IMG/VR virus record: IMGVR_UViG_3300008262_003053
Location: 1 to 46,422 of that record
DNA length: 46,422 nt
Reading direction: 5' to 3' (one strand)
Source of the DNA: a virus
Shown here: positions 1 to 46,422 of the stretch, piece after piece
How positions within the stretch are numbered: the stretch's first letter is position 1
How the letters are laid out: every line of letters begins with the position of its first letter
Notes under the pieces: model-generated
The model's database searches: none
Told to the model about the DNA's origin: nothing
What the model saw: the letters and a program-made list of their open reading frames with translations, nothing else
Position numbers and translations under genes: made by a program

Positions 1-422
1 TCCAGTGCTTCGTACTTACGTGCGGCCTTGTAGATAGCATTACGAGCATTCTGAACAATGTAGTTGTACATCACATAGGTGTCGCCTTTAAACTCAGCGT
101 GGAATGCCTTGTTCTTAGTAGCGTACAGTTCTGATACTTGTTGTGGGTTGATGTTGTAAACAACCACAGCATCCAAATCTTTCATGGTTGAGTTGTCTTT
201 GGCCACAGGAGTCATATTCTCCAAAGTAACATTAACGTCTTTAACAGGAAATGTTAGCACATCTCCGATGATAACCTGATTAAAAGAACCAGGCAATAGT
301 TCACCAGGCTGAACCTGTTTGTCAAAACCAACTCGTACACCAACCTCACCAGTTTCAATACGAGTACAACCAGTTGCCAACACGGCAGCGGCCAAAATAC
401 CAAGAGTAAAAATACGTTTCAT
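1..422 (-). CDS. SPFH/band-7 (prohibitin-like) lipoprotein, C-terminus cut by window edge
   Basis: An open frame begins at ATG 422-420 and runs off the left edge, giving the first 140 or so residues. The N-terminus is a lipoprotein signal peptide: MKR, a hydrophobic stretch, then the lipobox LATGC with Cys19. The mature part reads TGEVGVRVGF, then a Gly/Pro-rich turn (QPGELLPGSF) and VVVYNINPQQVSELY, the pattern of a band-7/SPFH domain start. SPFH proteins form membrane rings that often regulate proteases; a phage copy could act at the host envelope, but that is inference. An AAGG Shine-Dalgarno lies 7 nt upstream. It is the last visible gene of the envelope operon started by the promoter at 1909-1937. 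Confidence 0.75.
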   Translation of the reverse strand, partial: MKRIFTLGILAAAVLATGCTRIETGEVGVRVGFDKQVQPGELLPGSFNQVIIGDVLTFPVKDVNVTLENMTPVAKDNSTMKDLDAVVVYNINPQQVSELYATKNKAFHAEFKGDTYVMYNYIVQNARNAIYKAARKYEAL

Positions 423-430
423 GTTATACC

Positions 431-607
431 TTAAAAAAGAATTACAATTACAGTCATTACTAGAACAGCTAGTAATGCGACAACTATACTGTACGTTACA
501 GACTTTGTCAAGGTCCAACGTTCCATACCGTTTAGATTTCTCCAAGCAGTAATGCCAAAGTGAATGAGGAAAGCAAGTACAGCAAAAGCTAACCAAAGTC
601 TAATCAT
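431..607 (-). CDS. Small two-helix membrane protein
   Basis: A 58-residue frame fits exactly between its neighbours. Its ATG (607-605) overlaps the TGA of the upstream gene in an ATGA, indicating translational coupling. It has two hydrophobic segments, about residues 3-20 and 38-58, separated by a short polar loop (WRNLNGMERWTLTK), so it is probably an inner-membrane hairpin. No family is recognised. Its place beside an SPFH lipoprotein and other envelope proteins suggests a membrane role. It is called from frame continuity, coupling and the lack of any other gene here. Confidence 0.6.
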   Translation of the reverse strand: MIRLWLAFAVLAFLIHFGITAWRNLNGMERWTLTKSVTYSIVVALLAVLVMTVIVILF

Positions 608-1047
608 TTTGGTAACTCATATGTTTGGGCAAAGATGTCTTTCTTCACAACACCGTAGTCTCCGGCACCGTGTCGAACAATAAAGTCTTCACCTGATTTA
701 TAATTCAAATCGCCCCATGATGCTTTTACTACACCATCGTGGTCTGCTAGTTTAGCACGTTTGAAAATCTTTTTAGGAGTAGCAGTTCCATCTTTGTTGT
801 CGTCATAGTAGTCGGCAAACTTTTCTGCACTCACTGGATACTTCTCGCCTTTAGGTCCTGTGATAATCTTATGTCCTGCTTGATAATCAACAGGACCTTC
901 TAGTGTGTCTACAGTACCACTAGAGCTGGCAGTTTTATAATGAATTGGTGTAGGATGTTTGTAAGTTTCAAAACTTCCTTTTTCAAACCAATCATCGGTG
1001 ATGCCTTTTTCAATCGACTCTACAATGTTAATAAATTCTCTGATCAT
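604..1047 (-). CDS. PGDYG-domain-like protein
   Basis: This 147-residue hydrophilic protein has two similar halves: residues about 52-80 (VDYQAGHKIITGPKGEKYPV then FADYY) and about 110-144 (GEDFIVRHGAGDYGVVKKDI then FAQTYEL). The GDYGVV...F..TY pattern resembles the small PGDYG family found in phages and bacteria, whose function is unknown. There is no signal peptide. It begins at ATG 1047, one base into the stop codon of the LPP20-like gene, and ends in an ATGA overlap with the next gene, so it is an internal operon member. The family assignment rests on motif resemblance alone. Confidence 0.6.
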   Translation of the reverse strand: MIREFINIVESIEKGITDDWFEKGSFETYKHPTPIHYKTASSSGTVDTLEGPVDYQAGHKIITGPKGEKYPVSAEKFADYYDDNKDGTATPKKIFKRAKLADHDGVVKASWGDLNYKSGEDFIVRHGAGDYGVVKKDIFAQTYELPK

Positions 1048-1604
1048 TAATTACGTTCCAGTTCTTTAAATGCTTCCGGAGCACGTCGAAGAGCAATCTC
1101 TCGCTCTTGTTGCGCTTCTTTGGCTTTACGCAAAATATTGGCATCACCAGTAGGCAATGCTACTAATACATAGGTATGAATTCTATTACCTGCTTGAATG
1201 CGTTTAATTTCTCGTTGCTCAACACCGGTCAAATCTACGTTAGGGCAAAAGCTCTTAGTAGCACGTTCGTTTACTTGAGTACGACTGTTCTCGCCTTCGG
1301 TGGAAAAAACTTTAGTTTGTTGACTAGTTTTACCACCTGCAGCCATACACAGTTTACTGTAAGCATCTGTCTTGGCATAAGCATCTGCATCTGCCATGTT
1401 GAACGAACTGCCAAATCCGCTTTCGTAAACAGCGTTGGCACTAGTTGGTACTTTGTTATACCAATCAGGAGTTTTATCCAAAACTTTTTGTTGTGCATCA
1501 GCTTGGCGCTCGCGCTCTGCTTCTGCTCGTTTTAGATAAGGATCGGCTGTACCACAAGCTGTTAGCACAGCCACAATAGGTAATAGAAGTAGTGTCTTTT
1601 TCAT
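1047..1604 (-). CDS. LPP20-like lipoprotein
   Basis: This 185-residue protein starts with a lipoprotein signal (hydrophobic core LLLLPIVAVL, lipobox LTACG, Cys17). A charged, coiled-coil-prone segment rich in Ala, Glu, Arg and Gln follows, then the body: PDWYNKVP, a stretch like ADADAYAKTDAYSKLC, and YVLVALP near residue 147. That arrangement resembles the LPP20 family of outer-membrane lipoproteins. A phage copy may be envelope-anchored and modify or protect the host surface, which is inference. Shine-Dalgarno AAGGA lies upstream of ATG 1604. The gene sits between a tiny lipoprotein and the PGDYG-like gene. Confidence 0.7.
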   Translation of the reverse strand: MKKTLLLLPIVAVLTACGTADPYLKRAEAERERQADAQQKVLDKTPDWYNKVPTSANAVYESGFGSSFNMADADAYAKTDAYSKLCMAAGGKTSQQTKVFSTEGENSRTQVNERATKSFCPNVDLTGVEQREIKRIQAGNRIHTYVLVALPTGDANILRKAKEAQQEREIALRRAPEAFKELERN

Positions 1605-1613
1605 TTTATTTCC

Positions 1614-1748
1614 TTAATTGGATTTAATTTTAGAAGCCGCCCAGTCAGTACCGGACTTGACATCTTCGCCAAGACCTTTAACCAAACCAGCGGAAGTACT
1701 ACATGCTGTCAACATACTGACAACGATTAGTGATAAAACTACTTTCAT
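1614..1748 (-). CDS. Entericidin-like mini lipoprotein
   Basis: This 44-residue frame has a clear lipoprotein signal: a hydrophobic stretch (LSLIVVSMLTAC), lipobox LTAC and Cys16. The mature tail is about 28 residues (STSAGLVKGLGEDVKSG then TDWAASKIKSN). The short Gly/Lys-rich, amphipathic mature part resembles entericidin-type lipoproteins. The ATG (1748-1746) overlaps the TGA of the preceding 42-residue gene as ATGA. Function is unknown; in a phage it could be an envelope stressor or an exclusion factor, which is inference. Confidence 0.65.
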   Translation of the reverse strand: MKVVLSLIVVSMLTACSTSAGLVKGLGEDVKSGTDWAASKIKSN

Positions 1749-1873
1749 TTTGCCATCTCCTGACTCTGTGTTTTAACTGTGTCTACACCTTTATCAAGCA
1801 TACGAGCAATGCCAGAAAAACCAACAGTAGCTAGTACCAATCCAAAGATAGTGCCTGCGATAAATGCCTTCAT
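1745..1873 (-). CDS. Small membrane-anchored protein, first gene of the envelope operon
   Basis: This 42-residue frame has one N-terminal hydrophobic segment (FIAGTIFGLVLATVGF) followed by a charged amphipathic tail (ARMLDKGVDTVKTQSQEMAK). AAGG lies about 12 nt upstream of ATG 1873, and a perfect sigma-70 promoter (1909-1937) lies about 36 nt upstream. It overlaps the next mini-lipoprotein gene as ATGA. The length and layout suggest a membrane-anchored helper of the lipoprotein encoded next, but no family is recognised. Confidence 0.6.
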   Translation of the reverse strand: MKAFIAGTIFGLVLATVGFSGIARMLDKGVDTVKTQSQEMAK

Positions 1874-1908
1874 AATATATGCCTTAATATGTTGTTGAAC
1901 ATGTGCTT

Positions 1909-1937
1909 ATTATAAGCGAATATATTTCAAATGTCAA
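1909..1937 (-). promoter_or_regulatory. Sigma-70 promoter (consensus -35 and -10)
   Basis: On the minus strand, TTGACA (1937-1932) is followed by a 17-nt spacer and TATAAT (1914-1909): both hexamers match consensus exactly. The -35 box begins two bases after the stop codon of the 1939-2460 gene, and the predicted start (about 1902) lies some 28 nt before ATG 1873. It should be a strong host-polymerase promoter for the envelope operon. Confidence 0.85.
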
Positions 1938-1938
1938 G

Positions 1939-2460
1939 TCACCATTTGTCCACAACTGTCCAAAGTTCATCATCGTTCTTGCAAATTACACCTTTGCTTG
2001 TTTTTCCATCAAGTCTTTCTTGAAAGAATCTACATTTGGTTCCATCGTGTTTAAAGTATTTTGGTTTTTTAGGATCAAAGCTAAATTCATTTTCCATTGC
2101 TGTATTGCCAACTTGCCAGCGCACTTTGGTTGGTACGTTGCCTTCTTTGCATACAGTATGCACTTCGGTTCTAAAATCTCCACCCAATCTTATGTATAGT
2201 TCGTTCATGCCATTTTGGATAGCAGCTTGGCAACTAATTTCTGGATCTCCATAATCTTGATGTGTCCAATCTACATTATGTGTGTCCCCGTCGATAGTAA
2301 CTGAAAACTTTACTCGACATTTTTGGTGACTTTTTTCTTTAACTAAGTTTTCAATGTTTCCTACTTGTCGATCTTTAACCAATTGGCTGGCTTGACGCAT
2401 AGTGCATTCTGCAAATGCTACATTACTGATTAGAAGGAAAGATAGTATAAAAGTTTTCAT
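1939..2460 (-). CDS. Secreted hypothetical protein
   Basis: This 173-residue protein has a signal peptide (MKTFILSFLLISNVAFA, likely cleaved after AFA) with no lipobox. The mature part has at least five cysteines, spaced as expected for periplasmic disulphides, and is rich in beta-prone sequence. No family is recognised. Its start overlaps the end of the upstream lipoprotein gene by 4 nt, and the promoter of the next operon lies directly after its stop. It probably acts in the periplasm with the neighbouring lipoprotein, which is inference from position. Confidence 0.65.
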   Translation of the reverse strand: MKTFILSFLLISNVAFAECTMRQASQLVKDRQVGNIENLVKEKSHQKCRVKFSVTIDGDTHNVDWTHQDYGDPEISCQAAIQNGMNELYIRLGGDFRTEVHTVCKEGNVPTKVRWQVGNTAMENEFSFDPKKPKYFKHDGTKCRFFQERLDGKTSKGVICKNDDELWTVVDKW

Positions 2461-2708
2461 TGTTCACAGTTATAGGAAAACCACCAAATATGTTCTTTCA
2501 AAAGAGCATAATACGCCCGATCCTCATCATTAAATTTTTCTGGATCTGGACCAAAATATTTCAGTCGTTGAATGTCCTTCAAATCTTGGATTTGATCGTT
2601 TTTCTTTTTACAATCTAAAGGGTACTGTTTTAGCTCACCGTACGTTGGTAGAGGGTTACCTCCACAACCGTATAGAAGCACGGCTGCTATAAGAGCAAGT
2701 TTTTTCAC
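2457..2708 (-). CDS. Small lipoprotein
   Basis: This 83-residue frame uses a GTG start (2708-2706), required to include the signal peptide: MKKLALIAAVLLYGCGG with lipobox LYGC and Cys15. The mature part is charged, with PLPTYGELKQYPLDC, a likely helix around residues 34-50 and an aromatic C-terminus (HIWWFSYNCEQ). Two cysteines in the mature part could form a disulphide. It overlaps both neighbours by 4 nt, so it is translationally coupled. No function is assigned. Confidence 0.65.
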   Translation of the reverse strand: MKKLALIAAVLLYGCGGNPLPTYGELKQYPLDCKKKNDQIQDLKDIQRLKYFGPDPEKFNDEDRAYYALLKEHIWWFSYNCEQ

Positions 2709-3127
2709 ACTTTATGTTCATCGTCGAGTTGAACATCGCTAAGGCCCGCTAGCATTTGGAATTTATTCCAAGCGGCCTTAACACCAGGGTTTTTATCTAG
2801 TTCTTCACTAGGTAAAATAGTTTCTAACCAAATATGTGGTAGCCTGCGTGGGAAAGCACCAAATTGTCGAGGCTGATGCATTCGTCCACTGTCGTAAAGT
2901 TCTATTGTGACATTGCGAAACGTTTCCTCAGTTTCATCAGGATAGCTAGCCCATTCGGGATTACTCATCAAACTAATACCGTGATACCCGTGCCAAATGC
3001 CAGCCCACTGTTCATCGTCATGGGGATTAAAATCTGTGCGGGTAATAATAACTAGTACATCTTCGAGATCGACGACACCGTCGATAACATCTCGAATACA
3101 CCGACTGTAACTAAGGCCAATTTTCAT
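2705..3127 (-). CDS. Conserved-looking phage hypothetical protein
   Basis: This 140-residue soluble protein has no signal peptide. Notable segments are MKIGLSYSRCIRDV, DVLVIITRTDFNPHDDEQW, GYHGISLMSNPEWA and RMHQPRQFGA. The segments are compact and the base use matches its neighbours, so the gene looks real, but no enzyme motif is recognised. It overlaps the gene before and the gene after by 4 nt each, as an internal operon member. Start ATG 3127 is preceded by AATT-rich sequence without a strong Shine-Dalgarno, consistent with coupling. Confidence 0.6.
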   Translation of the reverse strand: MKIGLSYSRCIRDVIDGVVDLEDVLVIITRTDFNPHDDEQWAGIWHGYHGISLMSNPEWASYPDETEETFRNVTIELYDSGRMHQPRQFGAFPRRLPHIWLETILPSEELDKNPGVKAAWNKFQMLAGLSDVQLDDEHKV

Positions 3128-3444
3128 TTAATTTCCAATTTTATTTGTTTAACACTATCCCAGCGAAAGCTCTTCCAATGTTTTGACTCCAAATCATAAA
3201 CCGGACAAACGTCTTCGTTTACCTTGCGTTCCTTTTTAGGCTTTGGAAAGTCTATTGGATCATTTGTGTTAGTATAGTGTATTTCTTCCGTTATGTCAAT
3301 TGGAACGAGAGATGGACTGGTTGTACATTCCATAACTCGTTCGGTGCCGTCTTTTTTGGTAAAGACAACAGTCACGGGTCCAAATGCTAGATGACTTTTA
3401 AGCCATTTTTTAAATAACTTAAATTCGTTATCCGTTAGAGTCAT
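3124..3444 (-). CDS. WYL_2/DUF2693-like Sm-fold protein
   Basis: This 106-residue protein has a phage-typical layout: a helical N-terminus (LTDNEFKLFKKWLKSHL), a strand pair around VTVVFTKKDGTERVMECT, and a C-terminal strand set (VYDLESKHWKSFRWDSVKQI). The TKKDG-ER-M-C and Y-D-W-SFRWDS pattern matches the DUF2693 (WYL_2) family, small SH3/Sm-like beta-barrel proteins of T4-like phages with no settled function. The start overlaps the small coiled-coil gene upstream by 17 nt, and the end overlaps the next gene by 4 nt. Confidence 0.65.
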   Translation of the reverse strand: MTLTDNEFKLFKKWLKSHLAFGPVTVVFTKKDGTERVMECTTSPSLVPIDITEEIHYTNTNDPIDFPKPKKERKVNEDVCPVYDLESKHWKSFRWDSVKQIKLEIK

Positions 3445-3595
3445 TTTGACCTTCTAGTTGTTTTACTCGTTCGGTAAGTCGCACAACCTCATATTCAAGT
3501 TGTTCAATATGAGCTGCAACCTTTTCCATAAATTCGGCTGTATTATGGCCCGTTCTTCGAATCATATCAACTACTGCTAATTTTTGTTCTTCCAT
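3428..3595 (-). CDS. Small coiled-coil protein
   Basis: This 55-residue frame starts at ATG 3595, directly after the metallophosphoesterase stop codon, and overlaps the next gene start by 17 nt. The sequence is a heptad-like helix (FMEKVAAHIEQLEYEVVRL then TERVKQLEG), so it is likely a short coiled-coil dimer. No family is known. It is accepted because it exactly fills the space between two operon genes and is in the coding direction. Confidence 0.55.
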   Translation of the reverse strand: MEEQKLAVVDMIRRTGHNTAEFMEKVAAHIEQLEYEVVRLTERVKQLEGQNDSNG

Positions 3596-4450
3596 TTAAA
3601 TCTCCAAAATTAAGTTAGGGTTCCAGCCAGTATCTTCGCTGTAACCGTCTGAATTATAACCACGTGGGTTACAAACAATTCTAGTTTCACCAATCACATA
3701 ATCAAAGCAATGATGTGTGTGACCGTGTGTCCATAGTTTAATCTGTGGATGATCCAAGATGAACTCACTCAAGTCACTATGGTACGCACCGTTCATTAAA
3801 GTTTCAGTTTTGTACGATTCGTGTACACTTTGGAAACTTGGACTGTGATGCCCAACTACAACAAATTTTCTATCGGATCTTTCAGAGATCACGTGTTTGA
3901 TATAATCAAGGGTTTGTCTGTGACGAATTGCAGTATCCGCAGGTTTAAGATTAGTATAACCTTTTTCATCGTTTTTAATGATACGGAAGTCGTTCATCAT
4001 ATCACGCACGGCATGAAGTGTAAGCGGATCGCCTTTGTTCATGTTAGTCCACAATGTACCACCAACAAATGTTACATCGTTGATGTCAACACAATCTCTT
4101 TCGAGAAAATGGATGTTAGGGTAACATGCACAAGTCTCCCGGAGATACTGTATACCTTTAACCCACTTGCCGTTATAGAATTCATGATTACCTGCAATGT
4201 AGATAACGTGCGGAAACAGGTTACTCATACGTGTGAGGAAATCGCGAAAAGTTTGAACACGCTTTTGTTTACGACCCAGTTCAGCAAATGAACCGTAGTC
4301 GTAGATACTAGGAACAACTGGATGATCGTGCAGATCCTCGGCAATCATAATATCGCCACCGAGGATCAGAACATCGGCATTGTTCTCGTTTTTTATGTCA
4401 TAGCAGTCGGAGAACTCAAGATGGAGATCCGACACTAGTGTAATTTTCAT
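3596..4450 (-). CDS. Calcineurin-like metallophosphoesterase
   Basis: This 284-residue protein carries the full dinuclear-metal motif set of the family: DLHLEF near the N-terminus (DxH), LILGGDI (GD), YIAGNHEFY (GNHE), VVVGHHSPS (second His motif) and WTHGHTHHCFDY (GHTH), ending in VCNPRGY. These enzymes hydrolyse phosphomonoesters or diesters; the substrate cannot be predicted. It overlaps the upstream gene end by 35 nt. A second, shorter member of the superfamily is encoded at 44181-44786, with little similarity beyond the motifs. Confidence 0.85.
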   Translation of the reverse strand: MKITLVSDLHLEFSDCYDIKNENNADVLILGGDIMIAEDLHDHPVVPSIYDYGSFAELGRKQKRVQTFRDFLTRMSNLFPHVIYIAGNHEFYNGKWVKGIQYLRETCACYPNIHFLERDCVDINDVTFVGGTLWTNMNKGDPLTLHAVRDMMNDFRIIKNDEKGYTNLKPADTAIRHRQTLDYIKHVISERSDRKFVVVGHHSPSFQSVHESYKTETLMNGAYHSDLSEFILDHPQIKLWTHGHTHHCFDYVIGETRIVCNPRGYNSDGYSEDTGWNPNLILEI

Positions 4451-4991
4451 CTATAAACCTTTTAGCCTTTGCTTTATATTCTTCTGGATTTTCGGTGTAG
4501 TCATCGACAGCAGCCTTGACTGCACGTTCAACTAGTTCGTTAAACGTAATGTCCATTTGATGTGCTAGTTTCATATATTCTAACAGATCATCGTCCGAAA
4601 AGTCAACTTCAATTTGACATCTGGTGTCGTAATCTTCACCTGCTACTACAGCACGGATTTTTTCCAAAATATCACCTGCTACATCCAAATCGATAAACTT
4701 GGAAGTATCCAACGATTCCTTAGGATCGATATCACGTTCCTTGGCTTCTTCTAAGAACGCTTCTTTGTAGTCAGGATCTTGCCAGCGATATTCTCGATTG
4801 TTTACATAATCCCAAAGTTCAACGGCATACACATATTGGTCTTCACTGTCAAATATAGCACTAACACTATATTGGTCTTCTTTATATGAGTCTAAGTAAC
4901 GAGCATTGGGCCCGTAACAATTCCACCCATAGCCAGTTCCTTCTGTAATTTTAAATTGAATTGCTTCAAGGTATTCTTTTAGTATAATCAT
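4416..4991 (-). CDS. Acidic phage hypothetical protein
   Basis: This 191-residue soluble protein is strongly acidic. The N-terminal half has aromatic beta-type sequence (GTGYGWNCYGPNARY, YVYAVELWDYVNNREYRW); the C-terminal half is helical, with an FNELVERAVKAAVDDY segment that resembles a ribbon-helix-helix or short DNA-binding helix pair. No family is recognised. Its end overlaps the start of the metallophosphoesterase by 35 nt, the longest overlap in the left block; both frames look intact. Confidence 0.55.
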   Translation of the reverse strand: MIILKEYLEAIQFKITEGTGYGWNCYGPNARYLDSYKEDQYSVSAIFDSEDQYVYAVELWDYVNNREYRWQDPDYKEAFLEEAKERDIDPKESLDTSKFIDLDVAGDILEKIRAVVAGEDYDTRCQIEVDFSDDDLLEYMKLAHQMDITFNELVERAVKAAVDDYTENPEEYKAKAKRFIDENYTSVGSPS

Positions 4992-5233
4992 TGTAATGTC
5001 CTTCCTTGGTTCTGATTAAAAGAATTTATTAATTGTTCAATAACGTCTTCGGGCAAGTCATCTAGGTCTTCTTCATCAAGTACCCGGCTCATTGCCTTTA
5101 TTTCTTCCCCTGTTTTGTCTCCAAATATTTTTTGAATTTCAGAAACCATTTCATCAAGTTCTTCCTGAGTGCCATCAAAATTGTCAAAGCATCCTGGCGC
5201 AAATTCGATCTTCATTTTCTTTTCTTCGGTCAT
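4988..5233 (-). CDS. Small acidic protein
   Basis: This 81-residue, very acidic, helical protein (TQEELDEMVSEIQKIFG, VLDEEDLDDLPEDVIEQL) has no signal peptide. Such small acidic proteins are common in T4-like phages. Start ATG 5233 overlaps the preceding gene by 4 nt. A second in-frame ATG (MKIEFAPG, residue 7) is a plausible alternative start. No function can be assigned. Confidence 0.55.
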   Translation of the reverse strand: MTEEKKMKIEFAPGCFDNFDGTQEELDEMVSEIQKIFGDKTGEEIKAMSRVLDEEDLDDLPEDVIEQLINSFNQNQGRTLQ

Positions 5234-5685
5234 AGTTCTAATCCGTTTTCTTTTGCAAATTTTTCTTTTCGAGCTTCGTGCTCTGCTTCATGCTTATCGC
5301 ATAGTGTGCGGATCCATCCACCGCCACGTCGTTTTCCAATGCCACCGCACTCTTCGCAAGCAACACCTGCCCAAGCTTCAGCCATACGTACCATGCCGTC
5401 GACCTTGTCATCACCACCTTGATAGTAAAAACGTAAGCCACCAAACTTTTCTTTAATCTGTTCTACAACAACTTGTGGACAACCTTCACCACGATTAAAC
5501 TTTTCTTTTTGTTCCTGCTTCCATTCGATATGTTGTTGAATGTTAGCGCATAGTCTTTCAAGAATAGGATACCATCCTTTGCCCACAGCAAAGCCGCCAT
5601 ATTTCCCTTGAAACATTTTTGGATAGGACTTTTCCATCCGTTGGGCAAACTTTTCGTAGTCTATAAATTCTTGGTCTTCGTTCAT
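5230..5685 (-). CDS. Zinc-finger-like hypothetical protein
   Basis: This 151-residue protein ends in a Cys motif, VACEECGGIGKRRGG then WIRTLCDKHEAEHEA, giving CxxC and Cys/His ligands suited to one zinc ion. Upstream it carries QIKEKFGGLRFYY and a conserved-looking helical segment. The block 'KFGGLRFYY...GM..MAE......CEECG...R..GWIRTLCD.H' recurs in phage and bacterial hypotheticals as far as I recall. The role is unknown; nucleic-acid or protein binding is plausible. The start overlaps the preceding gene by 4 nt. Confidence 0.6.
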   Translation of the reverse strand: MNEDQEFIDYEKFAQRMEKSYPKMFQGKYGGFAVGKGWYPILERLCANIQQHIEWKQEQKEKFNRGEGCPQVVVEQIKEKFGGLRFYYQGGDDKVDGMVRMAEAWAGVACEECGGIGKRRGGGWIRTLCDKHEAEHEARKEKFAKENGLEL

Positions 5686-6368
5686 TGAGCGGCCTTTACA
5701 TAATGTAGTCTGGTAACATCGTTCTGATGCTTCCAGTGCTTGTTACAATCCTTTACTTTGGCTTTAACTATAACAGCAGGACCTAAATCAAGGTTTGTTT
5801 TATTCATCCAAGACACCATCTTGTTGTTTATTATAGCATCAATATTATAGCCTTCAAAGTTTTTTGACTTAATTGATGAAATAATTTCTGCATCTAAATC
5901 TCGAAGTTGAGTGCCAATTTCTGCCAATGCACCTGCCTCAACAGATTGGGCTGCTTTTTTAACATTGGTTTGTGCGACGTCTCTAACGTAGACGCTGGGC
6001 AAACAGGCCACATAACCAAATTGGTTTTCTTTTACTACATCGCCTGTCAGAATAGTGTTAATGTTAGTTTGAAAATCATTCTCGCCTTCGATGGCACTGA
6101 ACATGAATTTTCGAAAATGTTTTTTGATTTCGTTTGCCTGAACAGTATCTTCAGGTAGTATCTTAAGAGGCATTGGAGAATCTTTTGGATCAGCTGTCCA
6201 AAATTTATGGTCCAGTGTGCAAAGCATCAGCATCTTGTTGGTCTTTTTGCTGTACAAAAAGACACCGTCTTCAGCCCAAATATTTTCGCTTTCTTTGAGA
6301 TAAGTTCCATTGACCCGCTGTGCGGCACAAGCCAGCTCTAGTACTTGTTGGGTAGGATACTCTTTCAT
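5682..6368 (-). CDS. Phage hypothetical protein
   Basis: This 228-residue protein has no signal peptide or membrane segment. The N-terminus (QQVLELACAAQRVNGTYLK) is helical; the middle has beta-type sequence with KKTNKMLMLCTLDHKFW; the C-terminus has basic segments (VKAKVKDCNKHWKHQ). No enzyme motif stands out. It overlaps the downstream gene by 4 nt and has a weak GAGAG element before ATG 6368. A 36-nt gap separates it from the gene upstream; I see no convincing promoter in it. Confidence 0.55.
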   Translation of the reverse strand: MKEYPTQQVLELACAAQRVNGTYLKESENIWAEDGVFLYSKKTNKMLMLCTLDHKFWTADPKDSPMPLKILPEDTVQANEIKKHFRKFMFSAIEGENDFQTNINTILTGDVVKENQFGYVACLPSVYVRDVAQTNVKKAAQSVEAGALAEIGTQLRDLDAEIISSIKSKNFEGYNIDAIINNKMVSWMNKTNLDLGPAVIVKAKVKDCNKHWKHQNDVTRLHYVKAAQ

Positions 6369-6404
6369 GTCGCTCTCTAACTGTGAATTAATATACTGTG
6401 TATT

Positions 6405-7079
6405 TTACATGAAAATGTAGTCGGTGTCAATCTTTTTTAATCGGACGTATATTTTTTTGGCTAATCTTCTTAGGATTGGACTGTAAGGTTTTTCAAAATG
6501 GCTTACATACGCATTTAAGTTTGGACTTACAAAGTACCCGTTCAACTTCATTCTAGCCAAAGTTGTAAATTTTGGCATATATCTCAAGGCCCTGTGTTTA
6601 CCCAAACTTCTACAAAGTTCTATAGCAATACTAAAGGCGTATGCATCTAGTTCATCGGGGTCTTGTAAATATTCTCGATAATGATATCCAGAATCTTGAT
6701 GAATCCAATACTGCTCGTGATTTCTTTTTTTACTTTGTCTTTGATGTTTCTTTTCGTGTACTACAGCATCATACACTTGAATCAAGAAATCTTTAGTTTG
6801 TGTTTGATCCCAAACTTGAATTTTGTCAAAATTATTATTAACAATAACTTCTATGCAGATATCTGAGTTTTTGTCGTCGTAAGAATCATAATAGGCATGA
6901 ACATAGAATTCCGATGCATCGAGACTTTTGTCTTTACGGCTTCGAATTTTTAATTCTACATCGTGTAATTTAAATTCTTTTCTGAGGTTTTTAAGTACTT
7001 GCGGAAAGGTTGACTCGTTATTATTGTTTGCTTTTACTTTATTGCATACAGAGCAAACTGTTTCCATAACTGAGTTCAT
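6405..7079 (-). CDS. Putative HExxH metallopeptidase
   Basis: This 224-residue protein contains VVHEKKHQ (His108, Glu109, His112), the HExxH zinc signature, and about 30 residues later DPDELDAYA, where Glu143 could be the third ligand as in gluzincin-type peptidases. The N-terminus has a CxxC pair (CSVC). The C-terminus is basic (RRLAKKIYVRLKK). No signal peptide is visible, so it is probably cytoplasmic. Metallopeptidase activity is inferred from the motif; the family was not recognised beyond that. It lies 2 nt after the IF-1 gene. Confidence 0.6.
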   Translation of the reverse strand: MNSVMETVCSVCNKVKANNNNESTFPQVLKNLRKEFKLHDVELKIRSRKDKSLDASEFYVHAYYDSYDDKNSDICIEVIVNNNFDKIQVWDQTQTKDFLIQVYDAVVHEKKHQRQSKKRNHEQYWIHQDSGYHYREYLQDPDELDAYAFSIAIELCRSLGKHRALRYMPKFTTLARMKLNGYFVSPNLNAYVSHFEKPYSPILRRLAKKIYVRLKKIDTDYIFM

Positions 7080-7081
7080 TA

Positions 7082-7300
7082 TTACAACCTATAAGTTACT
7101 CTGCCCTTTGTTAAATCATACGGGCTAACTTCTATTTTAACTTTGTCGCCCAATATGATTCTTATCTTGTGTTGTTTTAATTTTCCACCCATGTAGCATA
7201 AAAGAGTGTTGGGCATATTATCTACTTGCACTCTAAACATGTTACCTGGCAATACTTCGTTGACTGTGCCTGTGAGTTCTAAAATGTCATCTTTAGCCAT
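7082..7300 (-). CDS. infA: Translation initiation factor IF-1 homologue
   Basis: The 72-residue protein matches bacterial IF-1 along its whole length: MAKDDILELTGTV, PGNMFRVQV, GGKLKQHKIRI, LGDKVKIEVSPYDLTKGRVTYR, all in the positions expected for the single S1/OB fold. IF-1 binds the 30S A-site and helps IF-2 and IF-3 select initiator tRNA and start sites. It ends at the start of the HExxH gene and overlaps the AbrB-like gene upstream by 8 nt. An IF-1 in a phage suggests that initiation is biased during infection, which is inference, but relevant to the leaderless-looking operons of the central block. Confidence 0.88.
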   Translation of the reverse strand: MAKDDILELTGTVNEVLPGNMFRVQVDNMPNTLLCYMGGKLKQHKIRIILGDKVKIEVSPYDLTKGRVTYRL

Positions 7301-7478
7301 TCTTTGTTATTACGATTTTACCGTCCTCTATTTTAATATCCAAAATATCTCCTTCTTTCCAACCAGTAAGTGCCAACACTTCGTCTGGGAATTTCATTAA
7401 GACATTATCAGGGTCTCCTGGGATATCCTGGAATATATCTTCAGCTGTAAAAACGAATTTTTCTTTATCTTCCATCAT
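7293..7478 (-). CDS. AbrB/MazE-like DNA-binding protein
   Basis: This 61-residue protein ends in FPDEVLALTGWKEGDILDIK then IEDGKIVITKNG, the swapped-hairpin AbrB pattern (P..vl..lgw..GD.l.i...dg.i.i). Such proteins bind DNA as dimers, as global regulators or as antitoxins. The N-terminal 25 residues are acidic and may be a partner tail. Two adjacent ATG codons occur (7478 and 7475). No toxin gene is next to it; its neighbour is IF-1, overlapped by 8 nt. Confidence 0.7.
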   Translation of the reverse strand: MMEDKEKFVFTAEDIFQDIPGDPDNVLMKFPDEVLALTGWKEGDILDIKIEDGKIVITKNG

Positions 7479-7487
7479 ATATTTACT

Positions 7488-7889
7488 TTAAATTCCGTCA
7501 TCATCATATGGTACAGGAAACCAGCCTAACCTGTCAAGGTCTGTGGCTATCTCGTCTGTGATAGTTCCTTCAGGCACATACTTCATTCGAGCCATGTATT
7601 CTTTGCCTTCTTCCAAGTCGTAAGTAGCAAGCCCGCCCATTCCTGAACAGTACCAGTCCATGTAATCACCTTCTTTACGAAACCGAGCAATAATGCCTCC
7701 AGCGCCCCGCCAACTAGCAGACCACAAATCCTTATCCGGATCCTGACGTAAGGTGGGCCATAGTTCTTTTGGGCACCATTGCATATTACACCACGCCGCA
7801 TACAAATTTTGGGCATAGTCATCTCGAGTTCGAATTTTATTTAGAATTTCGTCATCTCGATAAATGTCTTCAACTAAATCAAATTTCAA
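7488..7889 (-). CDS. Phage hypothetical protein with TTG start
   Basis: This soluble acidic protein of about 133 residues is rich in Trp and Asp (AAWCNMQWCPKELW, WSASWRGAGGIIARF, DYMDWYCSGMGGLATYD). The TTG start at 7889-7887 is chosen because an AGAGGGG Shine-Dalgarno lies 7 nt upstream and TTGA overlaps the stop of the preceding gene; a TTG seven codons upstream has no such support. The Gly-rich middle and spaced Trp/Cys residues suggest a compact fold, but no family is known to me. Confidence 0.55.
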   Translation of the reverse strand: MKFDLVEDIYRDDEILNKIRTRDDYAQNLYAAWCNMQWCPKELWPTLRQDPDKDLWSASWRGAGGIIARFRKEGDYMDWYCSGMGGLATYDLEEGKEYMARMKYVPEGTITDEIATDLDRLGWFPVPYDDDGI

Positions 7890-8239
7890 TGAAAATCCCC
7901 TCTGAAACAATGTAAAGCTTCGTGTCCAAGATTATGAATACTAGCCATTTTTGGAGTAACGATTACGCACTCCTTACCTTCCCAAAATGAGCAGGCTTGT
8001 ACATTATAATTGAATACTTTGCCGCCTCGTTTTACATTTTCGGCACTACAGGCTTTATTAACATCTTTGGCTACAACCCAGCGTAGTCTAACATCCATAA
8101 CTTCATTCTTTGTTACATCGAATTTTGTTTCAGGATCTTCCCAACCTCTAAACGTCATCACACCAGTTGACTTTTCTTCCGGATATAACATGACTATAGC
8201 GACTATAGCTAGCAAAACAATAACAAGTGCCTTTTTCAT
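7886..8239 (-). CDS. Exported HExxH protein
   Basis: This 117-residue protein has an N-terminal signal anchor (MKKALVIVLLAIVAIVMLYP) and a C-terminal HNLGHEALHCFRGDFH, in which His106, Glu107 and His110 form an HExxH motif. Three cysteines in the mature part suit the periplasm. It looks like a small membrane-tethered zinc peptidase or a relative, acting outside the cytoplasm. It is the first protein gene after the promoter at 8384-8412 and the tRNA-like RNA; GAGG precedes ATG 8239. Cell-wall or lysis-associated function is possible but unproven. Confidence 0.6.
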   Translation of the reverse strand: MKKALVIVLLAIVAIVMLYPEEKSTGVMTFRGWEDPETKFDVTKNEVMDVRLRWVVAKDVNKACSAENVKRGGKVFNYNVQACSFWEGKECVIVTPKMASIHNLGHEALHCFRGDFH

Positions 8240-8264
8240 ACGTGCCTCTGTGTGTAGTTAAAAA

Positions 8265-8377
8265 TGGTGTAGACGGTAGGATTCGAACCTACAAAGCCGC
8301 CCTAAGGGCTGGGCCCGATCCCCCTGTGGCCGTTCGTTACACCACAGGGGAGGTCTACCAGTTCCACTCACGTCTAC
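8265..8377 (-). tRNA. tRNA-like gene, class II, with over-long anticodon arm; identity unassigned
   Basis: On the minus strand, GTAGACG (8377-8371) pairs perfectly with CGTCTAC (8275-8269), followed by A and an encoded CCA (8267-8265) and a T run. The T arm is canonical: GTAGG-TTCGAAT-CCTAC. The D arm has the GG(T)AG of class II tRNAs, and a GCCC-TTA-GGGC hairpin serves as a long variable arm. Where a 5-bp anticodon stem with a 7-nt loop is expected, there is instead a 9-bp helix (CCCCTGTGG/CCACAGGGG) with a 12-nt loop. Within the loop, T-GTA-A would fit a Tyr anticodon, but the geometry is wrong, so the identity is left open. Total length is 113 nt, longer than Leu, Ser or Tyr tRNAs. Confidence 0.65.
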
Positions 8378-8383
8378 TTGCAT

Positions 8384-8412
8384 AGTATATATTCAATATT
8401 GGGTAAAGTCAA
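8384..8412 (-). promoter_or_regulatory. Sigma-70-like promoter for tRNA-like RNA and left operon
   Basis: On the minus strand, TTGACT (8412-8407), a 17-nt spacer and TATACT (8389-8384) each match consensus at five of six positions. The start predicted 6-7 nt downstream falls at 8378-8377, the first base of the tRNA-like gene. Genes from 8239 down to about 1939 follow without an obvious terminator. Confidence 0.75.
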
Positions 8413-8439
8413 CTTATTTTGGTACTCGCATGGATGTAC

Positions 8440-8447
8440 GTTAAATA
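8440..8447 (+). promoter_or_regulatory. T4-late-like promoter, operon head of 8454
   Basis: GTTAAATA matches six of eight bases of the T4 late element TATAAATA. Six nucleotides separate it from ATG 8454, so a start with T4 geometry would fall at about 8453. No Shine-Dalgarno is present between them. It is the first of seven such elements in the central block. Confidence 0.55.
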
Positions 8448-8453
8448 AGTCTA

Positions 8454-9422
8454 ATGAATTTTAATCAAATACCATTTGACCAAATTGTCCGTTTTGGACA
8501 GCAGACCATGTTGGACCGTCCACTGTTTTCGATAAGTTGGATACTTGGGAGGTTCTGTAATTACAGTTGCAGCTACTGTTGGCCTTATGCAAGAAGTGAC
8601 AAGGTAGATCACCAAAGTTTAGAAGTTTACATTTCGGTTATTAATGAAATAAAACGACAAGCAAGACAAAATGGTTTCAATCAATTCCATTGGAGTTTTA
8701 GTGGCGGAGAACCAACTGCTTATAAAAATTTACTAGAATTAATTAGACACTTGGACGAAAAGCAAAGTCCGTATCAAAGTGTTCACATGACAACAAATTT
8801 GAGTCCGGGAAGCAAATGGTGGAAAACTTGGTGCGATGCAACAGCTCTTTTACAACGTAGAAGTATTACAGCCAGCTTCCATGATGAGTTTGCCAAAGAG
8901 CAAGAGTTTGGTGACAAGTGTTTACAGTTACAATACGAACTAGTACACGTTACTATCAATCAAGTAATGGTGCCAGAAAAGTTTTACGAACTGTATGAAC
9001 GTATGGAACGGTTCCACAAACGTGGGATTAATGTAACTCTTAAGCCGCAAAGTGATCCTACAGCGAGTACAGTTGTAGATGGTTATACTGAAGATATGAT
9101 CCATAAGATGCAAACAGGATTTCCACAAAAGTTGCAAGACGAAGATGTGTTTCAAATTCGATTAAATGACGGAGTTAAAGATTACTATTTTGATCAAGCA
9201 GAAAGATTCAATGCATTTGGATTTAATAAATTTAAAGATTGGACTTGCAATAGTGGTTATCAAAGTGTTATAATAAGAGGTAATGAAGTTAAAAGAAGTT
9301 ATAGTTGTCATGATGTTCCGCTAGGTACATTAGAACAATTTGAGTTATTTAAGGAACCGCAACGCTGTACTACACCTTCGTGTGTAAGTTCGGCTGATAG
9401 CAAAATACCAAAATGCAAATAA
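8454..9422 (+). CDS. Radical SAM protein with C-terminal Cys-rich region
   Basis: This 322-residue radical SAM enzyme has the cluster motif CNYSCSYC (Cys35, 39, 42) and the SAM-binding SGGEPT about 50 residues later. The C-terminal third carries further cysteines (WTCNSGYQSV, RSYSCHDV, CTTPSC) as in SPASM/twitch-type auxiliary iron-sulphur domains, which commonly act on peptides or proteins. The substrate is unknown. It resembles the proteins at 13132 and 17528 in length and C-terminal layout (W-x-C-N-x-G then a Cys pair). First gene of the long plus-strand operon 8454-16514; its end overlaps the next gene by 10 nt. Confidence 0.8.
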   Translation: MNFNQIPFDQIVRFGQQTMLDRPLFSISWILGRFCNYSCSYCWPYARSDKVDHQSLEVYISVINEIKRQARQNGFNQFHWSFSGGEPTAYKNLLELIRHLDEKQSPYQSVHMTTNLSPGSKWWKTWCDATALLQRRSITASFHDEFAKEQEFGDKCLQLQYELVHVTINQVMVPEKFYELYERMERFHKRGINVTLKPQSDPTASTVVDGYTEDMIHKMQTGFPQKLQDEDVFQIRLNDGVKDYYFDQAERFNAFGFNKFKDWTCNSGYQSVIIRGNEVKRSYSCHDVPLGTLEQFELFKEPQRCTTPSCVSSADSKIPKCK

Positions 9423-10009
9423 ACACTGAACATTTACATCACTGGATGCAGGCCATTAGACAAAGCCCAGATCCTATGCGTACTATGGATGCCTTTTGGA
9501 GTGGTCAGTTAAAAAGTAAAGAATGGTTAATTGTAAATTTACGTACACATGTTAAGAAATTTGTCACAGTAGACATTCATGGAGGATGGGTTGGAGTATT
9601 AGCCAGTATGCTATTTCAAAGTGACATACCTGTACTCAGTATTCGCAGTATTGATATTGATCCTGCTTGCGAACCAATTGCTGTTAACATGAACAAGATA
9701 GAAGAAACAGTAGGTAAATTTCGTGCGGTTACCACAGACATGTGTACTGTTCGAAGTGATGCTGACGTGATTATTAATACAAGTTGCGAGCATATTACAC
9801 AAGACCAATATGATTTGTGGTTAAGTGGTCATCCGCAAAATAGTTTGCTAGTTTTACAAAGTAACAATTATGCTATACCAGAGCATGTTCGAATCGCACA
9901 CAACTTGGAAGAATTTAAACAACAATGTTGCATTAATGTCTTGTGGGCCGGAGAATTAGAACTACCCTTATACACAAGATTCATGATCATTGGGAGGAAA
10001 CATGTTTAA
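9413..10009 (+). CDS. SAM-dependent methyltransferase-like protein
   Basis: This 198-residue protein has a class I methyltransferase order: a motif I-like segment (VTVDIHGGWVGVLA, about residue 55), an acidic strand end (SIRSIDIDPACEPIAVNMN) where SAM ribose would bind, and a later strand VIINTSCEHI suiting motif IV. The glycine motif is degenerate (DIHGGWVG), so activity is less certain than the fold. The substrate is unknown. It overlaps the radical SAM genes on both sides, so co-translation is likely. Confidence 0.6.
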   Translation: MQINTEHLHHWMQAIRQSPDPMRTMDAFWSGQLKSKEWLIVNLRTHVKKFVTVDIHGGWVGVLASMLFQSDIPVLSIRSIDIDPACEPIAVNMNKIEETVGKFRAVTTDMCTVRSDADVIINTSCEHITQDQYDLWLSGHPQNSLLVLQSNNYAIPEHVRIAHNLEEFKQQCCINVLWAGELELPLYTRFMIIGRKHV

Positions 10010-11090
10010 ATTTCATCAACTAGAAAGTATTCATTTTGAAATAACTAATCGATGTCAAGCCAGTTGCCCTATGTGTAGTAGAAATTATCATGGTGGGCTT
10101 GATAATCCGTTGATAAAAAATCAAGATTGGACTCTTGATGATTTTAAAAAAATTGTTTCTGAACATTTATTAAAGCAAGTAAAAGGATTTTATTTTTGTG
10201 GAAATTTTGGCGATCCTATTATCAATGATCACCTTATTGATATGATTGAATATTCCGCTTTAATAAATCCTGAACTGTCGATTAGAGTTCATACAAACGG
10301 CGGCGCACGAAAAAAAGAATGGTGGGAATCTCTAGCAAAAGCCCTACCCAAGAACCATATTGTTATTTTTGCTCTTGACGGATTAGAAGACACCCATAGT
10401 GTCTACAGAATAGGTACTAAGTTTGAAACAGTTATTCGCAACGCCAAGTATTTTATTGATGCTGGTGGTAAGGCAGAATGGGCTTTCATTAAATTTAAAC
10501 ATAACGAACATCAAGTAGAAGAAGCAGAACAAAGAGCAAAGCAACTAGGGTTTTATAGATTTTCTCAAAAAGATAGTGCAAGATTCGTTGCTACAGATAA
10601 GTTTCAAGTTTTAGACAAAAATGGAAATGTAGAATATTATATAGAACCTCCATCAACAAGTAAACTAAATTTTATAACAAAAGAAACTTTAGATAGGTAT
10701 AAAGAAATTGTAAGAGATAGTGAAATAGATTGCTACGTAGTTAGGACTAAAGAAATTTATATTGACGCATATAGAAATGTCATGCCCTGCTGTTTCTTAG
10801 CCAGTGTTCCTTATAATTTTATTGGACCGTTAGATGTTGCAAAAAATATAAAGTTACAAATTAGGTCACAGTATGAAAGTTTAATTCAAGATCTTGGAAA
10901 TACTTGTGCCCTTGAAAAATCAGTAGAAGAAATTATAGACTCCGATGAATGGCAGACTGTTTGGGAAAAATATTGGAATTCAGAAAAATTAATTGTGTGT
11001 GCTAGAACTTGCGGAGTTCTTAAAGAAAATAATCTTAGTAAACCTAAAGACCAATTTACAAAGGTAGTTCAGCTAGATGAATACAGATAA
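10002..11090 (+). CDS. Radical SAM protein
   Basis: This 362-residue protein has the cluster motif CQASCPMC (Cys18, 22, 25) in the context IHFEITNRCQASCPMCSRNY, typical of radical SAM proteins with SPASM-like C-termini. C-terminal cysteines occur in VMPCCFLAS and ARTCGV. ATG 10002 is chosen over the upstream TTG because GGGAGGAAAC is a strong Shine-Dalgarno directly before it, one of the few in this block. It overlaps the methyltransferase-like gene by 8 nt and the kinase-like gene by 14 nt. The pairing with a kinase-like gene recurs at 23056-24727. Confidence 0.8.
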   Translation: MFKFHQLESIHFEITNRCQASCPMCSRNYHGGLDNPLIKNQDWTLDDFKKIVSEHLLKQVKGFYFCGNFGDPIINDHLIDMIEYSALINPELSIRVHTNGGARKKEWWESLAKALPKNHIVIFALDGLEDTHSVYRIGTKFETVIRNAKYFIDAGGKAEWAFIKFKHNEHQVEEAEQRAKQLGFYRFSQKDSARFVATDKFQVLDKNGNVEYYIEPPSTSKLNFITKETLDRYKEIVRDSEIDCYVVRTKEIYIDAYRNVMPCCFLASVPYNFIGPLDVAKNIKLQIRSQYESLIQDLGNTCALEKSVEEIIDSDEWQTVWEKYWNSEKLIVCARTCGVLKENNLSKPKDQFTKVVQLDEYR

Positions 11091-11757
11091 CTGGACTCCT
11101 TTTTACAAGTATGCAGACGAAGGATTTCGTGGAATGGCTCAACAAACGTATGAGCCGTTGATAAATCCTGAAAGAACAGTTTTATGTGCTAACTACAATA
11201 TAAACAATTCTTATCAATTTAAACACGGCCCTAGGCCACTTTACACTCTAGACGTAGTTGATTGGTTTTTTGAAAATGAATTAAAATATGTGACAAAGTT
11301 TAAAAACAAGTCATACATGCCAATATTGTTAGATGTAGATAAGAATAACAAAAAGATTTTCTATGAATGGAACGGCTACTCTCTAAACGAGTTGTTGTTC
11401 GAAGGTCGTGATGTAGAATGGAAAGAACCAATCAAGAACATTCTGCTGGACTTGTATAAAGAAAATACTTATAAATTAACCATGTATCCCCACTGTCATT
11501 TTATCGATAAACATGGCGTGATGAAAGCTATTGATTGGTACGGTTGTGTTTCTGTATCCGAACCTTTTATAGAAACCAAATACATGGATGGCATTATACA
11601 TGAAACTGCAATTTTCAGATTGAAAGAAACAGGCGACATTATTGATGAAAAATATAATTTAGAAATTATGTTTAAGCAAGGATTACTGCATCATGTAAAA
11701 TGGAATAATTCCTCATTAGAATACATATATAAAGAAATTTTTAACAATGACAGATAA
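11077..11757 (+). CDS. Kinase-fold-like protein (degenerate)
   Basis: In this 226-residue protein the C-terminal part, PHCHFIDKHGVMKAIDW (about residues 138-154), resembles the catalytic and metal-binding loop of aminoglycoside or protein-kinase-like folds (H.d.N...dg..k.iDw), but the usual Asp and Asn are replaced. An N-lobe-like segment (VTKFKNKSYMPILLDVD...FYEWNGYSL) precedes it. It may be a pseudokinase or an unusual phosphotransferase. The gene at 24032 shares this layout and also neighbours a radical SAM gene. This is my reading of fold-like patterns, not a firm family call. Confidence 0.45.
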   Translation: MNTDNWTPFYKYADEGFRGMAQQTYEPLINPERTVLCANYNINNSYQFKHGPRPLYTLDVVDWFFENELKYVTKFKNKSYMPILLDVDKNNKKIFYEWNGYSLNELLFEGRDVEWKEPIKNILLDLYKENTYKLTMYPHCHFIDKHGVMKAIDWYGCVSVSEPFIETKYMDGIIHETAIFRLKETGDIIDEKYNLEIMFKQGLLHHVKWNNSSLEYIYKEIFNNDR

Positions 11758-13135
11758 GATAAAATTTTATCAAGACAAAATAGAAAAAGCTTCTGGCTCT
11801 AAAACTTTTTGTATACTTCCTTGGATACATTTTGCTACTAGGCCAAACGGTGACATGCGCCTATGTTGTAGTGCCAATGCCAGCGGTGCAAGCGATGGTG
11901 TATTTGATGCTGGCCTAGTTAAGAATGAAAAAGGTGTTCCAGCAAATTTTGGACGAGAAACTCCAATGAGTGCCTGGAACAACGACTACATGCGCGATGT
12001 ACGTTTAACTATGCTCGAGGGAAAGATTCCTTCGAGTTGTAGTAAATGTATAGCGGAAGAATCCAAAGGTGTTGCTAGTAAAAGAATTTGGGAAACCGGG
12101 TCGTGGATGGAGGAAGGAATTGACGTTGAAGAACTTATTAAGCAAACAGAAGAAGATGGTACAGTTCCTGAAAAATTAGTTTACTTAGATTTACGACTAG
12201 GACACACTTGCAATCTTAAATGTGTTATGTGTAGTCCACATGATAGTAGTCAATGGGTTGCTGATCATAAAAAAATATATCCGTTGTTCCAAGCTAAAGA
12301 ACTTAAAGAACAGATAGTGTGGGATCGCAAAGACTTTAACAACAAGTGGCACGAAAATCCAGACTTCTGGAAAGAGATGTATGCACAGATTCCTAACCTA
12401 AAGCAAGTTTACTTTGCTGGAGGAGAGCCGTTGATGATCCGCGAGCACAAATGGTTCCTTGAAGAAATCATTAGACAAGGCTACGCAGATAAAATCCTTG
12501 TACGCTACAACACAAACGGGTTATTAGTAGATGACGAGATAATTGAGCTGTGGAAGCAGTTTAAAAAAGTTAAAGTTGGCTTTAGCATTGACGCTGTCGG
12601 TGACCGTAATTATTACATACGTTATCCTAGTGATTGGGCAACTATAGAAAAGAACCTTCATAAGTTAGATAACACGCCAGATAATATACAAGTTAGTATT
12701 GCCACAGCTATTCAAATATTAAACATTAAACACTTGGCAGATTTTGCTAAATGGAAAATTACACAGAACTTTAAGAAAATAAATCTTGAAAATACAATTG
12801 GAGGCATACAAGCAGGCGGTGGAATTGTTAATATGCATTTGCTATACATTCCAACATTCTTAAGTATTAAACTACTACCGCACGAGGACAAGGAAGAAGT
12901 ACGCAGAAGCTTTGCCGAACTAGCTAATTGGTTGCATGAAAATTACAGGCAGGATGAAGACTTTTGGAAACATAATCCTTACGGATGGAAACGTTGGCAA
13001 GCTGTCTTAGATTTTATGGATGCGGAAGATTATACAGACCAACTGCCTGCGTTCAAAGAATATATAGAACGGTTGGAACTTTTGCGCGGTACAAATTTTA
13101 AATCTACATTTCCCGAATTGACTCATTTAGTATGA
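11747..13135 (+). CDS. Radical SAM protein with N-terminal twitch-like domain
   Basis: This 462-residue protein begins with a cysteine-rich domain (KTFCILPW with Cys22; RLCC with Cys40-41; CSKC with Cys98 and 101) that resembles a twitch auxiliary cluster domain placed ahead of the radical SAM domain. The core follows: CNLKCVMC (Cys155, 159, 162) and FAGGEPLM. A family of N-terminal-twitch radical SAM proteins is known in phages and aquatic bacteria; its function is not established as far as I know. Paralogues lie at 15255 and 18420. It overlaps both neighbours. Confidence 0.85.
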   Translation: MTDKIKFYQDKIEKASGSKTFCILPWIHFATRPNGDMRLCCSANASGASDGVFDAGLVKNEKGVPANFGRETPMSAWNNDYMRDVRLTMLEGKIPSSCSKCIAEESKGVASKRIWETGSWMEEGIDVEELIKQTEEDGTVPEKLVYLDLRLGHTCNLKCVMCSPHDSSQWVADHKKIYPLFQAKELKEQIVWDRKDFNNKWHENPDFWKEMYAQIPNLKQVYFAGGEPLMIREHKWFLEEIIRQGYADKILVRYNTNGLLVDDEIIELWKQFKKVKVGFSIDAVGDRNYYIRYPSDWATIEKNLHKLDNTPDNIQVSIATAIQILNIKHLADFAKWKITQNFKKINLENTIGGIQAGGGIVNMHLLYIPTFLSIKLLPHEDKEEVRRSFAELANWLHENYRQDEDFWKHNPYGWKRWQAVLDFMDAEDYTDQLPAFKEYIERLELLRGTNFKSTFPELTHLV

Positions 13136-14109
13136 TAAAAGAAATTAGAAATAATTATCCTGCTGACCTACTTCGTATCGAATATATGTTAGGAAACTTA
13201 TGTAATCATAAGTGTTCGTATTGCTTTCCAGGAAGCAACGAAGGAAACTATCCCTGGCCAGACGTTGACCTAGTTAAAAGAAACCTTAGTCATTTATTAG
13301 AGCATTATAAAAAAAATGGTAAGAATCGTTTTCAGTTTTACCTCATAGGTGGTGAGCCTACTCTTTGGAAGGACTTACCTGAACTTTGTTTTTTCTTAAA
13401 AGAACAATACAACGCTATTATTAATATTTCTACAAACGGGTCGAAGAAATTAGATTGGTGGCAAAACAACTATAAAGCATTTGACAACATTGAACTCTCA
13501 GTTCACCACGAATTTGCCAACGTTGAACATTTAATGTCGGTTGCTGACTTACTCTACATGTCTAACATAAATGTTGTATCTAATGTTTTAATGGATCCGG
13601 ATCATTTTGACAAATGCAAAGATATAATTGACAAAATGAGATCAAGTAAAAAAAGATGGGGCATTATAGCAAAGAGTGTTCATTTCAACGGACAAACTAG
13701 ATATACACAGGAACAAACAAACTACCTACTTTCAAATCTTAAACGCTATCCAAATTTATTTTGGTATTGGAAAACTTTAAAAAATCCTGTGTTTAAAGTA
13801 AAGATAAAAGCAGTTGATGATAAAAATAAAAAAATCAGTGTCCCTAATGACAGCTGGTTTGCCTTACACGATTTAAATAGATTTAACGGATGGCATTGTA
13901 ACCTTGGTGTTGATCATATTGAAATATTTCAAGATGGGAAAATATCCGGTAATTGTAGACAAAAAATTTATGGGCTAGATAGTTACTATAATTTATATGA
14001 TGAGAATTTTTTAAATTCTTTCAATCCTCAAATAATCCCTACTATATGCAACCAATCCTTGTGTCAGTGTAGTAGTGAAATCATAATAAAAAAATATGCA
14101 AAACTTTAA
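13132..14109 (+). CDS. Radical SAM protein with C-terminal SPASM-like cysteines
   Basis: This 325-residue enzyme has CNHKCSYC (Cys24, 28, 31) and IGGEPTLW. The C-terminus has GWHCNLGVDHIEIFQDGKIS then GNCRQ and CNQSLCQC, the Cys pattern of a SPASM/twitch domain. It matches the protein at 17528 in length, spacing and C-terminal design (GW-C-N-G, then C-R, then C-x3-4-CxC), so it is a paralogue in the inverted module. ATG overlaps the preceding stop as ATGA. Confidence 0.8.
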   Translation: MIKEIRNNYPADLLRIEYMLGNLCNHKCSYCFPGSNEGNYPWPDVDLVKRNLSHLLEHYKKNGKNRFQFYLIGGEPTLWKDLPELCFFLKEQYNAIINISTNGSKKLDWWQNNYKAFDNIELSVHHEFANVEHLMSVADLLYMSNINVVSNVLMDPDHFDKCKDIIDKMRSSKKRWGIIAKSVHFNGQTRYTQEQTNYLLSNLKRYPNLFWYWKTLKNPVFKVKIKAVDDKNKKISVPNDSWFALHDLNRFNGWHCNLGVDHIEIFQDGKISGNCRQKIYGLDSYYNLYDENFLNSFNPQIIPTICNQSLCQCSSEIIIKKYAKL

Positions 14110-15265
14110 CAGACTAGAACCAGTTAATCCACAAGTATTCCATGTTGACTGGGAACTAACTTTAAAATGTAATCTTGATTGCGGATATTGCGGAAGTCAT
14201 GACAATTCAAAGAAACATCCTTCATTAAAAGAATGTCTAGAAACAGTTGATTTTTTATTAGAGTATACTGACATAAATTTTATTGATAGTGCATTAGAAC
14301 ATAAAAAAGTTATATTCAATCTCTTTGGTGGTGAGGCAATATATCATCCAAATTTTATAGAAATTGTAGAATACATTCGTAGCGAGTACGAATTAAAATA
14401 TAAGAACAACTGGAAGTTAGAGCTAGGGCTAATAACCAACGCTATTGCTGCTGACAAAATTTGGGATAGGACTATAGAACTGATTGATTCGTTTACTATA
14501 AGTTATCATGCAGAGAATAGTGAAAAACAAGAAAAACAATTTAGAAGAAATGTGTTAGCTTTACATCAAAAGACAAATGGGTATCATGTTGCAGTATTAA
14601 TGAATGCACCATTGTTTCATAAGAACTTATCTTTTATAGATTTTTGTAAAGAACACGGAATAAAATATTTGCCTCGACAACTTGATCACTGGGGGTGGTC
14701 AACCAAAAAGTACAACTATACTGAAGAGCAAGTTCAATGGTTTGATGGAGTATATAAAAGAAAAAGCACCAAACCTTTACCCAGCATTAAGATAGAGAAC
14801 ATAACAAAGCCCAAGATTAAACTTGCAGACAAAATTAAAGGCATACTTAAAAAAATAGTAAACTATCGAATTAACATGACTAATATTGGTAGAGCATGTT
14901 GCGGCGGCGAAACATTATGTGTTGATGGTAAGTTTGACGAAAAAGTATTCTTTGTTCCCGACAACAGATTTAAAGATTGGCATTGTAGTGTTAATAGATT
15001 TTTTGTCTTTGTAAAACAGGATGATCAAAGTATTCGACACAACAAAGATTGCAGGATGAGATTTGACGGGCGAGAAGGTCCAATGGGTTACTTAAAAGAT
15101 TCAAGAACAATTTTAGATAAGATGAAAGAAGAAATAACCTTAGGAACTAGACCTGTAATTACCTGTAAAAAGAAAATGTGTTTTTGCGGATTGTGTGCTC
15201 CAAAAGCAAAAACTCTAGATACATACACTACTATGATGACTAGGTATATCAAGAATGTTGCATGA
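14096..15265 (+). CDS. Radical SAM protein, CCGG type
   Basis: This 389-residue protein has CNLDCGYC (Cys25, 29, 32), a LFGGEAI motif (SAM-binding GGE, variant), and a distinctive C-terminal Cys layout: RACCGG, then DWHCSVNRFFVF, NKDCRMRFD, and CKKKMCFCGLCAPKAK. The same layout appears in the protein at 16498 (NCCGGRC, GWYCSVNKYFL, HQTCQAKF, CPNNRCGCGMCVPKAK). It overlaps the previous gene by 14 nt and the next by 11 nt. Substrate unknown; the rich auxiliary cysteines suggest one or two extra clusters. Confidence 0.8.
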   Translation: MQNFNRLEPVNPQVFHVDWELTLKCNLDCGYCGSHDNSKKHPSLKECLETVDFLLEYTDINFIDSALEHKKVIFNLFGGEAIYHPNFIEIVEYIRSEYELKYKNNWKLELGLITNAIAADKIWDRTIELIDSFTISYHAENSEKQEKQFRRNVLALHQKTNGYHVAVLMNAPLFHKNLSFIDFCKEHGIKYLPRQLDHWGWSTKKYNYTEEQVQWFDGVYKRKSTKPLPSIKIENITKPKIKLADKIKGILKKIVNYRINMTNIGRACCGGETLCVDGKFDEKVFFVPDNRFKDWHCSVNRFFVFVKQDDQSIRHNKDCRMRFDGREGPMGYLKDSRTILDKMKEEITLGTRPVITCKKKMCFCGLCAPKAKTLDTYTTMMTRYIKNVA

Positions 15266-16514
15266 TGTAAAATTAAAATTAGATAAAGTTGGGCCTGGTT
15301 TTTGTTTAGAAAAATGGACCAGTGCTGTTTTTCATCTGCAAAAAGGAAGCACAAATAGCTGTCACCATTGTAAGGGACACGTTATTCCACTTGAAGTAGT
15401 TAAAGAAAATATACACACTATTCATAACACTCCAATTAAAAAAGAACAAAGAAAAATAATGATAGAGGGCGGTTGGTCAAACGAATGTGACTATTGTTCT
15501 GTTGTAGAAAAACAAGGCGGTGTAAGCGATCGGATCATAGTAAGTGGCCGGGAACGAAGTTGGAAACATTATGATTCTATAGTCAACAATTGGAGTCAAG
15601 ATTTTAAACCCACTAATATTGATGTATCATTTAACAATGTTTGTAACTTAGCTTGTAGTTATTGCGGCCCACATAGTAGTACTACTTGGGTTAAAGACAT
15701 TGAAGAAAATGGCAACTATCCAAATAATTATAATGATATACCTGCGGACCTTCAACTAGTGGTTTCTGAAAATCCGTACATAGAACCTTTTTGGCAATGG
15801 TTTAAAGAAGTACACTCCGGCCTTAACAATTTGGTAATCAATGGCGGCGAACCTTTGATGATTAAAGAAACTTATCGTTGTTTAGAATACATATTAGAAC
15901 ACCCTAATAAAAATTTGGATGTTACAATAAACTCTAACCTTTGTGTTGAAGAAAGATTAATTGATAAACTAGTTGAAATTATTCAAAAAATAGAACAAGG
16001 AAACCATGTTAGAAGTTTGTCAATTTATACAAGCAACGAAGCACACGGTACTCAAGCAGAGTATATAAGGAACGGTCTTAATTACAAAACTTGGTTAAAA
16101 AACATTAACAGAGTTTTAGAGTCTTCACCGACGGTTAAAGTTGGTTTTATGGCCAATTATAACTTGTTGTCTGCTTTTAGTTTTATTGATTTGTTAAAAG
16201 ATGTAAAATCTTTAATTGATCAATATTCTGAAAGGAGAATTATTTTTATGCCAGGATACATTAGACATCCAGAATTTCTTAGTGTTAGGTTGTTGCCAAT
16301 AGACTATCGGCACAAGATAGTTGAAAGTTTAGACTACATAAAAACACATTTTATCAATCAACAAACTAAACTAAGATTTGAACAAGTTTTAACCTACTAC
16401 GACGCAAAACAAGAAACAGATTATTCTAAGTTCAAAGAATTCATATTAGAATTTGATCGTCGGAGAGGTATTAATTTTAAAGAAACATTTCCTCAGCTCA
16501 GTAGTTTATTTTAA
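15255..16514 (+). CDS. Radical SAM protein with N-terminal twitch-like domain
   Basis: This 419-residue protein has an N-terminal Cys-rich domain (Cys17; CHHC, Cys36 and 39; CDYC, Cys78 and 81) ahead of the core CNLACSYC (Cys130, 134, 137) and INGGEPLM. The N-terminal arrangement differs in spacing from its paralogues at 11747 and 18420 but ends in the same way (LRG/RGINFKETFPQL-type tail). It is the last gene of the plus operon and overlaps the end of the converging gene 16498-17550 by 17 nt, with no hairpin terminator seen between them. Confidence 0.8.
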   Translation: MLHDVKLKLDKVGPGFCLEKWTSAVFHLQKGSTNSCHHCKGHVIPLEVVKENIHTIHNTPIKKEQRKIMIEGGWSNECDYCSVVEKQGGVSDRIIVSGRERSWKHYDSIVNNWSQDFKPTNIDVSFNNVCNLACSYCGPHSSTTWVKDIEENGNYPNNYNDIPADLQLVVSENPYIEPFWQWFKEVHSGLNNLVINGGEPLMIKETYRCLEYILEHPNKNLDVTINSNLCVEERLIDKLVEIIQKIEQGNHVRSLSIYTSNEAHGTQAEYIRNGLNYKTWLKNINRVLESSPTVKVGFMANYNLLSAFSFIDLLKDVKSLIDQYSERRIIFMPGYIRHPEFLSVRLLPIDYRHKIVESLDYIKTHFINQQTKLRFEQVLTYYDAKQETDYSKFKEFILEFDRRRGINFKETFPQLSSLF

Positions 16515-17550
16515 TATATTCTGATAGTTCTTTAGCCTTAGGCACACACATACCACAACCGCAACGATTATTAGGGCAAACTATAGTTGAGTTTTTATTT
16601 TTAGTAACATACTCAAATATCTCATTGGTGTCAGATAAATTTCCAATACTTCCTCTAGTATTGTTAAACTTTGCTTGGCAAGTTTGATGATGATATACTA
16701 ACCCAGTTTCGTGATCTATGTGTAGGAAGTACTTGTTAACGCTACAATACCAACCTTTGAAATTAGTATCAACTAATTTTACGTCAGTCCATTGATTATC
16801 AACTTTGCCTTGAATACATCGACCACCACAACAGTTTCTACCTAACTCAGTACCTTGTTTAGAAGATTCTGTGGAAACAGGCAAGTTCATAAATTTAAAG
16901 TACCATTGCTGTTGTTCTGTACTATATTCATGGCTGGTTCTTCTCATGCTTCCATCGGTGTCCTTAAACCATCCTGTTATTGTTGTATTACCATCACCTA
17001 TTGGTCTAGGATTAAATTTAACACCATGCTCAGTTAATATATTACAAACACTAAGAGACTCTTCCCAATAATCAACATGCATCATTACATTGACGCTAAG
17101 GCGTATTTTTCTTGTATGCAGTTCCTTGATGTTTTCTAATACACGTTCTTTTAATTTACTATCTGCTTCGCAATGGTAGCTAACAGTTACCCAATCAAAA
17201 CATTCTTCTATAGTATCTATAAATTTATAACTAAAAGCACCGTTAGTAGTTAACCCCAATCCGTAGTTACTTTGTTGTTTAACCTGTTTAGCAAAATCAA
17301 AAAATATTGGATTGCTTGTTGGTTCGCCACCGGTAAAATTTATGTTTGCCGAGTCGCAGTCGTAGAGTTTTGTATATTCTTTAATGAAGTTAAACACTGA
17401 AAGCATATCTTCAATTGTGCGATGTTTACTAGTATTGTTGTGCCGTGACGCTTCGCAATAACTACAATCGTAATTGCATCGACGACCAACATCCCAAGTT
17501 ATCATCATTGGTTCTTTATGAACTAGTCTAATTGCTTGTGTTTTTATCAT
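16498..17550 (-). CDS. Radical SAM protein, CCGG type (paralogue of 14096)
   Basis: This 350-residue enzyme has CNYDCSYC (Cys25, 29, 32), NFTGGEPT and the long C-terminal Cys array: NCCGGRC, GWYCSVNKYFL, HQTCQAKF, CPNNRCGCGMC. The match in Cys order to the protein at 14096 makes them paralogues on opposite strands. It overlaps the upstream gene by 23 nt and is the last gene of the minus operon 19670-16498. N-terminus MIKTQAIRLVHKE is short, so the core starts close to the start codon. Confidence 0.8.
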   Translation of the reverse strand: MIKTQAIRLVHKEPMMITWDVGRRCNYDCSYCEASRHNNTSKHRTIEDMLSVFNFIKEYTKLYDCDSANINFTGGEPTSNPIFFDFAKQVKQQSNYGLGLTTNGAFSYKFIDTIEECFDWVTVSYHCEADSKLKERVLENIKELHTRKIRLSVNVMMHVDYWEESLSVCNILTEHGVKFNPRPIGDGNTTITGWFKDTDGSMRRTSHEYSTEQQQWYFKFMNLPVSTESSKQGTELGRNCCGGRCIQGKVDNQWTDVKLVDTNFKGWYCSVNKYFLHIDHETGLVYHHQTCQAKFNNTRGSIGNLSDTNEIFEYVTKNKNSTIVCPNNRCGCGMCVPKAKELSEYIKINY

Positions 17551-18427
17551 ACTTTGTTAAAGGAATGTCTGCCGCGCAGGTACAGAAATTACGGTCACAA
17601 GTTACGGGTTCGCTAGGAGCAACGAAGTTGCCTTCATATATGTTGCCAAGACTACCACCGACTCTACAAGTCGCTCTGTGTACATCTCCGTCCCAATTTA
17701 TCATTAGGCTTTCTATACCTGCGTTGCAAGTCCAACCTTTGTATTTGTTAAGATGTAATTTAATAACATCGTTGGCGTGTATAATTTTTGAATCGTCAAT
17801 TACACAATTACCTTGTACAGTTGCTTCTTGTTTCTTGATCCAATTTAAATCATCTGGATGGTAACGCATATCGTCAAACAAATCGTGATCACCTTCGGTC
17901 CATCGTATACGTCTTAAAGTAGCTGGTATATGATCTGAAAGGCATCTAGCAAACAATGTATAAGCTGCGTTCATATATTCGTGATGACACATGATTTGTG
18001 CTACAAGTCTAAAATTAGTACGATCAGCAAGTTTACTCATAGTGTCGTAAACACGTTGCCAATCATATTCTAAATGTAGACTAAAGACATATTGATCTAC
18101 ATTTAGACTGGCATAAAATTCATAAGGTAATGTTCCGTTAGTAGTTACGCTGATCCAACTAATACCTTTGTGATTACAATACTTAATTAGTTCTGGAAAC
18201 TTAGGATGAACAGTGGGTTCGCCACCCGTGAAACTTAAACGTATAGGTTTTCCCAATGTTACGAGTTTGTCTACAGTTGCCTTGAGAATCTCTATGTCAG
18301 TGTGCGGGCTAGAGTTGTCGTGGATACTGCTAGGGCAATAGCTACAATCGTAATTACAACGTTTGCCAAGATTCCATTCAACCTTAATGCTTGATTGATG
18401 CTCCCATCTTGACGAGACTTTAAACAT
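17528..18427 (-). CDS. Radical SAM protein (paralogue of 13132)
   Basis: This 299-residue protein has CNYDCSYC (Cys24, 28, 31), SFTGGEPT and a C-terminal set GWTCNAGIESLMINWDGDV then ATCRVGG and CDRNFCTC. That order mirrors the proteins at 13132 and 8454. It is the shortest radical SAM member here and appears complete. It lies between the twitch-type gene and the CCGG-type gene, as its paralogue does on the plus strand. Confidence 0.8.
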   Translation of the reverse strand: MFKVSSRWEHQSSIKVEWNLGKRCNYDCSYCPSSIHDNSSPHTDIEILKATVDKLVTLGKPIRLSFTGGEPTVHPKFPELIKYCNHKGISWISVTTNGTLPYEFYASLNVDQYVFSLHLEYDWQRVYDTMSKLADRTNFRLVAQIMCHHEYMNAAYTLFARCLSDHIPATLRRIRWTEGDHDLFDDMRYHPDDLNWIKKQEATVQGNCVIDDSKIIHANDVIKLHLNKYKGWTCNAGIESLMINWDGDVHRATCRVGGSLGNIYEGNFVAPSEPVTCDRNFCTCAADIPLTKYDKNTSN

Positions 18428-19670
18428 AAGGTTTAAACTCCGGAACTACATCTAATAAACTTTGTCCTCGAGTCGCATCAAGCCGTTTGTTAAATTCAAC
18501 AAATTCAGGCCACAAATGATACATATCTCTTGCTTGTAGATAGTTAATGTTGTCTTGTATTTGTTGATGTGTAACTTTTCCTAGTAACGGATTTTTCTTA
18601 ACTGCACTCCAATCGTCTACATGTGATTTAACTTCTAACAATCTTGTAATTGCCAAGGATTTTAAATCGTTGGGTAGCACTTGTGCTGACAGACAATTAG
18701 GATAACTTACGCGATGACTGTAAAACACAATACCCATGCGATTAATGAAATAATCAATGCATTCCGCTGTCTGTAATATGTTGCCGCCCTGTGCTGTGAA
18801 TGCTCCAACGACTCTACTAACATTTGGTATCTTTTGTATTTCTCTAATGTTAGCCTCCACCTGATGAAAGTCACCGTTACCGCGAATGTAATTATAAACA
18901 TCATGAATGCCGTCAATGCTGACATTAACGGCAACACTTCTAAAATATGGCCAATAGTCATGTATAGTTCTTCCTTTGCTAATTCCTAAAGTTGTGCCAT
19001 TTGTGGCATACTTAATTTCAATGTTAGCACCATATGGTTTTAACATATCTAATATTTTGTAGTGCTGGGGATCCATTAAGGGCTCGCCGCCAGCAAATTC
19101 TACTCTCTTAAAGTAGGGTAATAGTTTTTCAAAACTTGTCCACCATTTATCAGTATCATCAAATGGTCCAATGTACTGTCCTGGTTTTTTAACTAAACGT
19201 TCTACTGTAGGTACAAGATAATTATTTTCTTTTTTGTAAAACGGAACTACGCTATCCCAATCTTGCCAACTTGTACTATCTAGTGGGTTGCACATACGAC
19301 ACTTTAAGTTACATAGATTGTTAAGTTTAATCTCCATTGTTGGAAATTCAAAAGGTAATACTTCTTCTAGTACTGCGTTAGGATAAAGATTAATACGTGC
19401 TTCTGGTATTACACCGTTTATATGCCGCTGACGTAAACTTTCAACTCCTTGATCCTCTAGATCAAAACATGGTTTACACACATCCGGGCGTTCACCGCAT
19501 AATACTTTTTTGCGTACATCACGCATTATTGGACCGTTCCAAATGCTTTCTAAGCTGTCGTCTTGAATCCAACCAATTGGTTGGCTACGGCAACAAACTT
19601 TAATTGCACCGTCTTCTCTGGTTGCCAAACCCGTAAAAGGGTGCATACAAAATGTTTTACTATTCTTCAC
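18420..19670 (-). CDS. Radical SAM protein with N-terminal twitch-like domain; GTG start
   Basis: This 416-residue protein has a Cys-rich N-terminal domain (KTFCMHPF with Cys8, VCC at Cys26-27, C65 and C68) and core CNLKCRMC (Cys120, 124, 127) plus FAGGEPLM. GTG 19670-19668 is the start because the conserved KTFC segment lies only a few residues into the frame; the next ATG (residue 9) would remove Cys8. No Shine-Dalgarno precedes it; a CTTAAATA late-type element is 4 nt upstream. First gene of the minus-strand three-gene module. Confidence 0.8.
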   Translation of the reverse strand: MKNSKTFCMHPFTGLATREDGAIKVCCRSQPIGWIQDDSLESIWNGPIMRDVRKKVLCGERPDVCKPCFDLEDQGVESLRQRHINGVIPEARINLYPNAVLEEVLPFEFPTMEIKLNNLCNLKCRMCNPLDSTSWQDWDSVVPFYKKENNYLVPTVERLVKKPGQYIGPFDDTDKWWTSFEKLLPYFKRVEFAGGEPLMDPQHYKILDMLKPYGANIEIKYATNGTTLGISKGRTIHDYWPYFRSVAVNVSIDGIHDVYNYIRGNGDFHQVEANIREIQKIPNVSRVVGAFTAQGGNILQTAECIDYFINRMGIVFYSHRVSYPNCLSAQVLPNDLKSLAITRLLEVKSHVDDWSAVKKNPLLGKVTHQQIQDNINYLQARDMYHLWPEFVEFNKRLDATRGQSLLDVVPEFKPYV

Positions 19671-19674
19671 GATA

Positions 19675-19682
19675 TATTTAAG
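19675..19682 (-). promoter_or_regulatory. T4-late-like promoter, operon head of 19670
   Basis: CTTAAATA on the minus strand, 4 nt before GTG 19670, with no Shine-Dalgarno in between. It matches the T4 late element TATAAATA at six of eight bases. It stands back to back with the plus-strand element at 19697-19704, 14 nt away. Confidence 0.55.
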
Positions 19683-19696
19683 TCATAATAGTAGCA

Positions 19697-19704
19697 CATA
19701 AATA
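19697..19704 (+). promoter_or_regulatory. T4-late-like promoter, operon head of 19709
   Basis: CATAAATA, seven of eight matches to TATAAATA, lies 4 nt before ATG 19709 with only TTTC between them. Transcription starting with T4 geometry would begin at or near the start codon. Confidence 0.6.
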
Positions 19705-19708
19705 TTTC

Positions 19709-20377
19709 ATGATTACAAGATTAGAGTCCAAAGTTTCAAATTTAATGTTAGAAGAAGCTTTAAAATCTTTACCAGATTTTGAAAAACGTATTACTTTGAA
19801 TCAACCAACGGGTAATTTTTTTTACGATCCTTGGGAAATCAAATTAGAATTTAAAAATACAATTTGGGAAGATATTCTAAAAAGCCTACCTTTTAACAAA
19901 GGCGAAGCTAGAATTATAAAACTAGACCCCGGCGAAAGTTATCTGTGTCATGCAGATATAGACAATAGGTGGCATCTTAATTTAAAAGGGCAACAGTCTT
20001 ATCTCGTTGATCTTGACGAACACGTTCTTTACCCTACTGATGCCGATGGGTTCTGGTACAATATGAACGCAGGAAGATTACATTCTGCAAGTAATTACGG
20101 TCCCACTGAACGGTTGCAATTAGTTGTAAGACAACTGTTAAAACAATCTGTTCATGAAGATTTAGTTTTAATAGAAATTGTTTCTGTAAGTAGAGAAAGA
20201 TTTAGATATAATTTTGATAATATTATTAGTCCTTGGTTGAATCAAGAAGCAAGTAAGGGAAATATATCAAATTTTTTCTACGACGGAAACGAATTAGTAA
20301 GATTTGGTTTACATATAGACTCTGTTCCAAATCTTGAAAAATTAATAACAAAAGATTTTAAAATAACTTATGCCTAA
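19709..20377 (+). CDS. HxD...H iron oxygenase-like protein (Asp/Asn hydroxylase type)
   Basis: This 222-residue protein has a double-stranded beta-helix metal triad: CHADID (His81, Asp83) and, 42 residues later, GRLHSASN (His125), followed by TERLQLVVRQL, where an Arg would bind 2-oxoglutarate carboxylate. This matches aspartyl/asparaginyl beta-hydroxylase-like and cupin-type oxygenases. The C-terminal 75 residues are an added helical part. Substrate unknown; peptidyl or small-molecule hydroxylation is plausible. It starts the plus operon 19709-22553 and overlaps the next gene by 8 nt. Confidence 0.7.
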   Translation: MITRLESKVSNLMLEEALKSLPDFEKRITLNQPTGNFFYDPWEIKLEFKNTIWEDILKSLPFNKGEARIIKLDPGESYLCHADIDNRWHLNLKGQQSYLVDLDEHVLYPTDADGFWYNMNAGRLHSASNYGPTERLQLVVRQLLKQSVHEDLVLIEIVSVSRERFRYNFDNIISPWLNQEASKGNISNFFYDGNELVRFGLHIDSVPNLEKLITKDFKITYA

Positions 20378-20948
20378 ATATGTTGGTACAACAGAAAATA
20401 TTATAGATTGGGATCCTATTATCCAGATTTGTAAAGCCAGTGACACTGGAGATTTTAACTCGGTTAAAACTGTGGTTGATAGGTCTGAGTCTCATTGGCA
20501 ACAGGACTTAGAATTATTAGGATCCTATCGAGAAGTGATCAAGCTATGGCAAGATGCTGGGTATGATTTAGGTAAAATAGAATGGTATGATTATTACCCA
20601 GGAAAACATTTTGATATTGAAGTACAAAACAAATTTGCTGACATAGTCAATGCTGATCCTAGAAGAGTTTTTGTCAGCGAGCTATGGCCAGGCCGATGTG
20701 TTCCTAAACACTGGGATGTTGAAGACAAAGAAAAAGAATGGCTAGCAGAAGGGAAATTAAAACGTTGGGTAGCATTCATGGACAAGCCTCGTGCAGGCCA
20801 TGTGTTGTTGTTTGAAAACAGTGACGCTTTTTATAATATACCACAGCACGAGATTTGGGAGTGGGATGATTACAGGAACTGGCATGCTGGGACCAATTGT
20901 GGATTTGAACCTTATTATTTGTTTCATTTTTTAGGAAAACCTCGATGA
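20370..20948 (+). CDS. HxD...H iron oxygenase-like protein
   Basis: In this 192-residue protein, PKHWDVED (His114, Asp116) and NWHAGTNCG (His172) give the HxD...H triad of a cupin-fold oxygenase; YYPGKHFD lies upstream, where the core fold begins. The next gene encodes a clear paralogue with the same blocks (LHWDVND, LWHAGSNCGLEP). Both are shorter than typical aspartyl hydroxylases. Overlaps of 8 and 4 nt with the flanking genes show co-translation. Confidence 0.7.
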   Translation: MPKYVGTTENIIDWDPIIQICKASDTGDFNSVKTVVDRSESHWQQDLELLGSYREVIKLWQDAGYDLGKIEWYDYYPGKHFDIEVQNKFADIVNADPRRVFVSELWPGRCVPKHWDVEDKEKEWLAEGKLKRWVAFMDKPRAGHVLLFENSDAFYNIPQHEIWEWDDYRNWHAGTNCGFEPYYLFHFLGKPR

Positions 20949-21490
20949 TTGAATATATAGGAAATTGTTCACAACACATCAATTGGGATGACGTAATTAG
21001 ACAATGCGAAAATAATTCTCCTGAATTTATCGGCCCCAGTCATAAGAAAGGCGATGATATTCCAGGACTTAACGAAGTAGCAGACTTATGGGAACAAGCA
21101 GGATATAAGAATTTAAAAGACGGTGGGACTGTAGGTTGGGGTATGTATATGCCAGGAAAACAGTTTGATGAACGGTCTTTGCAAAAGTTTTGTGAAATAT
21201 TTAAAATTGAAAAATACTATACTGCTTGGATTAGTCGGATTGATGTAGGGTGCCTTGCTCCGTTACACTGGGACGTCAATGACAATGAAGAAAAATTATC
21301 TAAGTTAGACCCTGTAGTTAGATACCATTGCCATATATCACAACCAAAATTTGGCCATATCTTTATAGCAGGGGATCAATGTTTTTATAATCAGCCGCAA
21401 GGATCTACTTTTAAATGGAGTGACAGAAAATTATGGCATGCTGGTTCTAATTGCGGACTGGAGCCTAAATATATTTTAAATCTATGGTAA
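20945..21490 (+). CDS. HxD...H iron oxygenase-like protein, tandem paralogue
   Basis: This 181-residue protein parallels the preceding gene product: IDWD near position 14 versus INWDD, YMPGKQFD versus YYPGKHFD, LHWDVND (His108, Asp110) and LWHAGSNCGLEPKYIL (His165). The triad is intact. Divergence is large enough that the duplication is old. It overlaps the preceding gene by 4 nt and the next by 7 nt. Substrate unknown. Confidence 0.7.
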   Translation: MIEYIGNCSQHINWDDVIRQCENNSPEFIGPSHKKGDDIPGLNEVADLWEQAGYKNLKDGGTVGWGMYMPGKQFDERSLQKFCEIFKIEKYYTAWISRIDVGCLAPLHWDVNDNEEKLSKLDPVVRYHCHISQPKFGHIFIAGDQCFYNQPQGSTFKWSDRKLWHAGSNCGLEPKYILNLW

Positions 21491-21954
21491 CTATGAAAGT
21501 TTGTATTACAGGAACAACACGAGGTATTGGAAAAATACTAGCTGAACATTTTAAAAAATTAAAATGGCAGGTCGTAGAACTTAACCGTGGAGATGCTATA
21601 ATTGAGTCTTCTATAGGATGTGATTTGTTTATTAATAACTCATACATCAACGGACACCAAATAGATATCTTTAATCAATTATATACTAAGGTTGCTAAGA
21701 TGATAGTTATGGGAAGTATTGCTTCTGACCATCCCGATCCTGCAATGCCTGAATATAGTATACACAAAAAAGAATTAAAAGAACAAGTGTTAAGAATTGC
21801 TAACTCTGCAGAATTGAATAAAGCAGATATTCTGCTGTTACAATTAACAGGAGAAAGTTATAACGACTCTAAATTAATAACTCGTACTATAGATTTTTGG
21901 TTAGATTATCCTAAAATAACATGTATATCATTTATACCAGGAAAACAAAATTAA
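21484..21954 (+). CDS. Short-chain dehydrogenase/reductase, short form
   Basis: This 156-residue protein has a Rossmann nucleotide motif ITGTTRGIGK and a catalytic YSIHK (Tyr91, Lys95) preceded by MGSIAS, so the SDR triad is present. It is much shorter than the usual 240-250 residues; the region after the active site is reduced. It may start at the second ATG (21493, MKVCITG). The next gene encodes a related SDR, giving a tandem pair. The two stop and start codons share a base (TAATG). Confidence 0.7.
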   Translation: MVTMKVCITGTTRGIGKILAEHFKKLKWQVVELNRGDAIIESSIGCDLFINNSYINGHQIDIFNQLYTKVAKMIVMGSIASDHPDPAMPEYSIHKKELKEQVLRIANSAELNKADILLLQLTGESYNDSKLITRTIDFWLDYPKITCISFIPGKQN

Positions 21955-22553
21955 TGGAAAAGAAAATTGTTATAACAGGTCATACTGGTGGTATTGGAAA
22001 ATCTATATACGATACTTTTAAAAAAGGTAGCTGTAGAGAAATTGTAGGGATGAGCCGCAGTAATGGATACGACATTGATAAAGATTTTGACAAGATAGTA
22101 GAAGAAGCTTCTGGCGCTGAAATCTTTATCAATAATGCATATAGGGATCAACAACAATTAAAATTATTACAAGTACTTAAAAACAAAGTTGATATGATGG
22201 TTGTTATGGGTAGCGTAAGTAGATTCTATCCAGAAATTATTCCTACAACGTATGTCTACGACAAACAAGCCTTAGCCGAGGAATGTAGAAAAGTTAGTTT
22301 AGATCCTAAGGGCATTCCATTGTTACATCTGGATCTAGGTTTTATTGAAGGCACAAAACTGCAAGACGATGATACTACAGGATTTTTAAGTGACTATACA
22401 ACAAGTCATCAAGACATTGTTGATACTATTATTTTTTGGACACAGCACCCTGTAGTAAGGCAAGTTGAATTTAGATGGAAGCTCACTCCCTATTTAAAAG
22501 AACAATTATATAGAGTCAATCCAAATTTAGATCCAACGAGGATAACGATTTAA
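21954..22553 (+). CDS. Short-chain dehydrogenase/reductase, short form, tandem paralogue
   Basis: This 199-residue protein begins at ATG 21954 (TAATG with the preceding stop); the frame is open upstream, but MEKKIVITG is the family-like start. It has TGHTGGIGKS, MGSVSR and YVYDK (Tyr100, Lys104). It ends facing the converging GNAT-like gene with a 27-nt overlap. Similarity to the previous gene is clear at the nucleotide-binding and active-site blocks. An oxidoreductase for an alcohol or sugar; the substrate is unknown. Confidence 0.7.
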   Translation: MEKKIVITGHTGGIGKSIYDTFKKGSCREIVGMSRSNGYDIDKDFDKIVEEASGAEIFINNAYRDQQQLKLLQVLKNKVDMMVVMGSVSRFYPEIIPTTYVYDKQALAEECRKVSLDPKGIPLLHLDLGFIEGTKLQDDDTTGFLSDYTTSHQDIVDTIIFWTQHPVVRQVEFRWKLTPYLKEQLYRVNPNLDPTRITI

Positions 22554-23081
22554 ATTTTTGTAAAATTCTTCAACGTGTATCCTCCAGACTGTTTGTTCTG
22601 TTCCTCTATAAAATACATTTTTAACTTTTTCAACAACACCTATTTTTTCTAACGTTGGAAAATAAGTTCTGTGAACAAAACGTTGACTAGCTACTTTGCT
22701 TTCATTTGAAGTAGCAAAGATGTTTTTGCCCGCCCACTCAATGCACTTTGGTAAAAATAATTGATCTGTTACGTTTTGATGTTGACCAATAGCTATTTGT
22801 GCCGTCATTAATCCGCCGTTAGGTCTTGCACCCTTTAGCACACAGCATCTTGCTAATACTCTATAACTTCCAGTACCCATAACGTCATCAAATGAATGAG
22901 CCGCAACACTTCCTATAGCAGTTTCATTTTCGTATAGTATCCAAGCATTCCAATTGTTTTCATTTTTAAAACAATCAATCATGGCTTTTTGATTACTATT
23001 ATTAGCATATCCTTTATTCTCGGCTTCTTTATAAAAAGAAGATAGGTCTAGGTCTTTATTCCATTCTTTTAGTGTGTACAT
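22527..23081 (-). CDS. GNAT-like acetyltransferase
   Basis: This 184-residue protein has the sequence order of a GNAT fold: a charged helical N-terminus, WNAWILYENETAIGSVAAHSF (strands 2-4), a strand 4/helix 3-like stretch with VLKGARPNG then GLMTAQIA, and a C-terminal half with FATSNESKVASQRFVHR. The acetyl-CoA pyrophosphate-binding motif is not canonical (no clear Q/RxxGxG/A), so the call is tentative. It ends the minus operon 24727-22527 and overlaps the upstream radical SAM gene by 26 nt. Confidence 0.5.
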   Translation of the reverse strand: MYTLKEWNKDLDLSSFYKEAENKGYANNSNQKAMIDCFKNENNWNAWILYENETAIGSVAAHSFDDVMGTGSYRVLARCCVLKGARPNGGLMTAQIAIGQHQNVTDQLFLPKCIEWAGKNIFATSNESKVASQRFVHRTYFPTLEKIGVVEKVKNVFYRGTEQTVWRIHVEEFYKNLNRYPRWI

Positions 23082-24039
23082 GTATTACTGATTCCTGTGT
23101 TCGTTTAAAACTGTTAGTTCCACACATATCACACTCTGCAATAGCAAAATATTTTCCTACATGAAACTTTGCTATATCTCCGTCAGAGCATGTTTCTAAA
23201 TCTAAATGTCTATAATTTAAATATTTTTGCCAGTCAGGGTCATCTAACACATTATGATACTCTAATAGTTTTTTAAGAGTTCCAAGTGCTGCACATTTAT
23301 AAAGTTTTTTATCTATTAAAAAACTACACATAGGACTACTGCAACCTTGCTTGTAAGATACGTGAGGTAATCCAGTTGCATGGGGTTTAGGTTTTCCATT
23401 TGTTAGAACATAATTTTTTTTAAAATCATCTTGCGGCCTAAAGTGTAAGAAAATATTGTCGTTATGATAATATTCGTCTTGCGGTTGGTCTTCTAAATAA
23501 TACTCTTTGCGCTCGTCTATCCACTTGCCCCAGTACGGGTCTTTTTTAGGATTGTTTAATTTTAAAAATTCTTTAAAAAATTTGTTTGAATCGCCTCTAT
23601 TAAGTTCAAGTTTGCTTACTAGTTGATTAACACCATCAGTTATCCGATTGGTCATATCTTTATCTACTGCTGAGAAATGATTACATACCATTACACTACA
23701 ATGGTATGTTTGCATGATATCCGATAGCTGATCAATCTTTTTTGAAAGTAATGTTCCGTTAGTTGAAATAAAAATAGTTGTTTCAGTATCGTAACTTCTG
23801 ATATACTCTATAATCTTAGAAACTTTATCTAAATTTAAAAGAGGTTCGCCGCCGATTAAACTGTAAATTTCAATCTCAAACTTTTCTCTGGCCAACCTAA
23901 TACCCTCTAGAATATTTTCTAGGCTAGGGTCTTGTTCATCTGTTCTAACAACATCACTTCGTGTGTCACATTGTACACATGCTAAATTGCATTTTGATCC
24001 ATAATAGATATCAAGTAATTTTAAATAAGGCTTAATCAT
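23056..24039 (-). CDS. Radical SAM protein
   Basis: This 327-residue protein has CNLACVQC (Cys17, 21, 24) close to the N-terminus and SLIGGEPLL. Later Cys occur in QGCSSPMC, KKLYKCAALG and AECDMCGTN, resembling a SPASM region. The protein is flanked by a kinase-like protein upstream and a GNAT-like one downstream, with overlaps of 8 and 26 nt. The radical SAM plus kinase-like pair matches that at 10002-11757, but with the order reversed. Confidence 0.8.
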   Translation of the reverse strand: MIKPYLKLLDIYYGSKCNLACVQCDTRSDVVRTDEQDPSLENILEGIRLAREKFEIEIYSLIGGEPLLNLDKVSKIIEYIRSYDTETTIFISTNGTLLSKKIDQLSDIMQTYHCSVMVCNHFSAVDKDMTNRITDGVNQLVSKLELNRGDSNKFFKEFLKLNNPKKDPYWGKWIDERKEYYLEDQPQDEYYHNDNIFLHFRPQDDFKKNYVLTNGKPKPHATGLPHVSYKQGCSSPMCSFLIDKKLYKCAALGTLKKLLEYHNVLDDPDWQKYLNYRHLDLETCSDGDIAKFHVGKYFAIAECDMCGTNSFKRTQESVIHVHTKRME

Positions 24040-24727
24040 AGATTGCTTTTGCTTCTTCTATAAAGTCATGAGGAAAATTATTTTTAAAACTCTCGAATGC
24101 CAACATTTGTAATTGCTTAAAGGAGGTCGGCATATTGATGTCAATGTTCATAGATTGCATTTTTGGTATTAATTCTTTTCGACGATCCTCACTAATATGG
24201 CTCATAACATCTTTTACTGATATGGGTGCATCGTTATCTCGATAACAGAAAAAATAGTTAATACTTTTTAATTTTCCATCAACAACAAAATAACTGCTAG
24301 GATGCAAACTATATTTGTAAATGCCTAATGTTTTATGAGCTCTAAATATATCTAACATTTGTTCGCGCCAACTAGGCAAAACACTATCATAGTCCTGTTC
24401 TTCAGGCCCTGCTGCTTGCCAAAAATCTATACCATCAATTTCCAAATACAGTTTACGATAATCTAAATCAATTTTAAGTATTTTAGGTATTAAGTCAGGA
24501 AACCTGTTTCGCATCTGAGTCATGTAATTGACTTCCCGCAACCACTTTTCCTCCATTAGAGAAGAATCTATAACTTGATTTTTCCCTTTGTGATAATCTG
24601 TATCATTATGATACCATTTGCAAAACACTTTCTTATCAGTGCTAATAAGACTGGTATAGATTAGATTATTTCTGCAAAGTCCTTTTCCAGGAACATCGTT
24701 GTAGTAATATTCAAAACTTTTTTCCAT
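24032..24727 (-). CDS. Kinase-fold-like protein (degenerate), paralogue-like to 11077
   Basis: This 231-residue protein is read from the inner ATG at 24727, where CTAAGTA lies 4 nt upstream; the frame is open to 24751, but that start has no comparable element. It has an N-lobe-like stretch, then YKYSLHPSSYFVVDGKLKSI then NYFF, which resembles the catalytic loop of kinase-like folds (LHPsNylV..GkLksIdf) with the key Asp replaced. A pseudokinase or an unusual transferase is possible. It precedes a radical SAM gene with 8 nt overlap. Confidence 0.45.
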   Translation of the reverse strand: MEKSFEYYYNDVPGKGLCRNNLIYTSLISTDKKVFCKWYHNDTDYHKGKNQVIDSSLMEEKWLREVNYMTQMRNRFPDLIPKILKIDLDYRKLYLEIDGIDFWQAAGPEEQDYDSVLPSWREQMLDIFRAHKTLGIYKYSLHPSSYFVVDGKLKSINYFFCYRDNDAPISVKDVMSHISEDRRKELIPKMQSMNIDINMPTSFKQLQMLAFESFKNNFPHDFIEEAKAIYD

Positions 24728-24731
24728 GCAG

Positions 24732-24739
24732 TACTTAGC
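24732..24739 (-). promoter_or_regulatory. T4-late-like promoter, operon head of 24727
   Basis: GCTAAGTA on the minus strand, 4 nt before ATG 24727 (CTGC between). The same octamer precedes ATG 32902 on the plus strand. It stands back to back with the plus-strand element at 24741-24748, one base apart. Confidence 0.55.
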
Positions 24740-24740
24740 T

Positions 24741-24748
24741 GATAAGTA
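24741..24748 (+). promoter_or_regulatory. T4-late-like promoter, operon head of 24754
   Basis: GATAAGTA on the plus strand, 5 nt before ATG 24754 (CATGT between). A T4-type start six bases after the element is exactly the A of the ATG. No Shine-Dalgarno is present. Confidence 0.6.
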
Positions 24749-24753
24749 CATGT

Positions 24754-25569
24754 ATGATTAAAGGTATTGGTGGACAGCCCTATATAAATTTAGACCCCTA
24801 CATTGATGTTTTGGGTTTTCAAAATCTTCATCCTGAAATTTGTAAAGGATTTGCAATAGCAAGAGACTTTGCAAAGGAAGGCACTTGGATGACGCCAGGT
24901 TATAAATTTGACGATATGAGTTATATTATAAACTGGAAACCAATTTATAAAGCATTTGACGAGTACCAAAAATTACCAGATGATCATCCTATAAAGTTAC
25001 AAGGACAAGAAATATTTCCAACAGACTTTAAAGATTACAAACAGCGCAATGTGTTTACTCGATATTTAAAAGCTGCTTTAGGTGCAAACGACCCTTACAT
25101 ATATTATTTCCTTTGGGAAGAAGGAGATTGGAACAACCGAAACGGTGTACGAAATCCAACACCAATACAACAACATTTCCCTGGAGTAGTACAGTGGGTT
25201 GAAAATTTAATTGATAATAATGTTATCAAACAGATAGGTCGGGTAATATTTTTTCATTGCGAACATAACGGGTTAGCTTTTGAACACAGAGATTTAGATG
25301 CCCGTAATGGAGTACTTGAAAATAATTATTATACTACACACCGCCATGAATTTATACATATTAGATACAGAACTAAACGAGGGTTTTATGTATGGGATCC
25401 TGATACAAAAAACAAAGTCTATATAAATTCCAACGCTGCATTTTGGAATGACGAGGATTGGCACGGTGGCGATTGTTCAACTGAACAAGAATATGGTATG
25501 AGGGTTGACTGTGTATTCACTGATGAATTTAGAAAAAAGATCGGAATAGATCATTTAGAAGGTTATTAA
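24754..25569 (+). CDS. HxD...H iron oxygenase-like protein, long form
   Basis: In this 271-residue protein, AFEHRDLD (His178, Asp180) and DWHGGDC (His237), about 57 residues apart, give the HxD...H triad, with YGMRVDCVF downstream suiting a 2-oxoglutarate-binding Arg. The N-terminal 160 residues are additional and are rich in aromatic sequence. It resembles the other HxD proteins only in the core. First gene of the plus operon 24754-28323; 1 nt separates it from the next gene. Confidence 0.65.
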   Translation: MIKGIGGQPYINLDPYIDVLGFQNLHPEICKGFAIARDFAKEGTWMTPGYKFDDMSYIINWKPIYKAFDEYQKLPDDHPIKLQGQEIFPTDFKDYKQRNVFTRYLKAALGANDPYIYYFLWEEGDWNNRNGVRNPTPIQQHFPGVVQWVENLIDNNVIKQIGRVIFFHCEHNGLAFEHRDLDARNGVLENNYYTTHRHEFIHIRYRTKRGFYVWDPDTKNKVYINSNAAFWNDEDWHGGDCSTEQEYGMRVDCVFTDEFRKKIGIDHLEGY

Positions 25570-25570
25570 A

Positions 25571-26170
25571 ATGAAAGAAGTTGTATACAGTGAAATGCCA
25601 AAAGTGGTGCTTTATGAAGATGTATTAGATCACGAGTTTTGCGACTATGTAATTAACAAGTTTACTAAGGCCGGGATGAACCCTAGAGCAGGTTGGGAAT
25701 CCTATCAGCAGTCAGATGGGCAAGTTCACGAAGGTATAGAACAGCGTAACATAAGTTGGAATACTCCCCAAGAAATTAGAGAATACTTTTGGGCAATCAT
25801 AACACGAGTAACCGGTGTTCCTCGCAGTCATATAGAAGCAGGAGACATTTATAGATACGATGCTAGTCAGTTTTTTGATTTACACGTAGACTACCCTGTT
25901 GATCCTAAGAGAATTGATTATTATAAAAATGGCGGTGACAGAAAACATACTGCTATCTTTTATCTTAACGAAGATTACGAAGGCGGAGTTTTAGACTTTC
26001 CTGTTTTAGGATTTTCTATTAAACCAAAAAAAGGATCTATGGCATGGTTAGAATATGATTATCCAGACGAAATAGTTAATCAAAATAGTGTGCATGAATC
26101 TACTCCTATCTTAAAAGGTGAAAAGTGGATCTGTGCTACCTTTATAGCAAATGGACCTAGAGTTGAATAA
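25571..26170 (+). CDS. 2-oxoglutarate/Fe(II) dioxygenase, prolyl 4-hydroxylase type
   Basis: This 199-residue protein has the full P4H/PKHD-type pattern: YRYDASQFFDLHVDYP (His105, Asp107), an HTAIFYLNEDYEGGVLDFP strand, then VHESTPILKGEKW (His175 with Lys182 or Lys185 for 2-oxoglutarate). It is the most canonical oxygenase in the block. Typical substrates are prolyl residues in peptides or free amino acids; the one here is unknown. It begins 1 nt after the previous stop and ends just before the next radical SAM gene. Confidence 0.85.
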   Translation: MKEVVYSEMPKVVLYEDVLDHEFCDYVINKFTKAGMNPRAGWESYQQSDGQVHEGIEQRNISWNTPQEIREYFWAIITRVTGVPRSHIEAGDIYRYDASQFFDLHVDYPVDPKRIDYYKNGGDRKHTAIFYLNEDYEGGVLDFPVLGFSIKPKKGSMAWLEYDYPDEIVNQNSVHESTPILKGEKWICATFIANGPRVE

Positions 26171-26171
26171 T

Positions 26172-27101
26172 ATGCAAGAAAAAATAAAGTTAACAGAGAA
26201 TCTTGGAATCATCGTTAACAATTTGTGTAACTTAACGTGTAGTCACTGCACAGGTCTAGCCTTGTATGATTTTCTTGGAACATTCAAATGGACAGATTGG
26301 GAACATAGATATAAAAAATGGGCGGAATTAATTGACGTTGATGCTATATCATTTGCAGGTGGTGAACCATATTTACACCCAGAGCTTGAACTATGGTTTG
26401 ACAACATTAGAAATTTATGGCCTACTGCTAGATTAGAAATGTATACGAATGGAACTAGATTGTCCAGAAGAAAAGAACTTTCAAGAAAGTTTATTGCAGA
26501 CGGCAATACTAATCTTATTATTTCCTGTCATGACGAAAGTATGTTTGATCAAATGCATCAAGATGCATTAGATATTCTTGAGCCGTGGATAGATCAACTT
26601 AGAAAAACAGAAAAAGAACATGTTGAATTTCAACAACCTAGAACTATAAAATATTTTCTTAATAATGTTCCTGTGTGTACTGTACAGCAAATTACAGAAA
26701 TGGCTCCGCCCTATCATAAGATTGTAGACAACGGAACGTTATATTTTGAAATGAACGGCGATCAAGAAGAAAGCCACTCTAAATGTCCTTGGAGAGACAA
26801 CTACACTTTGCAACATGGATTACTTTACAAGTGTACGGCATTGACTAATTATCCCGAAGCTAAACTACAGGTCAAATTTGAAGATGAAGCAGTAAGGATA
26901 TTAGATCAACATCCTGGATGTGATCCGTTTGACGATACTGAAATAATTAAAAAGTTTATTAACAACTTGCCTAATTCTGTAAGTGCCTGTAGTTTGTGTG
27001 CTTTTGATAAACAAAAAGATACGTTGTCACTGAGCAGAAAGGTTGTCTTAGATCCAAGCAAAAAAACTAAGATGCGCCAATTTAAAATAAAACAAATTTA
27101 A
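26172..27101 (+). CDS. Radical SAM protein
   Basis: This 309-residue protein has CNLTCSHC (Cys19, 23, 26), SFAGGEPYL and C-terminal cysteines (KCPWRD, YKCTAL, then CSLCAF), again SPASM-like. ATG 26172 follows the preceding stop by 1 nt; an upstream in-frame ATG at 26151 would overlap the oxygenase gene. It lies between two oxygenase genes in one operon, so the pair may act in sequence on one substrate, which is inference. Confidence 0.8.
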   Translation: MQEKIKLTENLGIIVNNLCNLTCSHCTGLALYDFLGTFKWTDWEHRYKKWAELIDVDAISFAGGEPYLHPELELWFDNIRNLWPTARLEMYTNGTRLSRRKELSRKFIADGNTNLIISCHDESMFDQMHQDALDILEPWIDQLRKTEKEHVEFQQPRTIKYFLNNVPVCTVQQITEMAPPYHKIVDNGTLYFEMNGDQEESHSKCPWRDNYTLQHGLLYKCTALTNYPEAKLQVKFEDEAVRILDQHPGCDPFDDTEIIKKFINNLPNSVSACSLCAFDKQKDTLSLSRKVVLDPSKKTKMRQFKIKQI

Positions 27102-27103
27102 TC

Positions 27104-27598
27104 ATGAATTATTTAGGCAACTACATCGATTGTATCAAAGATGAATGGATAGATGAAATACTATCCATGGAGGGTAAAGCCAGACCTAGAGATTGGCCTC
27201 CTGCATATAAACACGAAAGTTATGAATACGATCGTGCCAAAGAAGCAGGATACGATTTAAACGGAGTTCATTGGTATGTAATAGACAAAGGTGAAACTAG
27301 TTTTGAAATTACGTTTCCTTTTTTAAAAAATGAATTTCACTGGTGGGTTACAAAACTATATCCTGGTCAGTTTATGCCTATGCATTCCGATCCGCATGTA
27401 CACGGACGTAATGCGATACGATATTGGATGCCGTTACAAGATTATATTCCTGGACATATTTTTATTATAAATGACCAACTTATTACAGGATACAAAAAAG
27501 GCGACATGTATTCGTTTGTTGATTCCCAGGACATACATGGTGCAGCCAACATTGGACATACAGTTCGATTATCTTTATTGATAACGGATTATCTATGA
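27104..27598 (+). CDS. HxD...H iron oxygenase-like protein, short form
   Basis: In this 164-residue protein, PMHSDPH (His94, Asp96) and DIHGAANIG (His145), 49 residues apart, form the metal triad. Preceding KLYPGQF matches the segment LYPGQ/LEPRE seen before the HxD in its relatives at 20370, 20945 and 29445. Two nucleotides separate it from the preceding gene; the ATGA overlap with the SGNH gene shows coupling. Substrate unknown. Confidence 0.7.
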   Translation: MNYLGNYIDCIKDEWIDEILSMEGKARPRDWPPAYKHESYEYDRAKEAGYDLNGVHWYVIDKGETSFEITFPFLKNEFHWWVTKLYPGQFMPMHSDPHVHGRNAIRYWMPLQDYIPGHIFIINDQLITGYKKGDMYSFVDSQDIHGAANIGHTVRLSLLITDYL

Positions 27599-28323
27599 AG
27601 ATAGGGTTCTTTGGCGATAGCTTTTGCATGGAGGAAAGCAACTTTCACAGTTGGGGCAAAGGTTATGAAACTTATATACGTAAACTCAAAAAACATTATG
27701 AAGCTGAAATAGTTTGCCTAGGACACGGTGGAAGTTCTGTTTGGGATGTCATATTAAATCAATTTCCGCAACACCAAGACAATTTACCAGATGTAAGTAT
27801 CTTTTGCTGGACCGACTGTCATAGGCTGTTTAATACAAAAATTAGAAATATAGGACTATGGGTATTAGACCCGGTGCATCGAAAAGACCCAGTTGTTAAT
27901 GCTATACATTGGTTCAATCGAAAAACATACGATGCAGCTAGGGAATACTATACTCACATACACGATGAGGAAAAGGCTATTAGGGAGATGCAAGCGGCCT
28001 GGTATCACTTTGATACAACTGTACTAAAGCCTTTAGAAAGCAAAACTAAAATTATCCATATGTGGAGTTTTGGTAATATACAAAAACGCAATACAGATCG
28101 CTCAGTGGATCCAGAGAATGTAACATACGATTATAGATGGTCTTCGGGAATGGAAATAAGACCGTCTCTGTCTTGTTTCAGACACGAAGGTCCTAAATTT
28201 CATCATGCAGCAAATCACATAGGTACAGATGAATCGAACTCAAAAGTAGCCGATGTAATTATCAATGCTATAGATAACTACGAAAGTGGAAAATTAGTAG
28301 TTTACGATAAACCTTGTAGGTAA
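27595..28323 (+). CDS. SGNH/GDSL-type hydrolase
   Basis: This 242-residue protein has FFGDSFCM at the N-terminus (Ser9 in the GDSF block), GHGGSS (glycine and oxyanion blocks), a TDCHR segment and, near the C-terminus, HAANHIGTDESNSKVADVI, which could supply the catalytic His. The catalytic Asp before it is not certain. Such hydrolases deacylate sugars or lipids. Last gene of the plus operon; its end abuts the converging gene at 28324. Confidence 0.65.
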   Translation: MKIGFFGDSFCMEESNFHSWGKGYETYIRKLKKHYEAEIVCLGHGGSSVWDVILNQFPQHQDNLPDVSIFCWTDCHRLFNTKIRNIGLWVLDPVHRKDPVVNAIHWFNRKTYDAAREYYTHIHDEEKAIREMQAAWYHFDTTVLKPLESKTKIIHMWSFGNIQKRNTDRSVDPENVTYDYRWSSGMEIRPSLSCFRHEGPKFHHAANHIGTDESNSKVADVIINAIDNYESGKLVVYDKPCR

Positions 28324-29448
28324 TTATAACAAACGCCATGTAGGCGTAACGTCAGTAAATTTTACAGGCATGGTTGTATGAACATGAGCATTAGGAAGCA
28401 ATGTTTTAATTTTACTAATTAAACTTGTTTCTTTGTGCAGACGATAGTTGTAACTGTAGAAGAAATAAGTGCCTTCGTAATTAAATATGTTCGATAAGGT
28501 TATAAGTGTATCTTCTATAGTTGTATCAATAGTTGACAGTAACTTATCATCTTGCAATAAATCACAAAGTATAAACTCATAATGCGGGTATTGTTTGTTC
28601 CAATAATCTAAAGAAGACTGATTATAGTCGTACATTACAATTTTAGTCTGTTCATTAGAATAGTTTTTGAACCATATCCCACTTGCAGGCGTTACAATTT
28701 GTTTATACACTTTAGCAGGAACATTAATTTCTTCAGTATTATTAGTATGGATGAAATTTTCTCTGCAATAATGAAGTCTGTTATACGCCCAACTTAAATT
28801 TTTATAAAAATCTGTTGGACTTTCTGGATAAAAATGTTTTTTATTATTTCGTATGCTCTCGTCAAATACTAACATTGGAAGATCTTGCTCAAAGCCTACA
28901 CTAAGAATATTCCATCCGTGGCATTGATGACTGTATTCTCTAGAATCATCACCCACGCTGACCCACTTAGGAGTGTAATCGTCATGCCAGTTTTCACCAC
29001 TACGCCAAGGTATCCATTGTTTGTGTTTGAATCCTAGGTTCTGTTTTCCTATTTTAGGCTTGTCTAATTTTTTATAGTATTCTAAATTAACAACGTAACA
29101 TTGATGATGTAACTCATAATACGCATCTCCTCTATCTAATATGTGTCCTGCAATAAAGAAATCTTGTTTAATAAGATCTTTTAAGTTATTAAAAAAAGAA
29201 TTACCGTTAATAAATTCAGTACCTGTAGAAAATACAACTGCGTATTTGTAAGTTAAATTTGAAGCGTATTCTAGCAATGCATCCTCGTCAATCCATTGCA
29301 ATACATCATAACCTTTTAAATGCAACGTTGCTAGAACGCCATCCGCTTGATTTATGATTAAATTTCTAAAGTCGTTTTGATATAACCTAGTATTGTCAAC
29401 AAAACAAAAAACAATGTCTTTATTGCGATTAGATGAAATGATATTCAT
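28324..29448 (-). CDS. Unknown protein, possibly two-domain transferase-like
   Basis: This 374-residue protein has no clear family. The N-terminal part has FFIAGHILDRGDAYYELHHQ then CYVVNLEYYKKL, a pattern of surface-glycan transferase-type proteins. The C-terminal part (TKIVMYDYNQSSLDYW, then YEFILCDLLQ, then DTLITLSNIFNYEG) follows the strand order of a methyltransferase-like Rossmann fold. Both are pattern impressions. It is the last gene of the minus operon 32862-28324 and overlaps the preceding oxygenase gene by 4 nt. Confidence 0.45.
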   Translation of the reverse strand: MNIISSNRNKDIVFCFVDNTRLYQNDFRNLIINQADGVLATLHLKGYDVLQWIDEDALLEYASNLTYKYAVVFSTGTEFINGNSFFNNLKDLIKQDFFIAGHILDRGDAYYELHHQCYVVNLEYYKKLDKPKIGKQNLGFKHKQWIPWRSGENWHDDYTPKWVSVGDDSREYSHQCHGWNILSVGFEQDLPMLVFDESIRNNKKHFYPESPTDFYKNLSWAYNRLHYCRENFIHTNNTEEINVPAKVYKQIVTPASGIWFKNYSNEQTKIVMYDYNQSSLDYWNKQYPHYEFILCDLLQDDKLLSTIDTTIEDTLITLSNIFNYEGTYFFYSYNYRLHKETSLISKIKTLLPNAHVHTTMPVKFTDVTPTWRLL

Positions 29449-29930
29449 TTTAGTGTACTAACCTGACAACTATAAAAGTTAGTTGATCCACAGTTTGCTG
29501 CCCAATGTTCTACTTCACTGTCAAAGTACCAAACATCTCCAGCCTTCCAATCTGTTAATACTAAGTCGCCCAGCTGAACTATATGTCCAGGTGCCCAGTC
29601 TTCTAGCATTACTAGATAACGTATACACTCTTCAACTGGAACATTCTTTTTAGTTTTAAGCATATAGAATCCATCTCGGTGTACGGGTATCATTTCTCTT
29701 GGCTCAAGAGTTAGCCAGCACACACTACCTTCTTCTACATATAACGCATCGTAAAACTTTGTCCAGCATTCTGGCAACTGCTCGTTAAACGATTGCTTCA
29801 GCATGATTGTTGGCTCTTTATAATTTTCATGAGGAACAGCATGTGGAGCAATTGGTGTAGTATGTTCTGCAACATACGACTTTAATGCTTCCTTCCAAAA
29901 TGGAATTATCTTTTGTGCTTTACCTTTCAT
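29445..29930 (-). CDS. HxD...H iron oxygenase-like protein, short form
   Basis: In this 161-residue protein, TLEPREMIPVHRDGFYM (His84, Asp86) and EVEHWAANCG (His142) give the triad, with the W-x-A-N-C-G block seen in relatives at 20370 and 20945. It sits between the amidinotransferase gene and the unknown gene, overlapping by 4 nt on each side. The substrate may be an amino-sugar or arginine-derived group given the neighbours, which is inference. Confidence 0.7.
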   Translation of the reverse strand: MKGKAQKIIPFWKEALKSYVAEHTTPIAPHAVPHENYKEPTIMLKQSFNEQLPECWTKFYDALYVEEGSVCWLTLEPREMIPVHRDGFYMLKTKKNVPVEECIRYLVMLEDWAPGHIVQLGDLVLTDWKAGDVWYFDSEVEHWAANCGSTNFYSCQVSTLK

Positions 29931-30982
29931 TGAAAGTAGTCCTCTAATGTGCCTTTACGGCGTAGGTCCAGTGTAGCACAATGTAAGCCGCCACTTAATG
30001 TCATAGCATGTCTAAACTGTATAGGAATACAATCAATGCCGTGTTTCTCTAACACTCGCATTAACGGTTCTTGTTTGCTGTCGCAAATAATAGTGCTAGG
30101 ATTAACACTAAGTATGTTCATACCAATGTATGGACTGCATGGTGCAACACCGCCTGGGACTTTACTTCCCTGTGCTACACAATCTTCAAAGTAAATCTTA
30201 TCCCACTTTTCAAATAACTTAGGACAGTTATCTGGATTAACGCGAGTACTGTTTAGTAATACAAGTCCTGGACGTAATGGAACAATGGTGCTGTCCATGT
30301 GTGCAAAACTATAGATATGTTCAGCCGCATGTACACGATAACCTCTACGTTCTAATACATTACGCAACCATTTAAGTCCCCAATGATTACCTGTGTTACT
30401 AATTTGAAACAGTATGTCTTTACCTAGTCTAACACAGTTAGGTGCATCGAACACAGGCTCTAAGTTGTTAAGACTTGGGACACCCTTGATATCTGCAAAC
30501 TGATAACTGTCATCAGATAATATAGGCTTAGGAGCAGAGATCCACTCGACTCCATCTTCAATTGCTTCAAGCATTATTTTATGGTACGCACGAGTTTCAA
30601 AGTATCTAGCGCGACACGGACTAGGAGTTTCAATTACTAAGTCGCCTAGTGGCAATAACAAATCACGTGGACACCAAGTATACCATCCTGTGGTAGTCCA
30701 TTTGGGTGTGCTGAACTCTACACTTGTATCTTGTACTTCAGGTCTATGTACAATAACACCCAAGTTCTTTAATGTGTTAGCAAGTCCATCAGCATCTTCA
30801 TTTGCTTCGTCTATCATTGCTTGCGGATACTGACCTTCTAATGGTTTAATTTGGTCCATAGGATAGTTAGTATAACTCATGCTCATAGTGCTTGCATCTA
30901 CAGTAGGCACTCTAGCATTGTCGGCTCGGCCAACAATAATTTCTTCTAATGGATCCCAATGGTTATGTGTTGATATTTGCAT
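29927..30982 (-). CDS. Amidinotransferase-like protein
   Basis: This 351-residue protein has the family start HNHWDPLEEIIVG and the C-terminal catalytic block SGGLHCATLDLRR, with Cys335 as nucleophile, and the mid-protein AHMDSTIVPLRPGLVLL, whose His and Asp complete the site. These motifs define the guanidine-modifying (GME) glycine/inosamine amidinotransferase group, which transfers an amidino group from arginine to an amine. Length is close to normal. Neighbours include an aminotransferase and a glycosyltransferase-like protein, so a guanidinylated amino-sugar product is conceivable. Confidence 0.8.
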   Translation of the reverse strand: MQISTHNHWDPLEEIIVGRADNARVPTVDASTMSMSYTNYPMDQIKPLEGQYPQAMIDEANEDADGLANTLKNLGVIVHRPEVQDTSVEFSTPKWTTTGWYTWCPRDLLLPLGDLVIETPSPCRARYFETRAYHKIMLEAIEDGVEWISAPKPILSDDSYQFADIKGVPSLNNLEPVFDAPNCVRLGKDILFQISNTGNHWGLKWLRNVLERRGYRVHAAEHIYSFAHMDSTIVPLRPGLVLLNSTRVNPDNCPKLFEKWDKIYFEDCVAQGSKVPGGVAPCSPYIGMNILSVNPSTIICDSKQEPLMRVLEKHGIDCIPIQFRHAMTLSGGLHCATLDLRRKGTLEDYFQ

Positions 30983-32018
30983 GTCTGTATGCTCTTACTA
31001 AATGTGAAAATCCTTTTTGGTTAAACCAATGGTCTATTTCGGATTGCTCAATGCCAAATTTTATTTTAATAGCATCTAGTATTTTACTATTTTCTAATGC
31101 TAATGTAAAGAACAAATTGTAGTTATGTTCTATATCTTGTTCTATTTTGGATTGATTAGATTTATAGTTTTGTAAAAAATATTTTGTGTTAATAACAATG
31201 GCATTTAATTGGTCTTCTTCTGTGGGCAAATACGCATAATCTTGTATTAACATATATTCTTCAAATGTTTTAAACCCCAACTCTTTAATGTATTCAAACA
31301 TTTCTGAATTTGATGCGTGTAAAAATGGATGACGTTGTACAAACACTCGATAGGTTTTTTCAGTTAGATATTTTGATGATAAGTCACTATCACTAGTACC
31401 TTCGGATATAATACTAAGTACCGTGCTGTTATAAATTGCTGGATCTAGCCATCCTATATCTTTAGTCCATTCGTTATCCGCTGGGTCAGTACCGTAGTGT
31501 TTAGAAGATTCGTATATAGAGTCAACTGCTCGACATAATGACATTACATTATTATACTCGTCGCCTACAAACTGTTTACACCAATTTTCTTGTTCTCTAG
31601 TCCACGGTTTAAAAAACGACCATTCTGCATTAGTTAACAGTCCTGCTTTTCTAAATTTGTTTATTAGTCCAATACGATTTGGTCTATTTGGTACTCCACC
31701 TAAGAATAAAAATTTATCAGCAGAACTATTCCACTTATAAGTATCCTTATTTTTATAACTAAGATATGTAGTATGTAAAAAAAAATTAAACGGAACAACT
31801 TTTGAATATGTGGTGTTAGTATCAGCAATTCCAGGTACAATGTACAAGTCTACCTCTTTGCTGATACGTTCAACTAGTGGCCCTGGATTTTCGTGTATGA
31901 ATCCGTCGGCCAACATTAGTCCCAATACAGTACTTGAGTTACCTATTTCTGATTTTAAAAGATTATATTTTTCTTCTTCAGGAATAGCAAATGTTTCTAA
32001 GTTAATAATTTTATACAT
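30963..32018 (-). CDS. Glycosyltransferase-like protein
   Basis: In this 351-residue protein, a mid-to-late segment (SSKYLTEKTYRVFVQRHPFL then FKTFEEYML) resembles the TEK...P motif of fucosyltransferase-like and surface-glycan transferases found in phages, and LFLGGVPNRPNRIGLINKF resembles the donor-domain start. I do not recognise the full fold, so donor and acceptor are unknown. The C-terminal 60 residues are helical. It overlaps the amidinotransferase gene by 20 nt and the aminotransferase gene by 8 nt. Confidence 0.5.
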   Translation of the reverse strand: MYKIINLETFAIPEEEKYNLLKSEIGNSSTVLGLMLADGFIHENPGPLVERISKEVDLYIVPGIADTNTTYSKVVPFNFFLHTTYLSYKNKDTYKWNSSADKFLFLGGVPNRPNRIGLINKFRKAGLLTNAEWSFFKPWTREQENWCKQFVGDEYNNVMSLCRAVDSIYESSKHYGTDPADNEWTKDIGWLDPAIYNSTVLSIISEGTSDSDLSSKYLTEKTYRVFVQRHPFLHASNSEMFEYIKELGFKTFEEYMLIQDYAYLPTEEDQLNAIVINTKYFLQNYKSNQSKIEQDIEHNYNLFFTLALENSKILDAIKIKFGIEQSEIDHWFNQKGFSHLVRAYRHANINT

Positions 32019-32862
32019 GAAAATGCTTATACAAACCTAATCTATTAGTAGGGCCGCCTCGGTTGTATTCTGGGTAAGAGTTGTTCGTGTCGATTCCAAA
32101 CAATACAGTATTACTAGGTGTAACACCTAAACTGTTACATAAGTTCATTTGTTCTTGCAAATACTTTTCTACTACATAATCAGGAGAAAATTGTTCCATT
32201 AATTTCACTCCTAACGATGCACCTATGCGATTAGTATATCCTATTTTATGTAACATTAAAAGAGAATCGTCATCGTCTGTTCTAGTTAACCGCATACCCA
32301 CACGAGCATACGCAAGCGGAAATGTCTTAGACAAACTAAACGTAATATCTGTAATGCATCTATGATCAAAGTTAAAATTAATATTAGAGCATACACCAAA
32401 GTATACGCAATCAACTAGTACAGGCACATTAAGATTTGAACATGTTTGCAAAACTTGTTGCATTTGTGAATGTTCGTTCCCAGTATCCGAAAAAGGCAAA
32501 CTAATAACGACAGCGTCGTTATCATCTATTGTGTCATCTTCCAAAAACTTCCAATCCCAATTACGCCACGCTATTTGATGATATACATATTCGCCTTTAA
32601 AACAACGGAATCGTCGTTTGTTGTTCTTCATGTAAAATTTATCAAACGCTTCAGTTGTACCGTTTGAATAAGCTGCATAAGGAAATTGTTCTAGCCCGTT
32701 AAATGAATTAAGTTTAGATGAAGTAATCCAACCTAAATATTTTTTACAAAAAGTGTCGCAATCTACTTGCAATAAATCAGGTAGACTGTTAAGTATTTGT
32801 AAATCCATTATGGCAAATGATCCGCCAAAAGGCAATGATCTTTTATCGTTGGGCAAGGTCAT
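32011..32862 (-). CDS. PLP-dependent fold-type I aminotransferase-like protein
   Basis: This 283-residue protein has SNGTTEAF (PLP phosphate-binding and substrate motif), a VLVDCVYFG strand (Asp151, Tyr154, cofactor contacts) and TFSLSKTFPLAYARVGM with Lys179 as the likely Schiff-base lysine. At 283 residues it is shorter than the usual 350-400, lacking part of the small domain. It starts the minus operon that also encodes the amidinotransferase; a TATAAGTA late-type element lies 5 nt before ATG 32862. Confidence 0.7.
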   Translation of the reverse strand: MTLPNDKRSLPFGGSFAIMDLQILNSLPDLLQVDCDTFCKKYLGWITSSKLNSFNGLEQFPYAAYSNGTTEAFDKFYMKNNKRRFRCFKGEYVYHQIAWRNWDWKFLEDDTIDDNDAVVISLPFSDTGNEHSQMQQVLQTCSNLNVPVLVDCVYFGVCSNINFNFDHRCITDITFSLSKTFPLAYARVGMRLTRTDDDDSLLMLHKIGYTNRIGASLGVKLMEQFSPDYVVEKYLQEQMNLCNSLGVTPSNTVLFGIDTNNSYPEYNRGGPTNRLGLYKHFHV

Positions 32863-32867
32863 AATAT

Positions 32868-32875
32868 TACTTATA
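32868..32875 (-). promoter_or_regulatory. T4-late-like promoter, operon head of 32862
   Basis: TATAAGTA on the minus strand, seven of eight bases of TATAAATA, 5 nt before ATG 32862 (ATATT between). A T4-type start would fall on the A of the ATG. It faces the plus-strand element at 32889-32896 across 13 nt. Confidence 0.6.
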
Positions 32876-32888
32876 ACATCAGCTGACA

Positions 32889-32896
32889 GCTAAGTA
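32889..32896 (+). promoter_or_regulatory. T4-late-like promoter, operon head of 32902
   Basis: GCTAAGTA on the plus strand, 5 nt before ATG 32902 (TTATT between). It is identical to the octamer before ATG 24727 and has no Shine-Dalgarno between it and the gene. Confidence 0.55.
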
Positions 32897-32901
32897 TTAT
32901 T

Positions 32902-33648
32902 ATGATAACAGCCCTAGAATTCTACAAAAATAACAAAGATTGTGTTTGGAAGGTTGAACCTATACCAAATTATCTATCTTCGAATATTGACAAGGCTAGG
33001 TGGATTTTAAATGATGCTAACATTGGCTGGATTGAACTTGATATTGATATTGACCTTGCGGGCTGGCAATTAGAAGCACAAGCAGCATCACCGTATTTTG
33101 TGACACATAGAGAAGATAACAATACTGGATGGAACAGTTGTTGCATTCATGGCATAGATATAGATAAAACAGGTGCATGGACAAACTACGGCTATACTGA
33201 CGAAGAACAAGTTCCGTACAATTGGACAGAGGTGGCACACAAATCTCCTGTGGTTAAACGATTTTGGAATGATATCTTTCCTGCCAACAAGTATAGAAGA
33301 ATTCGATTTATGGAATTAGAACCAAATTCTGTAATAACACCCCATAGTGATATGCCTGGAAAATTACCGGGCGAAAACAACTTCGACTCATTAGATTTTG
33401 GAGTACCTGTTAATATAGCTGTGATACATCCTAAAGACTGCTTCATGGTAGTAGAAGGGTATGGTGTTGTTCCTTTTAAAGAAGGCAAAGCCTTTATTGT
33501 CAATATACGCAATTATCACAGCGTAATAAATTTTAGTAAACAATCACGAGTACATGTTATTGGACATCCTTTTGGATACGGTACTAACAAAGAATCATTT
33601 GCAGAGCTTGTAGTTAGAAGTTATGAAAAAATGTTAGGGGAAAACTAA
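32902..33648 (+). CDS. HxD...H iron oxygenase-like protein
   Basis: In this 248-residue protein, ITPHSDMPG (His148, Asp150) and RNYHSVINF (His206), about 58 residues apart, form the metal triad, with FSKQSRVHVIGHPFG downstream offering an Arg. The N-terminal 130 residues are specific to this protein. It starts the plus operon 32902-38204; the following GTG gene begins 1 nt after its stop. The position before an adenylate-forming ligase suggests a tailored acyl or amino substrate, which is inference. Confidence 0.65.
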   Translation: MITALEFYKNNKDCVWKVEPIPNYLSSNIDKARWILNDANIGWIELDIDIDLAGWQLEAQAASPYFVTHREDNNTGWNSCCIHGIDIDKTGAWTNYGYTDEEQVPYNWTEVAHKSPVVKRFWNDIFPANKYRRIRFMELEPNSVITPHSDMPGKLPGENNFDSLDFGVPVNIAVIHPKDCFMVVEGYGVVPFKEGKAFIVNIRNYHSVINFSKQSRVHVIGHPFGYGTNKESFAELVVRSYEKMLGEN

Positions 33649-33649
33649 A

Positions 33650-35095
33650 GTGGTTATAACAAGAGACTTTATAAGTGAAAATTTTAATTTTACTGACCTA
33701 CGTTCTTCCAATAATGTAACATATACTAAACAAGATTTAATAACAAAAATAGATTATTGGAAGTATTTGTTAAAGTATGAGTACAAGGCTACAACAGGCG
33801 AATCAATACTCATTGGATTGCAAAAAATTGGTGTTGATTATTTTGCAATAATTTTTGCAGCGGCCGAGCTATCTCTTAAAATTGTTGTAGTCGATTATAA
33901 CAGAACTGATAATTTTAAAAATGCAGAATACAATGATCCAAAAACAAAATTGCTAGCACCTATTGATATTTTCTTGCACGACTTTCCCAGTAATGTAATA
34001 GAAGAAGACAGAAGTGCTTATGCAAAGTATTTGTTTTTTAAAAAATATTCAAATAAGACTATTAGTACAGTAGATGTAATCGATGTTACTATTGATAATA
34101 CGTTGTTAAGCCAAATATCTAAGATACGGCCTAGTCCTACTGATATATTATTTAGAGTAACAAGCAGTGGAACAACTGATGTTCCTAAAGTTATTGAACA
34201 CACGCACGAGTATATTTTTGCTATCTCAATTCGAAACTCTGAACTATACAAAGGAACAGCTTTACACGTAAGTAATCTTAATCACGGTGCAAGTGCATCG
34301 GTTACATTATTGCCGTTACTTGCAAATGATCAGGTAGATAGACATTTGTTTTACGATTGGGATCCAGACTCGATAGGAAAGATGGTTGATTCTGTTGCTC
34401 CTTTTAAAGACGAGTTAGGATACTTGTCATTTCCATATCCATTTTTGATTGATAAATTTATTGAAGTTAGCAAAGCTAAAAATGTAAAATGGCCTAAGCT
34501 GGATTTAATTACCTTATCTTATATTTTAGAAAGTGGCAAACATGCAGTCCGTGACGGAATCTTTAACAGTATAACAAGTATATTTGGATCTAACGAAACA
34601 TTAGGGCCGTTATTTTTTAATAAAGCAGATTCTGTTAACTGGGATATTGATTCTCGATACTACCTAATGTATGATGATTTTTATAAATTGAGTCTTTCCT
34701 CGGACGGAAAACTTACAGTAACCGTTCCTGTATACAATAAAGAAGTTACAACAAACGATTATTTTGAAAGAGACGGTGCTTATTATATACATCGTGGGCG
34801 TTCAGATATGTTTAGGATTAATGGTGAAACTGTTAATTTAAGTACAATTAATGATTTAAATAAACAACACACTGATACTTACATAGTTGTTGATACATTA
34901 AATCACTGTTTGTATCTTGCCTGCTGGAAAGAAATAGATGATGCAACAATACAAGATATCAAAAAAGATATTGAAAGTAATTTCAATAGAATTAAAATTA
35001 CAAAGATAGTTCATTTAGACAAAGCAAATTTTTATTATGGTATTAAGATAGATAACGAACTTCTTCGCGAACACTTTAGAGCATACAATGTTTAA
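33650..35095 (+). CDS. AMP-dependent acyl-adenylate ligase
   Basis: This 481-residue protein has the ANL P-loop TSSGTTDVPKVIEHTHE (about residues 169-185), a motif resembling GSNETLGP (Y/G..TE block) and, toward the C-terminus, YYIHRGRSDMFRINGE, the hinge Asp/Arg region. These features suit adenylation of a carboxylate; no carrier protein is encoded nearby, so the acceptor is unclear. It begins at GTG 33650 with AGGGGAA 9 nt upstream, one of the few good ribosome sites here. The frame ends with an 8-nt overlap into the small membrane gene. Confidence 0.75.
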   Translation: MVITRDFISENFNFTDLRSSNNVTYTKQDLITKIDYWKYLLKYEYKATTGESILIGLQKIGVDYFAIIFAAAELSLKIVVVDYNRTDNFKNAEYNDPKTKLLAPIDIFLHDFPSNVIEEDRSAYAKYLFFKKYSNKTISTVDVIDVTIDNTLLSQISKIRPSPTDILFRVTSSGTTDVPKVIEHTHEYIFAISIRNSELYKGTALHVSNLNHGASASVTLLPLLANDQVDRHLFYDWDPDSIGKMVDSVAPFKDELGYLSFPYPFLIDKFIEVSKAKNVKWPKLDLITLSYILESGKHAVRDGIFNSITSIFGSNETLGPLFFNKADSVNWDIDSRYYLMYDDFYKLSLSSDGKLTVTVPVYNKEVTTNDYFERDGAYYIHRGRSDMFRINGETVNLSTINDLNKQHTDTYIVVDTLNHCLYLACWKEIDDATIQDIKKDIESNFNRIKITKIVHLDKANFYYGIKIDNELLREHFRAYNV

Positions 35096-35336
35096 TAAAC
35101 ACTTAGAAACAAGTAAAGTTACCTATATAAAGCACTTGTATTGGGCGATAGTTGCAGGACTTCGTTTGATTTATGCAGGTGTATCAAGTATAATACATGG
35201 TATTATACCTACATTGTTTAATGGCACAGCGCCAAAACAGATAATAGATATCTATCACAATCATCTTGAAGATCATCCTAATCCGCAATATAAAGAGATG
35301 ATAAAACAAGCTAAAGAAAATAAAGATAAGTTATGA
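35088..35336 (+). CDS. Small membrane protein, DUF6356-like
   Basis: This 82-residue protein has one strong hydrophobic segment, about residues 17-45 (LYWAIVAGLRLIYAGVSSII then HGIIPTLF), flanked by charged regions. The layout (short N-terminus, YIKHLYWA, LRLIYAGVSSIIHGIIPTLF then NGTAP) resembles DUF6356, small membrane proteins found near capsule and sugar genes. Its position between an acyl ligase and a halogenase is tight, with overlaps of 8 and 4 nt. The family call is from memory of its typical shape. Confidence 0.55.
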   Translation: MFNKHLETSKVTYIKHLYWAIVAGLRLIYAGVSSIIHGIIPTLFNGTAPKQIIDIYHNHLEDHPNPQYKEMIKQAKENKDKL

Positions 35337-36574
35337 AAACAATAGCAGTTGTTGGTGCAGGATCTTCTGGATATTTGACAGTACTTTATTTCTGTACAAA
35401 ATACCCCGAGTATAAAATTAATTGGATATATCCTGAAAATAATCAACCTATTGGTGTAGGAGAAGGAACTGTTCCCCAACTGTTATCGTTTTTTAAAGAT
35501 ATGGGGATACCTCTAAGAACTATAATTGAAGAAATTGGAGGCAGTTTAAAGCTAGGAATTAAATTTGAAAACTTTAAACAAGAAACATTTTATCATCCGT
35601 TTGGCGGACCTATCGAAGAAAAATTTGAGCTTGCATACATGATGGAACATAATAGGGTTTCTGATAACATTGAAAATTATGATATTGCTTTTCACTTTAG
35701 TGTAGCTACACTTGCTAAATTTTTAGACAAGTGGTTTAAAAAATTTAATAACCTTACAATAGAAAGAAGAACTGTACCTACAGTGGACGAGATTGATTGT
35801 GATTGGATAGTAGATTGCACAGGATTTAAAAGAACATTTGTAAATCAATACTATAATGATAATTTCAAATCAATAGCACATTTAATACCCAACAACAAAG
35901 CACTGGTGTATAGAACAGCTATACCAGAACATAAACGATTTGCCTACACAACCTGTATAGGTATGAAGCATGGATGGATATGGAATATTCCATTAAAAGA
36001 TGAAATTGGAATAGGATATGTTTACTCTGATGAATACGATGTTAAAGAAGAATTCTTAGATTACTTGGAACAAGAAGGGTTTGGCAGACCAGAACTTCGT
36101 GAAGTTCCTATGGTAACCGGAAGAAACAAAAAGCATTGTGTTAATTTAGGAAACAAACAACTTGTTGCAGTGGGGTTAAGTAGTGCATTTATTGAGCCAT
36201 TAGAGTCTACAGGATTGAAATTTACCTTTGATGGAATTAAATGGTTAGATGAATTAATACGAGGAGACATAACTCATGAGCAATATGACGAGCATGTTAA
36301 TTATGAGTTTGACGTAACCCTTGATTTTATTATAGCACATTATAAGTATAGCCACCACACAAATGAATACTGGAGTTTTTTTAAAAATACTCCTATAGAA
36401 CTATACAGAAGAAACAAAACATTTTTTCAAGGTAGCTGGGCATACATCTTACAAGATAGTGCCATTTTGTCTCAACTGTCATCAGATGAAAAGTATAGGA
36501 TAGCAGTCAAGCACAAGACTGGTAATACTTATTCTAGTTGGTTTAAAAATTATATTTCTTCAAAAGATAAATGA
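35333..36574 (+). CDS. Flavin-dependent halogenase-like protein
   Basis: This 413-residue protein has the FAD motif VGAGSSGYL at the N-terminus, GVGEGTVPQL, SLKLGIKF with the Lys73 that corresponds to the catalytic Lys of PrnA-type halogenases, and WIWNIP (residues 215-220), the family signature that blocks monooxygenation. The size is below the usual 500 or more, mainly through a shortened C-terminal region. Activity needs a reduced-flavin source, which I do not see here. Known members halogenate tryptophan or related aromatics; the phage substrate is unknown. It overlaps both flanking genes by 4 nt. Confidence 0.85.
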   Translation: MKTIAVVGAGSSGYLTVLYFCTKYPEYKINWIYPENNQPIGVGEGTVPQLLSFFKDMGIPLRTIIEEIGGSLKLGIKFENFKQETFYHPFGGPIEEKFELAYMMEHNRVSDNIENYDIAFHFSVATLAKFLDKWFKKFNNLTIERRTVPTVDEIDCDWIVDCTGFKRTFVNQYYNDNFKSIAHLIPNNKALVYRTAIPEHKRFAYTTCIGMKHGWIWNIPLKDEIGIGYVYSDEYDVKEEFLDYLEQEGFGRPELREVPMVTGRNKKHCVNLGNKQLVAVGLSSAFIEPLESTGLKFTFDGIKWLDELIRGDITHEQYDEHVNYEFDVTLDFIIAHYKYSHHTNEYWSFFKNTPIELYRRNKTFFQGSWAYILQDSAILSQLSSDEKYRIAVKHKTGNTYSSWFKNYISSKDK

Positions 36575-37320
36575 TTATGAAAATAGGAATAGCAGGATAC
36601 GGTATTGTAGGTAAAGCTACACACAAAGGATTGCTCAATAACAGCGGCAAGATATTAATACATGACACTTTATCTGGGACCAGTATTGAAGATTTACATG
36701 TGTGTGATTACGTATTCTTTTGTATTCCTACAGATTCAGATGCTAGTACACAAATACTTATTGACGAGATAAAACGTCTTAAAGTAGTTAATACTGATTG
36801 TGTAATTGTAATTCGAAGTACTGTTCCAGTTGGAACATGCTCGATGATTGAAAAAATAATAAATGATAAAATTTATTACATGCCTGAATTTTTAAGGGAA
36901 AGAATTTGGGAACAAGATTGTTTAAATCGTCCAATTATTGTAGGTAGCGACCATCAAGCAGTTCCTACTTGGTTGCTAGGAGAAGAATGCATCTTTTGTT
37001 CTTTAGAGGAAGCTGAAGTTATTAAGATGTTAAGCAACAACATGGCAGCAGCCAGGGTTGTGTTTGCTAATCACATGTACGAGTTAAGCAAGGCTGTTGG
37101 AGCAGATTACAATACTGTGCTAAACACTTACTTACAAGTTAATCACGATCAGAACTATTTAGAAGTAAATGAGAACATGCGAGCGTTTGGTGGTAAGTGT
37201 TTGCCTAAGGACTTAGACTTTCTGATTAGTACGTTTAATAAATTAAACATTCCACAAACATATTTTACAGCAATGAAAGAAGACAACCAACTATGGCCAG
37301 TAACCGTAAGAAAATCTTAA
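36571..37320 (+). CDS. UDP-glucose dehydrogenase-like protein, truncated
   Basis: This 249-residue protein has an NAD motif GYGIVGKATHKGLL, IRSTVPVGTCS and the catalytic FGGKCLPKDLDFL (Cys210). The C-terminal UDP-binding domain of standard UDP-sugar dehydrogenases (about 390-450 residues) is absent, yet the frame is intact and ends beyond the central helix, so it is a natural short form. It would oxidise a C6 alcohol of a nucleotide sugar to an acid if active. The overlap with the epimerase gene is 28 nt. Confidence 0.8.
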   Translation: MIMKIGIAGYGIVGKATHKGLLNNSGKILIHDTLSGTSIEDLHVCDYVFFCIPTDSDASTQILIDEIKRLKVVNTDCVIVIRSTVPVGTCSMIEKIINDKIYYMPEFLRERIWEQDCLNRPIIVGSDHQAVPTWLLGEECIFCSLEEAEVIKMLSNNMAAARVVFANHMYELSKAVGADYNTVLNTYLQVNHDQNYLEVNENMRAFGGKCLPKDLDFLISTFNKLNIPQTYFTAMKEDNQLWPVTVRKS

Positions 37321-38204
37321 TAACAGGCGCCAGCGGATTAATAGGGCGTGAATTTTGTAACCAACTAAGTTTGGATAACGATGTTACGGCTGTGGATAAC
37401 AATCAAAGATTTAAAGATTATGTGCCAAATAATTGTTTGTATGTACAGGCAAACTTAACTGAATATCTAGCACAGGCAACTAACGACTTTGACATCATAT
37501 ATCATATGGCTGCAACAAATGGTACAAAGTATTTTTATAGTCAGCCAAACGATGTACTAAGAAATAATGTAACACTAGATCTAGCCATGTTTAGATTTGC
37601 AGAATCTAATCCTGCTTGCAAATTAATCTATGCAAGTAGCAGTGAAGTTGTAGCAGGCACAACTATTTTTCCTACACCTGAAACTACGGACATTAGTATT
37701 AGTAACATACACAATCCTCGTTGGAGTTATATGCTACCAAAAGTACTGGCAGAAAACTATTTGTTTAACAGTAACATTGATTTTTTAGTTATTAGATTTT
37801 TTAATGTGTTTAGTGAACATTCTGGCTCAGGGCATTTTGTTAGAGATATTATCAATAAAATTCAAACGGCAAATTTTGAACTTGTTGGTGCAGACGAAAC
37901 TCGTTCGTTTTGCTATGTGAATGATGCAGTTGATGCAGTGATCAAAATTTCAAATGTGAGCAAGCAAGTAGTCAATGTTGGTAGTGATGAAGAATTAACT
38001 ATCTTAGAAGCAGCAAATATTATTGCTCATGCAATGGGTAAATTTAATGCTGAGTGGAAATTAAAACCAGGATTAATTGGTAGTGCTAAAAATAGAAGAC
38101 CTAACCTTACAGAGTTAAAAAGGCTGTTGCCAGCCTTTTTGCCTAGGTCATTTAAGGAAACTATGCACTTAGTGGTACCCATCCAGTTCCGTTATAGCCT
38201 CTAA
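37293..38204 (+). CDS. NAD-dependent sugar epimerase/dehydratase-like protein
   Basis: This 303-residue extended SDR has ITGASGLIG, a SSSEV block (Ser115-117) and YMLPK (Tyr146, Lys150). It probably modifies the same nucleotide sugar as the preceding dehydrogenase. The last 20 or so codons run across a perfect 10-bp terminator-like hairpin (38117-38140) and then antisense to the end of the tail-fibre gene, so the C-terminal residues are encoded in a region shared with another gene. It is the last gene of the plus operon. Confidence 0.8.
   Translation: MASNRKKILITGASGLIGREFCNQLSLDNDVTAVDNNQRFKDYVPNNCLYVQANLTEYLAQATNDFDIIYHMAATNGTKYFYSQPNDVLRNNVTLDLAMFRFAESNPACKLIYASSSEVVAGTTIFPTPETTDISISNIHNPRWSYMLPKVLAENYLFNSNIDFLVIRFFNVFSEHSGSGHFVRDIINKIQTANFELVGADETRSFCYVNDAVDAVIKISNVSKQVVNVGSDEELTILEAANIIAHAMGKFNAEWKLKPGLIGSAKNRRPNLTELKRLLPAFLPRSFKETMHLVVPIQFRYSL
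38117..38140 (-). terminator. Bidirectional rho-independent terminator inside epimerase end
   Basis: AAAAAGGCTG (38117-38126) and CAGCCTTTTT (38131-38140) form a perfect 10-bp stem with loop TTGC. On the minus strand it follows the tail-fibre gene stop with a run of T, as expected of its terminator. On the plus strand it lies within the epimerase coding sequence, about 60 nt before its stop. Confidence 0.7.
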
Positions 38205-39408
38205 ATATTGTACCGTCAAGTACAATCATACCAGCCTCAGGCGAAGCAGGCAATGTGCCGTTTACGTTAGCAACTTTTATAAAACCTGCTACACGCATAC
38301 CGTCGTTGTCTACGCGAACACGTTCGGTTCCGTCTGTTGATACACAAACAATACCGTTGCCTGGATGAAAGAAACCTGTATCAATACTACCGTCTGTACT
38401 GAACGCAATACTTGGGGCGCCTGCTGTGCCATCGGTAAAACGAGTTTGTCCGCTGAATGTTGTTCTTTGTGAACTATCAACTTCAAGTCCAACAAGCGGC
38501 ACGCCTACTGAATTTGTAGTTCTAATAGATATCTTACCAGGTAGTAATCCGTCTCCCACAGTACCGTCTACGCTACCTGCGATAAATCCGCTAACGCCAG
38601 TGGTTCCGTTAGTAGTTCGTCCAATGAAGCCAAGACTGAAAATAAAATCATTGTTGAGCAATGTAGTTGGGCTGGCTTTAGTTCCTCTTGCTCTTGAAAA
38701 AAGCATTGAGGATGGGAGAGTATCGTTATGAAATGAACTGACAGAAAATACATCAAAGTCAGTATCGCCACCAGTTTCTGTTTCGATTGTTATTCCAGAT
38801 GTAGCTAGTGATTTATTAAGAATAAGTCTACTAGCAGTTATTGTAGCATTACTTTCTATATTAGAAGTAGTAGTTAAGCTGTTAACCGATAAATCACCAG
38901 TAGCATCGATATCACCAGTGATATTAATATTACCGCTACCTGAAATGTCATTTCCGTTTAATCCCAAGTCGCCTCCTAATTCAGGAGTGGTATCTTGTAC
39001 TAACTCTGTAAGTCCAATGCTGTCAACTGGATAAGTTACTGTTGCATTGATTTTATTAGCATCATCTTCAGTGTTAGAATACGTAAATGTAATCCCAATA
39101 TTAGTGCTATTACCAGCTACAAGTGCAGCGCCAACAGCATCTACAGAACGTTCTGTAGTATGATATAAACGATTAACACCTTCTGCAACATCATCTGTAT
39201 TAATGCCCGAAACTTCTAATTCTTTACTAATAGCATTGTAGGTAAGTCCGTACCCGGCCACTTTATCACTTACAACAGGTTTTCCACCTGCGGTTATTCC
39301 GTCACCAACCCAAAGTTGTTGCCCGTCTGTTGTCCAAACTATTTCACCGGTTTCAAAAACTTTGCCGGTGCGCTGAGCATCTGTGCCTCTTCTAATTCTT
39401 AGCGCCAT
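38161..39408 (-). CDS. Tail-fibre-like structural protein
   Basis: This 415-residue protein begins MALRIRRGTDAQRTG, then ETGEIVWTTDGQQLWVGDG, an N-terminal shape like major tropism determinant and other phage fibre proteins that attach to the virion. The middle is a low-complexity beta-helix-like repeat (TTPELGGDLGLNGNDIS, GNINITGDIDATGDL); the C-terminus ends GYNGTGWVPLS. It is preceded by GGAG and a late-type promoter, and followed by a terminator. The end overlaps the plus-strand epimerase end by 44 nt. Receptor specificity is not predictable. Confidence 0.75.
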   Translation of the reverse strand: MALRIRRGTDAQRTGKVFETGEIVWTTDGQQLWVGDGITAGGKPVVSDKVAGYGLTYNAISKELEVSGINTDDVAEGVNRLYHTTERSVDAVGAALVAGNSTNIGITFTYSNTEDDANKINATVTYPVDSIGLTELVQDTTPELGGDLGLNGNDISGSGNINITGDIDATGDLSVNSLTTTSNIESNATITASRLILNKSLATSGITIETETGGDTDFDVFSVSSFHNDTLPSSMLFSRARGTKASPTTLLNNDFIFSLGFIGRTTNGTTGVSGFIAGSVDGTVGDGLLPGKISIRTTNSVGVPLVGLEVDSSQRTTFSGQTRFTDGTAGAPSIAFSTDGSIDTGFFHPGNGIVCVSTDGTERVRVDNDGMRVAGFIKVANVNGTLPASPEAGMIVLDGTIFRGYNGTGWVPLSA

Positions 39409-39455
39409 TGTGCTATCTCCGTTGTTCTTTTAAGTCTGAGTAGACCATTACACAG

Positions 39456-39463
39456 TATTTATT
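39456..39463 (-). promoter_or_regulatory. T4-late-like promoter with leader, for tail-fibre gene
   Basis: AATAAATA on the minus strand, seven of eight bases of TATAAATA, lies 47 nt before ATG 39408. A leader of about 42 nt with a GGAG Shine-Dalgarno follows, unlike the central block elements, which are only 4-6 nt from their start codons. Confidence 0.55.
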
Positions 39464-39501
39464 CAAACGGAAAAAACCGCACTCGCATTTTCAGCCAAAA
39501 A

Positions 39502-39523
39502 AATAGGCCCCTAAGGGCCTATT
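39502..39523 (-). terminator. Rho-independent terminator, GGCCC type
   Basis: AATAGGCCC (39502-39510) and GGGCCTATT (39515-39523) form a 9-bp stem with a 4-nt loop, preceded on the plus strand by a run of A that gives a T tract on the minus strand. It lies 14 nt after the stop at 39538 and before the tail-fibre region, so it ends the RIIA/RIIB transcript. Confidence 0.8.
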
Positions 39524-39537
39524 ATGTGCTAGTTTAA

Positions 39538-39816
39538 TTACTGTTTAGGAAAAGGCCAAGCACCGCCATCTGTAAAATTTGGAACATAGCGATAACGCTC
39601 TTGTCCACCGTTTTCACGGTCGTCTTGGCCTTTTTCATAGCCTTCACGATAGTCCAAGCGTTCTTTGCCGTAGTACTCATCCGTAGCATTGATGTTGCCT
39701 TGCCAACCTGCACTATAGCCTTTATAAAAAGCACTAGTACCAGTTTTCATAGGACGGTTTGCGTGAGCTTGTACAGGGCGAGTAAACGCCTTGTCAAAAC
39801 TTACCAGAGTGTACAT
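39538..39816 (-). CDS. Small glycine/aromatic-repeat protein; may be the frameshifted end of RIIB
   Basis: This frame is open from ATG 39816 to 39538, 92 residues. Its main features are FYKGYSAGWQGN and YREGYEKGQDDREN, two GY-containing blocks, and a C-terminus YVPNFTDGGAWPFPKQ. The ATG has no Shine-Dalgarno and overlaps the RIIB-like gene by 23 nt, so it may be translated by coupling. Alternatively it is joined to RIIB by a +1 shift at TTT TGA C, giving a protein of about 240 residues. I cannot decide between the two from sequence alone. Confidence 0.55.
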   Translation of the reverse strand: MYTLVSFDKAFTRPVQAHANRPMKTGTSAFYKGYSAGWQGNINATDEYYGKERLDYREGYEKGQDDRENGGQERYRYVPNFTDGGAWPFPKQ

Positions 39817-40252
39817 CTGTGTAGTCTGCACGAACTTTCTTGTAAGCAAGAAAGTGACCATCTGGAGTGATAGGCAAATTACACTTTTCCAAGAAACCAT
39901 ACAGTTCTGTGACTGCTCGTTTGCTTGGATTTTGGTACAGGTTTTCCATAAAGTTAACCATGGGCTCAATTGGAAAGCCTTCTTGAAGCATTTGAATCAT
40001 ACGCACCGACAAGCCAGTGTTGAGTTCCTTACCCTTCCAAAACAATGTTTCGCCTTGGATGCTAACATTGCCCTGGCCGTAGTTCAACACAACCTTTTTA
40101 GGTTCGATAATATCAGGCAGTGAATCCCAATCACTTGCTTTAATTGCGTCCAGTACCTTTTGATAGGTAATGTGCGTCTTGCTAATGGTATGTGACTTGT
40201 TACCAATTACGACAACAATATTACTACCTTGGATCAAATATGGATAGCTCAT
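39794..40252 (-). CDS. rIIB: RIIB-like protein, ends at a frameshift-like stop
   Basis: This 152-residue protein begins MSYPYLIQGSNIVVVIGN and contains GNVSIQGETLFWKGKELN and HFLAYKKVRADYTDVHSGKF, the pattern of RIIB-like phage proteins. Relatives continue beyond FD..., but here TGA follows TTT. ATG 40252 is chosen because AAAGGTG is well spaced and the ATG follows the RIIA stop by one base. The upstream in-frame ATG (40276) would overlap RIIA. RII proteins affect lysis inhibition and phage exclusion in T4; the role here is inferred from the pair. Confidence 0.75.
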   Translation of the reverse strand: MSYPYLIQGSNIVVVIGNKSHTISKTHITYQKVLDAIKASDWDSLPDIIEPKKVVLNYGQGNVSIQGETLFWKGKELNTGLSVRMIQMLQEGFPIEPMVNFMENLYQNPSKRAVTELYGFLEKCNLPITPDGHFLAYKKVRADYTDVHSGKF

Positions 40253-40253
40253 C

Positions 40254-42413
40254 TTAAACACCTTTCTGTGTGTCAATTAAATTCACGTAAGCGGCAACTT
40301 CATCGTTAGGAGCAGAACGCAAGAACTGCAACAACGGATATCGTTTGCTAATGGTTGCACATTCATCAACAAACTTTTGGACTTGTGCTTCTGGGCTAAA
40401 AGTTACACCTGGGGCGTAACGATTACACAGACGCTTTAAACTAGAATCACTGTAACGAATCTTTTCAAAACCCTTGAACTGTGTTACCAATTTAGTATAC
40501 GGGCTTGCAGCATTAGTTACACTATTCACAATATTAGCAGTATAACTGAGCAAGTTAAAATTGTCAACAGCCTGCAACACCAAACTCATAACAAGTTTGT
40601 TGTCAATTGGCTTGCTCAAAACAGCAGCAATATGGGTTTCAATATTAACCCAGTTCTTTTGAGTTCGAATAAACTCAATGTCGCCTTTACGTACACCATA
40701 AATGGTTTGCTTAATACCGTCCAAACCGCAGTCCTTCAAATCATTGTAGAACTGTTTAACGTCAGCCATACCGTGGTTGCTCTGTACTTCAAAGCCGCTC
40801 AACGGCAAGTAGTAGTAAGTTTGAGCGGCGTCAAAACTATCAGCTTTACCAGCATTACGCCAAACCATTTCACGTTCGCGGTAGTATCCGCCTGAGCCAC
40901 GTTCTGCTAAGATTAGGATAGTAACATTCTTACCCAAGCCAGAATCTTTACGATCCTTTTTTAACAATGCACTAGCCTGCAAAATTCGATCCTTAGGCGG
41001 ATTGCAAATTGCTTTGAAAAAGGCTTTGGTATTAATTGGCTTAGTTTTATCAACAGCCTCGATGACAAACACAGAAGCACTATTGTCAGGTTTGGTTTCG
41101 CGATAGTGAAACTTTGCACGTTCGGTAGCACCAACTTTAGTATCGTTGATGACGAACTGTACATTATGCTCTACAGAGATACCCCAGTAGTGAAGAATAT
41201 CGTATCCACCACCAACCTTTTGTTTATGGTCTGTTTCCTGCTTGCGATTAGGAAACGCCTTGGCATTTTTGCTGTAGTTAAAACCGCGAATGCTAATGTT
41301 ATATTTCTTAGCAAGGTCTTCGATACCTAACTTGAAAGTCATTGTGCCGCCGTAACGACTGTCATCAAATGTAGGTAGTTTAGTATCTGCTACATATTTT
41401 TTAATGGCAGTTGACCACAACCCATTGTGATATTTTTTATACAAGTGAATAGCACGGTCCCACAAGTTAGGAATAGCATCTGCTTCCTTGGCAATATGAA
41501 CAGCCAATTGTGCGTTAACATCTACCAACTTTTTACGGATACTTTCAATTGTTTGCGGAATGTAAGACAGGCCTTCACGCGATGCTTGGAAGTCCAATTC
41601 ACCAATAGCAAAGTGCATTTCCAAACCACAGTTCAACAAATTACGCAACTCACTAATTGATTGGTCAGCTTGTGGAATTTCAATAGGGTAAGCAATATTG
41701 CCCATGATAGCAACACTACGACGATTGCCATTTTGGTAGCTATGGACACCTGGGATGATGTCCTTAGTATCGTATTCAACATCACGGAATTGAAAGTCGC
41801 TGACTCCTGAAACTACAGGTCGGAGTTTAAAGTAAGTATAAACTTCACGAGCTTCTTGACGGAACTTGTCAAAGTCCCAACGGTCGTTGACTGCAAATTT
41901 AACCTCAACACCGCTAGGGTCAGTAGTGTCTTCTGACATCATCAAAGCGATACTTGGAACACCTTGGTCGTTAATAAAGGCAGTATAGATACCTTTCTTT
42001 CCATCCTTGACAGCAGTTACAGTGAAGTTATCAGTGTAAGAAAAAGGAGACTTAGAACCGAGGCCGAGAGCACCAATAAACTCATTGCTATTAGTTTTGG
42101 TAGACTCGAAATATGTAGTGTAGATGTTAGTAACTTGATCATGATTTAATCCTGTACCATAGTCTCGAATAGCAAACCACGGCTCTAGTTGGTTGGGAAG
42201 GTGTACATCAAAAGGAGTATCTTGTTTACCTGCGGCAGTATGGCTATCTACTGCATTACAAGACAGTTCACGCACGATTGCACGGATCTTGTTTGCATAC
42301 AATCCTGAACTCAAAATAGAGAATGCTTTAGCAGAGTTGCGAATACGGAATTCGCCAATTTGGCCAACGTTGCTTAAAACTGCTTCGTTCTGTGGTGCGC
42401 TGTTAATAATCAT
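40254..42413 (-). CDS. rIIA: RIIA-like GHKL ATPase
   Basis: This 719-residue protein carries a GHKL (Bergerat) nucleotide fold: N-box RELSCNAVDSH (Glu49, Asn53, Asp56), G1 RDYGTGL (Asp84, Gly86, Gly88) and G2 GALGLGSKSPFSY. Alignment by eye to T4 RIIA is good from ILSSGLYANKIRAIVREL through KSPFSYTDNFTVTA. Length is close to T4 RIIA (about 725). Shine-Dalgarno AAAGG precedes the ATG. A perfect sigma-70 promoter lies 42-70 nt upstream. RIIB follows directly. Confidence 0.9.
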   Translation of the reverse strand: MIINSAPQNEAVLSNVGQIGEFRIRNSAKAFSILSSGLYANKIRAIVRELSCNAVDSHTAAGKQDTPFDVHLPNQLEPWFAIRDYGTGLNHDQVTNIYTTYFESTKTNSNEFIGALGLGSKSPFSYTDNFTVTAVKDGKKGIYTAFINDQGVPSIALMMSEDTTDPSGVEVKFAVNDRWDFDKFRQEAREVYTYFKLRPVVSGVSDFQFRDVEYDTKDIIPGVHSYQNGNRRSVAIMGNIAYPIEIPQADQSISELRNLLNCGLEMHFAIGELDFQASREGLSYIPQTIESIRKKLVDVNAQLAVHIAKEADAIPNLWDRAIHLYKKYHNGLWSTAIKKYVADTKLPTFDDSRYGGTMTFKLGIEDLAKKYNISIRGFNYSKNAKAFPNRKQETDHKQKVGGGYDILHYWGISVEHNVQFVINDTKVGATERAKFHYRETKPDNSASVFVIEAVDKTKPINTKAFFKAICNPPKDRILQASALLKKDRKDSGLGKNVTILILAERGSGGYYREREMVWRNAGKADSFDAAQTYYYLPLSGFEVQSNHGMADVKQFYNDLKDCGLDGIKQTIYGVRKGDIEFIRTQKNWVNIETHIAAVLSKPIDNKLVMSLVLQAVDNFNLLSYTANIVNSVTNAASPYTKLVTQFKGFEKIRYSDSSLKRLCNRYAPGVTFSPEAQVQKFVDECATISKRYPLLQFLRSAPNDEVAAYVNLIDTQKGV

Positions 42414-42454
42414 TTGTAAGCCTTTCTGTGCCTAGTTGTTTACTGTATGTGTAT

Positions 42455-42483
42455 ATTATAGCAAACGAACCCAAGTCTGTCAA
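42455..42483 (-). promoter_or_regulatory. Sigma-70 promoter (consensus) for rIIA-rIIB
   Basis: On the minus strand, TTGACA (42483-42478), 17 nt and TATAAT (42460-42455): both hexamers are perfect. A further TTGACA copy lies 9 nt upstream. The predicted start is near 42448, 35 nt before the rIIA ATG. Confidence 0.85.
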
Positions 42484-42533
42484 CTGTCAATGAGTTCTTT
42501 TTTTGGCTGCATTGACAACAATTTGTCCAAAAA

Positions 42534-42555
42534 AATAGGGCCCAAAGGCCCTATT
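42534..42555 (-). terminator. Rho-independent terminator after AAA+ gene
   Basis: AATAGGGCC (42534-42542) and GGCCCTATT (42547-42555) form a 9-bp stem with loop CAAA; A-rich sequence gives a T tract on the minus strand. It begins at the base after the stop codon of the AAA+ gene. It separates that gene from the promoter of rIIA. Confidence 0.8.
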
Positions 42556-43635
42556 TTAGAAAGCGTCCCAGTAACGGTAGCTTTGTTCTTTGATTCTGGT
42601 AAGCACAAGGGTGTTACCATTTGATGCAACAAAAACATATTTGTTACCGTTGTCATCAATTTTCTTAAGTTGGTTTGGTTCAAACCGAATATTCGCCCAG
42701 TCCCAATCTTCGTCACCAGTTTCATCGTCTTTGTCAATGACTTTATAGTTCACACTCACTGACTTGTTAAGAGGATTACCTTGCCATTCTCTTTCGTCAA
42801 AATTGGTTTCAGACATCTCTTCACCGTTAATTAGTAGCTTAACCTTATAACGGCTTTCTTCTGAATACTCAGGTTTGGCATTAAGCATCAACATTGCCTC
42901 TTGTGGAGTTTCGTTGAAACGATTCATTTCTTCAACAAGAGCTTTGAGCATGTCAAAGTTAAATTGTCCAAACGTACCAGAAATACCGATAATCTTGTCG
43001 ATGTGTTCTTTGGCCCTAAGGTTGTCTTCACAATATTCACGAATGAACTCTGCTTCGAGTCCCTTGTACTCTAGGCTGTAGAAGATACGTCCTGGACGAT
43101 TCTTCATGTGTTGGTTTACACGCCACTTGTCGTTACAGGTAAGTACGAACAACTTTTTAGTTGGGTATACACCGTCAAGTAATGTTAGCATTGATTCTTG
43201 ATCATGCTCGTCATATACTTTTTCAAACTCGTCAAATACAACAATTACTGGTTGTTCGATGCTTTGAATAAAAGCATTAAACACTTCACCGCACCAAGGC
43301 TGATTAATTACAATAGTAGGAATACCATTGTCGTAACCTTTGAATGACAGCATTTTGGCCAGTAGAGTTTTACCTGAACCTTTTTCACCAGTAAGCATTA
43401 CACCGGTTGCTGCAGGACGATCGTTAAAGGCATACAGAATACGTTCAGCACGTTTCGCAGTATCGCCATAAATTTTACCTTGAATATTAAAAGGTTCAAT
43501 CTGTTCAAGAAACAGTTGTCCAGTCATCTCGTCCTTTTTAACAACATAGTTGCCAGCAGGAAGTGTTTCTCGAATATCAAGAGCTTCTTTTTTTGAAACA
43601 CGATAGGTGTTTCCGTTCTTTAGAAAATAAGTCAT
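42556..43635 (-). CDS. AAA+ ATPase
   Basis: This 359-residue protein has a Walker A GEKGSGKT (residues 83-90), a Walker B VIVVFDEFEKV (Asp135, Glu136) and a sensor-like LTCNDKW, with helical lid sequence after it. Residues 1-75 and the C-terminal 110 residues are not from the AAA core; the C-terminal part ends in a beta-rich YVFVASNGNTLVLTRI segment. The overall layout is like phage AAA ATPases of unknown client. It has its own promoter (43673-43701) and terminator, and it is a single-gene unit. Confidence 0.8.
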   Translation of the reverse strand: MTYFLKNGNTYRVSKKEALDIRETLPAGNYVVKKDEMTGQLFLEQIEPFNIQGKIYGDTAKRAERILYAFNDRPAATGVMLTGEKGSGKTLLAKMLSFKGYDNGIPTIVINQPWCGEVFNAFIQSIEQPVIVVFDEFEKVYDEHDQESMLTLLDGVYPTKKLFVLTCNDKWRVNQHMKNRPGRIFYSLEYKGLEAEFIREYCEDNLRAKEHIDKIIGISGTFGQFNFDMLKALVEEMNRFNETPQEAMLMLNAKPEYSEESRYKVKLLINGEEMSETNFDEREWQGNPLNKSVSVNYKVIDKDDETGDEDWDWANIRFEPNQLKKIDDNGNKYVFVASNGNTLVLTRIKEQSYRYWDAF

Positions 43636-43672
43636 TGTGAAAATCTTTCAATGTTTGTGTTTCTGTCCGTCT

Positions 43673-43701
43673 ATTATATAACAGACAAGCGGTTGTGTCA
43701 T
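43673..43701 (-). promoter_or_regulatory. Sigma-70-like promoter for AAA+ gene
   Basis: On the minus strand, ATGACA (43701-43696), 17 nt and TATAAT (43678-43673). The -10 is perfect and the -35 has one mismatch. Predicted start is about 30 nt before ATG 43635. Confidence 0.8.
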
Positions 43702-43710
43702 GTGCTTTGA

Positions 43711-44172
43711 TTAGACACGCCAAATTTCTTTGAAGCCTTCTTCGTTAGTAGGGTATTCAAAATTATCAATCATGCCTTGTACAACTTCCCAAGGAATGGG
43801 TTGACCAACGCGGTTGGCCAACCTTTCCTTTAATACTGCTATCTTAGGAGTTGGAAACACTACAGCAATATGCCAATAATCAGGAAGCATATTAAACTTA
43901 CGAGCACGACTTTTAACGGTAGTGCTAGTTTGATCCCAAAGTACATCACGTCCAGCTTCTCTAGCGGCAACAACTTCTTGCGCCATTAGGTCAACTGCTG
44001 TGGGCATGTAATCCTTAAAAACTTCTTCGTAAGTCTTACCTTGCTGTTTAGCATACTCGTGAACATGATGATCTGTGCTAACGTATTCCATTCCTTGGAT
44101 CCACTCTTGACTTCTAAGCCAAGTAGTTTTTCCTGCTGCAGGAACACCGATTAGTTGATAACACTTTGGCAT
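43711..44172 (-). CDS. P-loop kinase (polynucleotide-kinase-like)
   Basis: This 153-residue protein has a Walker A GVPAAGKTTW, a STDHHVHEYA segment and DVLWDQTSTTVKSRAR (a DxT/S.. lid-like block), with C-terminal VFPTPKIAVLKERLANRV. This order resembles the AAA_33 and polynucleotide-kinase-type small phosphotransferases of phages. Substrate (nucleic acid end or nucleotide) is not decided. Shine-Dalgarno AAGGAG precedes ATG 44172. Last gene of the operon from 45675. Confidence 0.7.
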   Translation of the reverse strand: MPKCYQLIGVPAAGKTTWLRSQEWIQGMEYVSTDHHVHEYAKQQGKTYEEVFKDYMPTAVDLMAQEVVAAREAGRDVLWDQTSTTVKSRARKFNMLPDYWHIAVVFPTPKIAVLKERLANRVGQPIPWEVVQGMIDNFEYPTNEEGFKEIWRV

Positions 44173-44180
44173 ACCACTCC

Positions 44181-44786
44181 TTACATTGTTGGGCCATTGC
44201 CATTTTTAAAACCTACTGAACCACCTTCTGCTTCGATGTTCTTGATAACATCTTCAAACAAAATAGGCGCAAAGTCTGGTGTTTGCTCAACGCAGACGCA
44301 ATGGTAACGAGGATCGTTTTCATCGCTATACAAAATTTCTCCTGTACGGACGTCAAAGCCACGCATCTTCTTTACACGATTTGCGTGTAAGTGTCCGTGA
44401 ATGTTTACACCAAAGCGGCCTAAACTTTCAGGGTGGACAGGAATGTGGCTTAAGATCATTCCATTCATAACGTGGTATGCACGTAATTCTCTAAAGTACT
44501 GCCTGTAGTCCTCGTCACGGAAGATGTCGTGGTTACCACGGATTAAGACTTTGTCACCGTTTAATCTACGCAACGTTCCTAACGCCTTGCGGTTAATAAC
44601 AACGTCACCTAAATGGTAGACCTTGTCAGTGGGCTTGACCCGTTCGTTCCAAGCCTTGATCATAGCTTCATCCATTTCGTCTGGATCGGTCCACGGTCTC
44701 AACTTTGTAACACCATCGTTACGTGTGAAGCGGCAAACACCAGCATGACCAAAGTGCGTGTCGCTAACTAAAAATACGCTAGGCAT
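44181..44786 (-). CDS. Metallophosphoesterase, phage type
   Basis: This 201-residue protein has the motifs SDTHFGH (DxH), YHLGDVV (GD), IRGNHDIF (GNHD), MILSHIPVHP and HGHLHANRV (GHxH). This is a calcineurin-like phosphoesterase of the short form, shorter than the left-block copy (284 residues) and with different insertions. Shine-Dalgarno AAGGAGGG precedes ATG 44786. It lies in an operon with a Cys-type phosphatase and a P-loop kinase, suggesting a shared role in phosphate-end processing or signalling. Confidence 0.85.
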   Translation of the reverse strand: MPSVFLVSDTHFGHAGVCRFTRNDGVTKLRPWTDPDEMDEAMIKAWNERVKPTDKVYHLGDVVINRKALGTLRRLNGDKVLIRGNHDIFRDEDYRQYFRELRAYHVMNGMILSHIPVHPESLGRFGVNIHGHLHANRVKKMRGFDVRTGEILYSDENDPRYHCVCVEQTPDFAPILFEDVIKNIEAEGGSVGFKNGNGPTM

Positions 44787-44800
44787 ATTGCCCTCCTTTC

Positions 44801-45268
44801 TTAAAAATCGTTTCTAAAAGTTCGCCAATCATCTATGTTCGGCTTTTCGTTTTCATCGTATGTCCACCCCAATGCTTTCATCATGCGATGCTTGACTAGC
44901 AAGTTAGGACTACGGAATCTTTCTGTATCCTGAAATCCCATCATCACACCTACTTCACAAACCGCACCCGACCTGCAAATACCTGCAAAGCAATGAACAA
45001 TAACATCCATGCGATTAGCTAAAGCATATTGCAAAAGACCCACAAGTTGATTTGCTTGGTCTTGACTACATTTCATTGCTTCCTCTAATACTTCATCCTT
45101 TTCCTCTACATCAAGAAATTCAAACTGATGAACTTCTTTGAATTGATGTTTTGGTTTAGGGAACCAACTTGCCGGATCAGCAATTTGGATCAACATACTA
45201 TTCTCACCTACTGCGACATGGAATCCTTTTGGAATATCATCTGCCGCACAATTTTGAATCCACGGCAT
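44801..45268 (-). CDS. Dual-specificity/tyrosine-type protein phosphatase-like protein
   Basis: In this 155-residue protein, IVHCFAGICRSGAV matches the HCx5R P-loop of Cys-dependent phosphatases (Cys93, Arg99). Preceding helical sequence and the small size fit the dual-specificity group. A candidate acid Asp lies in FLDVEEKD. It could dephosphorylate proteins or RNA 5' ends. Shine-Dalgarno AAAGGAGG precedes ATG 45268. Confidence 0.75.
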   Translation of the reverse strand: MPWIQNCAADDIPKGFHVAVGENSMLIQIADPASWFPKPKHQFKEVHQFEFLDVEEKDEVLEEAMKCSQDQANQLVGLLQYALANRMDVIVHCFAGICRSGAVCEVGVMMGFQDTERFRSPNLLVKHRMMKALGWTYDENEKPNIDDWRTFRNDF

Positions 45269-45278
45269 AATGCCTCCT

Positions 45279-45473
45279 TTAACATTCTATGTCAATGTTT
45301 CGACCTTTGTCCAAATCTAAACGAATATTTCTTGCTATTCGTTCTGCAACAATTTCATCAAGTTTTCGTTTTTCAATAAGTTTACGATAGTCGTCTTCAC
45401 GTTTTTCTTGTAAGCGGACTTGTTCTAAATTATATCTTTTTATTTGCGCTTGTTCTGATCTCGATATTTGCAT
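45279..45473 (-). CDS. Small charged helical protein
   Basis: This protein is 64 residues from ATG 45473, chosen because GGAG lies 8 nt upstream and the frame begins just after the preceding gene stop. The sequence (MQISRSEQAQIKRYNLEQ, then REDDYRKLIEKRKLDEIVAE) is a charged helix, likely a coiled coil. No family is recognised. Upstream ORF extension into the preceding gene (other frame) is rejected. Confidence 0.6.
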   Translation of the reverse strand: MQISRSEQAQIKRYNLEQVRLQEKREDDYRKLIEKRKLDEIVAERIARNIRLDLDKGRNIDIEC

Positions 45474-45474
45474 T

Positions 45475-45675
45475 TTAGATTCTCCGTTTTTTCCAAGTAT
45501 AGTCAGCACCATCTGGACACTTGCCGTCAATAACGCTGTCTGCACCAAACTTACCTACAAGTTCCATACCATTAATCTTAATAGTAACAAACTCGCCTAA
45601 CTCTTTTGCCCATGCCATTGCTAGGGCTAGTGTTTCAAATTCTTTTGTTTTTGTTTTGCTTTTTACTTCTATCAT
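45475..45675 (-). CDS. Small phage hypothetical protein
   Basis: This 66-residue protein is first in the operon 45675-43711. The sequence is EFETLALAMAWAKELGEFVT then IKINGMELVGKFGADSV, a basic-aliphatic mix, with no motif. The ATG lies about 7 nt below the -10 hexamer of the promoter at 45682-45710, so the transcript would have almost no leader. Confidence 0.55.
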   Translation of the reverse strand: MIEVKSKTKTKEFETLALAMAWAKELGEFVTIKINGMELVGKFGADSVIDGKCPDGADYTWKKRRI

Positions 45676-45681
45676 GTCATA

Positions 45682-45710
45682 ATTATAGCACCAAATTTTG
45701 GTTGCGTCAA
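45682..45710 (-). promoter_or_regulatory. Sigma-70-like promoter for phosphatase operon
   Basis: On the minus strand, TTGACG (45710-45705), 17 nt and TATAAT (45687-45682); the -10 is perfect. It drives the five-gene operon from 45675. The start would fall very near ATG 45675. Confidence 0.75.
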
Positions 45711-45720
45711 CTTAAAAAAA

Positions 45721-45738
45721 TAGGGCCCGAAGGCCCTA
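45721..45738 (-). terminator. Rho-independent terminator, GGGCC type
   Basis: TAGGGCC (45721-45727) and GGCCCTA (45732-45738) form a 7-bp stem with loop CGAA; the adjacent seven A residues give a T tract on the minus strand. It lies downstream of the VWA gene, after the hairpin at 45744-45767. Confidence 0.75.
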
Positions 45739-45743
45739 CCAAA

Positions 45744-45767
45744 AAGTGTTGTATGTTTACAACACTT
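45744..45767 (-). terminator. Rho-independent terminator, first of a tandem pair
   Basis: AAGTGTTGTA (45744-45753) and TACAACACTT (45758-45767) form a perfect 10-bp stem with loop TGTT, followed on the minus strand by TTT. It begins two bases after the stop codon of the VWA gene. Confidence 0.75.
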
Positions 45768-45769
45768 GT

Positions 45770-46422
45770 TTACAGGTCATAGCGTGGGACCATTACAGTC
45801 TTAAGCATTATACCTTCTGGAGTGAATTGATCCAAATCAGCGGCTAGCAAGCTAGTCATGATTGATGGACTAAATCCACTTACCAATGCAGCACCACTCT
45901 TGTCTGACTTAACAGGCACGTTGTCTGAACTGTTTAGGTTCCAGAAAACAATCTGTGGCATGCTGTAGCCAGCGGCTTCGAACTTACGTTCGATCATTTC
46001 CATTGCGCTGTCGTCGAAACGGGCGCATTGGTTGAACTGCATGTCTGACAAGATTAGCAACATCTTTGGCATGTCACTTGCTGGTACAGAGTTCTTAACT
46101 GCAACGCTTAGGATCTTGTCCATAGCGGCATGCAAGTTAGTGCTCATTTCCCAGTCGCTCTTAGACATTTGGGTTACCTTGTCAACAATGTTACCCTTTA
46201 GAGTAACAAGTTGTGGCTTGCTTGAGAAAGTCAAGAATGTGTCCTTGAACACGCCCTTGTTCTTGTCTGCTAAGTACAAGCCCAGGCTAACTGCAACGTC
46301 CAAACAACGCACTTGTGTGTTCTTACCTGCTGAGCAGGTCATAGAACCACTTACGTCAACTAGAGGTAGGATACTTGCGTCACCTACGTAGTTTGGCAGA
46401 GCGTCCCATTGTGCGATCACAT
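45770..46422 (-). CDS. DUF2828/DUF7788-type VWA-domain protein, N-terminus cut by window edge
   Basis: The 217 or so visible residues contain LPLVDVSGSMTCSAG (a VWA metal site, DxSxS), LLILSDMQFNQCARF, PQIVFWNLNSSDN and the tail GAALVSGFSPSIMTSLL, matching the DUF2828 (Ro60/TROVE-related) protein pattern. The frame runs off the right edge, so the N-terminal part is missing. DUF2828-type proteins have no settled function, but relatives bind RNA. The apparent ATG at 46420 is likely internal. The tandem terminators follow. Confidence 0.75.
   Translation of the reverse strand, partial: VIAQWDALPNYVGDASILPLVDVSGSMTCSAGKNTQVRCLDVAVSLGLYLADKNKGVFKDTFLTFSSKPQLVTLKGNIVDKVTQMSKSDWEMSTNLHAAMDKILSVAVKNSVPASDMPKMLLILSDMQFNQCARFDDSAMEMIERKFEAAGYSMPQIVFWNLNSSDNVPVKSDKSGAALVSGFSPSIMTSLLAADLDQFTPEGIMLKTVMVPRYDL

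Follow-up and report, generated by a model that had tools for sequence, protein, structure and literature searches.

A lineage of phage-encoded initiation factor IF-1 in a conserved, apparently early operon headed by a tRNA-like RNA

The 46,422-bp virus contig analysed here over its whole length (the window) comes from a large aquatic T4-type phage and encodes a translation initiation factor IF-1 on its minus strand, an identification that we regard as confirmed by sequence comparison. We establish the identity and conservation of the gene, the operon and promoter to which it belongs and its pattern of co-occurrence in related genomes. Phage-encoded IF-1 as such is already known and is not new; what does seem new is its setting, a conserved early operon that is headed by an anticodon-less tRNA-like RNA and lies beside seemingly leaderless genes.

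Identity of the IF-1 gene

The IF-1 gene is the fourth open reading frame (ORF) of a minus-strand operon with the following features.

8384–8412, minus strand: sigma-70-type operon promoter, TTGACT-17-TATACT, about 1.1 kb upstream of IF-1 and separated from the tRNA-like RNA by 6 nt
8265–8377, minus strand: tRNA-Leu-like RNA with an encoded CCA and without an anticodon loop, located after the promoter and before the first ORF
7886–8239, minus strand: 117-aa protein, first ORF of the operon, with a hydrophobic N-terminus and an HExxH motif
7488–7910, minus strand: 140-aa conserved protein
7293–7478, minus strand: 61-aa protein, directly upstream of IF-1, with a MazE/AbrB-like C-terminus below the Pfam cut-off
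7082–7300, minus strand: IF-1 (infA) gene, 72 aa, identified by profile and sequence matches
6405–7079, minus strand: 224-aa protein, directly downstream of IF-1, with an HExxH motif (HEKKH)

The translation of 7082–7300 reads MAKDDILELTGTVNEVLPGNMFRVQVDNMPNTLLCYMGGKLKQHKIRIILGDKVKIEVSPYDLTKGRVTYRL and ends at a stop codon. It scores 92.1 bits with the NCBIfam infA equivalog TIGR00008, for which the cut-off is 61.15, and covers all 69 positions of that model (1–69); 63 of the 64 positions of the Pfam eIF-1a profile (PF01176) are likewise covered (E 7e-20). The sequence also matches 12 IF-1 sequences with solved structures, the best of them with an E value of 6e-22. The full-length IF-1 homologue proposed by the first-pass annotation is thus borne out over its whole length, with coordinates and strand exact. 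The AlphaFold model, calculated from 21 near-identical sequences, is poor (pLDDT 58), so that the fold assignment relies on sequence homology; the length of 72 residues and the order of strands fit an OB domain. The first 8 nt of the gene lie within the 3' end of the upstream ORF; the start has no Shine–Dalgarno (SD) site as judged by computed energy (+0.6 kcal/mol), and IF-1 is likely to be translationally coupled to that ORF.

Conservation and selection

A pattern scan of IMG/VR found at least 271 viral stretches that encode relatives of this protein. The median dN/dS across 48 distinct genes is 0.047 (0.065 in pairs with dS below 1), and the lineage is under strong purifying selection, with a dN/dS of about 0.05. 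A chance observation is excluded by this number of relatives together with their low dN/dS.

In E. coli numbering, counted with the initial methionine, G11, E15, G38, G50-D51, G65, R66 and R70 are kept in all 39 aligned distinct viral proteins. K39 and R46 are kept in nearly all of these first 39 sequences, and several sequences found later have lysine in place of R46. The residues with which bacterial IF-1 contacts the 30S subunit thus appear to be conserved in the phage lineage. The phage protein resembles bacterial IF-1 (InfA, TIGR00008/PF01176) in its length, its whole-length match, the key glycines, the aspartate and the C-terminal arginines. It differs in one extra residue in the loop after N28 and in the replacements R41 to K and K42 to Q relative to E. 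coli, each of which is present in 39 of 39 viral sequences, and the nearest bacterial IF-1 among those found is 59% identical. Because of these two replacements and the loop insertion, its affinity for the ribosome may differ. The motif LLCY[ML]GG[KR]LKQ[HN]KI is characteristic of the lineage.

A tree of 69 IF-1 sequences shows the lineage as monophyletic; its branch is long and separate from those of other phages' IF-1s, and with so few columns (72 aa) its deeper placement is unsure. The same tree did not resolve the host, the phage branch being long and the columns too few. One genome that has the tRNA-like RNA (G025, locus L352) encodes at 11585–11770 on the plus strand an IF-1 of a different type, GKMRQHNIKILLGD, which lacks the loop insertion and suggests a gene replacement.

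The operon and its promoter

The first-pass annotation had placed IF-1 in a left operon on the minus strand, with an early-type promoter in front, and both parts of this description hold. Of 108 distinct upstream sequences, 107 share the near-consensus promoter seen at 8412–8384, and in 105 the −10 box lies 6 nt before the tRNA-like RNA. A promoter scan of the window alone returned five sites against 5.3 expected, among which 8412–8384 does not stand out. Transcription from sigma-70 promoters starts at a spacing behind the −10 box that would here put the start near the first nucleotide of the tRNA-like RNA, and the operon transcript is predicted to begin at about nucleotide +1 of that RNA (8377).

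The genes around IF-1 are conserved to different degrees. Counted over the best 80 IF-1 loci, homologues of the 117-aa protein were found in 72, of the 140-aa protein in 78, of the 61-aa protein in 50 and of the 224-aa protein in 75. The HExxH motifs of the 117-aa and 224-aa proteins were read from the translations; neither protein matched any family, and both are possibly metallopeptidases, the 117-aa protein being a putative exported one. The AlphaFold model of the 140-aa protein is of fair confidence (pLDDT 78), and a fold search with this model found no match in the PDB. Homologues of the 140-aa protein are also present in loci where the tRNA-like RNA heads another operon.

A tRNA-Leu-like RNA at the head of the operon

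The RNA at 8265–8377 has an acceptor stem with A73 and CCA, a T-arm, T8, the GG of the D-loop and a long variable arm, all of which it has in common with tRNA-Leu (RF00005). A73 and the class II shape would also fit an RNA that is charged with leucine. It differs from tRNA-Leu in that a hairpin of variable length, commonly capped by UUCG or CUUG, takes the position of the anticodon arm, leaving no 7-nt anticodon loop, and in that the Rfam tRNA model gives it 27.4 bits, below the gathering score of 29. ARAGORN and Rfam at its gathering score both missed it, and it was found by reading the sequence.

Among 36 distinct tRNA-like RNAs, pairing is kept in 99.6% of cells, with compensatory changes at 16 of 29 pairs; as a control, sliding the partners against each other abolishes the signal. 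A covariance model finds a single strong copy (at least 73 bits) in 12 of 12 genomes, whereas true tRNAs score at most 40 bits. A literature search for an anticodon-less tRNA-like RNA of phages gave nothing that matches, and the RNA seems to represent an undescribed family.

When loci were collected by the sequence of the tRNA-like RNA alone, IF-1 lay within 3 kb in 73 of 86. This count rules out that the two are always neighbours; several of the other loci carry IF-1 elsewhere. In a second group of phages (L172, with the RNA at about 4105 after orientation, and L166, L171, L177 and L205) the tRNA-like RNA heads another operon, which in this group encodes a ThyX-like protein together with a small, basic protein that resembles histones, and no IF-1.

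The divergent cassette and its leaderless starts

Divergent from the IF-1 operon, a variable cassette takes up about 30 kb of the central part of the window, with a GC content of 34.5% against 39–41% in the flanks. Its main features are as follows.

8454–38204, no single strand given: variable, SD-poor cassette; its radical SAM proteins number at least seven, accompanied by an epimerase and a tryptophan-halogenase-like protein
8441–8447, plus strand: T4-late-type box TTAAATA, lying 6 nt upstream of the first cassette gene's ATG; predicted leaderless start
19675–19681, minus strand: T4-late-type box, 4–5 nt before the start codon of a leading gene
19698–19704, plus strand: T4-late-type box, 4–5 nt before the start codon of a leading gene
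24742–24748, plus strand: T4-late-type box, 4–5 nt before the start codon of a leading gene
32868–32874, minus strand: T4-late-type box, 4–5 nt before the start codon of a leading gene
32890–32896, plus strand: T4-late-type box, 4–5 nt before the start codon of a leading gene

In the window, the sequence NTAA[A/G]TA ends 4–6 nt before the start of six of nine leading genes and of none of 52 inner genes. Over the whole clade, the cassette leads with this arrangement number 105 of 151; a control window gives 7 of 151, and of the 92 leads read from the plus strand on the IF-1 side none has it; these counts are approximate, since start codons were assigned mechanically with up to four candidate starts per ORF. 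The spacing from a T4-like late box to its start site would place the AUG at the 5' end of the message or adjoining it. A late-type box 4–6 nt before the ATG therefore predicts leaderless transcripts of the cassette leads, and these genes are likely to give leaderless late transcripts. The inner genes, the great majority of the cassette, are internal to operons and for this reason are not leaderless.

SD sites tell a similar story. In the window, the mean SD energy is −6.3 kcal/mol in the right T4 block, −3.5 in the left block and −1.3 for plus-strand cassette genes, compared with −1.7 for an internal ATG control. Clade-wide, an energy of −5 kcal/mol or lower is reached by 14% of the cassette genes divergent from the IF-1 operon, by 39% of genes on the IF-1 side and by 12% of controls. 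The cassette transcripts, which the first-pass annotation had linked to leaderless starts, thus look leaderless for the leading genes only, in a cassette that is SD-poor as a whole. Our literature search for leaderless late genes of T4 type gave nothing that matches.

The association also appears when the search is reversed: loci retrieved solely with the leaderless start sequence have a divergent tRNA-like RNA in 35 of 37 cases and IF-1 in 26 of 28. In the 13 tRNA-like loci without a nearby IF-1, the leaderless start sequence is absent within 400 nt; one of them, G021, retains the radical SAM cassette. IF-1 is placed away from both the tRNA-like RNA and the cassette in G021, G003 and G025.

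Genome context and known phage IF-1s

Among the T4-type genes at the right end of the contig are homologues of rIIA and rIIB and a gene for an AAA ATPase. Contigs of relatives reach 345 kb, those of 281 and 345 kb contain gp23-type capsid genes, and from its gene content the lineage is assigned to big T4-type phages. Of 12 genomes, 11 have a single IF-1, and the one that does not is a 69-kb fragment; no IF-3 was found in genomes of the lineage. The ribosomal protein bS21 is encoded by six of eight records longer than 110 kb, and 10 of the 20 records searched, among them every one of the four longer than 130 kb, have 24–40 tRNA matches. The single IF-1, bS21 and the many tRNAs of these relatives therefore make IF-1 part of a translation kit.

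The remark in the first-pass annotation that initiation factors are rare in phages is only partly right, because IF-1 is known in several groups. Both IF1 and IF3 have been reported in huge phages, for which an interception of translation by phage IF1, IF3 and S21 was proposed (PMC7162821); IF-1 is a core gene of Jug phages (PMC12363816), and Lak phages and the Sinorhizobium phage Phosso carry IF-1 genes of lineages separate from ours. In all of these, as here, IF-1 occurs in large genomes with other translation genes. The present lineage differs in forming a separate branch of the tree and in its T4-type genes (rIIA/rIIB, gp23), and we found no operon with a tRNA-like RNA and a divergent leaderless cassette in the publications on these phages. 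The IF-1 of Acinetobacter phage MD-2021a (L302, CAKLQH020000005.1; INPHARED) was rejected as likely host chromosome, truA and leuBCD lying alongside infA. Matches labelled as phages of Listeria, Staphylococcus and Enterococcus were left out, and some INPHARED matches may be host contamination.

By their description, the freshwater phages that encode bS21 (PMC9723584) are likewise large lake phages with many tRNAs and a proposed hijack of the ribosome; they differ in that Bacteroidetes hosts were predicted for them, and the term 'initiation factor' is absent from that paper. In a metatranscriptome of the viral fraction of Lake Baikal, 'Translation initiation factor 1' predominates among the transcripts of protein metabolism (PMC9611531). 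That these transcripts belong to the present clade is only a guess.

Proposed role of the phage IF-1 and alternatives

We consider it probable that the product is a genuine IF-1 acting early, which would bind host 30S subunits at their A site and support initiation as the phage takes control. The A site is where IF-1 sits, with its C-terminal arginines as contacts to the 30S subunit (reviewed in PMC4611024). Made early in infection from a strong promoter of host type, the phage protein would supplement or replace the host IF-1 and thereby keep initiation fast and selective during the takeover, possibly with a boost to initiation and a preference for phage messages. It would act as one component of a kit that comprises bS21, many tRNAs and the tRNA-like RNA.

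That the factor is tuned to the leaderless transcripts of the cassette, with high IF-1 shifting the balance of factors and making 5'-terminal AUGs efficient sites of 70S or 30S initiation, strikes us as possible and less likely. The general claim of the first-pass annotation that IF-1 affects leaderless starts agrees with the literature, in which the translation of leaderless messages in vitro is stimulated by IF1 and IF2 (reviewed in PMC9031893). Circumstantial support for the idea comes from the leaderless transcripts, which are probably real, and from the stimulation by IF1 reported in vitro; the late-type box 4–6 nt before the ATG of cassette leads is found clade-wide, SD sites are nearly as scarce in the cassette as in the control, and IF-1 adjoins the cassette in most genomes, 26 of the 28 loci retrieved with the leaderless start alone containing it. 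The idea is still a conjecture, since canonical initiation makes use of IF-1 too and the gene is not bound to the cassette, lying apart from it and from the tRNA-like RNA in some genomes; moreover, the great majority of cassette genes, being inner ones, are not leaderless. As canonical initiation is likewise stimulated by IF1, a general role in translation explains the data equally well. A more elaborate version, to which we give a rather low probability, would make IF-1 and the anticodon-less tRNA-Leu-like RNA a single early device that reprogrammes host initiation for the leaderless late cassette, the RNA being the 5' end of the operon message and acting on ribosomes, LeuRS or tRNA-binding factors.

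RNA-chaperone and transcription-antitermination activities have been reported for E. coli IF1, and OB-fold proteins bind RNA. A protein of IF-1 fold might thus act on phage transcripts and not in initiation, and the RNA of the early operon does start with a strong structure; the conservation of the ribosome-contacting arginines and the co-occurrence with bS21 and tRNAs make this improbable. Still less probable is a role in counter-defence, in which IF-1 as an occupant of the A site (PMC4611024) would shield 30S or 70S particles from host defence nucleases that act there. The MazE/AbrB-like gene directly upstream of IF-1 would suit such a role, but its match is below the curated cut-off, a toxin gene is absent, IF-1 departs from the ribosome at subunit joining, and the reading is pure inference. 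A passenger gene of host origin without function for the phage is hardly credible: we found nothing specific in favour of it, a dN/dS of about 0.05 contradicts a functionless gene, and the lineage is long, independent and monophyletic, at most 59% identical to the bacterial IF-1s found and present as a single copy in nearly every genome.

Significance

In earlier reports the IF-1 of phages was an item in a list, without a function. The present lineage offers a testable setting, with a conserved early operon, hundreds of sequences, purifying selection and an apparently leaderless late cassette adjoining it. In it one could test directly whether viruses employ initiation factors to shift the message preference of the host ribosome.

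Follow-up and report, generated by a model that had tools for sequence, protein, structure and literature searches.

A dense radical SAM enzyme island is exchangeable cargo in T4-type large freshwater phages

Analysis of a 46,422-nt stretch of viral DNA, hereafter the window, demonstrated that a block of enzyme genes is exchangeable cargo at a fixed site in T4-type large freshwater phages. The block of approximately 30 kb consists of 35 tightly packed genes, including 11 for radical SAM (rSAM) proteins and eight for oxygenase-like proteins (Table 1). A first-pass annotation, made from the sequence alone, had described a gap-free tailoring cassette in a phage, flanked by a tRNA-like RNA and a tail-fibre gene, and this description was supported. 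Positions 8454–38204 are 99.7% coding, with 83 non-coding bases in 29,751, and the G + C content of the island (0.345) is lower than that of its flanks (0.392 and 0.412). The island probably makes or decorates a sugar-like or other small molecule; more tentatively, it may synthesize and decorate a group resembling a sugar or an aminocyclitol, destined for a glycan of the host surface or the virion.

Table 1. Genes of the enzyme island and its border features, with the basis of each assignment.
Feature	Position	Strand	Assignment	Basis
RNA	8265..8377	-	tRNA-Leu-like RNA, left border of cargo site	stable hairpin replaces anticodon arm
g17	8454..9422	+	radical SAM, core	PF04055 1.3e-11; C-terminal WxC...C...C...C pattern
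g18	9413..10009	+	class I SAM methyltransferase-like fold, core	AF2 pLDDT 94.7; Foldseek MtNAS and O-methyltransferases
g19	9990..11090	+	radical SAM, weak SPASM, core	PF04055 1.5e-11
g20	11077..11757	+	protein-kinase-fold-like, degenerate	weak profile matches to Bud32/Ser-Thr kinases
g21	11747..13135	+	N-twitch radical SAM, core	NF033640 408.8 bits, cut-off 170
g22	13132..14109	+	radical SAM, paralogue of g17/g26	PF04055 8e-12
g23	14096..15265	+	radical SAM, paralogue	PF04055 3.2e-8
g24	15255..16514	+	N-twitch radical SAM	NF033640 296.7 bits
g25	16498..17550	-	radical SAM, paralogue	PF04055 6.3e-12
g26	17528..18427	-	radical SAM, core	PF04055 2.2e-13
g27	18420..19670	-	N-twitch radical SAM, core	NF033640 303.6 bits
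g28	19709..20377	+	aspartyl/asparaginyl beta-hydroxylase-like, frequent core member	invariant H81, D83, H125, R135; 7v4f 3e-19
g29	20370..20948	+	HxD...H oxygenase-like	motif; clusters with g39/g42
g30	20945..21490	+	HxD...H oxygenase-like	motif; clusters with g39/g42
g31	21484..21954	+	short-chain dehydrogenase-like (weak)	adh_short 0.0023, below cut-off
g32	21921..22553	+	short-chain dehydrogenase-like (weak)	KR 0.0021, below cut-off
g33	22527..23081	-	acetyltransferase proposed but unconfirmed	no Pfam match
g34	23056..24039	-	radical SAM	PF04055 1.2e-13
g35	24032..24751	-	protein-kinase-fold-like, degenerate	weak profile matches to Bud32/Ser-Thr kinases
g36	24754..25569	+	HxD...H oxygenase-like	motif only
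g37	25571..26170	+	2OG-Fe(II) oxygenase	PF13640 2e-10
g38	26151..27101	+	radical SAM	PF04055 1.9e-7
g39	27104..27598	+	Asp/Asn beta-hydroxylase-like (weak)	PF05118 0.075
g40	27595..28323	+	SGNH-hydrolase-like, by sequence appearance	no relevant Pfam match
g41	28324..29448	-	GT-A-glycosyltransferase-like N-terminal region	AF2 pLDDT 87.4; best Foldseek glycosyltransferases, TM ~0.28
g42	29445..29930	-	Asp/Asn beta-hydroxylase-like	PF05118 1.3e-4; 22.3 bits, just below cut-off 22.6
g43	29927..30982	-	amidinotransferase (StrB1/AGAT family)	1bwd 2.9e-97; D179, H228, D230, C335 conserved
g44	30963..32018	-	no matches found	
g45	32011..32862	-	PLP aminotransferase-like (weak)	PF00155 0.0027, below cut-off
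g46	32902..33648	+	Asp/Asn beta-hydroxylase	PF05118 8.2e-10
g47	33650..35095	+	AMP-forming ligase-like (weak)	PF00501 3e-4, below cut-off
g48	35088..35336	+	DUF6356	PF19883 1.4e-12
g49	35333..36574	+	flavin-dependent tryptophan-halogenase family	PF04820 3.3e-59; VirX1 5.8e-35
g50	36571..37320	+	UDP-glucose/GDP-mannose dehydrogenase	PF00984 4.3e-16, PF03721 7.2e-9
g51	37293..38204	+	NAD-dependent nucleotide-sugar epimerase/dehydratase	PF01370 5.4e-31
g52	38161..39408	-	tail-fibre-like, right border	Mtd_N 1.9e-5, slightly below cut-off

The count of 11 rSAM proteins was confirmed (g17, g19, g21–g27, g34, and g38): each exceeded the Pfam PF04055 cut-off and carried the CxxxCxxC motif, and a six-frame search also yielded 11. 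Membership of N_Twi_rSAM, defined as a full-model NF033640 score exceeding 170 bits, was found for g21, g24, and g27 and for none of the other eight. Five g26-type paralogues retain the Cys motif and GGE, and the rSAM paralogues show SPASM/twitch-type auxiliary Cys patterns. The eight HxD...H proteins reported previously were likewise present (g28, g29, g30, g36, g37, g39, g42, and g46), with support of differing strength. Pfam cut-offs were passed by g37 (2OG-FeII_Oxy_3) and g46 (Asp_Arg_Hydrox), g29 and g30 clustered with g39 and g42, and g28, which has an AspH-like fold, matched the profile of a beta-hydroxylase structure.

The single tailoring enzymes proposed earlier fared unevenly. The halogenase g49, the amidinotransferase g43, and the UDP-sugar dehydrogenase g50 were confirmed, as was the methyltransferase fold of g18 by AlphaFold2 and Foldseek, the matches being generic methyltransferases or NAS only. 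The aminotransferase g45 and the AMP-ligase g47 gave sub-threshold Pfam matches only, and the acetyltransferase g33 was left with no domain match at all. The halogenase scored 201.4 bits against PF04820 (cut-off 21), the family of VirX1, the flavin-dependent halogenase of cyanophage Syn10 (6qgm); compared with VirX1, g49 is shorter (413 aa) and sits inside an rSAM island. The closest relative of g43 was the inosamine-phosphate amidinotransferase StrB1 (2.9e-97 versus ~1e-59 for AGAT), and its catalytic Asp, His, and Cys residues were invariant in seven sequences. SGNH-like proteins similar in type to g40 recur in related islands.

This natural-product-like repertoire (halogenase, AMP-ligase-like protein, amidinotransferase, and aminotransferase, with B12-type and HMPTM-like rSAM proteins in relatives) is consistent with a diffusible small molecule or cofactor, such as a toxin, signal, siderophore, or metabolite, produced during infection, and other occupants of the cargo site look metabolic by eye. 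However, no carrier protein or synthetase core was recognised, an ABC transporter match occurred only in the 331-kb record G004 (most contigs being fragments), and a product kept strictly inside the cell would be lost when the cell lyses. We consider a diffusible product unlikely.

The tRNA-like gene at the left border proved to be a real, conserved tRNA-Leu-like RNA of atypical form. It is strongly supported by covariation and has an acceptor, a T arm, and a 3' CCA, but it lacks a normal anticodon loop: a loop of 7 nt was predicted in only two of 83 distinct RNAs, and UUCG was present in 22. ARAGORN and an Rfam scan of the whole window detected no tRNA, and a local Rfam scan of the border RNA gave 27.4 bits for tRNA against a cut-off of 29; a standard tRNA was rejected. 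The opposite side of the cargo site is formed by the tail-fibre/g56–g58 side, the tail-fibre gene annotated at the block end being g52, whose homologues terminate islands in other contigs. One RNA-bearing site is empty in a relative, and several hold other cargo, judged by eye to include transporter-receptor-like, rubrerythrin-like, PP-loop, and GNAT-like genes. Conversely, the 186-kb G006 carries the cassette and lacks the border RNA. Therefore, the idea that this RNA is an obligatory partner of the cassette, as an aminoacyl carrier, was weakened.

A tRNA-like RNA at the island border, a PP-loop protein of related islands whose C-terminal cysteines resemble those of QueC, and the DNA modification common in T4-type phages would all fit enzymes that hypermodify phage DNA or RNA (e.g., tRNA) for evasion of host nucleases. 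This explanation appears very improbable: besides the separate occurrence of RNA and cassette, the window has no QueC-like gene, and the thymidylate synthase/dCMP hydroxymethylase family (PF00303) was absent from six records, with nine controls giving a signal. ADDT (PF18724) was not found either, but its control was silent.

Relatives of the island occupy hundreds of IMG/VR loci, with 7–16 rSAM genes apiece in 21 contigs, and a T4-type capsid gene is present in several of them. Exchangeable genes surround a recurrent core made up of g17, g18, g19, g21, g26, g27, and usually g28; they form a varying complement of oxygenases, amidinotransferases and aminotransferases, a halogenase, nucleotide-sugar enzymes, and glycosyltransferase-like proteins. 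Both flanks are common to one 191-kb relative, and an assembly join, an objection raised in the first-pass annotation, was excluded because gene order to either side is also conserved in G009 and in many further contigs. The lower G + C content and the high gene turnover between contigs might still suggest a degenerate gathering of enzyme genes, picked up by horizontal transfer and lacking any coherent function, whether an assembly join or genomic junk. That view is essentially refuted because the catalytic motifs are conserved; the coding density, the conserved flanks, a core order that dozens of contigs share, and the occurrence at hundreds of loci also contradict it.

The same annotation had considered that homologues might lie scattered singly in host genomes. 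In the bacterial genomes reached, several close homologues are themselves clustered instead of lying singly; the pattern-based genome scan, with a narrow profile, reached only seven bacterial loci. A chromosomal multi-rSAM island of ~30 kb was found in Bdellovibrionia MAG G021 (contig C1, ~745–775 kb), where 14 N-twitch rSAM proteins and cluster-0/3 rSAM proteins accompany g46-like oxygenases and amidinotransferase-like, g45-like, and g41-like genes. A second locus has genes of the g17, g19, and g21 types, and two of these share ~50% identity with phage proteins. Unlike the phage island, this counterpart lies amid housekeeping genes and has no g18, and neither the halogenase nor the tRNA-like RNA was found in the stretches read.

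The earlier statement that no described phage system has so many rSAM enzymes was incorrect. The T4-related Campylobacter myophages CP220 and CPt10 have 11 and 12 rSAM proteins per genome, respectively (PMC2853527), and the marine T4-like genome TARA_ERS488813_N000010 has 12 rSAM genes, mentioned in passing with no function assigned (PMC5332604). In CP220/CPt10, five rSAM genes and an amidinotransferase gene form an exchangeable module (PMC2853527), followed in CPt10 by a tail-fibre gene, and their relatives IBB_35 and CP21 also have a tryptophan halogenase. With g43, 11 rSAM genes, and exchange of cargo, the present island is a denser, far commoner variant of this type of multi-rSAM phage system. 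It differs in that the other rSAM genes of CP220/CPt10 are scattered, and its oxygenase set, g18, and tRNA-like border are not seen there. The sequences are also very distant: g26 matches were weak and partial, and no NF033640 member exceeded the cut-off in CPt10. Pelagimyophages carry rSAM cassettes in a hypervariable, LPS-gene-rich host-recognition island near the tail fibres, and the freshwater SAR11 phages covered in the same paper are without rSAM (PMC7029224). These cassettes, too, are mentioned in passing with no function assigned, and the resemblance of pelagimyophages and TARA_ERS488813_N000010 to the island is one of published description. Synechococcus phage S-SCSM2R combines in one stretch a sugar-type aminotransferase, an rSAM protein, a 2OG oxygenase, an inosamine amidinotransferase (36% identical to g43), PrnA, and five annotated glycosyltransferases, but it has a single annotated rSAM there and no multi-rSAM core. 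No description of this island was found in searches of the literature for phage rSAM biosynthetic clusters in freshwater or jumbo phages.

The product had first been given as a peptide, glycan, or small molecule, and of these a glycan is only moderately favoured. Both nucleotide-sugar enzymes, g50 and g51, score above their Pfam cut-offs, g43 is nearest to StrB1 with its catalytic residues kept, and GT-A glycosyltransferases are the nearest structural matches of g41 in Foldseek. The setting also points to a glycan: the island adjoins a tail-fibre gene whose homologues end other islands, and islands are exchanged at a fixed site. S-SCSM2R unites glycosyltransferases with the same toolkit, Bdellovibrionota relatives adjoin GT2, PMT, DegT/StrS aminotransferase, and carbamoyltransferase genes, and the pelagimyophage cassettes lie among LPS genes. 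In the proposed mechanism, a small polar unit resembling a sugar, an aminocyclitol, or an amino acid would be processed by successive enzymes. The rSAM proteins would abstract H atoms and the Fe/2OG enzymes would hydroxylate the unit, which may also be aminated, guanidinylated, methylated, and halogenated; late in infection, glycosyltransferase-like proteins would then join it to a glycan of the host surface or the virion. The modified glycan could alter adsorption or superinfection exclusion. Late expression of the island, as suggested earlier, is plausible because, of seven divergent operon heads, six have TAA[A/G]TA hexamers; their resemblance to the T4 late promoter core also favours a glycan. 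The T4 late promoter TATAAATA itself was found nowhere in the window; the shorter TAAATA does mark operon heads.

Other findings argue against a glycan. A canonical glycosyltransferase (GT2, PF00535) was absent from 12 phage contigs, and no GT2 lies inside the ~30-kb Bdellovibrionia counterpart. The TM values of the g41 matches are low, g50 and g51 are outside the core (each found in one other contig only in the clustered set), and the SPASM/twitch-like architecture of the core is often tied to peptide substrates. Together with the AspH-like fold of g28, the adjacent g52, and the structural neighbours of g41, which include collagen hydroxylysine glycosyltransferases and LH3 that act on hydroxylated protein residues, this architecture could mean that the core rSAM and beta-hydroxylase-like proteins have a protein as their substrate, be it the tail fibre, another part of the virion, or a host protein, and act in the style of RiPP maturases, without a dedicated small precursor. 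We regard such protein modification as doubtful, though worth weighing. A precursor-peptide gene was not seen in the island search, as had been noted before; a recurrent short ORF was absent inside the islands save a ~60-aa family in five contigs; and a PqqD/RRE domain occurred in none of 12 phage contigs, with a signal in three of 14 controls. A typical rSAM RiPP pathway was rejected on the precursor and RRE/PqqD results, and nucleotide-sugar and amidinotransferase genes are atypical of RiPPs.

Whether its product is a glycan decoration or another molecule, the island may represent a new radical-chemistry pathway common to large freshwater phages and predatory Bdellovibrionota, a proposal we put forward with caution. 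A five-rSAM core with g18 and often g28 would make the modification or molecule, and exchangeable neighbours would diversify it. Among the reactions of rSAM enzymes are several of the most difficult in biology, and phages seldom come to mind as a source of these enzymes. The enzyme set described here is carried by phages and occurs in hundreds of freshwater viral contigs at a minimum, where it occupies a defined cargo site. Its core is sufficiently conserved to be tested, it has a bacterial counterpart, and the island offers many enzymes of unassigned function whose active sites are intact. This makes it possible to test directly why ten or more rSAM genes are found in some T4-type phages, a question that dates from the 2010 work on Campylobacter phages.

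The enzyme cassette comprises 35 genes (g17 to g51), most of which overlap, leaving 83 non-coding bases in total; the window that contains it is the complete IMG/VR record of 46,422 bases. Eleven of the encoded proteins are radical SAM (rSAM) proteins, every one above the Pfam cut-off. Three of them (g21, g24, and g27) belong to NF033640, the N-terminal-twitch rSAM family, and five others (g17, g22, g23, g25, and g26) are paralogues that share CNYxCxYC, GGE, and a C-terminal WxC...C...C...C, the last of which would fit an auxiliary Fe-S cluster. The HxD...H motif was found in eight proteins, with g37 and g46 exceeding Pfam cut-offs, and g28, whose H, D, H, and R residues are invariant, matched the profile of AspH-like beta-hydroxylases. 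The cassette also encodes a StrB1-like amidinotransferase with intact catalytic residues, a protein of the tryptophan-halogenase family, two sugar-nucleotide enzymes (a UDP-sugar dehydrogenase and an epimerase), and two degenerate kinase-fold-like proteins. Predicted structures, compared with the PDB alone, indicated a methyltransferase fold for g18 and a GT-A-like N-terminal region for g41; the names of g33, g40, and several alternative cargo genes come from sequence reading without a tool match. The G + C fraction is 0.345 in the island vs 0.392 and 0.412 in its flanks, and was likewise below the flanks in all six relatives examined.

Coordinates of features in the window and in related genomes
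Feature	Location	Strand	Description
Enzyme cassette	8454-38204		g17 to g51
tRNA-Leu-like border RNA	8265-8377	-	7-bp acceptor stem; T arm with UUCGAAU; 3' ACCA; tRNA-Leu-like long variable arm
Operon heads with hexamer	8454, 18420, 19709, 24754, 32011, 32902
g58	44801-45268	-	HCFAGICRS motif, resembling tyrosine/dual-specificity phosphatase active site
Border RNA in other viral loci (examples)	L103:11355-11471; L308:998-1108
Border-RNA locus, empty	L308		No rSAM cassette
Border-RNA loci, other cargo	L253, L248, L274, L254, L300, L269, L310		No rSAM cassette
PP-loop protein	L006:1605-2339		QueC-like C-terminal cysteines; 25 homologues
Other rSAM types in related islands	L073:5047-6591; L010:701-1765		One with weak B12-binding domain, one with HMPTM zinc ribbon
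Bdellovibrionia MAG G021, chromosomal island	C1, about 745-775 kb (L238, L239)		14 N-twitch rSAM genes
Bdellovibrionia MAG G021, second locus	C7, about 143-150 kb (L243)		g17-, g19-, and g21-type genes
Fusion protein, Bacteriovoracaceae MAG	L127:5514-7445		Long N-terminal region fused to g26-type rSAM domain
Vibrio phage K566	OZ196521.1, 161548-178915		6 NF033640 matches, 2 above cut-off

When g26 was searched against IMG/VR, at least 592 confirmed relatives were obtained. In the 80 loci kept from these, g17, g18, g19, g21, g26, and g27 recurred together with g28, and the other genes varied. An independent search anchored on g18 found rSAM in 79 of 80 among the matches listed. Between 7 and 16 rSAM genes were counted per contig in 21 contigs, the relatives being nearly all fragmentary contigs with simple ORF calls. 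An assembly join was ruled out because a 191-kb viral contig (G009) has the gene order of the window on both sides. The window is not long enough to include a capsid gene; a T4-type Gp23 capsid is present in three related contigs (G004, G006, and G008) and in two reached via the border RNA (G027 and G028), and the G006 protein shares 66–70% identity with Gp23 of jumbo phages, Phosso, GAP32, and CBB among them. Related islands also carry a PP-loop gene, absent from the window, that often adjoins g27 or g28 homologues.

The tRNA-like gene reported in the first-pass annotation proved to be real and is strongly supported by covariation. In a 22-sequence alignment, pairing held in 99.5% of cells, and two-sided changes occurred in 17 of 29 pairs vs 8.4 in shuffles. 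A variable hairpin replaces the anticodon arm, with loops of UUCG (22), ACCCC (20), CUUG, and others among 83 distinct RNAs; a 7-nt loop at the anticodon position was predicted in only two of these, and the discriminator base (position 73) was A in all 83. ARAGORN missed the RNA, and the Rfam tRNA model scored it at 27.4 bits (cut-off, 29). Bacterial LeuRS does not require the anticodon, and thus the RNA might be charged without decoding.

The border RNA, used as the sole query, recovered about 80 viral loci. A g17-type rSAM was the first cassette-side gene in 70 of the 80 loci collected, and rSAM or g18 was missing from 8 of the 74 in which that side extends for 1 kb or more. One of these eight is an empty site, in which the RNA is followed by homologues of the tail fibre, g57, g56, and g58; the other seven hold different cargo, identified by eye as rubrerythrin-like, transporter-receptor-like, PP-loop, GNAT-like, and oxygenase-like genes. 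Conversely, G006 (186 kb) has the cassette and lacks the RNA. These results indicate that the border RNA is the edge of a cargo site and not an obligatory component of the pathway.

Across 77 contigs, TAAATA preceded 40% of divergent operon heads vs 6% of other genes, with its position peaking 10–12 nt ahead of the start codon. Six of the seven cassette operon heads have TAAATA or TAAGTA. The hexamer is T4-late-like, so that late expression of the cassette is plausible, and its distance to the start suggests very short or absent leaders. TATAAATA occurred 0 times on both strands of the window, where shuffles expect 6.7.

Bacterial counterparts were found by a pattern-based genome scan, in which g26 relatives turned up at seven loci; six of these loci belong to Bdellovibrionota MAGs. 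The Bdellovibrionia MAG encodes 20 NF033640 proteins, 14 of them inside approximately 30 kb of a 917-kb contig. This island is flanked by housekeeping genes and also contains g26- and g19-type rSAMs, g46-like oxygenases, an amidinotransferase-like gene, and g45- and g41-like genes; at the second locus, the products of two genes share about 50% identity with phage proteins. Elsewhere in Bdellovibrionota, the relatives have GT2, PMT, DegT/StrS aminotransferase, or carbamoyltransferase genes nearby. The N-terminal region of the Bacteriovoracaceae fusion protein is possibly glycosyltransferase-like, without a Pfam match.

Our best reading, put forward tentatively, is that the cassette enzymes would make a sugar-like or aminocyclitol-like product, which would be joined to a surface glycan. 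Two kinds of enzyme favor it, those for nucleotide sugars and the StrB1-like amidinotransferase, as do g41 with its GT-A-like region, the tail-fibre gene at the border, and the parallel with cyanophage S-SCSM2R. However, the structural scores are low, the core is without sugar enzymes, and no canonical GT2 was found in the 12 phage contigs searched, which counts against a glycan. Modification of a protein is less likely; among RiPP hallmarks, no precursor was recognized, the islands having no recurrent short ORF other than a family of roughly 60 aa in 5 contigs, and RRE/PqqD was found in none of 12 phage contigs. Production of a diffusible metabolite seems unlikely, and modification of nucleic acid very unlikely, as a thymidylate-synthase-type base-modification marker was not found in six records.

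No record close to the cassette was present in INPHARED, where only Vibrio phages K566 and K567 matched most of the length of g21 and g27 (22–25% identity); K566 is a possible tractable relative. Phages rich in rSAM genes have been reported. Campylobacter phages CP220 and CPt10 encode 11 and 12 rSAM proteins, respectively, with an exchangeable module of five rSAMs that includes an amidinotransferase gene (PMC2853527), and a marine T4-like genome has 12 rSAM genes (PMC5332604). Pelagimyophages carry rSAM cassettes within a host-recognition island, and the freshwater SAR11 phages of the same study are without rSAM (PMC7029224). In light of these precedents, the cassette is a denser and much more widespread variant of phage multi-rSAM systems that are already known, though unexplained.

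Follow-up and report, generated by a model that had tools for sequence, protein, structure and literature searches.

What does the inverted repeat between two divergent operons in this phage DNA represent, and how can both operons be served from so little sequence? The 46,422-bp virus record analysed here in its entirety (the window) is a contig of an uncultured T4-like phage that carries a T4-type rIIA gene. Its cassette (8454 to 38204) consists of seven gene runs on alternating strands and contains radical SAM/SPASM, 2OG-oxygenase, Asp/Arg-hydroxylase-like, tryptophan-halogenase, epimerase and other genes. The tryptophan-halogenase match, at 35333–36574 in the same cassette as the radical SAM and oxygenase genes, is strong (PF04820, E 3e-59). 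The evidence collected below makes it probable that the repeat consists of two T4-type late promoters standing back to back, both of a near class that should give rise to leaderless mRNAs.

Opposed boxes between the divergent operons

The initial annotation described late elements facing away from each other, one per strand, at the central intergenic region and at two further sites, and the sequence bears this out: 24732–24748 reads TACTTAGCTGATAAGTA, 19675–19704 reads TATTTAAG-N14-CATAAATA and 32868–32896 reads TACTTATA-N13-GCTAAGTA. The spacings of 14 and 13 nt given originally are gaps between 8-mers; measured between hexamers the gaps are 5 (24732–24748), 18 (19675–19704) and 17 bp (32868–32896), so that the central palindrome is the tightest of the three. 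The interval 24727–24756 named at the outset extends from the minus-strand start codon to the last base of the one on the plus strand.

TAA[AG]TA lies 4–6 nt ahead of every first gene of the cassette (8454+, 19670−, 19709+, 24727−, 24754+, 32862− and 32902+; Table 1). Because each first gene has its own box, all three divergent pairs within the cassette carry two opposed elements, one per strand and 4–5 nt ahead of the start codon, and the intergenic regions indeed hold little beyond these two boxes. At the cassette edge, the divergent pair 8239−/8454+ has an element on the plus side only. The start of the minus-strand gene is most likely 24727 rather than 24751, the position given by the longest open reading frame, because the 231-aa form is kept in relatives. 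The 271-aa plus-strand gene had no match in Pfam or PHROG; its box is retained in nine relatives (L003, L007–L010, L012 and L018–L020). The gene starting at 19670 is a near-class gene with a GTG start, which is unusual if its mRNA is leaderless as predicted; its homologue in one relative (G005, 19807) has an ATG 5 nt past its box.

Table 1. Coordinates of boxes and first genes in the window
Feature	Position	Strand	Remarks
Late-type box GATAAGTA, plus operon 24754–28323	24741..24748	+	5 nt to ATG
Late-type box GCTAAGTA, minus operon 24727–22527	24732..24739	−	4 nt to ATG at 24727
Late-type box CATAAATA, plus operon 19709–22553	19697..19704	+	4 nt to ATG
Late-type box CTTAAATA, minus operon 19670–16498	19675..19682	−	4 nt to GTG
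Late-type box GCTAAGTA, plus operon 32902–38204	32889..32896	+	5 nt to ATG
Late-type box TATAAGTA, minus operon 32862–28324	32868..32875	−	5 nt to ATG
Near-class box GTTAAATA, first cassette operon 8454–16514	8440..8447	+	6 nt to ATG, unpaired
Far-class (leadered) box AATAAATA	39456..39463	−	47 nt ahead of tail-fibre-like gene 39408–38161, whose ATG is preceded by GGAG
231-aa gene, first of minus operon	24032..24727	−	Start codon 24727
271-aa gene, first of plus operon	24754..25569	+	34 relatives in viral contigs

The hexamer as such is unremarkable, TAAGTA alone not being over-represented (35 seen, 44 expected) and the exact TACTTA-n(0–30)-TAAGTA pair being mildly enriched (2 seen, 0.35 expected; 3 of 100 shuffles reach 2). 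What stands out is where the element lies relative to start codons, not how frequent the hexamer is. When two-sided pairs were defined by a start codon 3–7 nt beyond each element, the search at divergent starts found 14 of them in nine contigs (the window and its relatives), whereas 59 permuted motifs averaged 0.86; the highest counts among these, seven pairs, come from motifs in which the ambiguous base has changed place and which match TAAATA as before. The pattern TACTTA-n-TAAGTA-n-ATG matched 12 of 27 relative records and its reversed control none of the 27. A general viral collection served as negative control: among 120 stretches matching the one-sided pattern, a single one was two-sided with open reading frames, the gaps look flat and the matches are mostly chance.

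Modularity, as originally suggested, is supported by the different combinations in which gene families meet at such promoters (nine family pairs in the gene-content set). The divergent partners of the 24754 gene differ among relatives, and in one of them (L016, around 5900–6001, inspected by eye) the end of the homologue of the 24032 gene is co-directional and abuts just upstream of the 24754-gene homologue, so that two genes which are divergent in the window have too little space between them here for a promoter. This distribution of pairs agrees with the modular view, in which pairs may arise by the addition of operons. Relatives of the 32902 gene were found at two loci only.

Near and far boxes in relatives and cultured phages

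The TAAATA-to-start distance in the nine contigs is bimodal, with a peak at 4–5 nt (23 and 29 sites, 52 in total), few sites at 8–15 nt and a broad peak at 18–30 nt. There are thus two classes of late promoter: a far class, 16–45 nt from the start codon and usually accompanied by a Shine-Dalgarno sequence, and a near class, at 4–5 nt, without one. Shine-Dalgarno sequences precede 101 of 153 far but 8 of 68 near starts, the latter being about the rate at random positions (9%; all genes, 47%), and 62 of 63 near-class start codons are ATG, as expected of leaderless genes. The near-class logo (68 sites) contains no upstream conserved hexamer and no information at −35. Within these genomes, near and leadered boxes have the core TAA[AG]TA in common, and the first two bases of the 8-bp box are variable; the late box of Aeromonas phage Aeh1 is likewise variable at −13/−12 (PMC2988020).

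Near boxes are almost confined to operon starts. They precede 44 of 126 divergent genes and just 4 of the 506 that are tightly packed, with co-directional genes separated by 15 nt or more in between (15 of 236); the distribution is promoter-like and not that of a ribosome site. In relatives they stand before the genes for the terminase large subunit (G005, 143106), the gp25 baseplate wedge (G005, 69821) and a tail-tube protein (G014, 160549). Of the 44 different sequences compared upstream of gp25, 34 keep the near box, and nine of the other ten have a Shine-Dalgarno sequence instead. In 24 of the 34, a G-run immediately ahead of the box fits the Shine-Dalgarno pattern at long distance, and readthrough mRNA may therefore be translated differently.

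A gp55-like late sigma factor (phrog_234) is encoded in five relatives, and none was found in the window itself, which is a 46-kb fragment. Together with the box sequence and its use before terminase, gp25 and tail genes, this supports the proposed identity of the elements as late, and it is compatible with the shared late activator that had been postulated. One gp55 homologue (L160:16022–16849; G005 76022–76849) is about 275 aa long, with a long N-terminal part, compared with 185 aa in T4. Pfam models for gp33 (PF16805) and the clamp (PF02916) had no matches in the relatives, PF02916 having recovered the T4 protein and PF16805 being run without a positive control.

At the DNA and protein level, the cassette genes searched for were not found in any cultured phage; for the radical SAM gene there are only matches of about 25% in three Vibrio phages, and neither this gene nor the 24754 gene has a match in the SAR11 phage HTVC008M. 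The near class itself is present in cultured phages. HTVC008M has 13 near-class TAAATA sites (mean for permuted hexamers 1.0), placed exactly at annotated start codons of genes for a 2OG oxygenase, CsgF, DNA end protector, head closure, tail tube cap, gp25, baseplate wedge initiator and tail completion; its virion genes with near boxes include gp2, gp4 and gp25. It differs from the window in that its boxes are mostly TATAAATA or CTAAATA followed by GT and that single boxes at co-directional genes dominate, with one back-to-back pair (18922–18937, gap 4) between gp2 and gp4. The SAR11 phage Mosig has six near sites (1.6 for permutations) and the OM43 phage Melnitz three (0.6), whereas T4, P-HM1, S-PM2 and DSL-LC03 have zero or one, equal to chance expectation. 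Since the near class is present in some cultured phages and absent from others, T4 and three cyanophages among them, it is not a trait of the whole T4 superfamily; that it is tied to particular hosts is our guess. The gp25 box is kept while its distance shifts from 5 nt in HTVC008M to 8 in Mosig, 16 with a Shine-Dalgarno sequence in Melnitz and 22 in S-SSM5.

Start-site geometry and spacing classes

The T4 late box starts at −13 and spans −13 to −6, and −35 is not conserved (PMC2988020). An 8-bp box ending at −6 leaves five bases to +1, so a 5-nt spacing puts +1 on the A of the ATG; at 4-nt spacing the same rule gives +1 at the second base of the codon, and starts must shift by 1 nt. Near-class transcripts should accordingly have their 5′ ends on the start codon or no more than 1 nt from it and lack a leader, a property that we infer from geometry with an accuracy of about 1 nt. 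In the proposed mechanism, RNA polymerase with a phage gp55-like late sigma would read the box NNTAA[A/G]TA at −13 to −6 and need no −35 element, and with the start codon 4–5 nt past the box the resulting leaderless mRNA would be translated without a Shine-Dalgarno sequence. As neither a leader nor a −35 region is required, two promoters would fit into the 26–54 bp between divergent start codons; both polymerases would then occupy the same DNA, so the promoters are predicted to be mutually exclusive and should fire alternately, not simultaneously. The initial annotation, whose interpretation is partly supported, overlooked the predicted leaderless mRNAs, the start at 24727, the predicted polymerase exclusion and the three spacing classes.

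Across 70 distinct two-sided pairs, which are not independent of each other, the hexamer gap is 4–5 (17 pairs), 17–19 (44), 22 (1) or 32 bp (8), with no other value within 0–60. The smaller gene-content set comprises nine gene-family pairs; one of these occurs with gaps of 5, 18, 19 and 32, and every spacing class is found with at least two family pairs. Common ancestry of whole promoters accounts for part of the classes, gap-32 promoters being similar to each other in sequence, and a physical constraint on gap values is possible. The classes step by about 13–14 bp across different gene pairs. The T4 sliding clamp is credited with extending the upstream footprint by 13 bp (PMC2988020), a value that the steps resemble; this may be coincidence and we do not claim it as the cause. 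In gap-18/19 promoters one side has a longer conserved stretch, about TTATAGTAGCA[CT]ATAAATA (window 19685–19704 and many relatives), which suggests an extra element upstream of the box.

Other readings and relation to known promoters

Three other readings were weighed, and all ranked low against opposed late promoters. The dyad could be an operator: TACTTA-n-TAAGTA would then be the binding site of a dimeric regulator of the phage that acts on both operons, and the box itself would not be a promoter. The 17-bp palindrome TACTTATCAGCTAAGTA is kept in several relatives, even with a different upstream gene, as such a site might be, but a dimer's site sits poorly with gaps ranging from 4 to 32 bp, with unpaired boxes that are equally common at the same 4–5 nt distance (63 near sites, 14 two-sided pairs) and with the identical box at larger distance ahead of Shine-Dalgarno genes; we regard an operator as very unlikely. 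Slightly harder still to credit is TAA[AG]TA as a translation signal in the mRNA that replaces the Shine-Dalgarno sequence, for instance through pairing of UAAG with the 16S 3′ end. The element does occupy the Shine-Dalgarno position in genes that lack one, and TAAG matches the start of TAAGGAGG. Yet the majority of near boxes read TAAATA rather than TAAG, the gp25 box stands at 5, 8, 16 or 22 nt in different phages, and tightly packed genes hardly carry it (4 of 506, against 44 of 126 divergent genes). Least probable of all is a host sigma70 origin, in which the pairs would be two-way promoters of the ordinary kind described from E. coli and Salmonella. Divergent starts from pseudo-symmetric −10 elements have been reported before (PMC12825309, PMC10268837), but the box here is TAA[AG]TA and not TATAAT, has no −35 signal and also stands ahead of genes for terminase and baseplate, and the predicted start-to-start distances are about 26–27, 39–41 and 54 bp instead of the usual 10, 18 and 23.

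With opposed late promoters as the preferred reading, we give roughly even chances to the broader view that a dedicated late programme built on leaderless mRNAs operates in several marine phages of the T4 superfamily, with a second gp55-type promoter class that places +1 on the AUG, often in mutually exclusive two-way promoters with few allowed spacings. Such a programme may suit hosts that are good at translating leaderless mRNA, and the two-way promoter may be a joint for operon reshuffling. If the reading holds, virion genes (gp2, gp4, gp25 and terminase) should be expressed without leaders in marine T4-like phages, including cultured HTVC008M, where this is directly testable, and the box-to-start rule can be used for correcting start codons in such genomes. 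It further suggests how large accessory cassettes could be rearranged with minimal regulatory DNA, one two-way promoter of less than 55 bp per operon pair.

Searches of the open-access literature brought up no description of T4-like phages with leaderless late promoters. The core promoter type is already known, and the back-to-back, putatively leaderless form would be a variant of it. As in T4 late promoters (TATAAATA; gp55, gp33 and gp45), the 8-bp box has the same core, a conserved −35 is absent, the box stands before late virion genes and relatives encode gp55 homologues. Unlike in T4, the first two positions are relaxed, the fourth base of TAARTA is A or G, opposed pairs are common and a large class lies 4–5 nt before the start codon, where T4 has no such sites. 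With the bidirectional promoters of E. coli and Salmonella (Warman, Middlemiss, Grainger) the pairs share opposed elements too close for simultaneous polymerases (PMC12825309), their start codons being 26–54 bp apart, from which we infer the exclusion itself. They differ from those promoters in using a phage late box instead of the sigma70 TATAAT, in a predicted start-to-start distance of 26–54 bp rather than 10, 18 or 23, and in being predicted to yield leaderless mRNAs on both sides.
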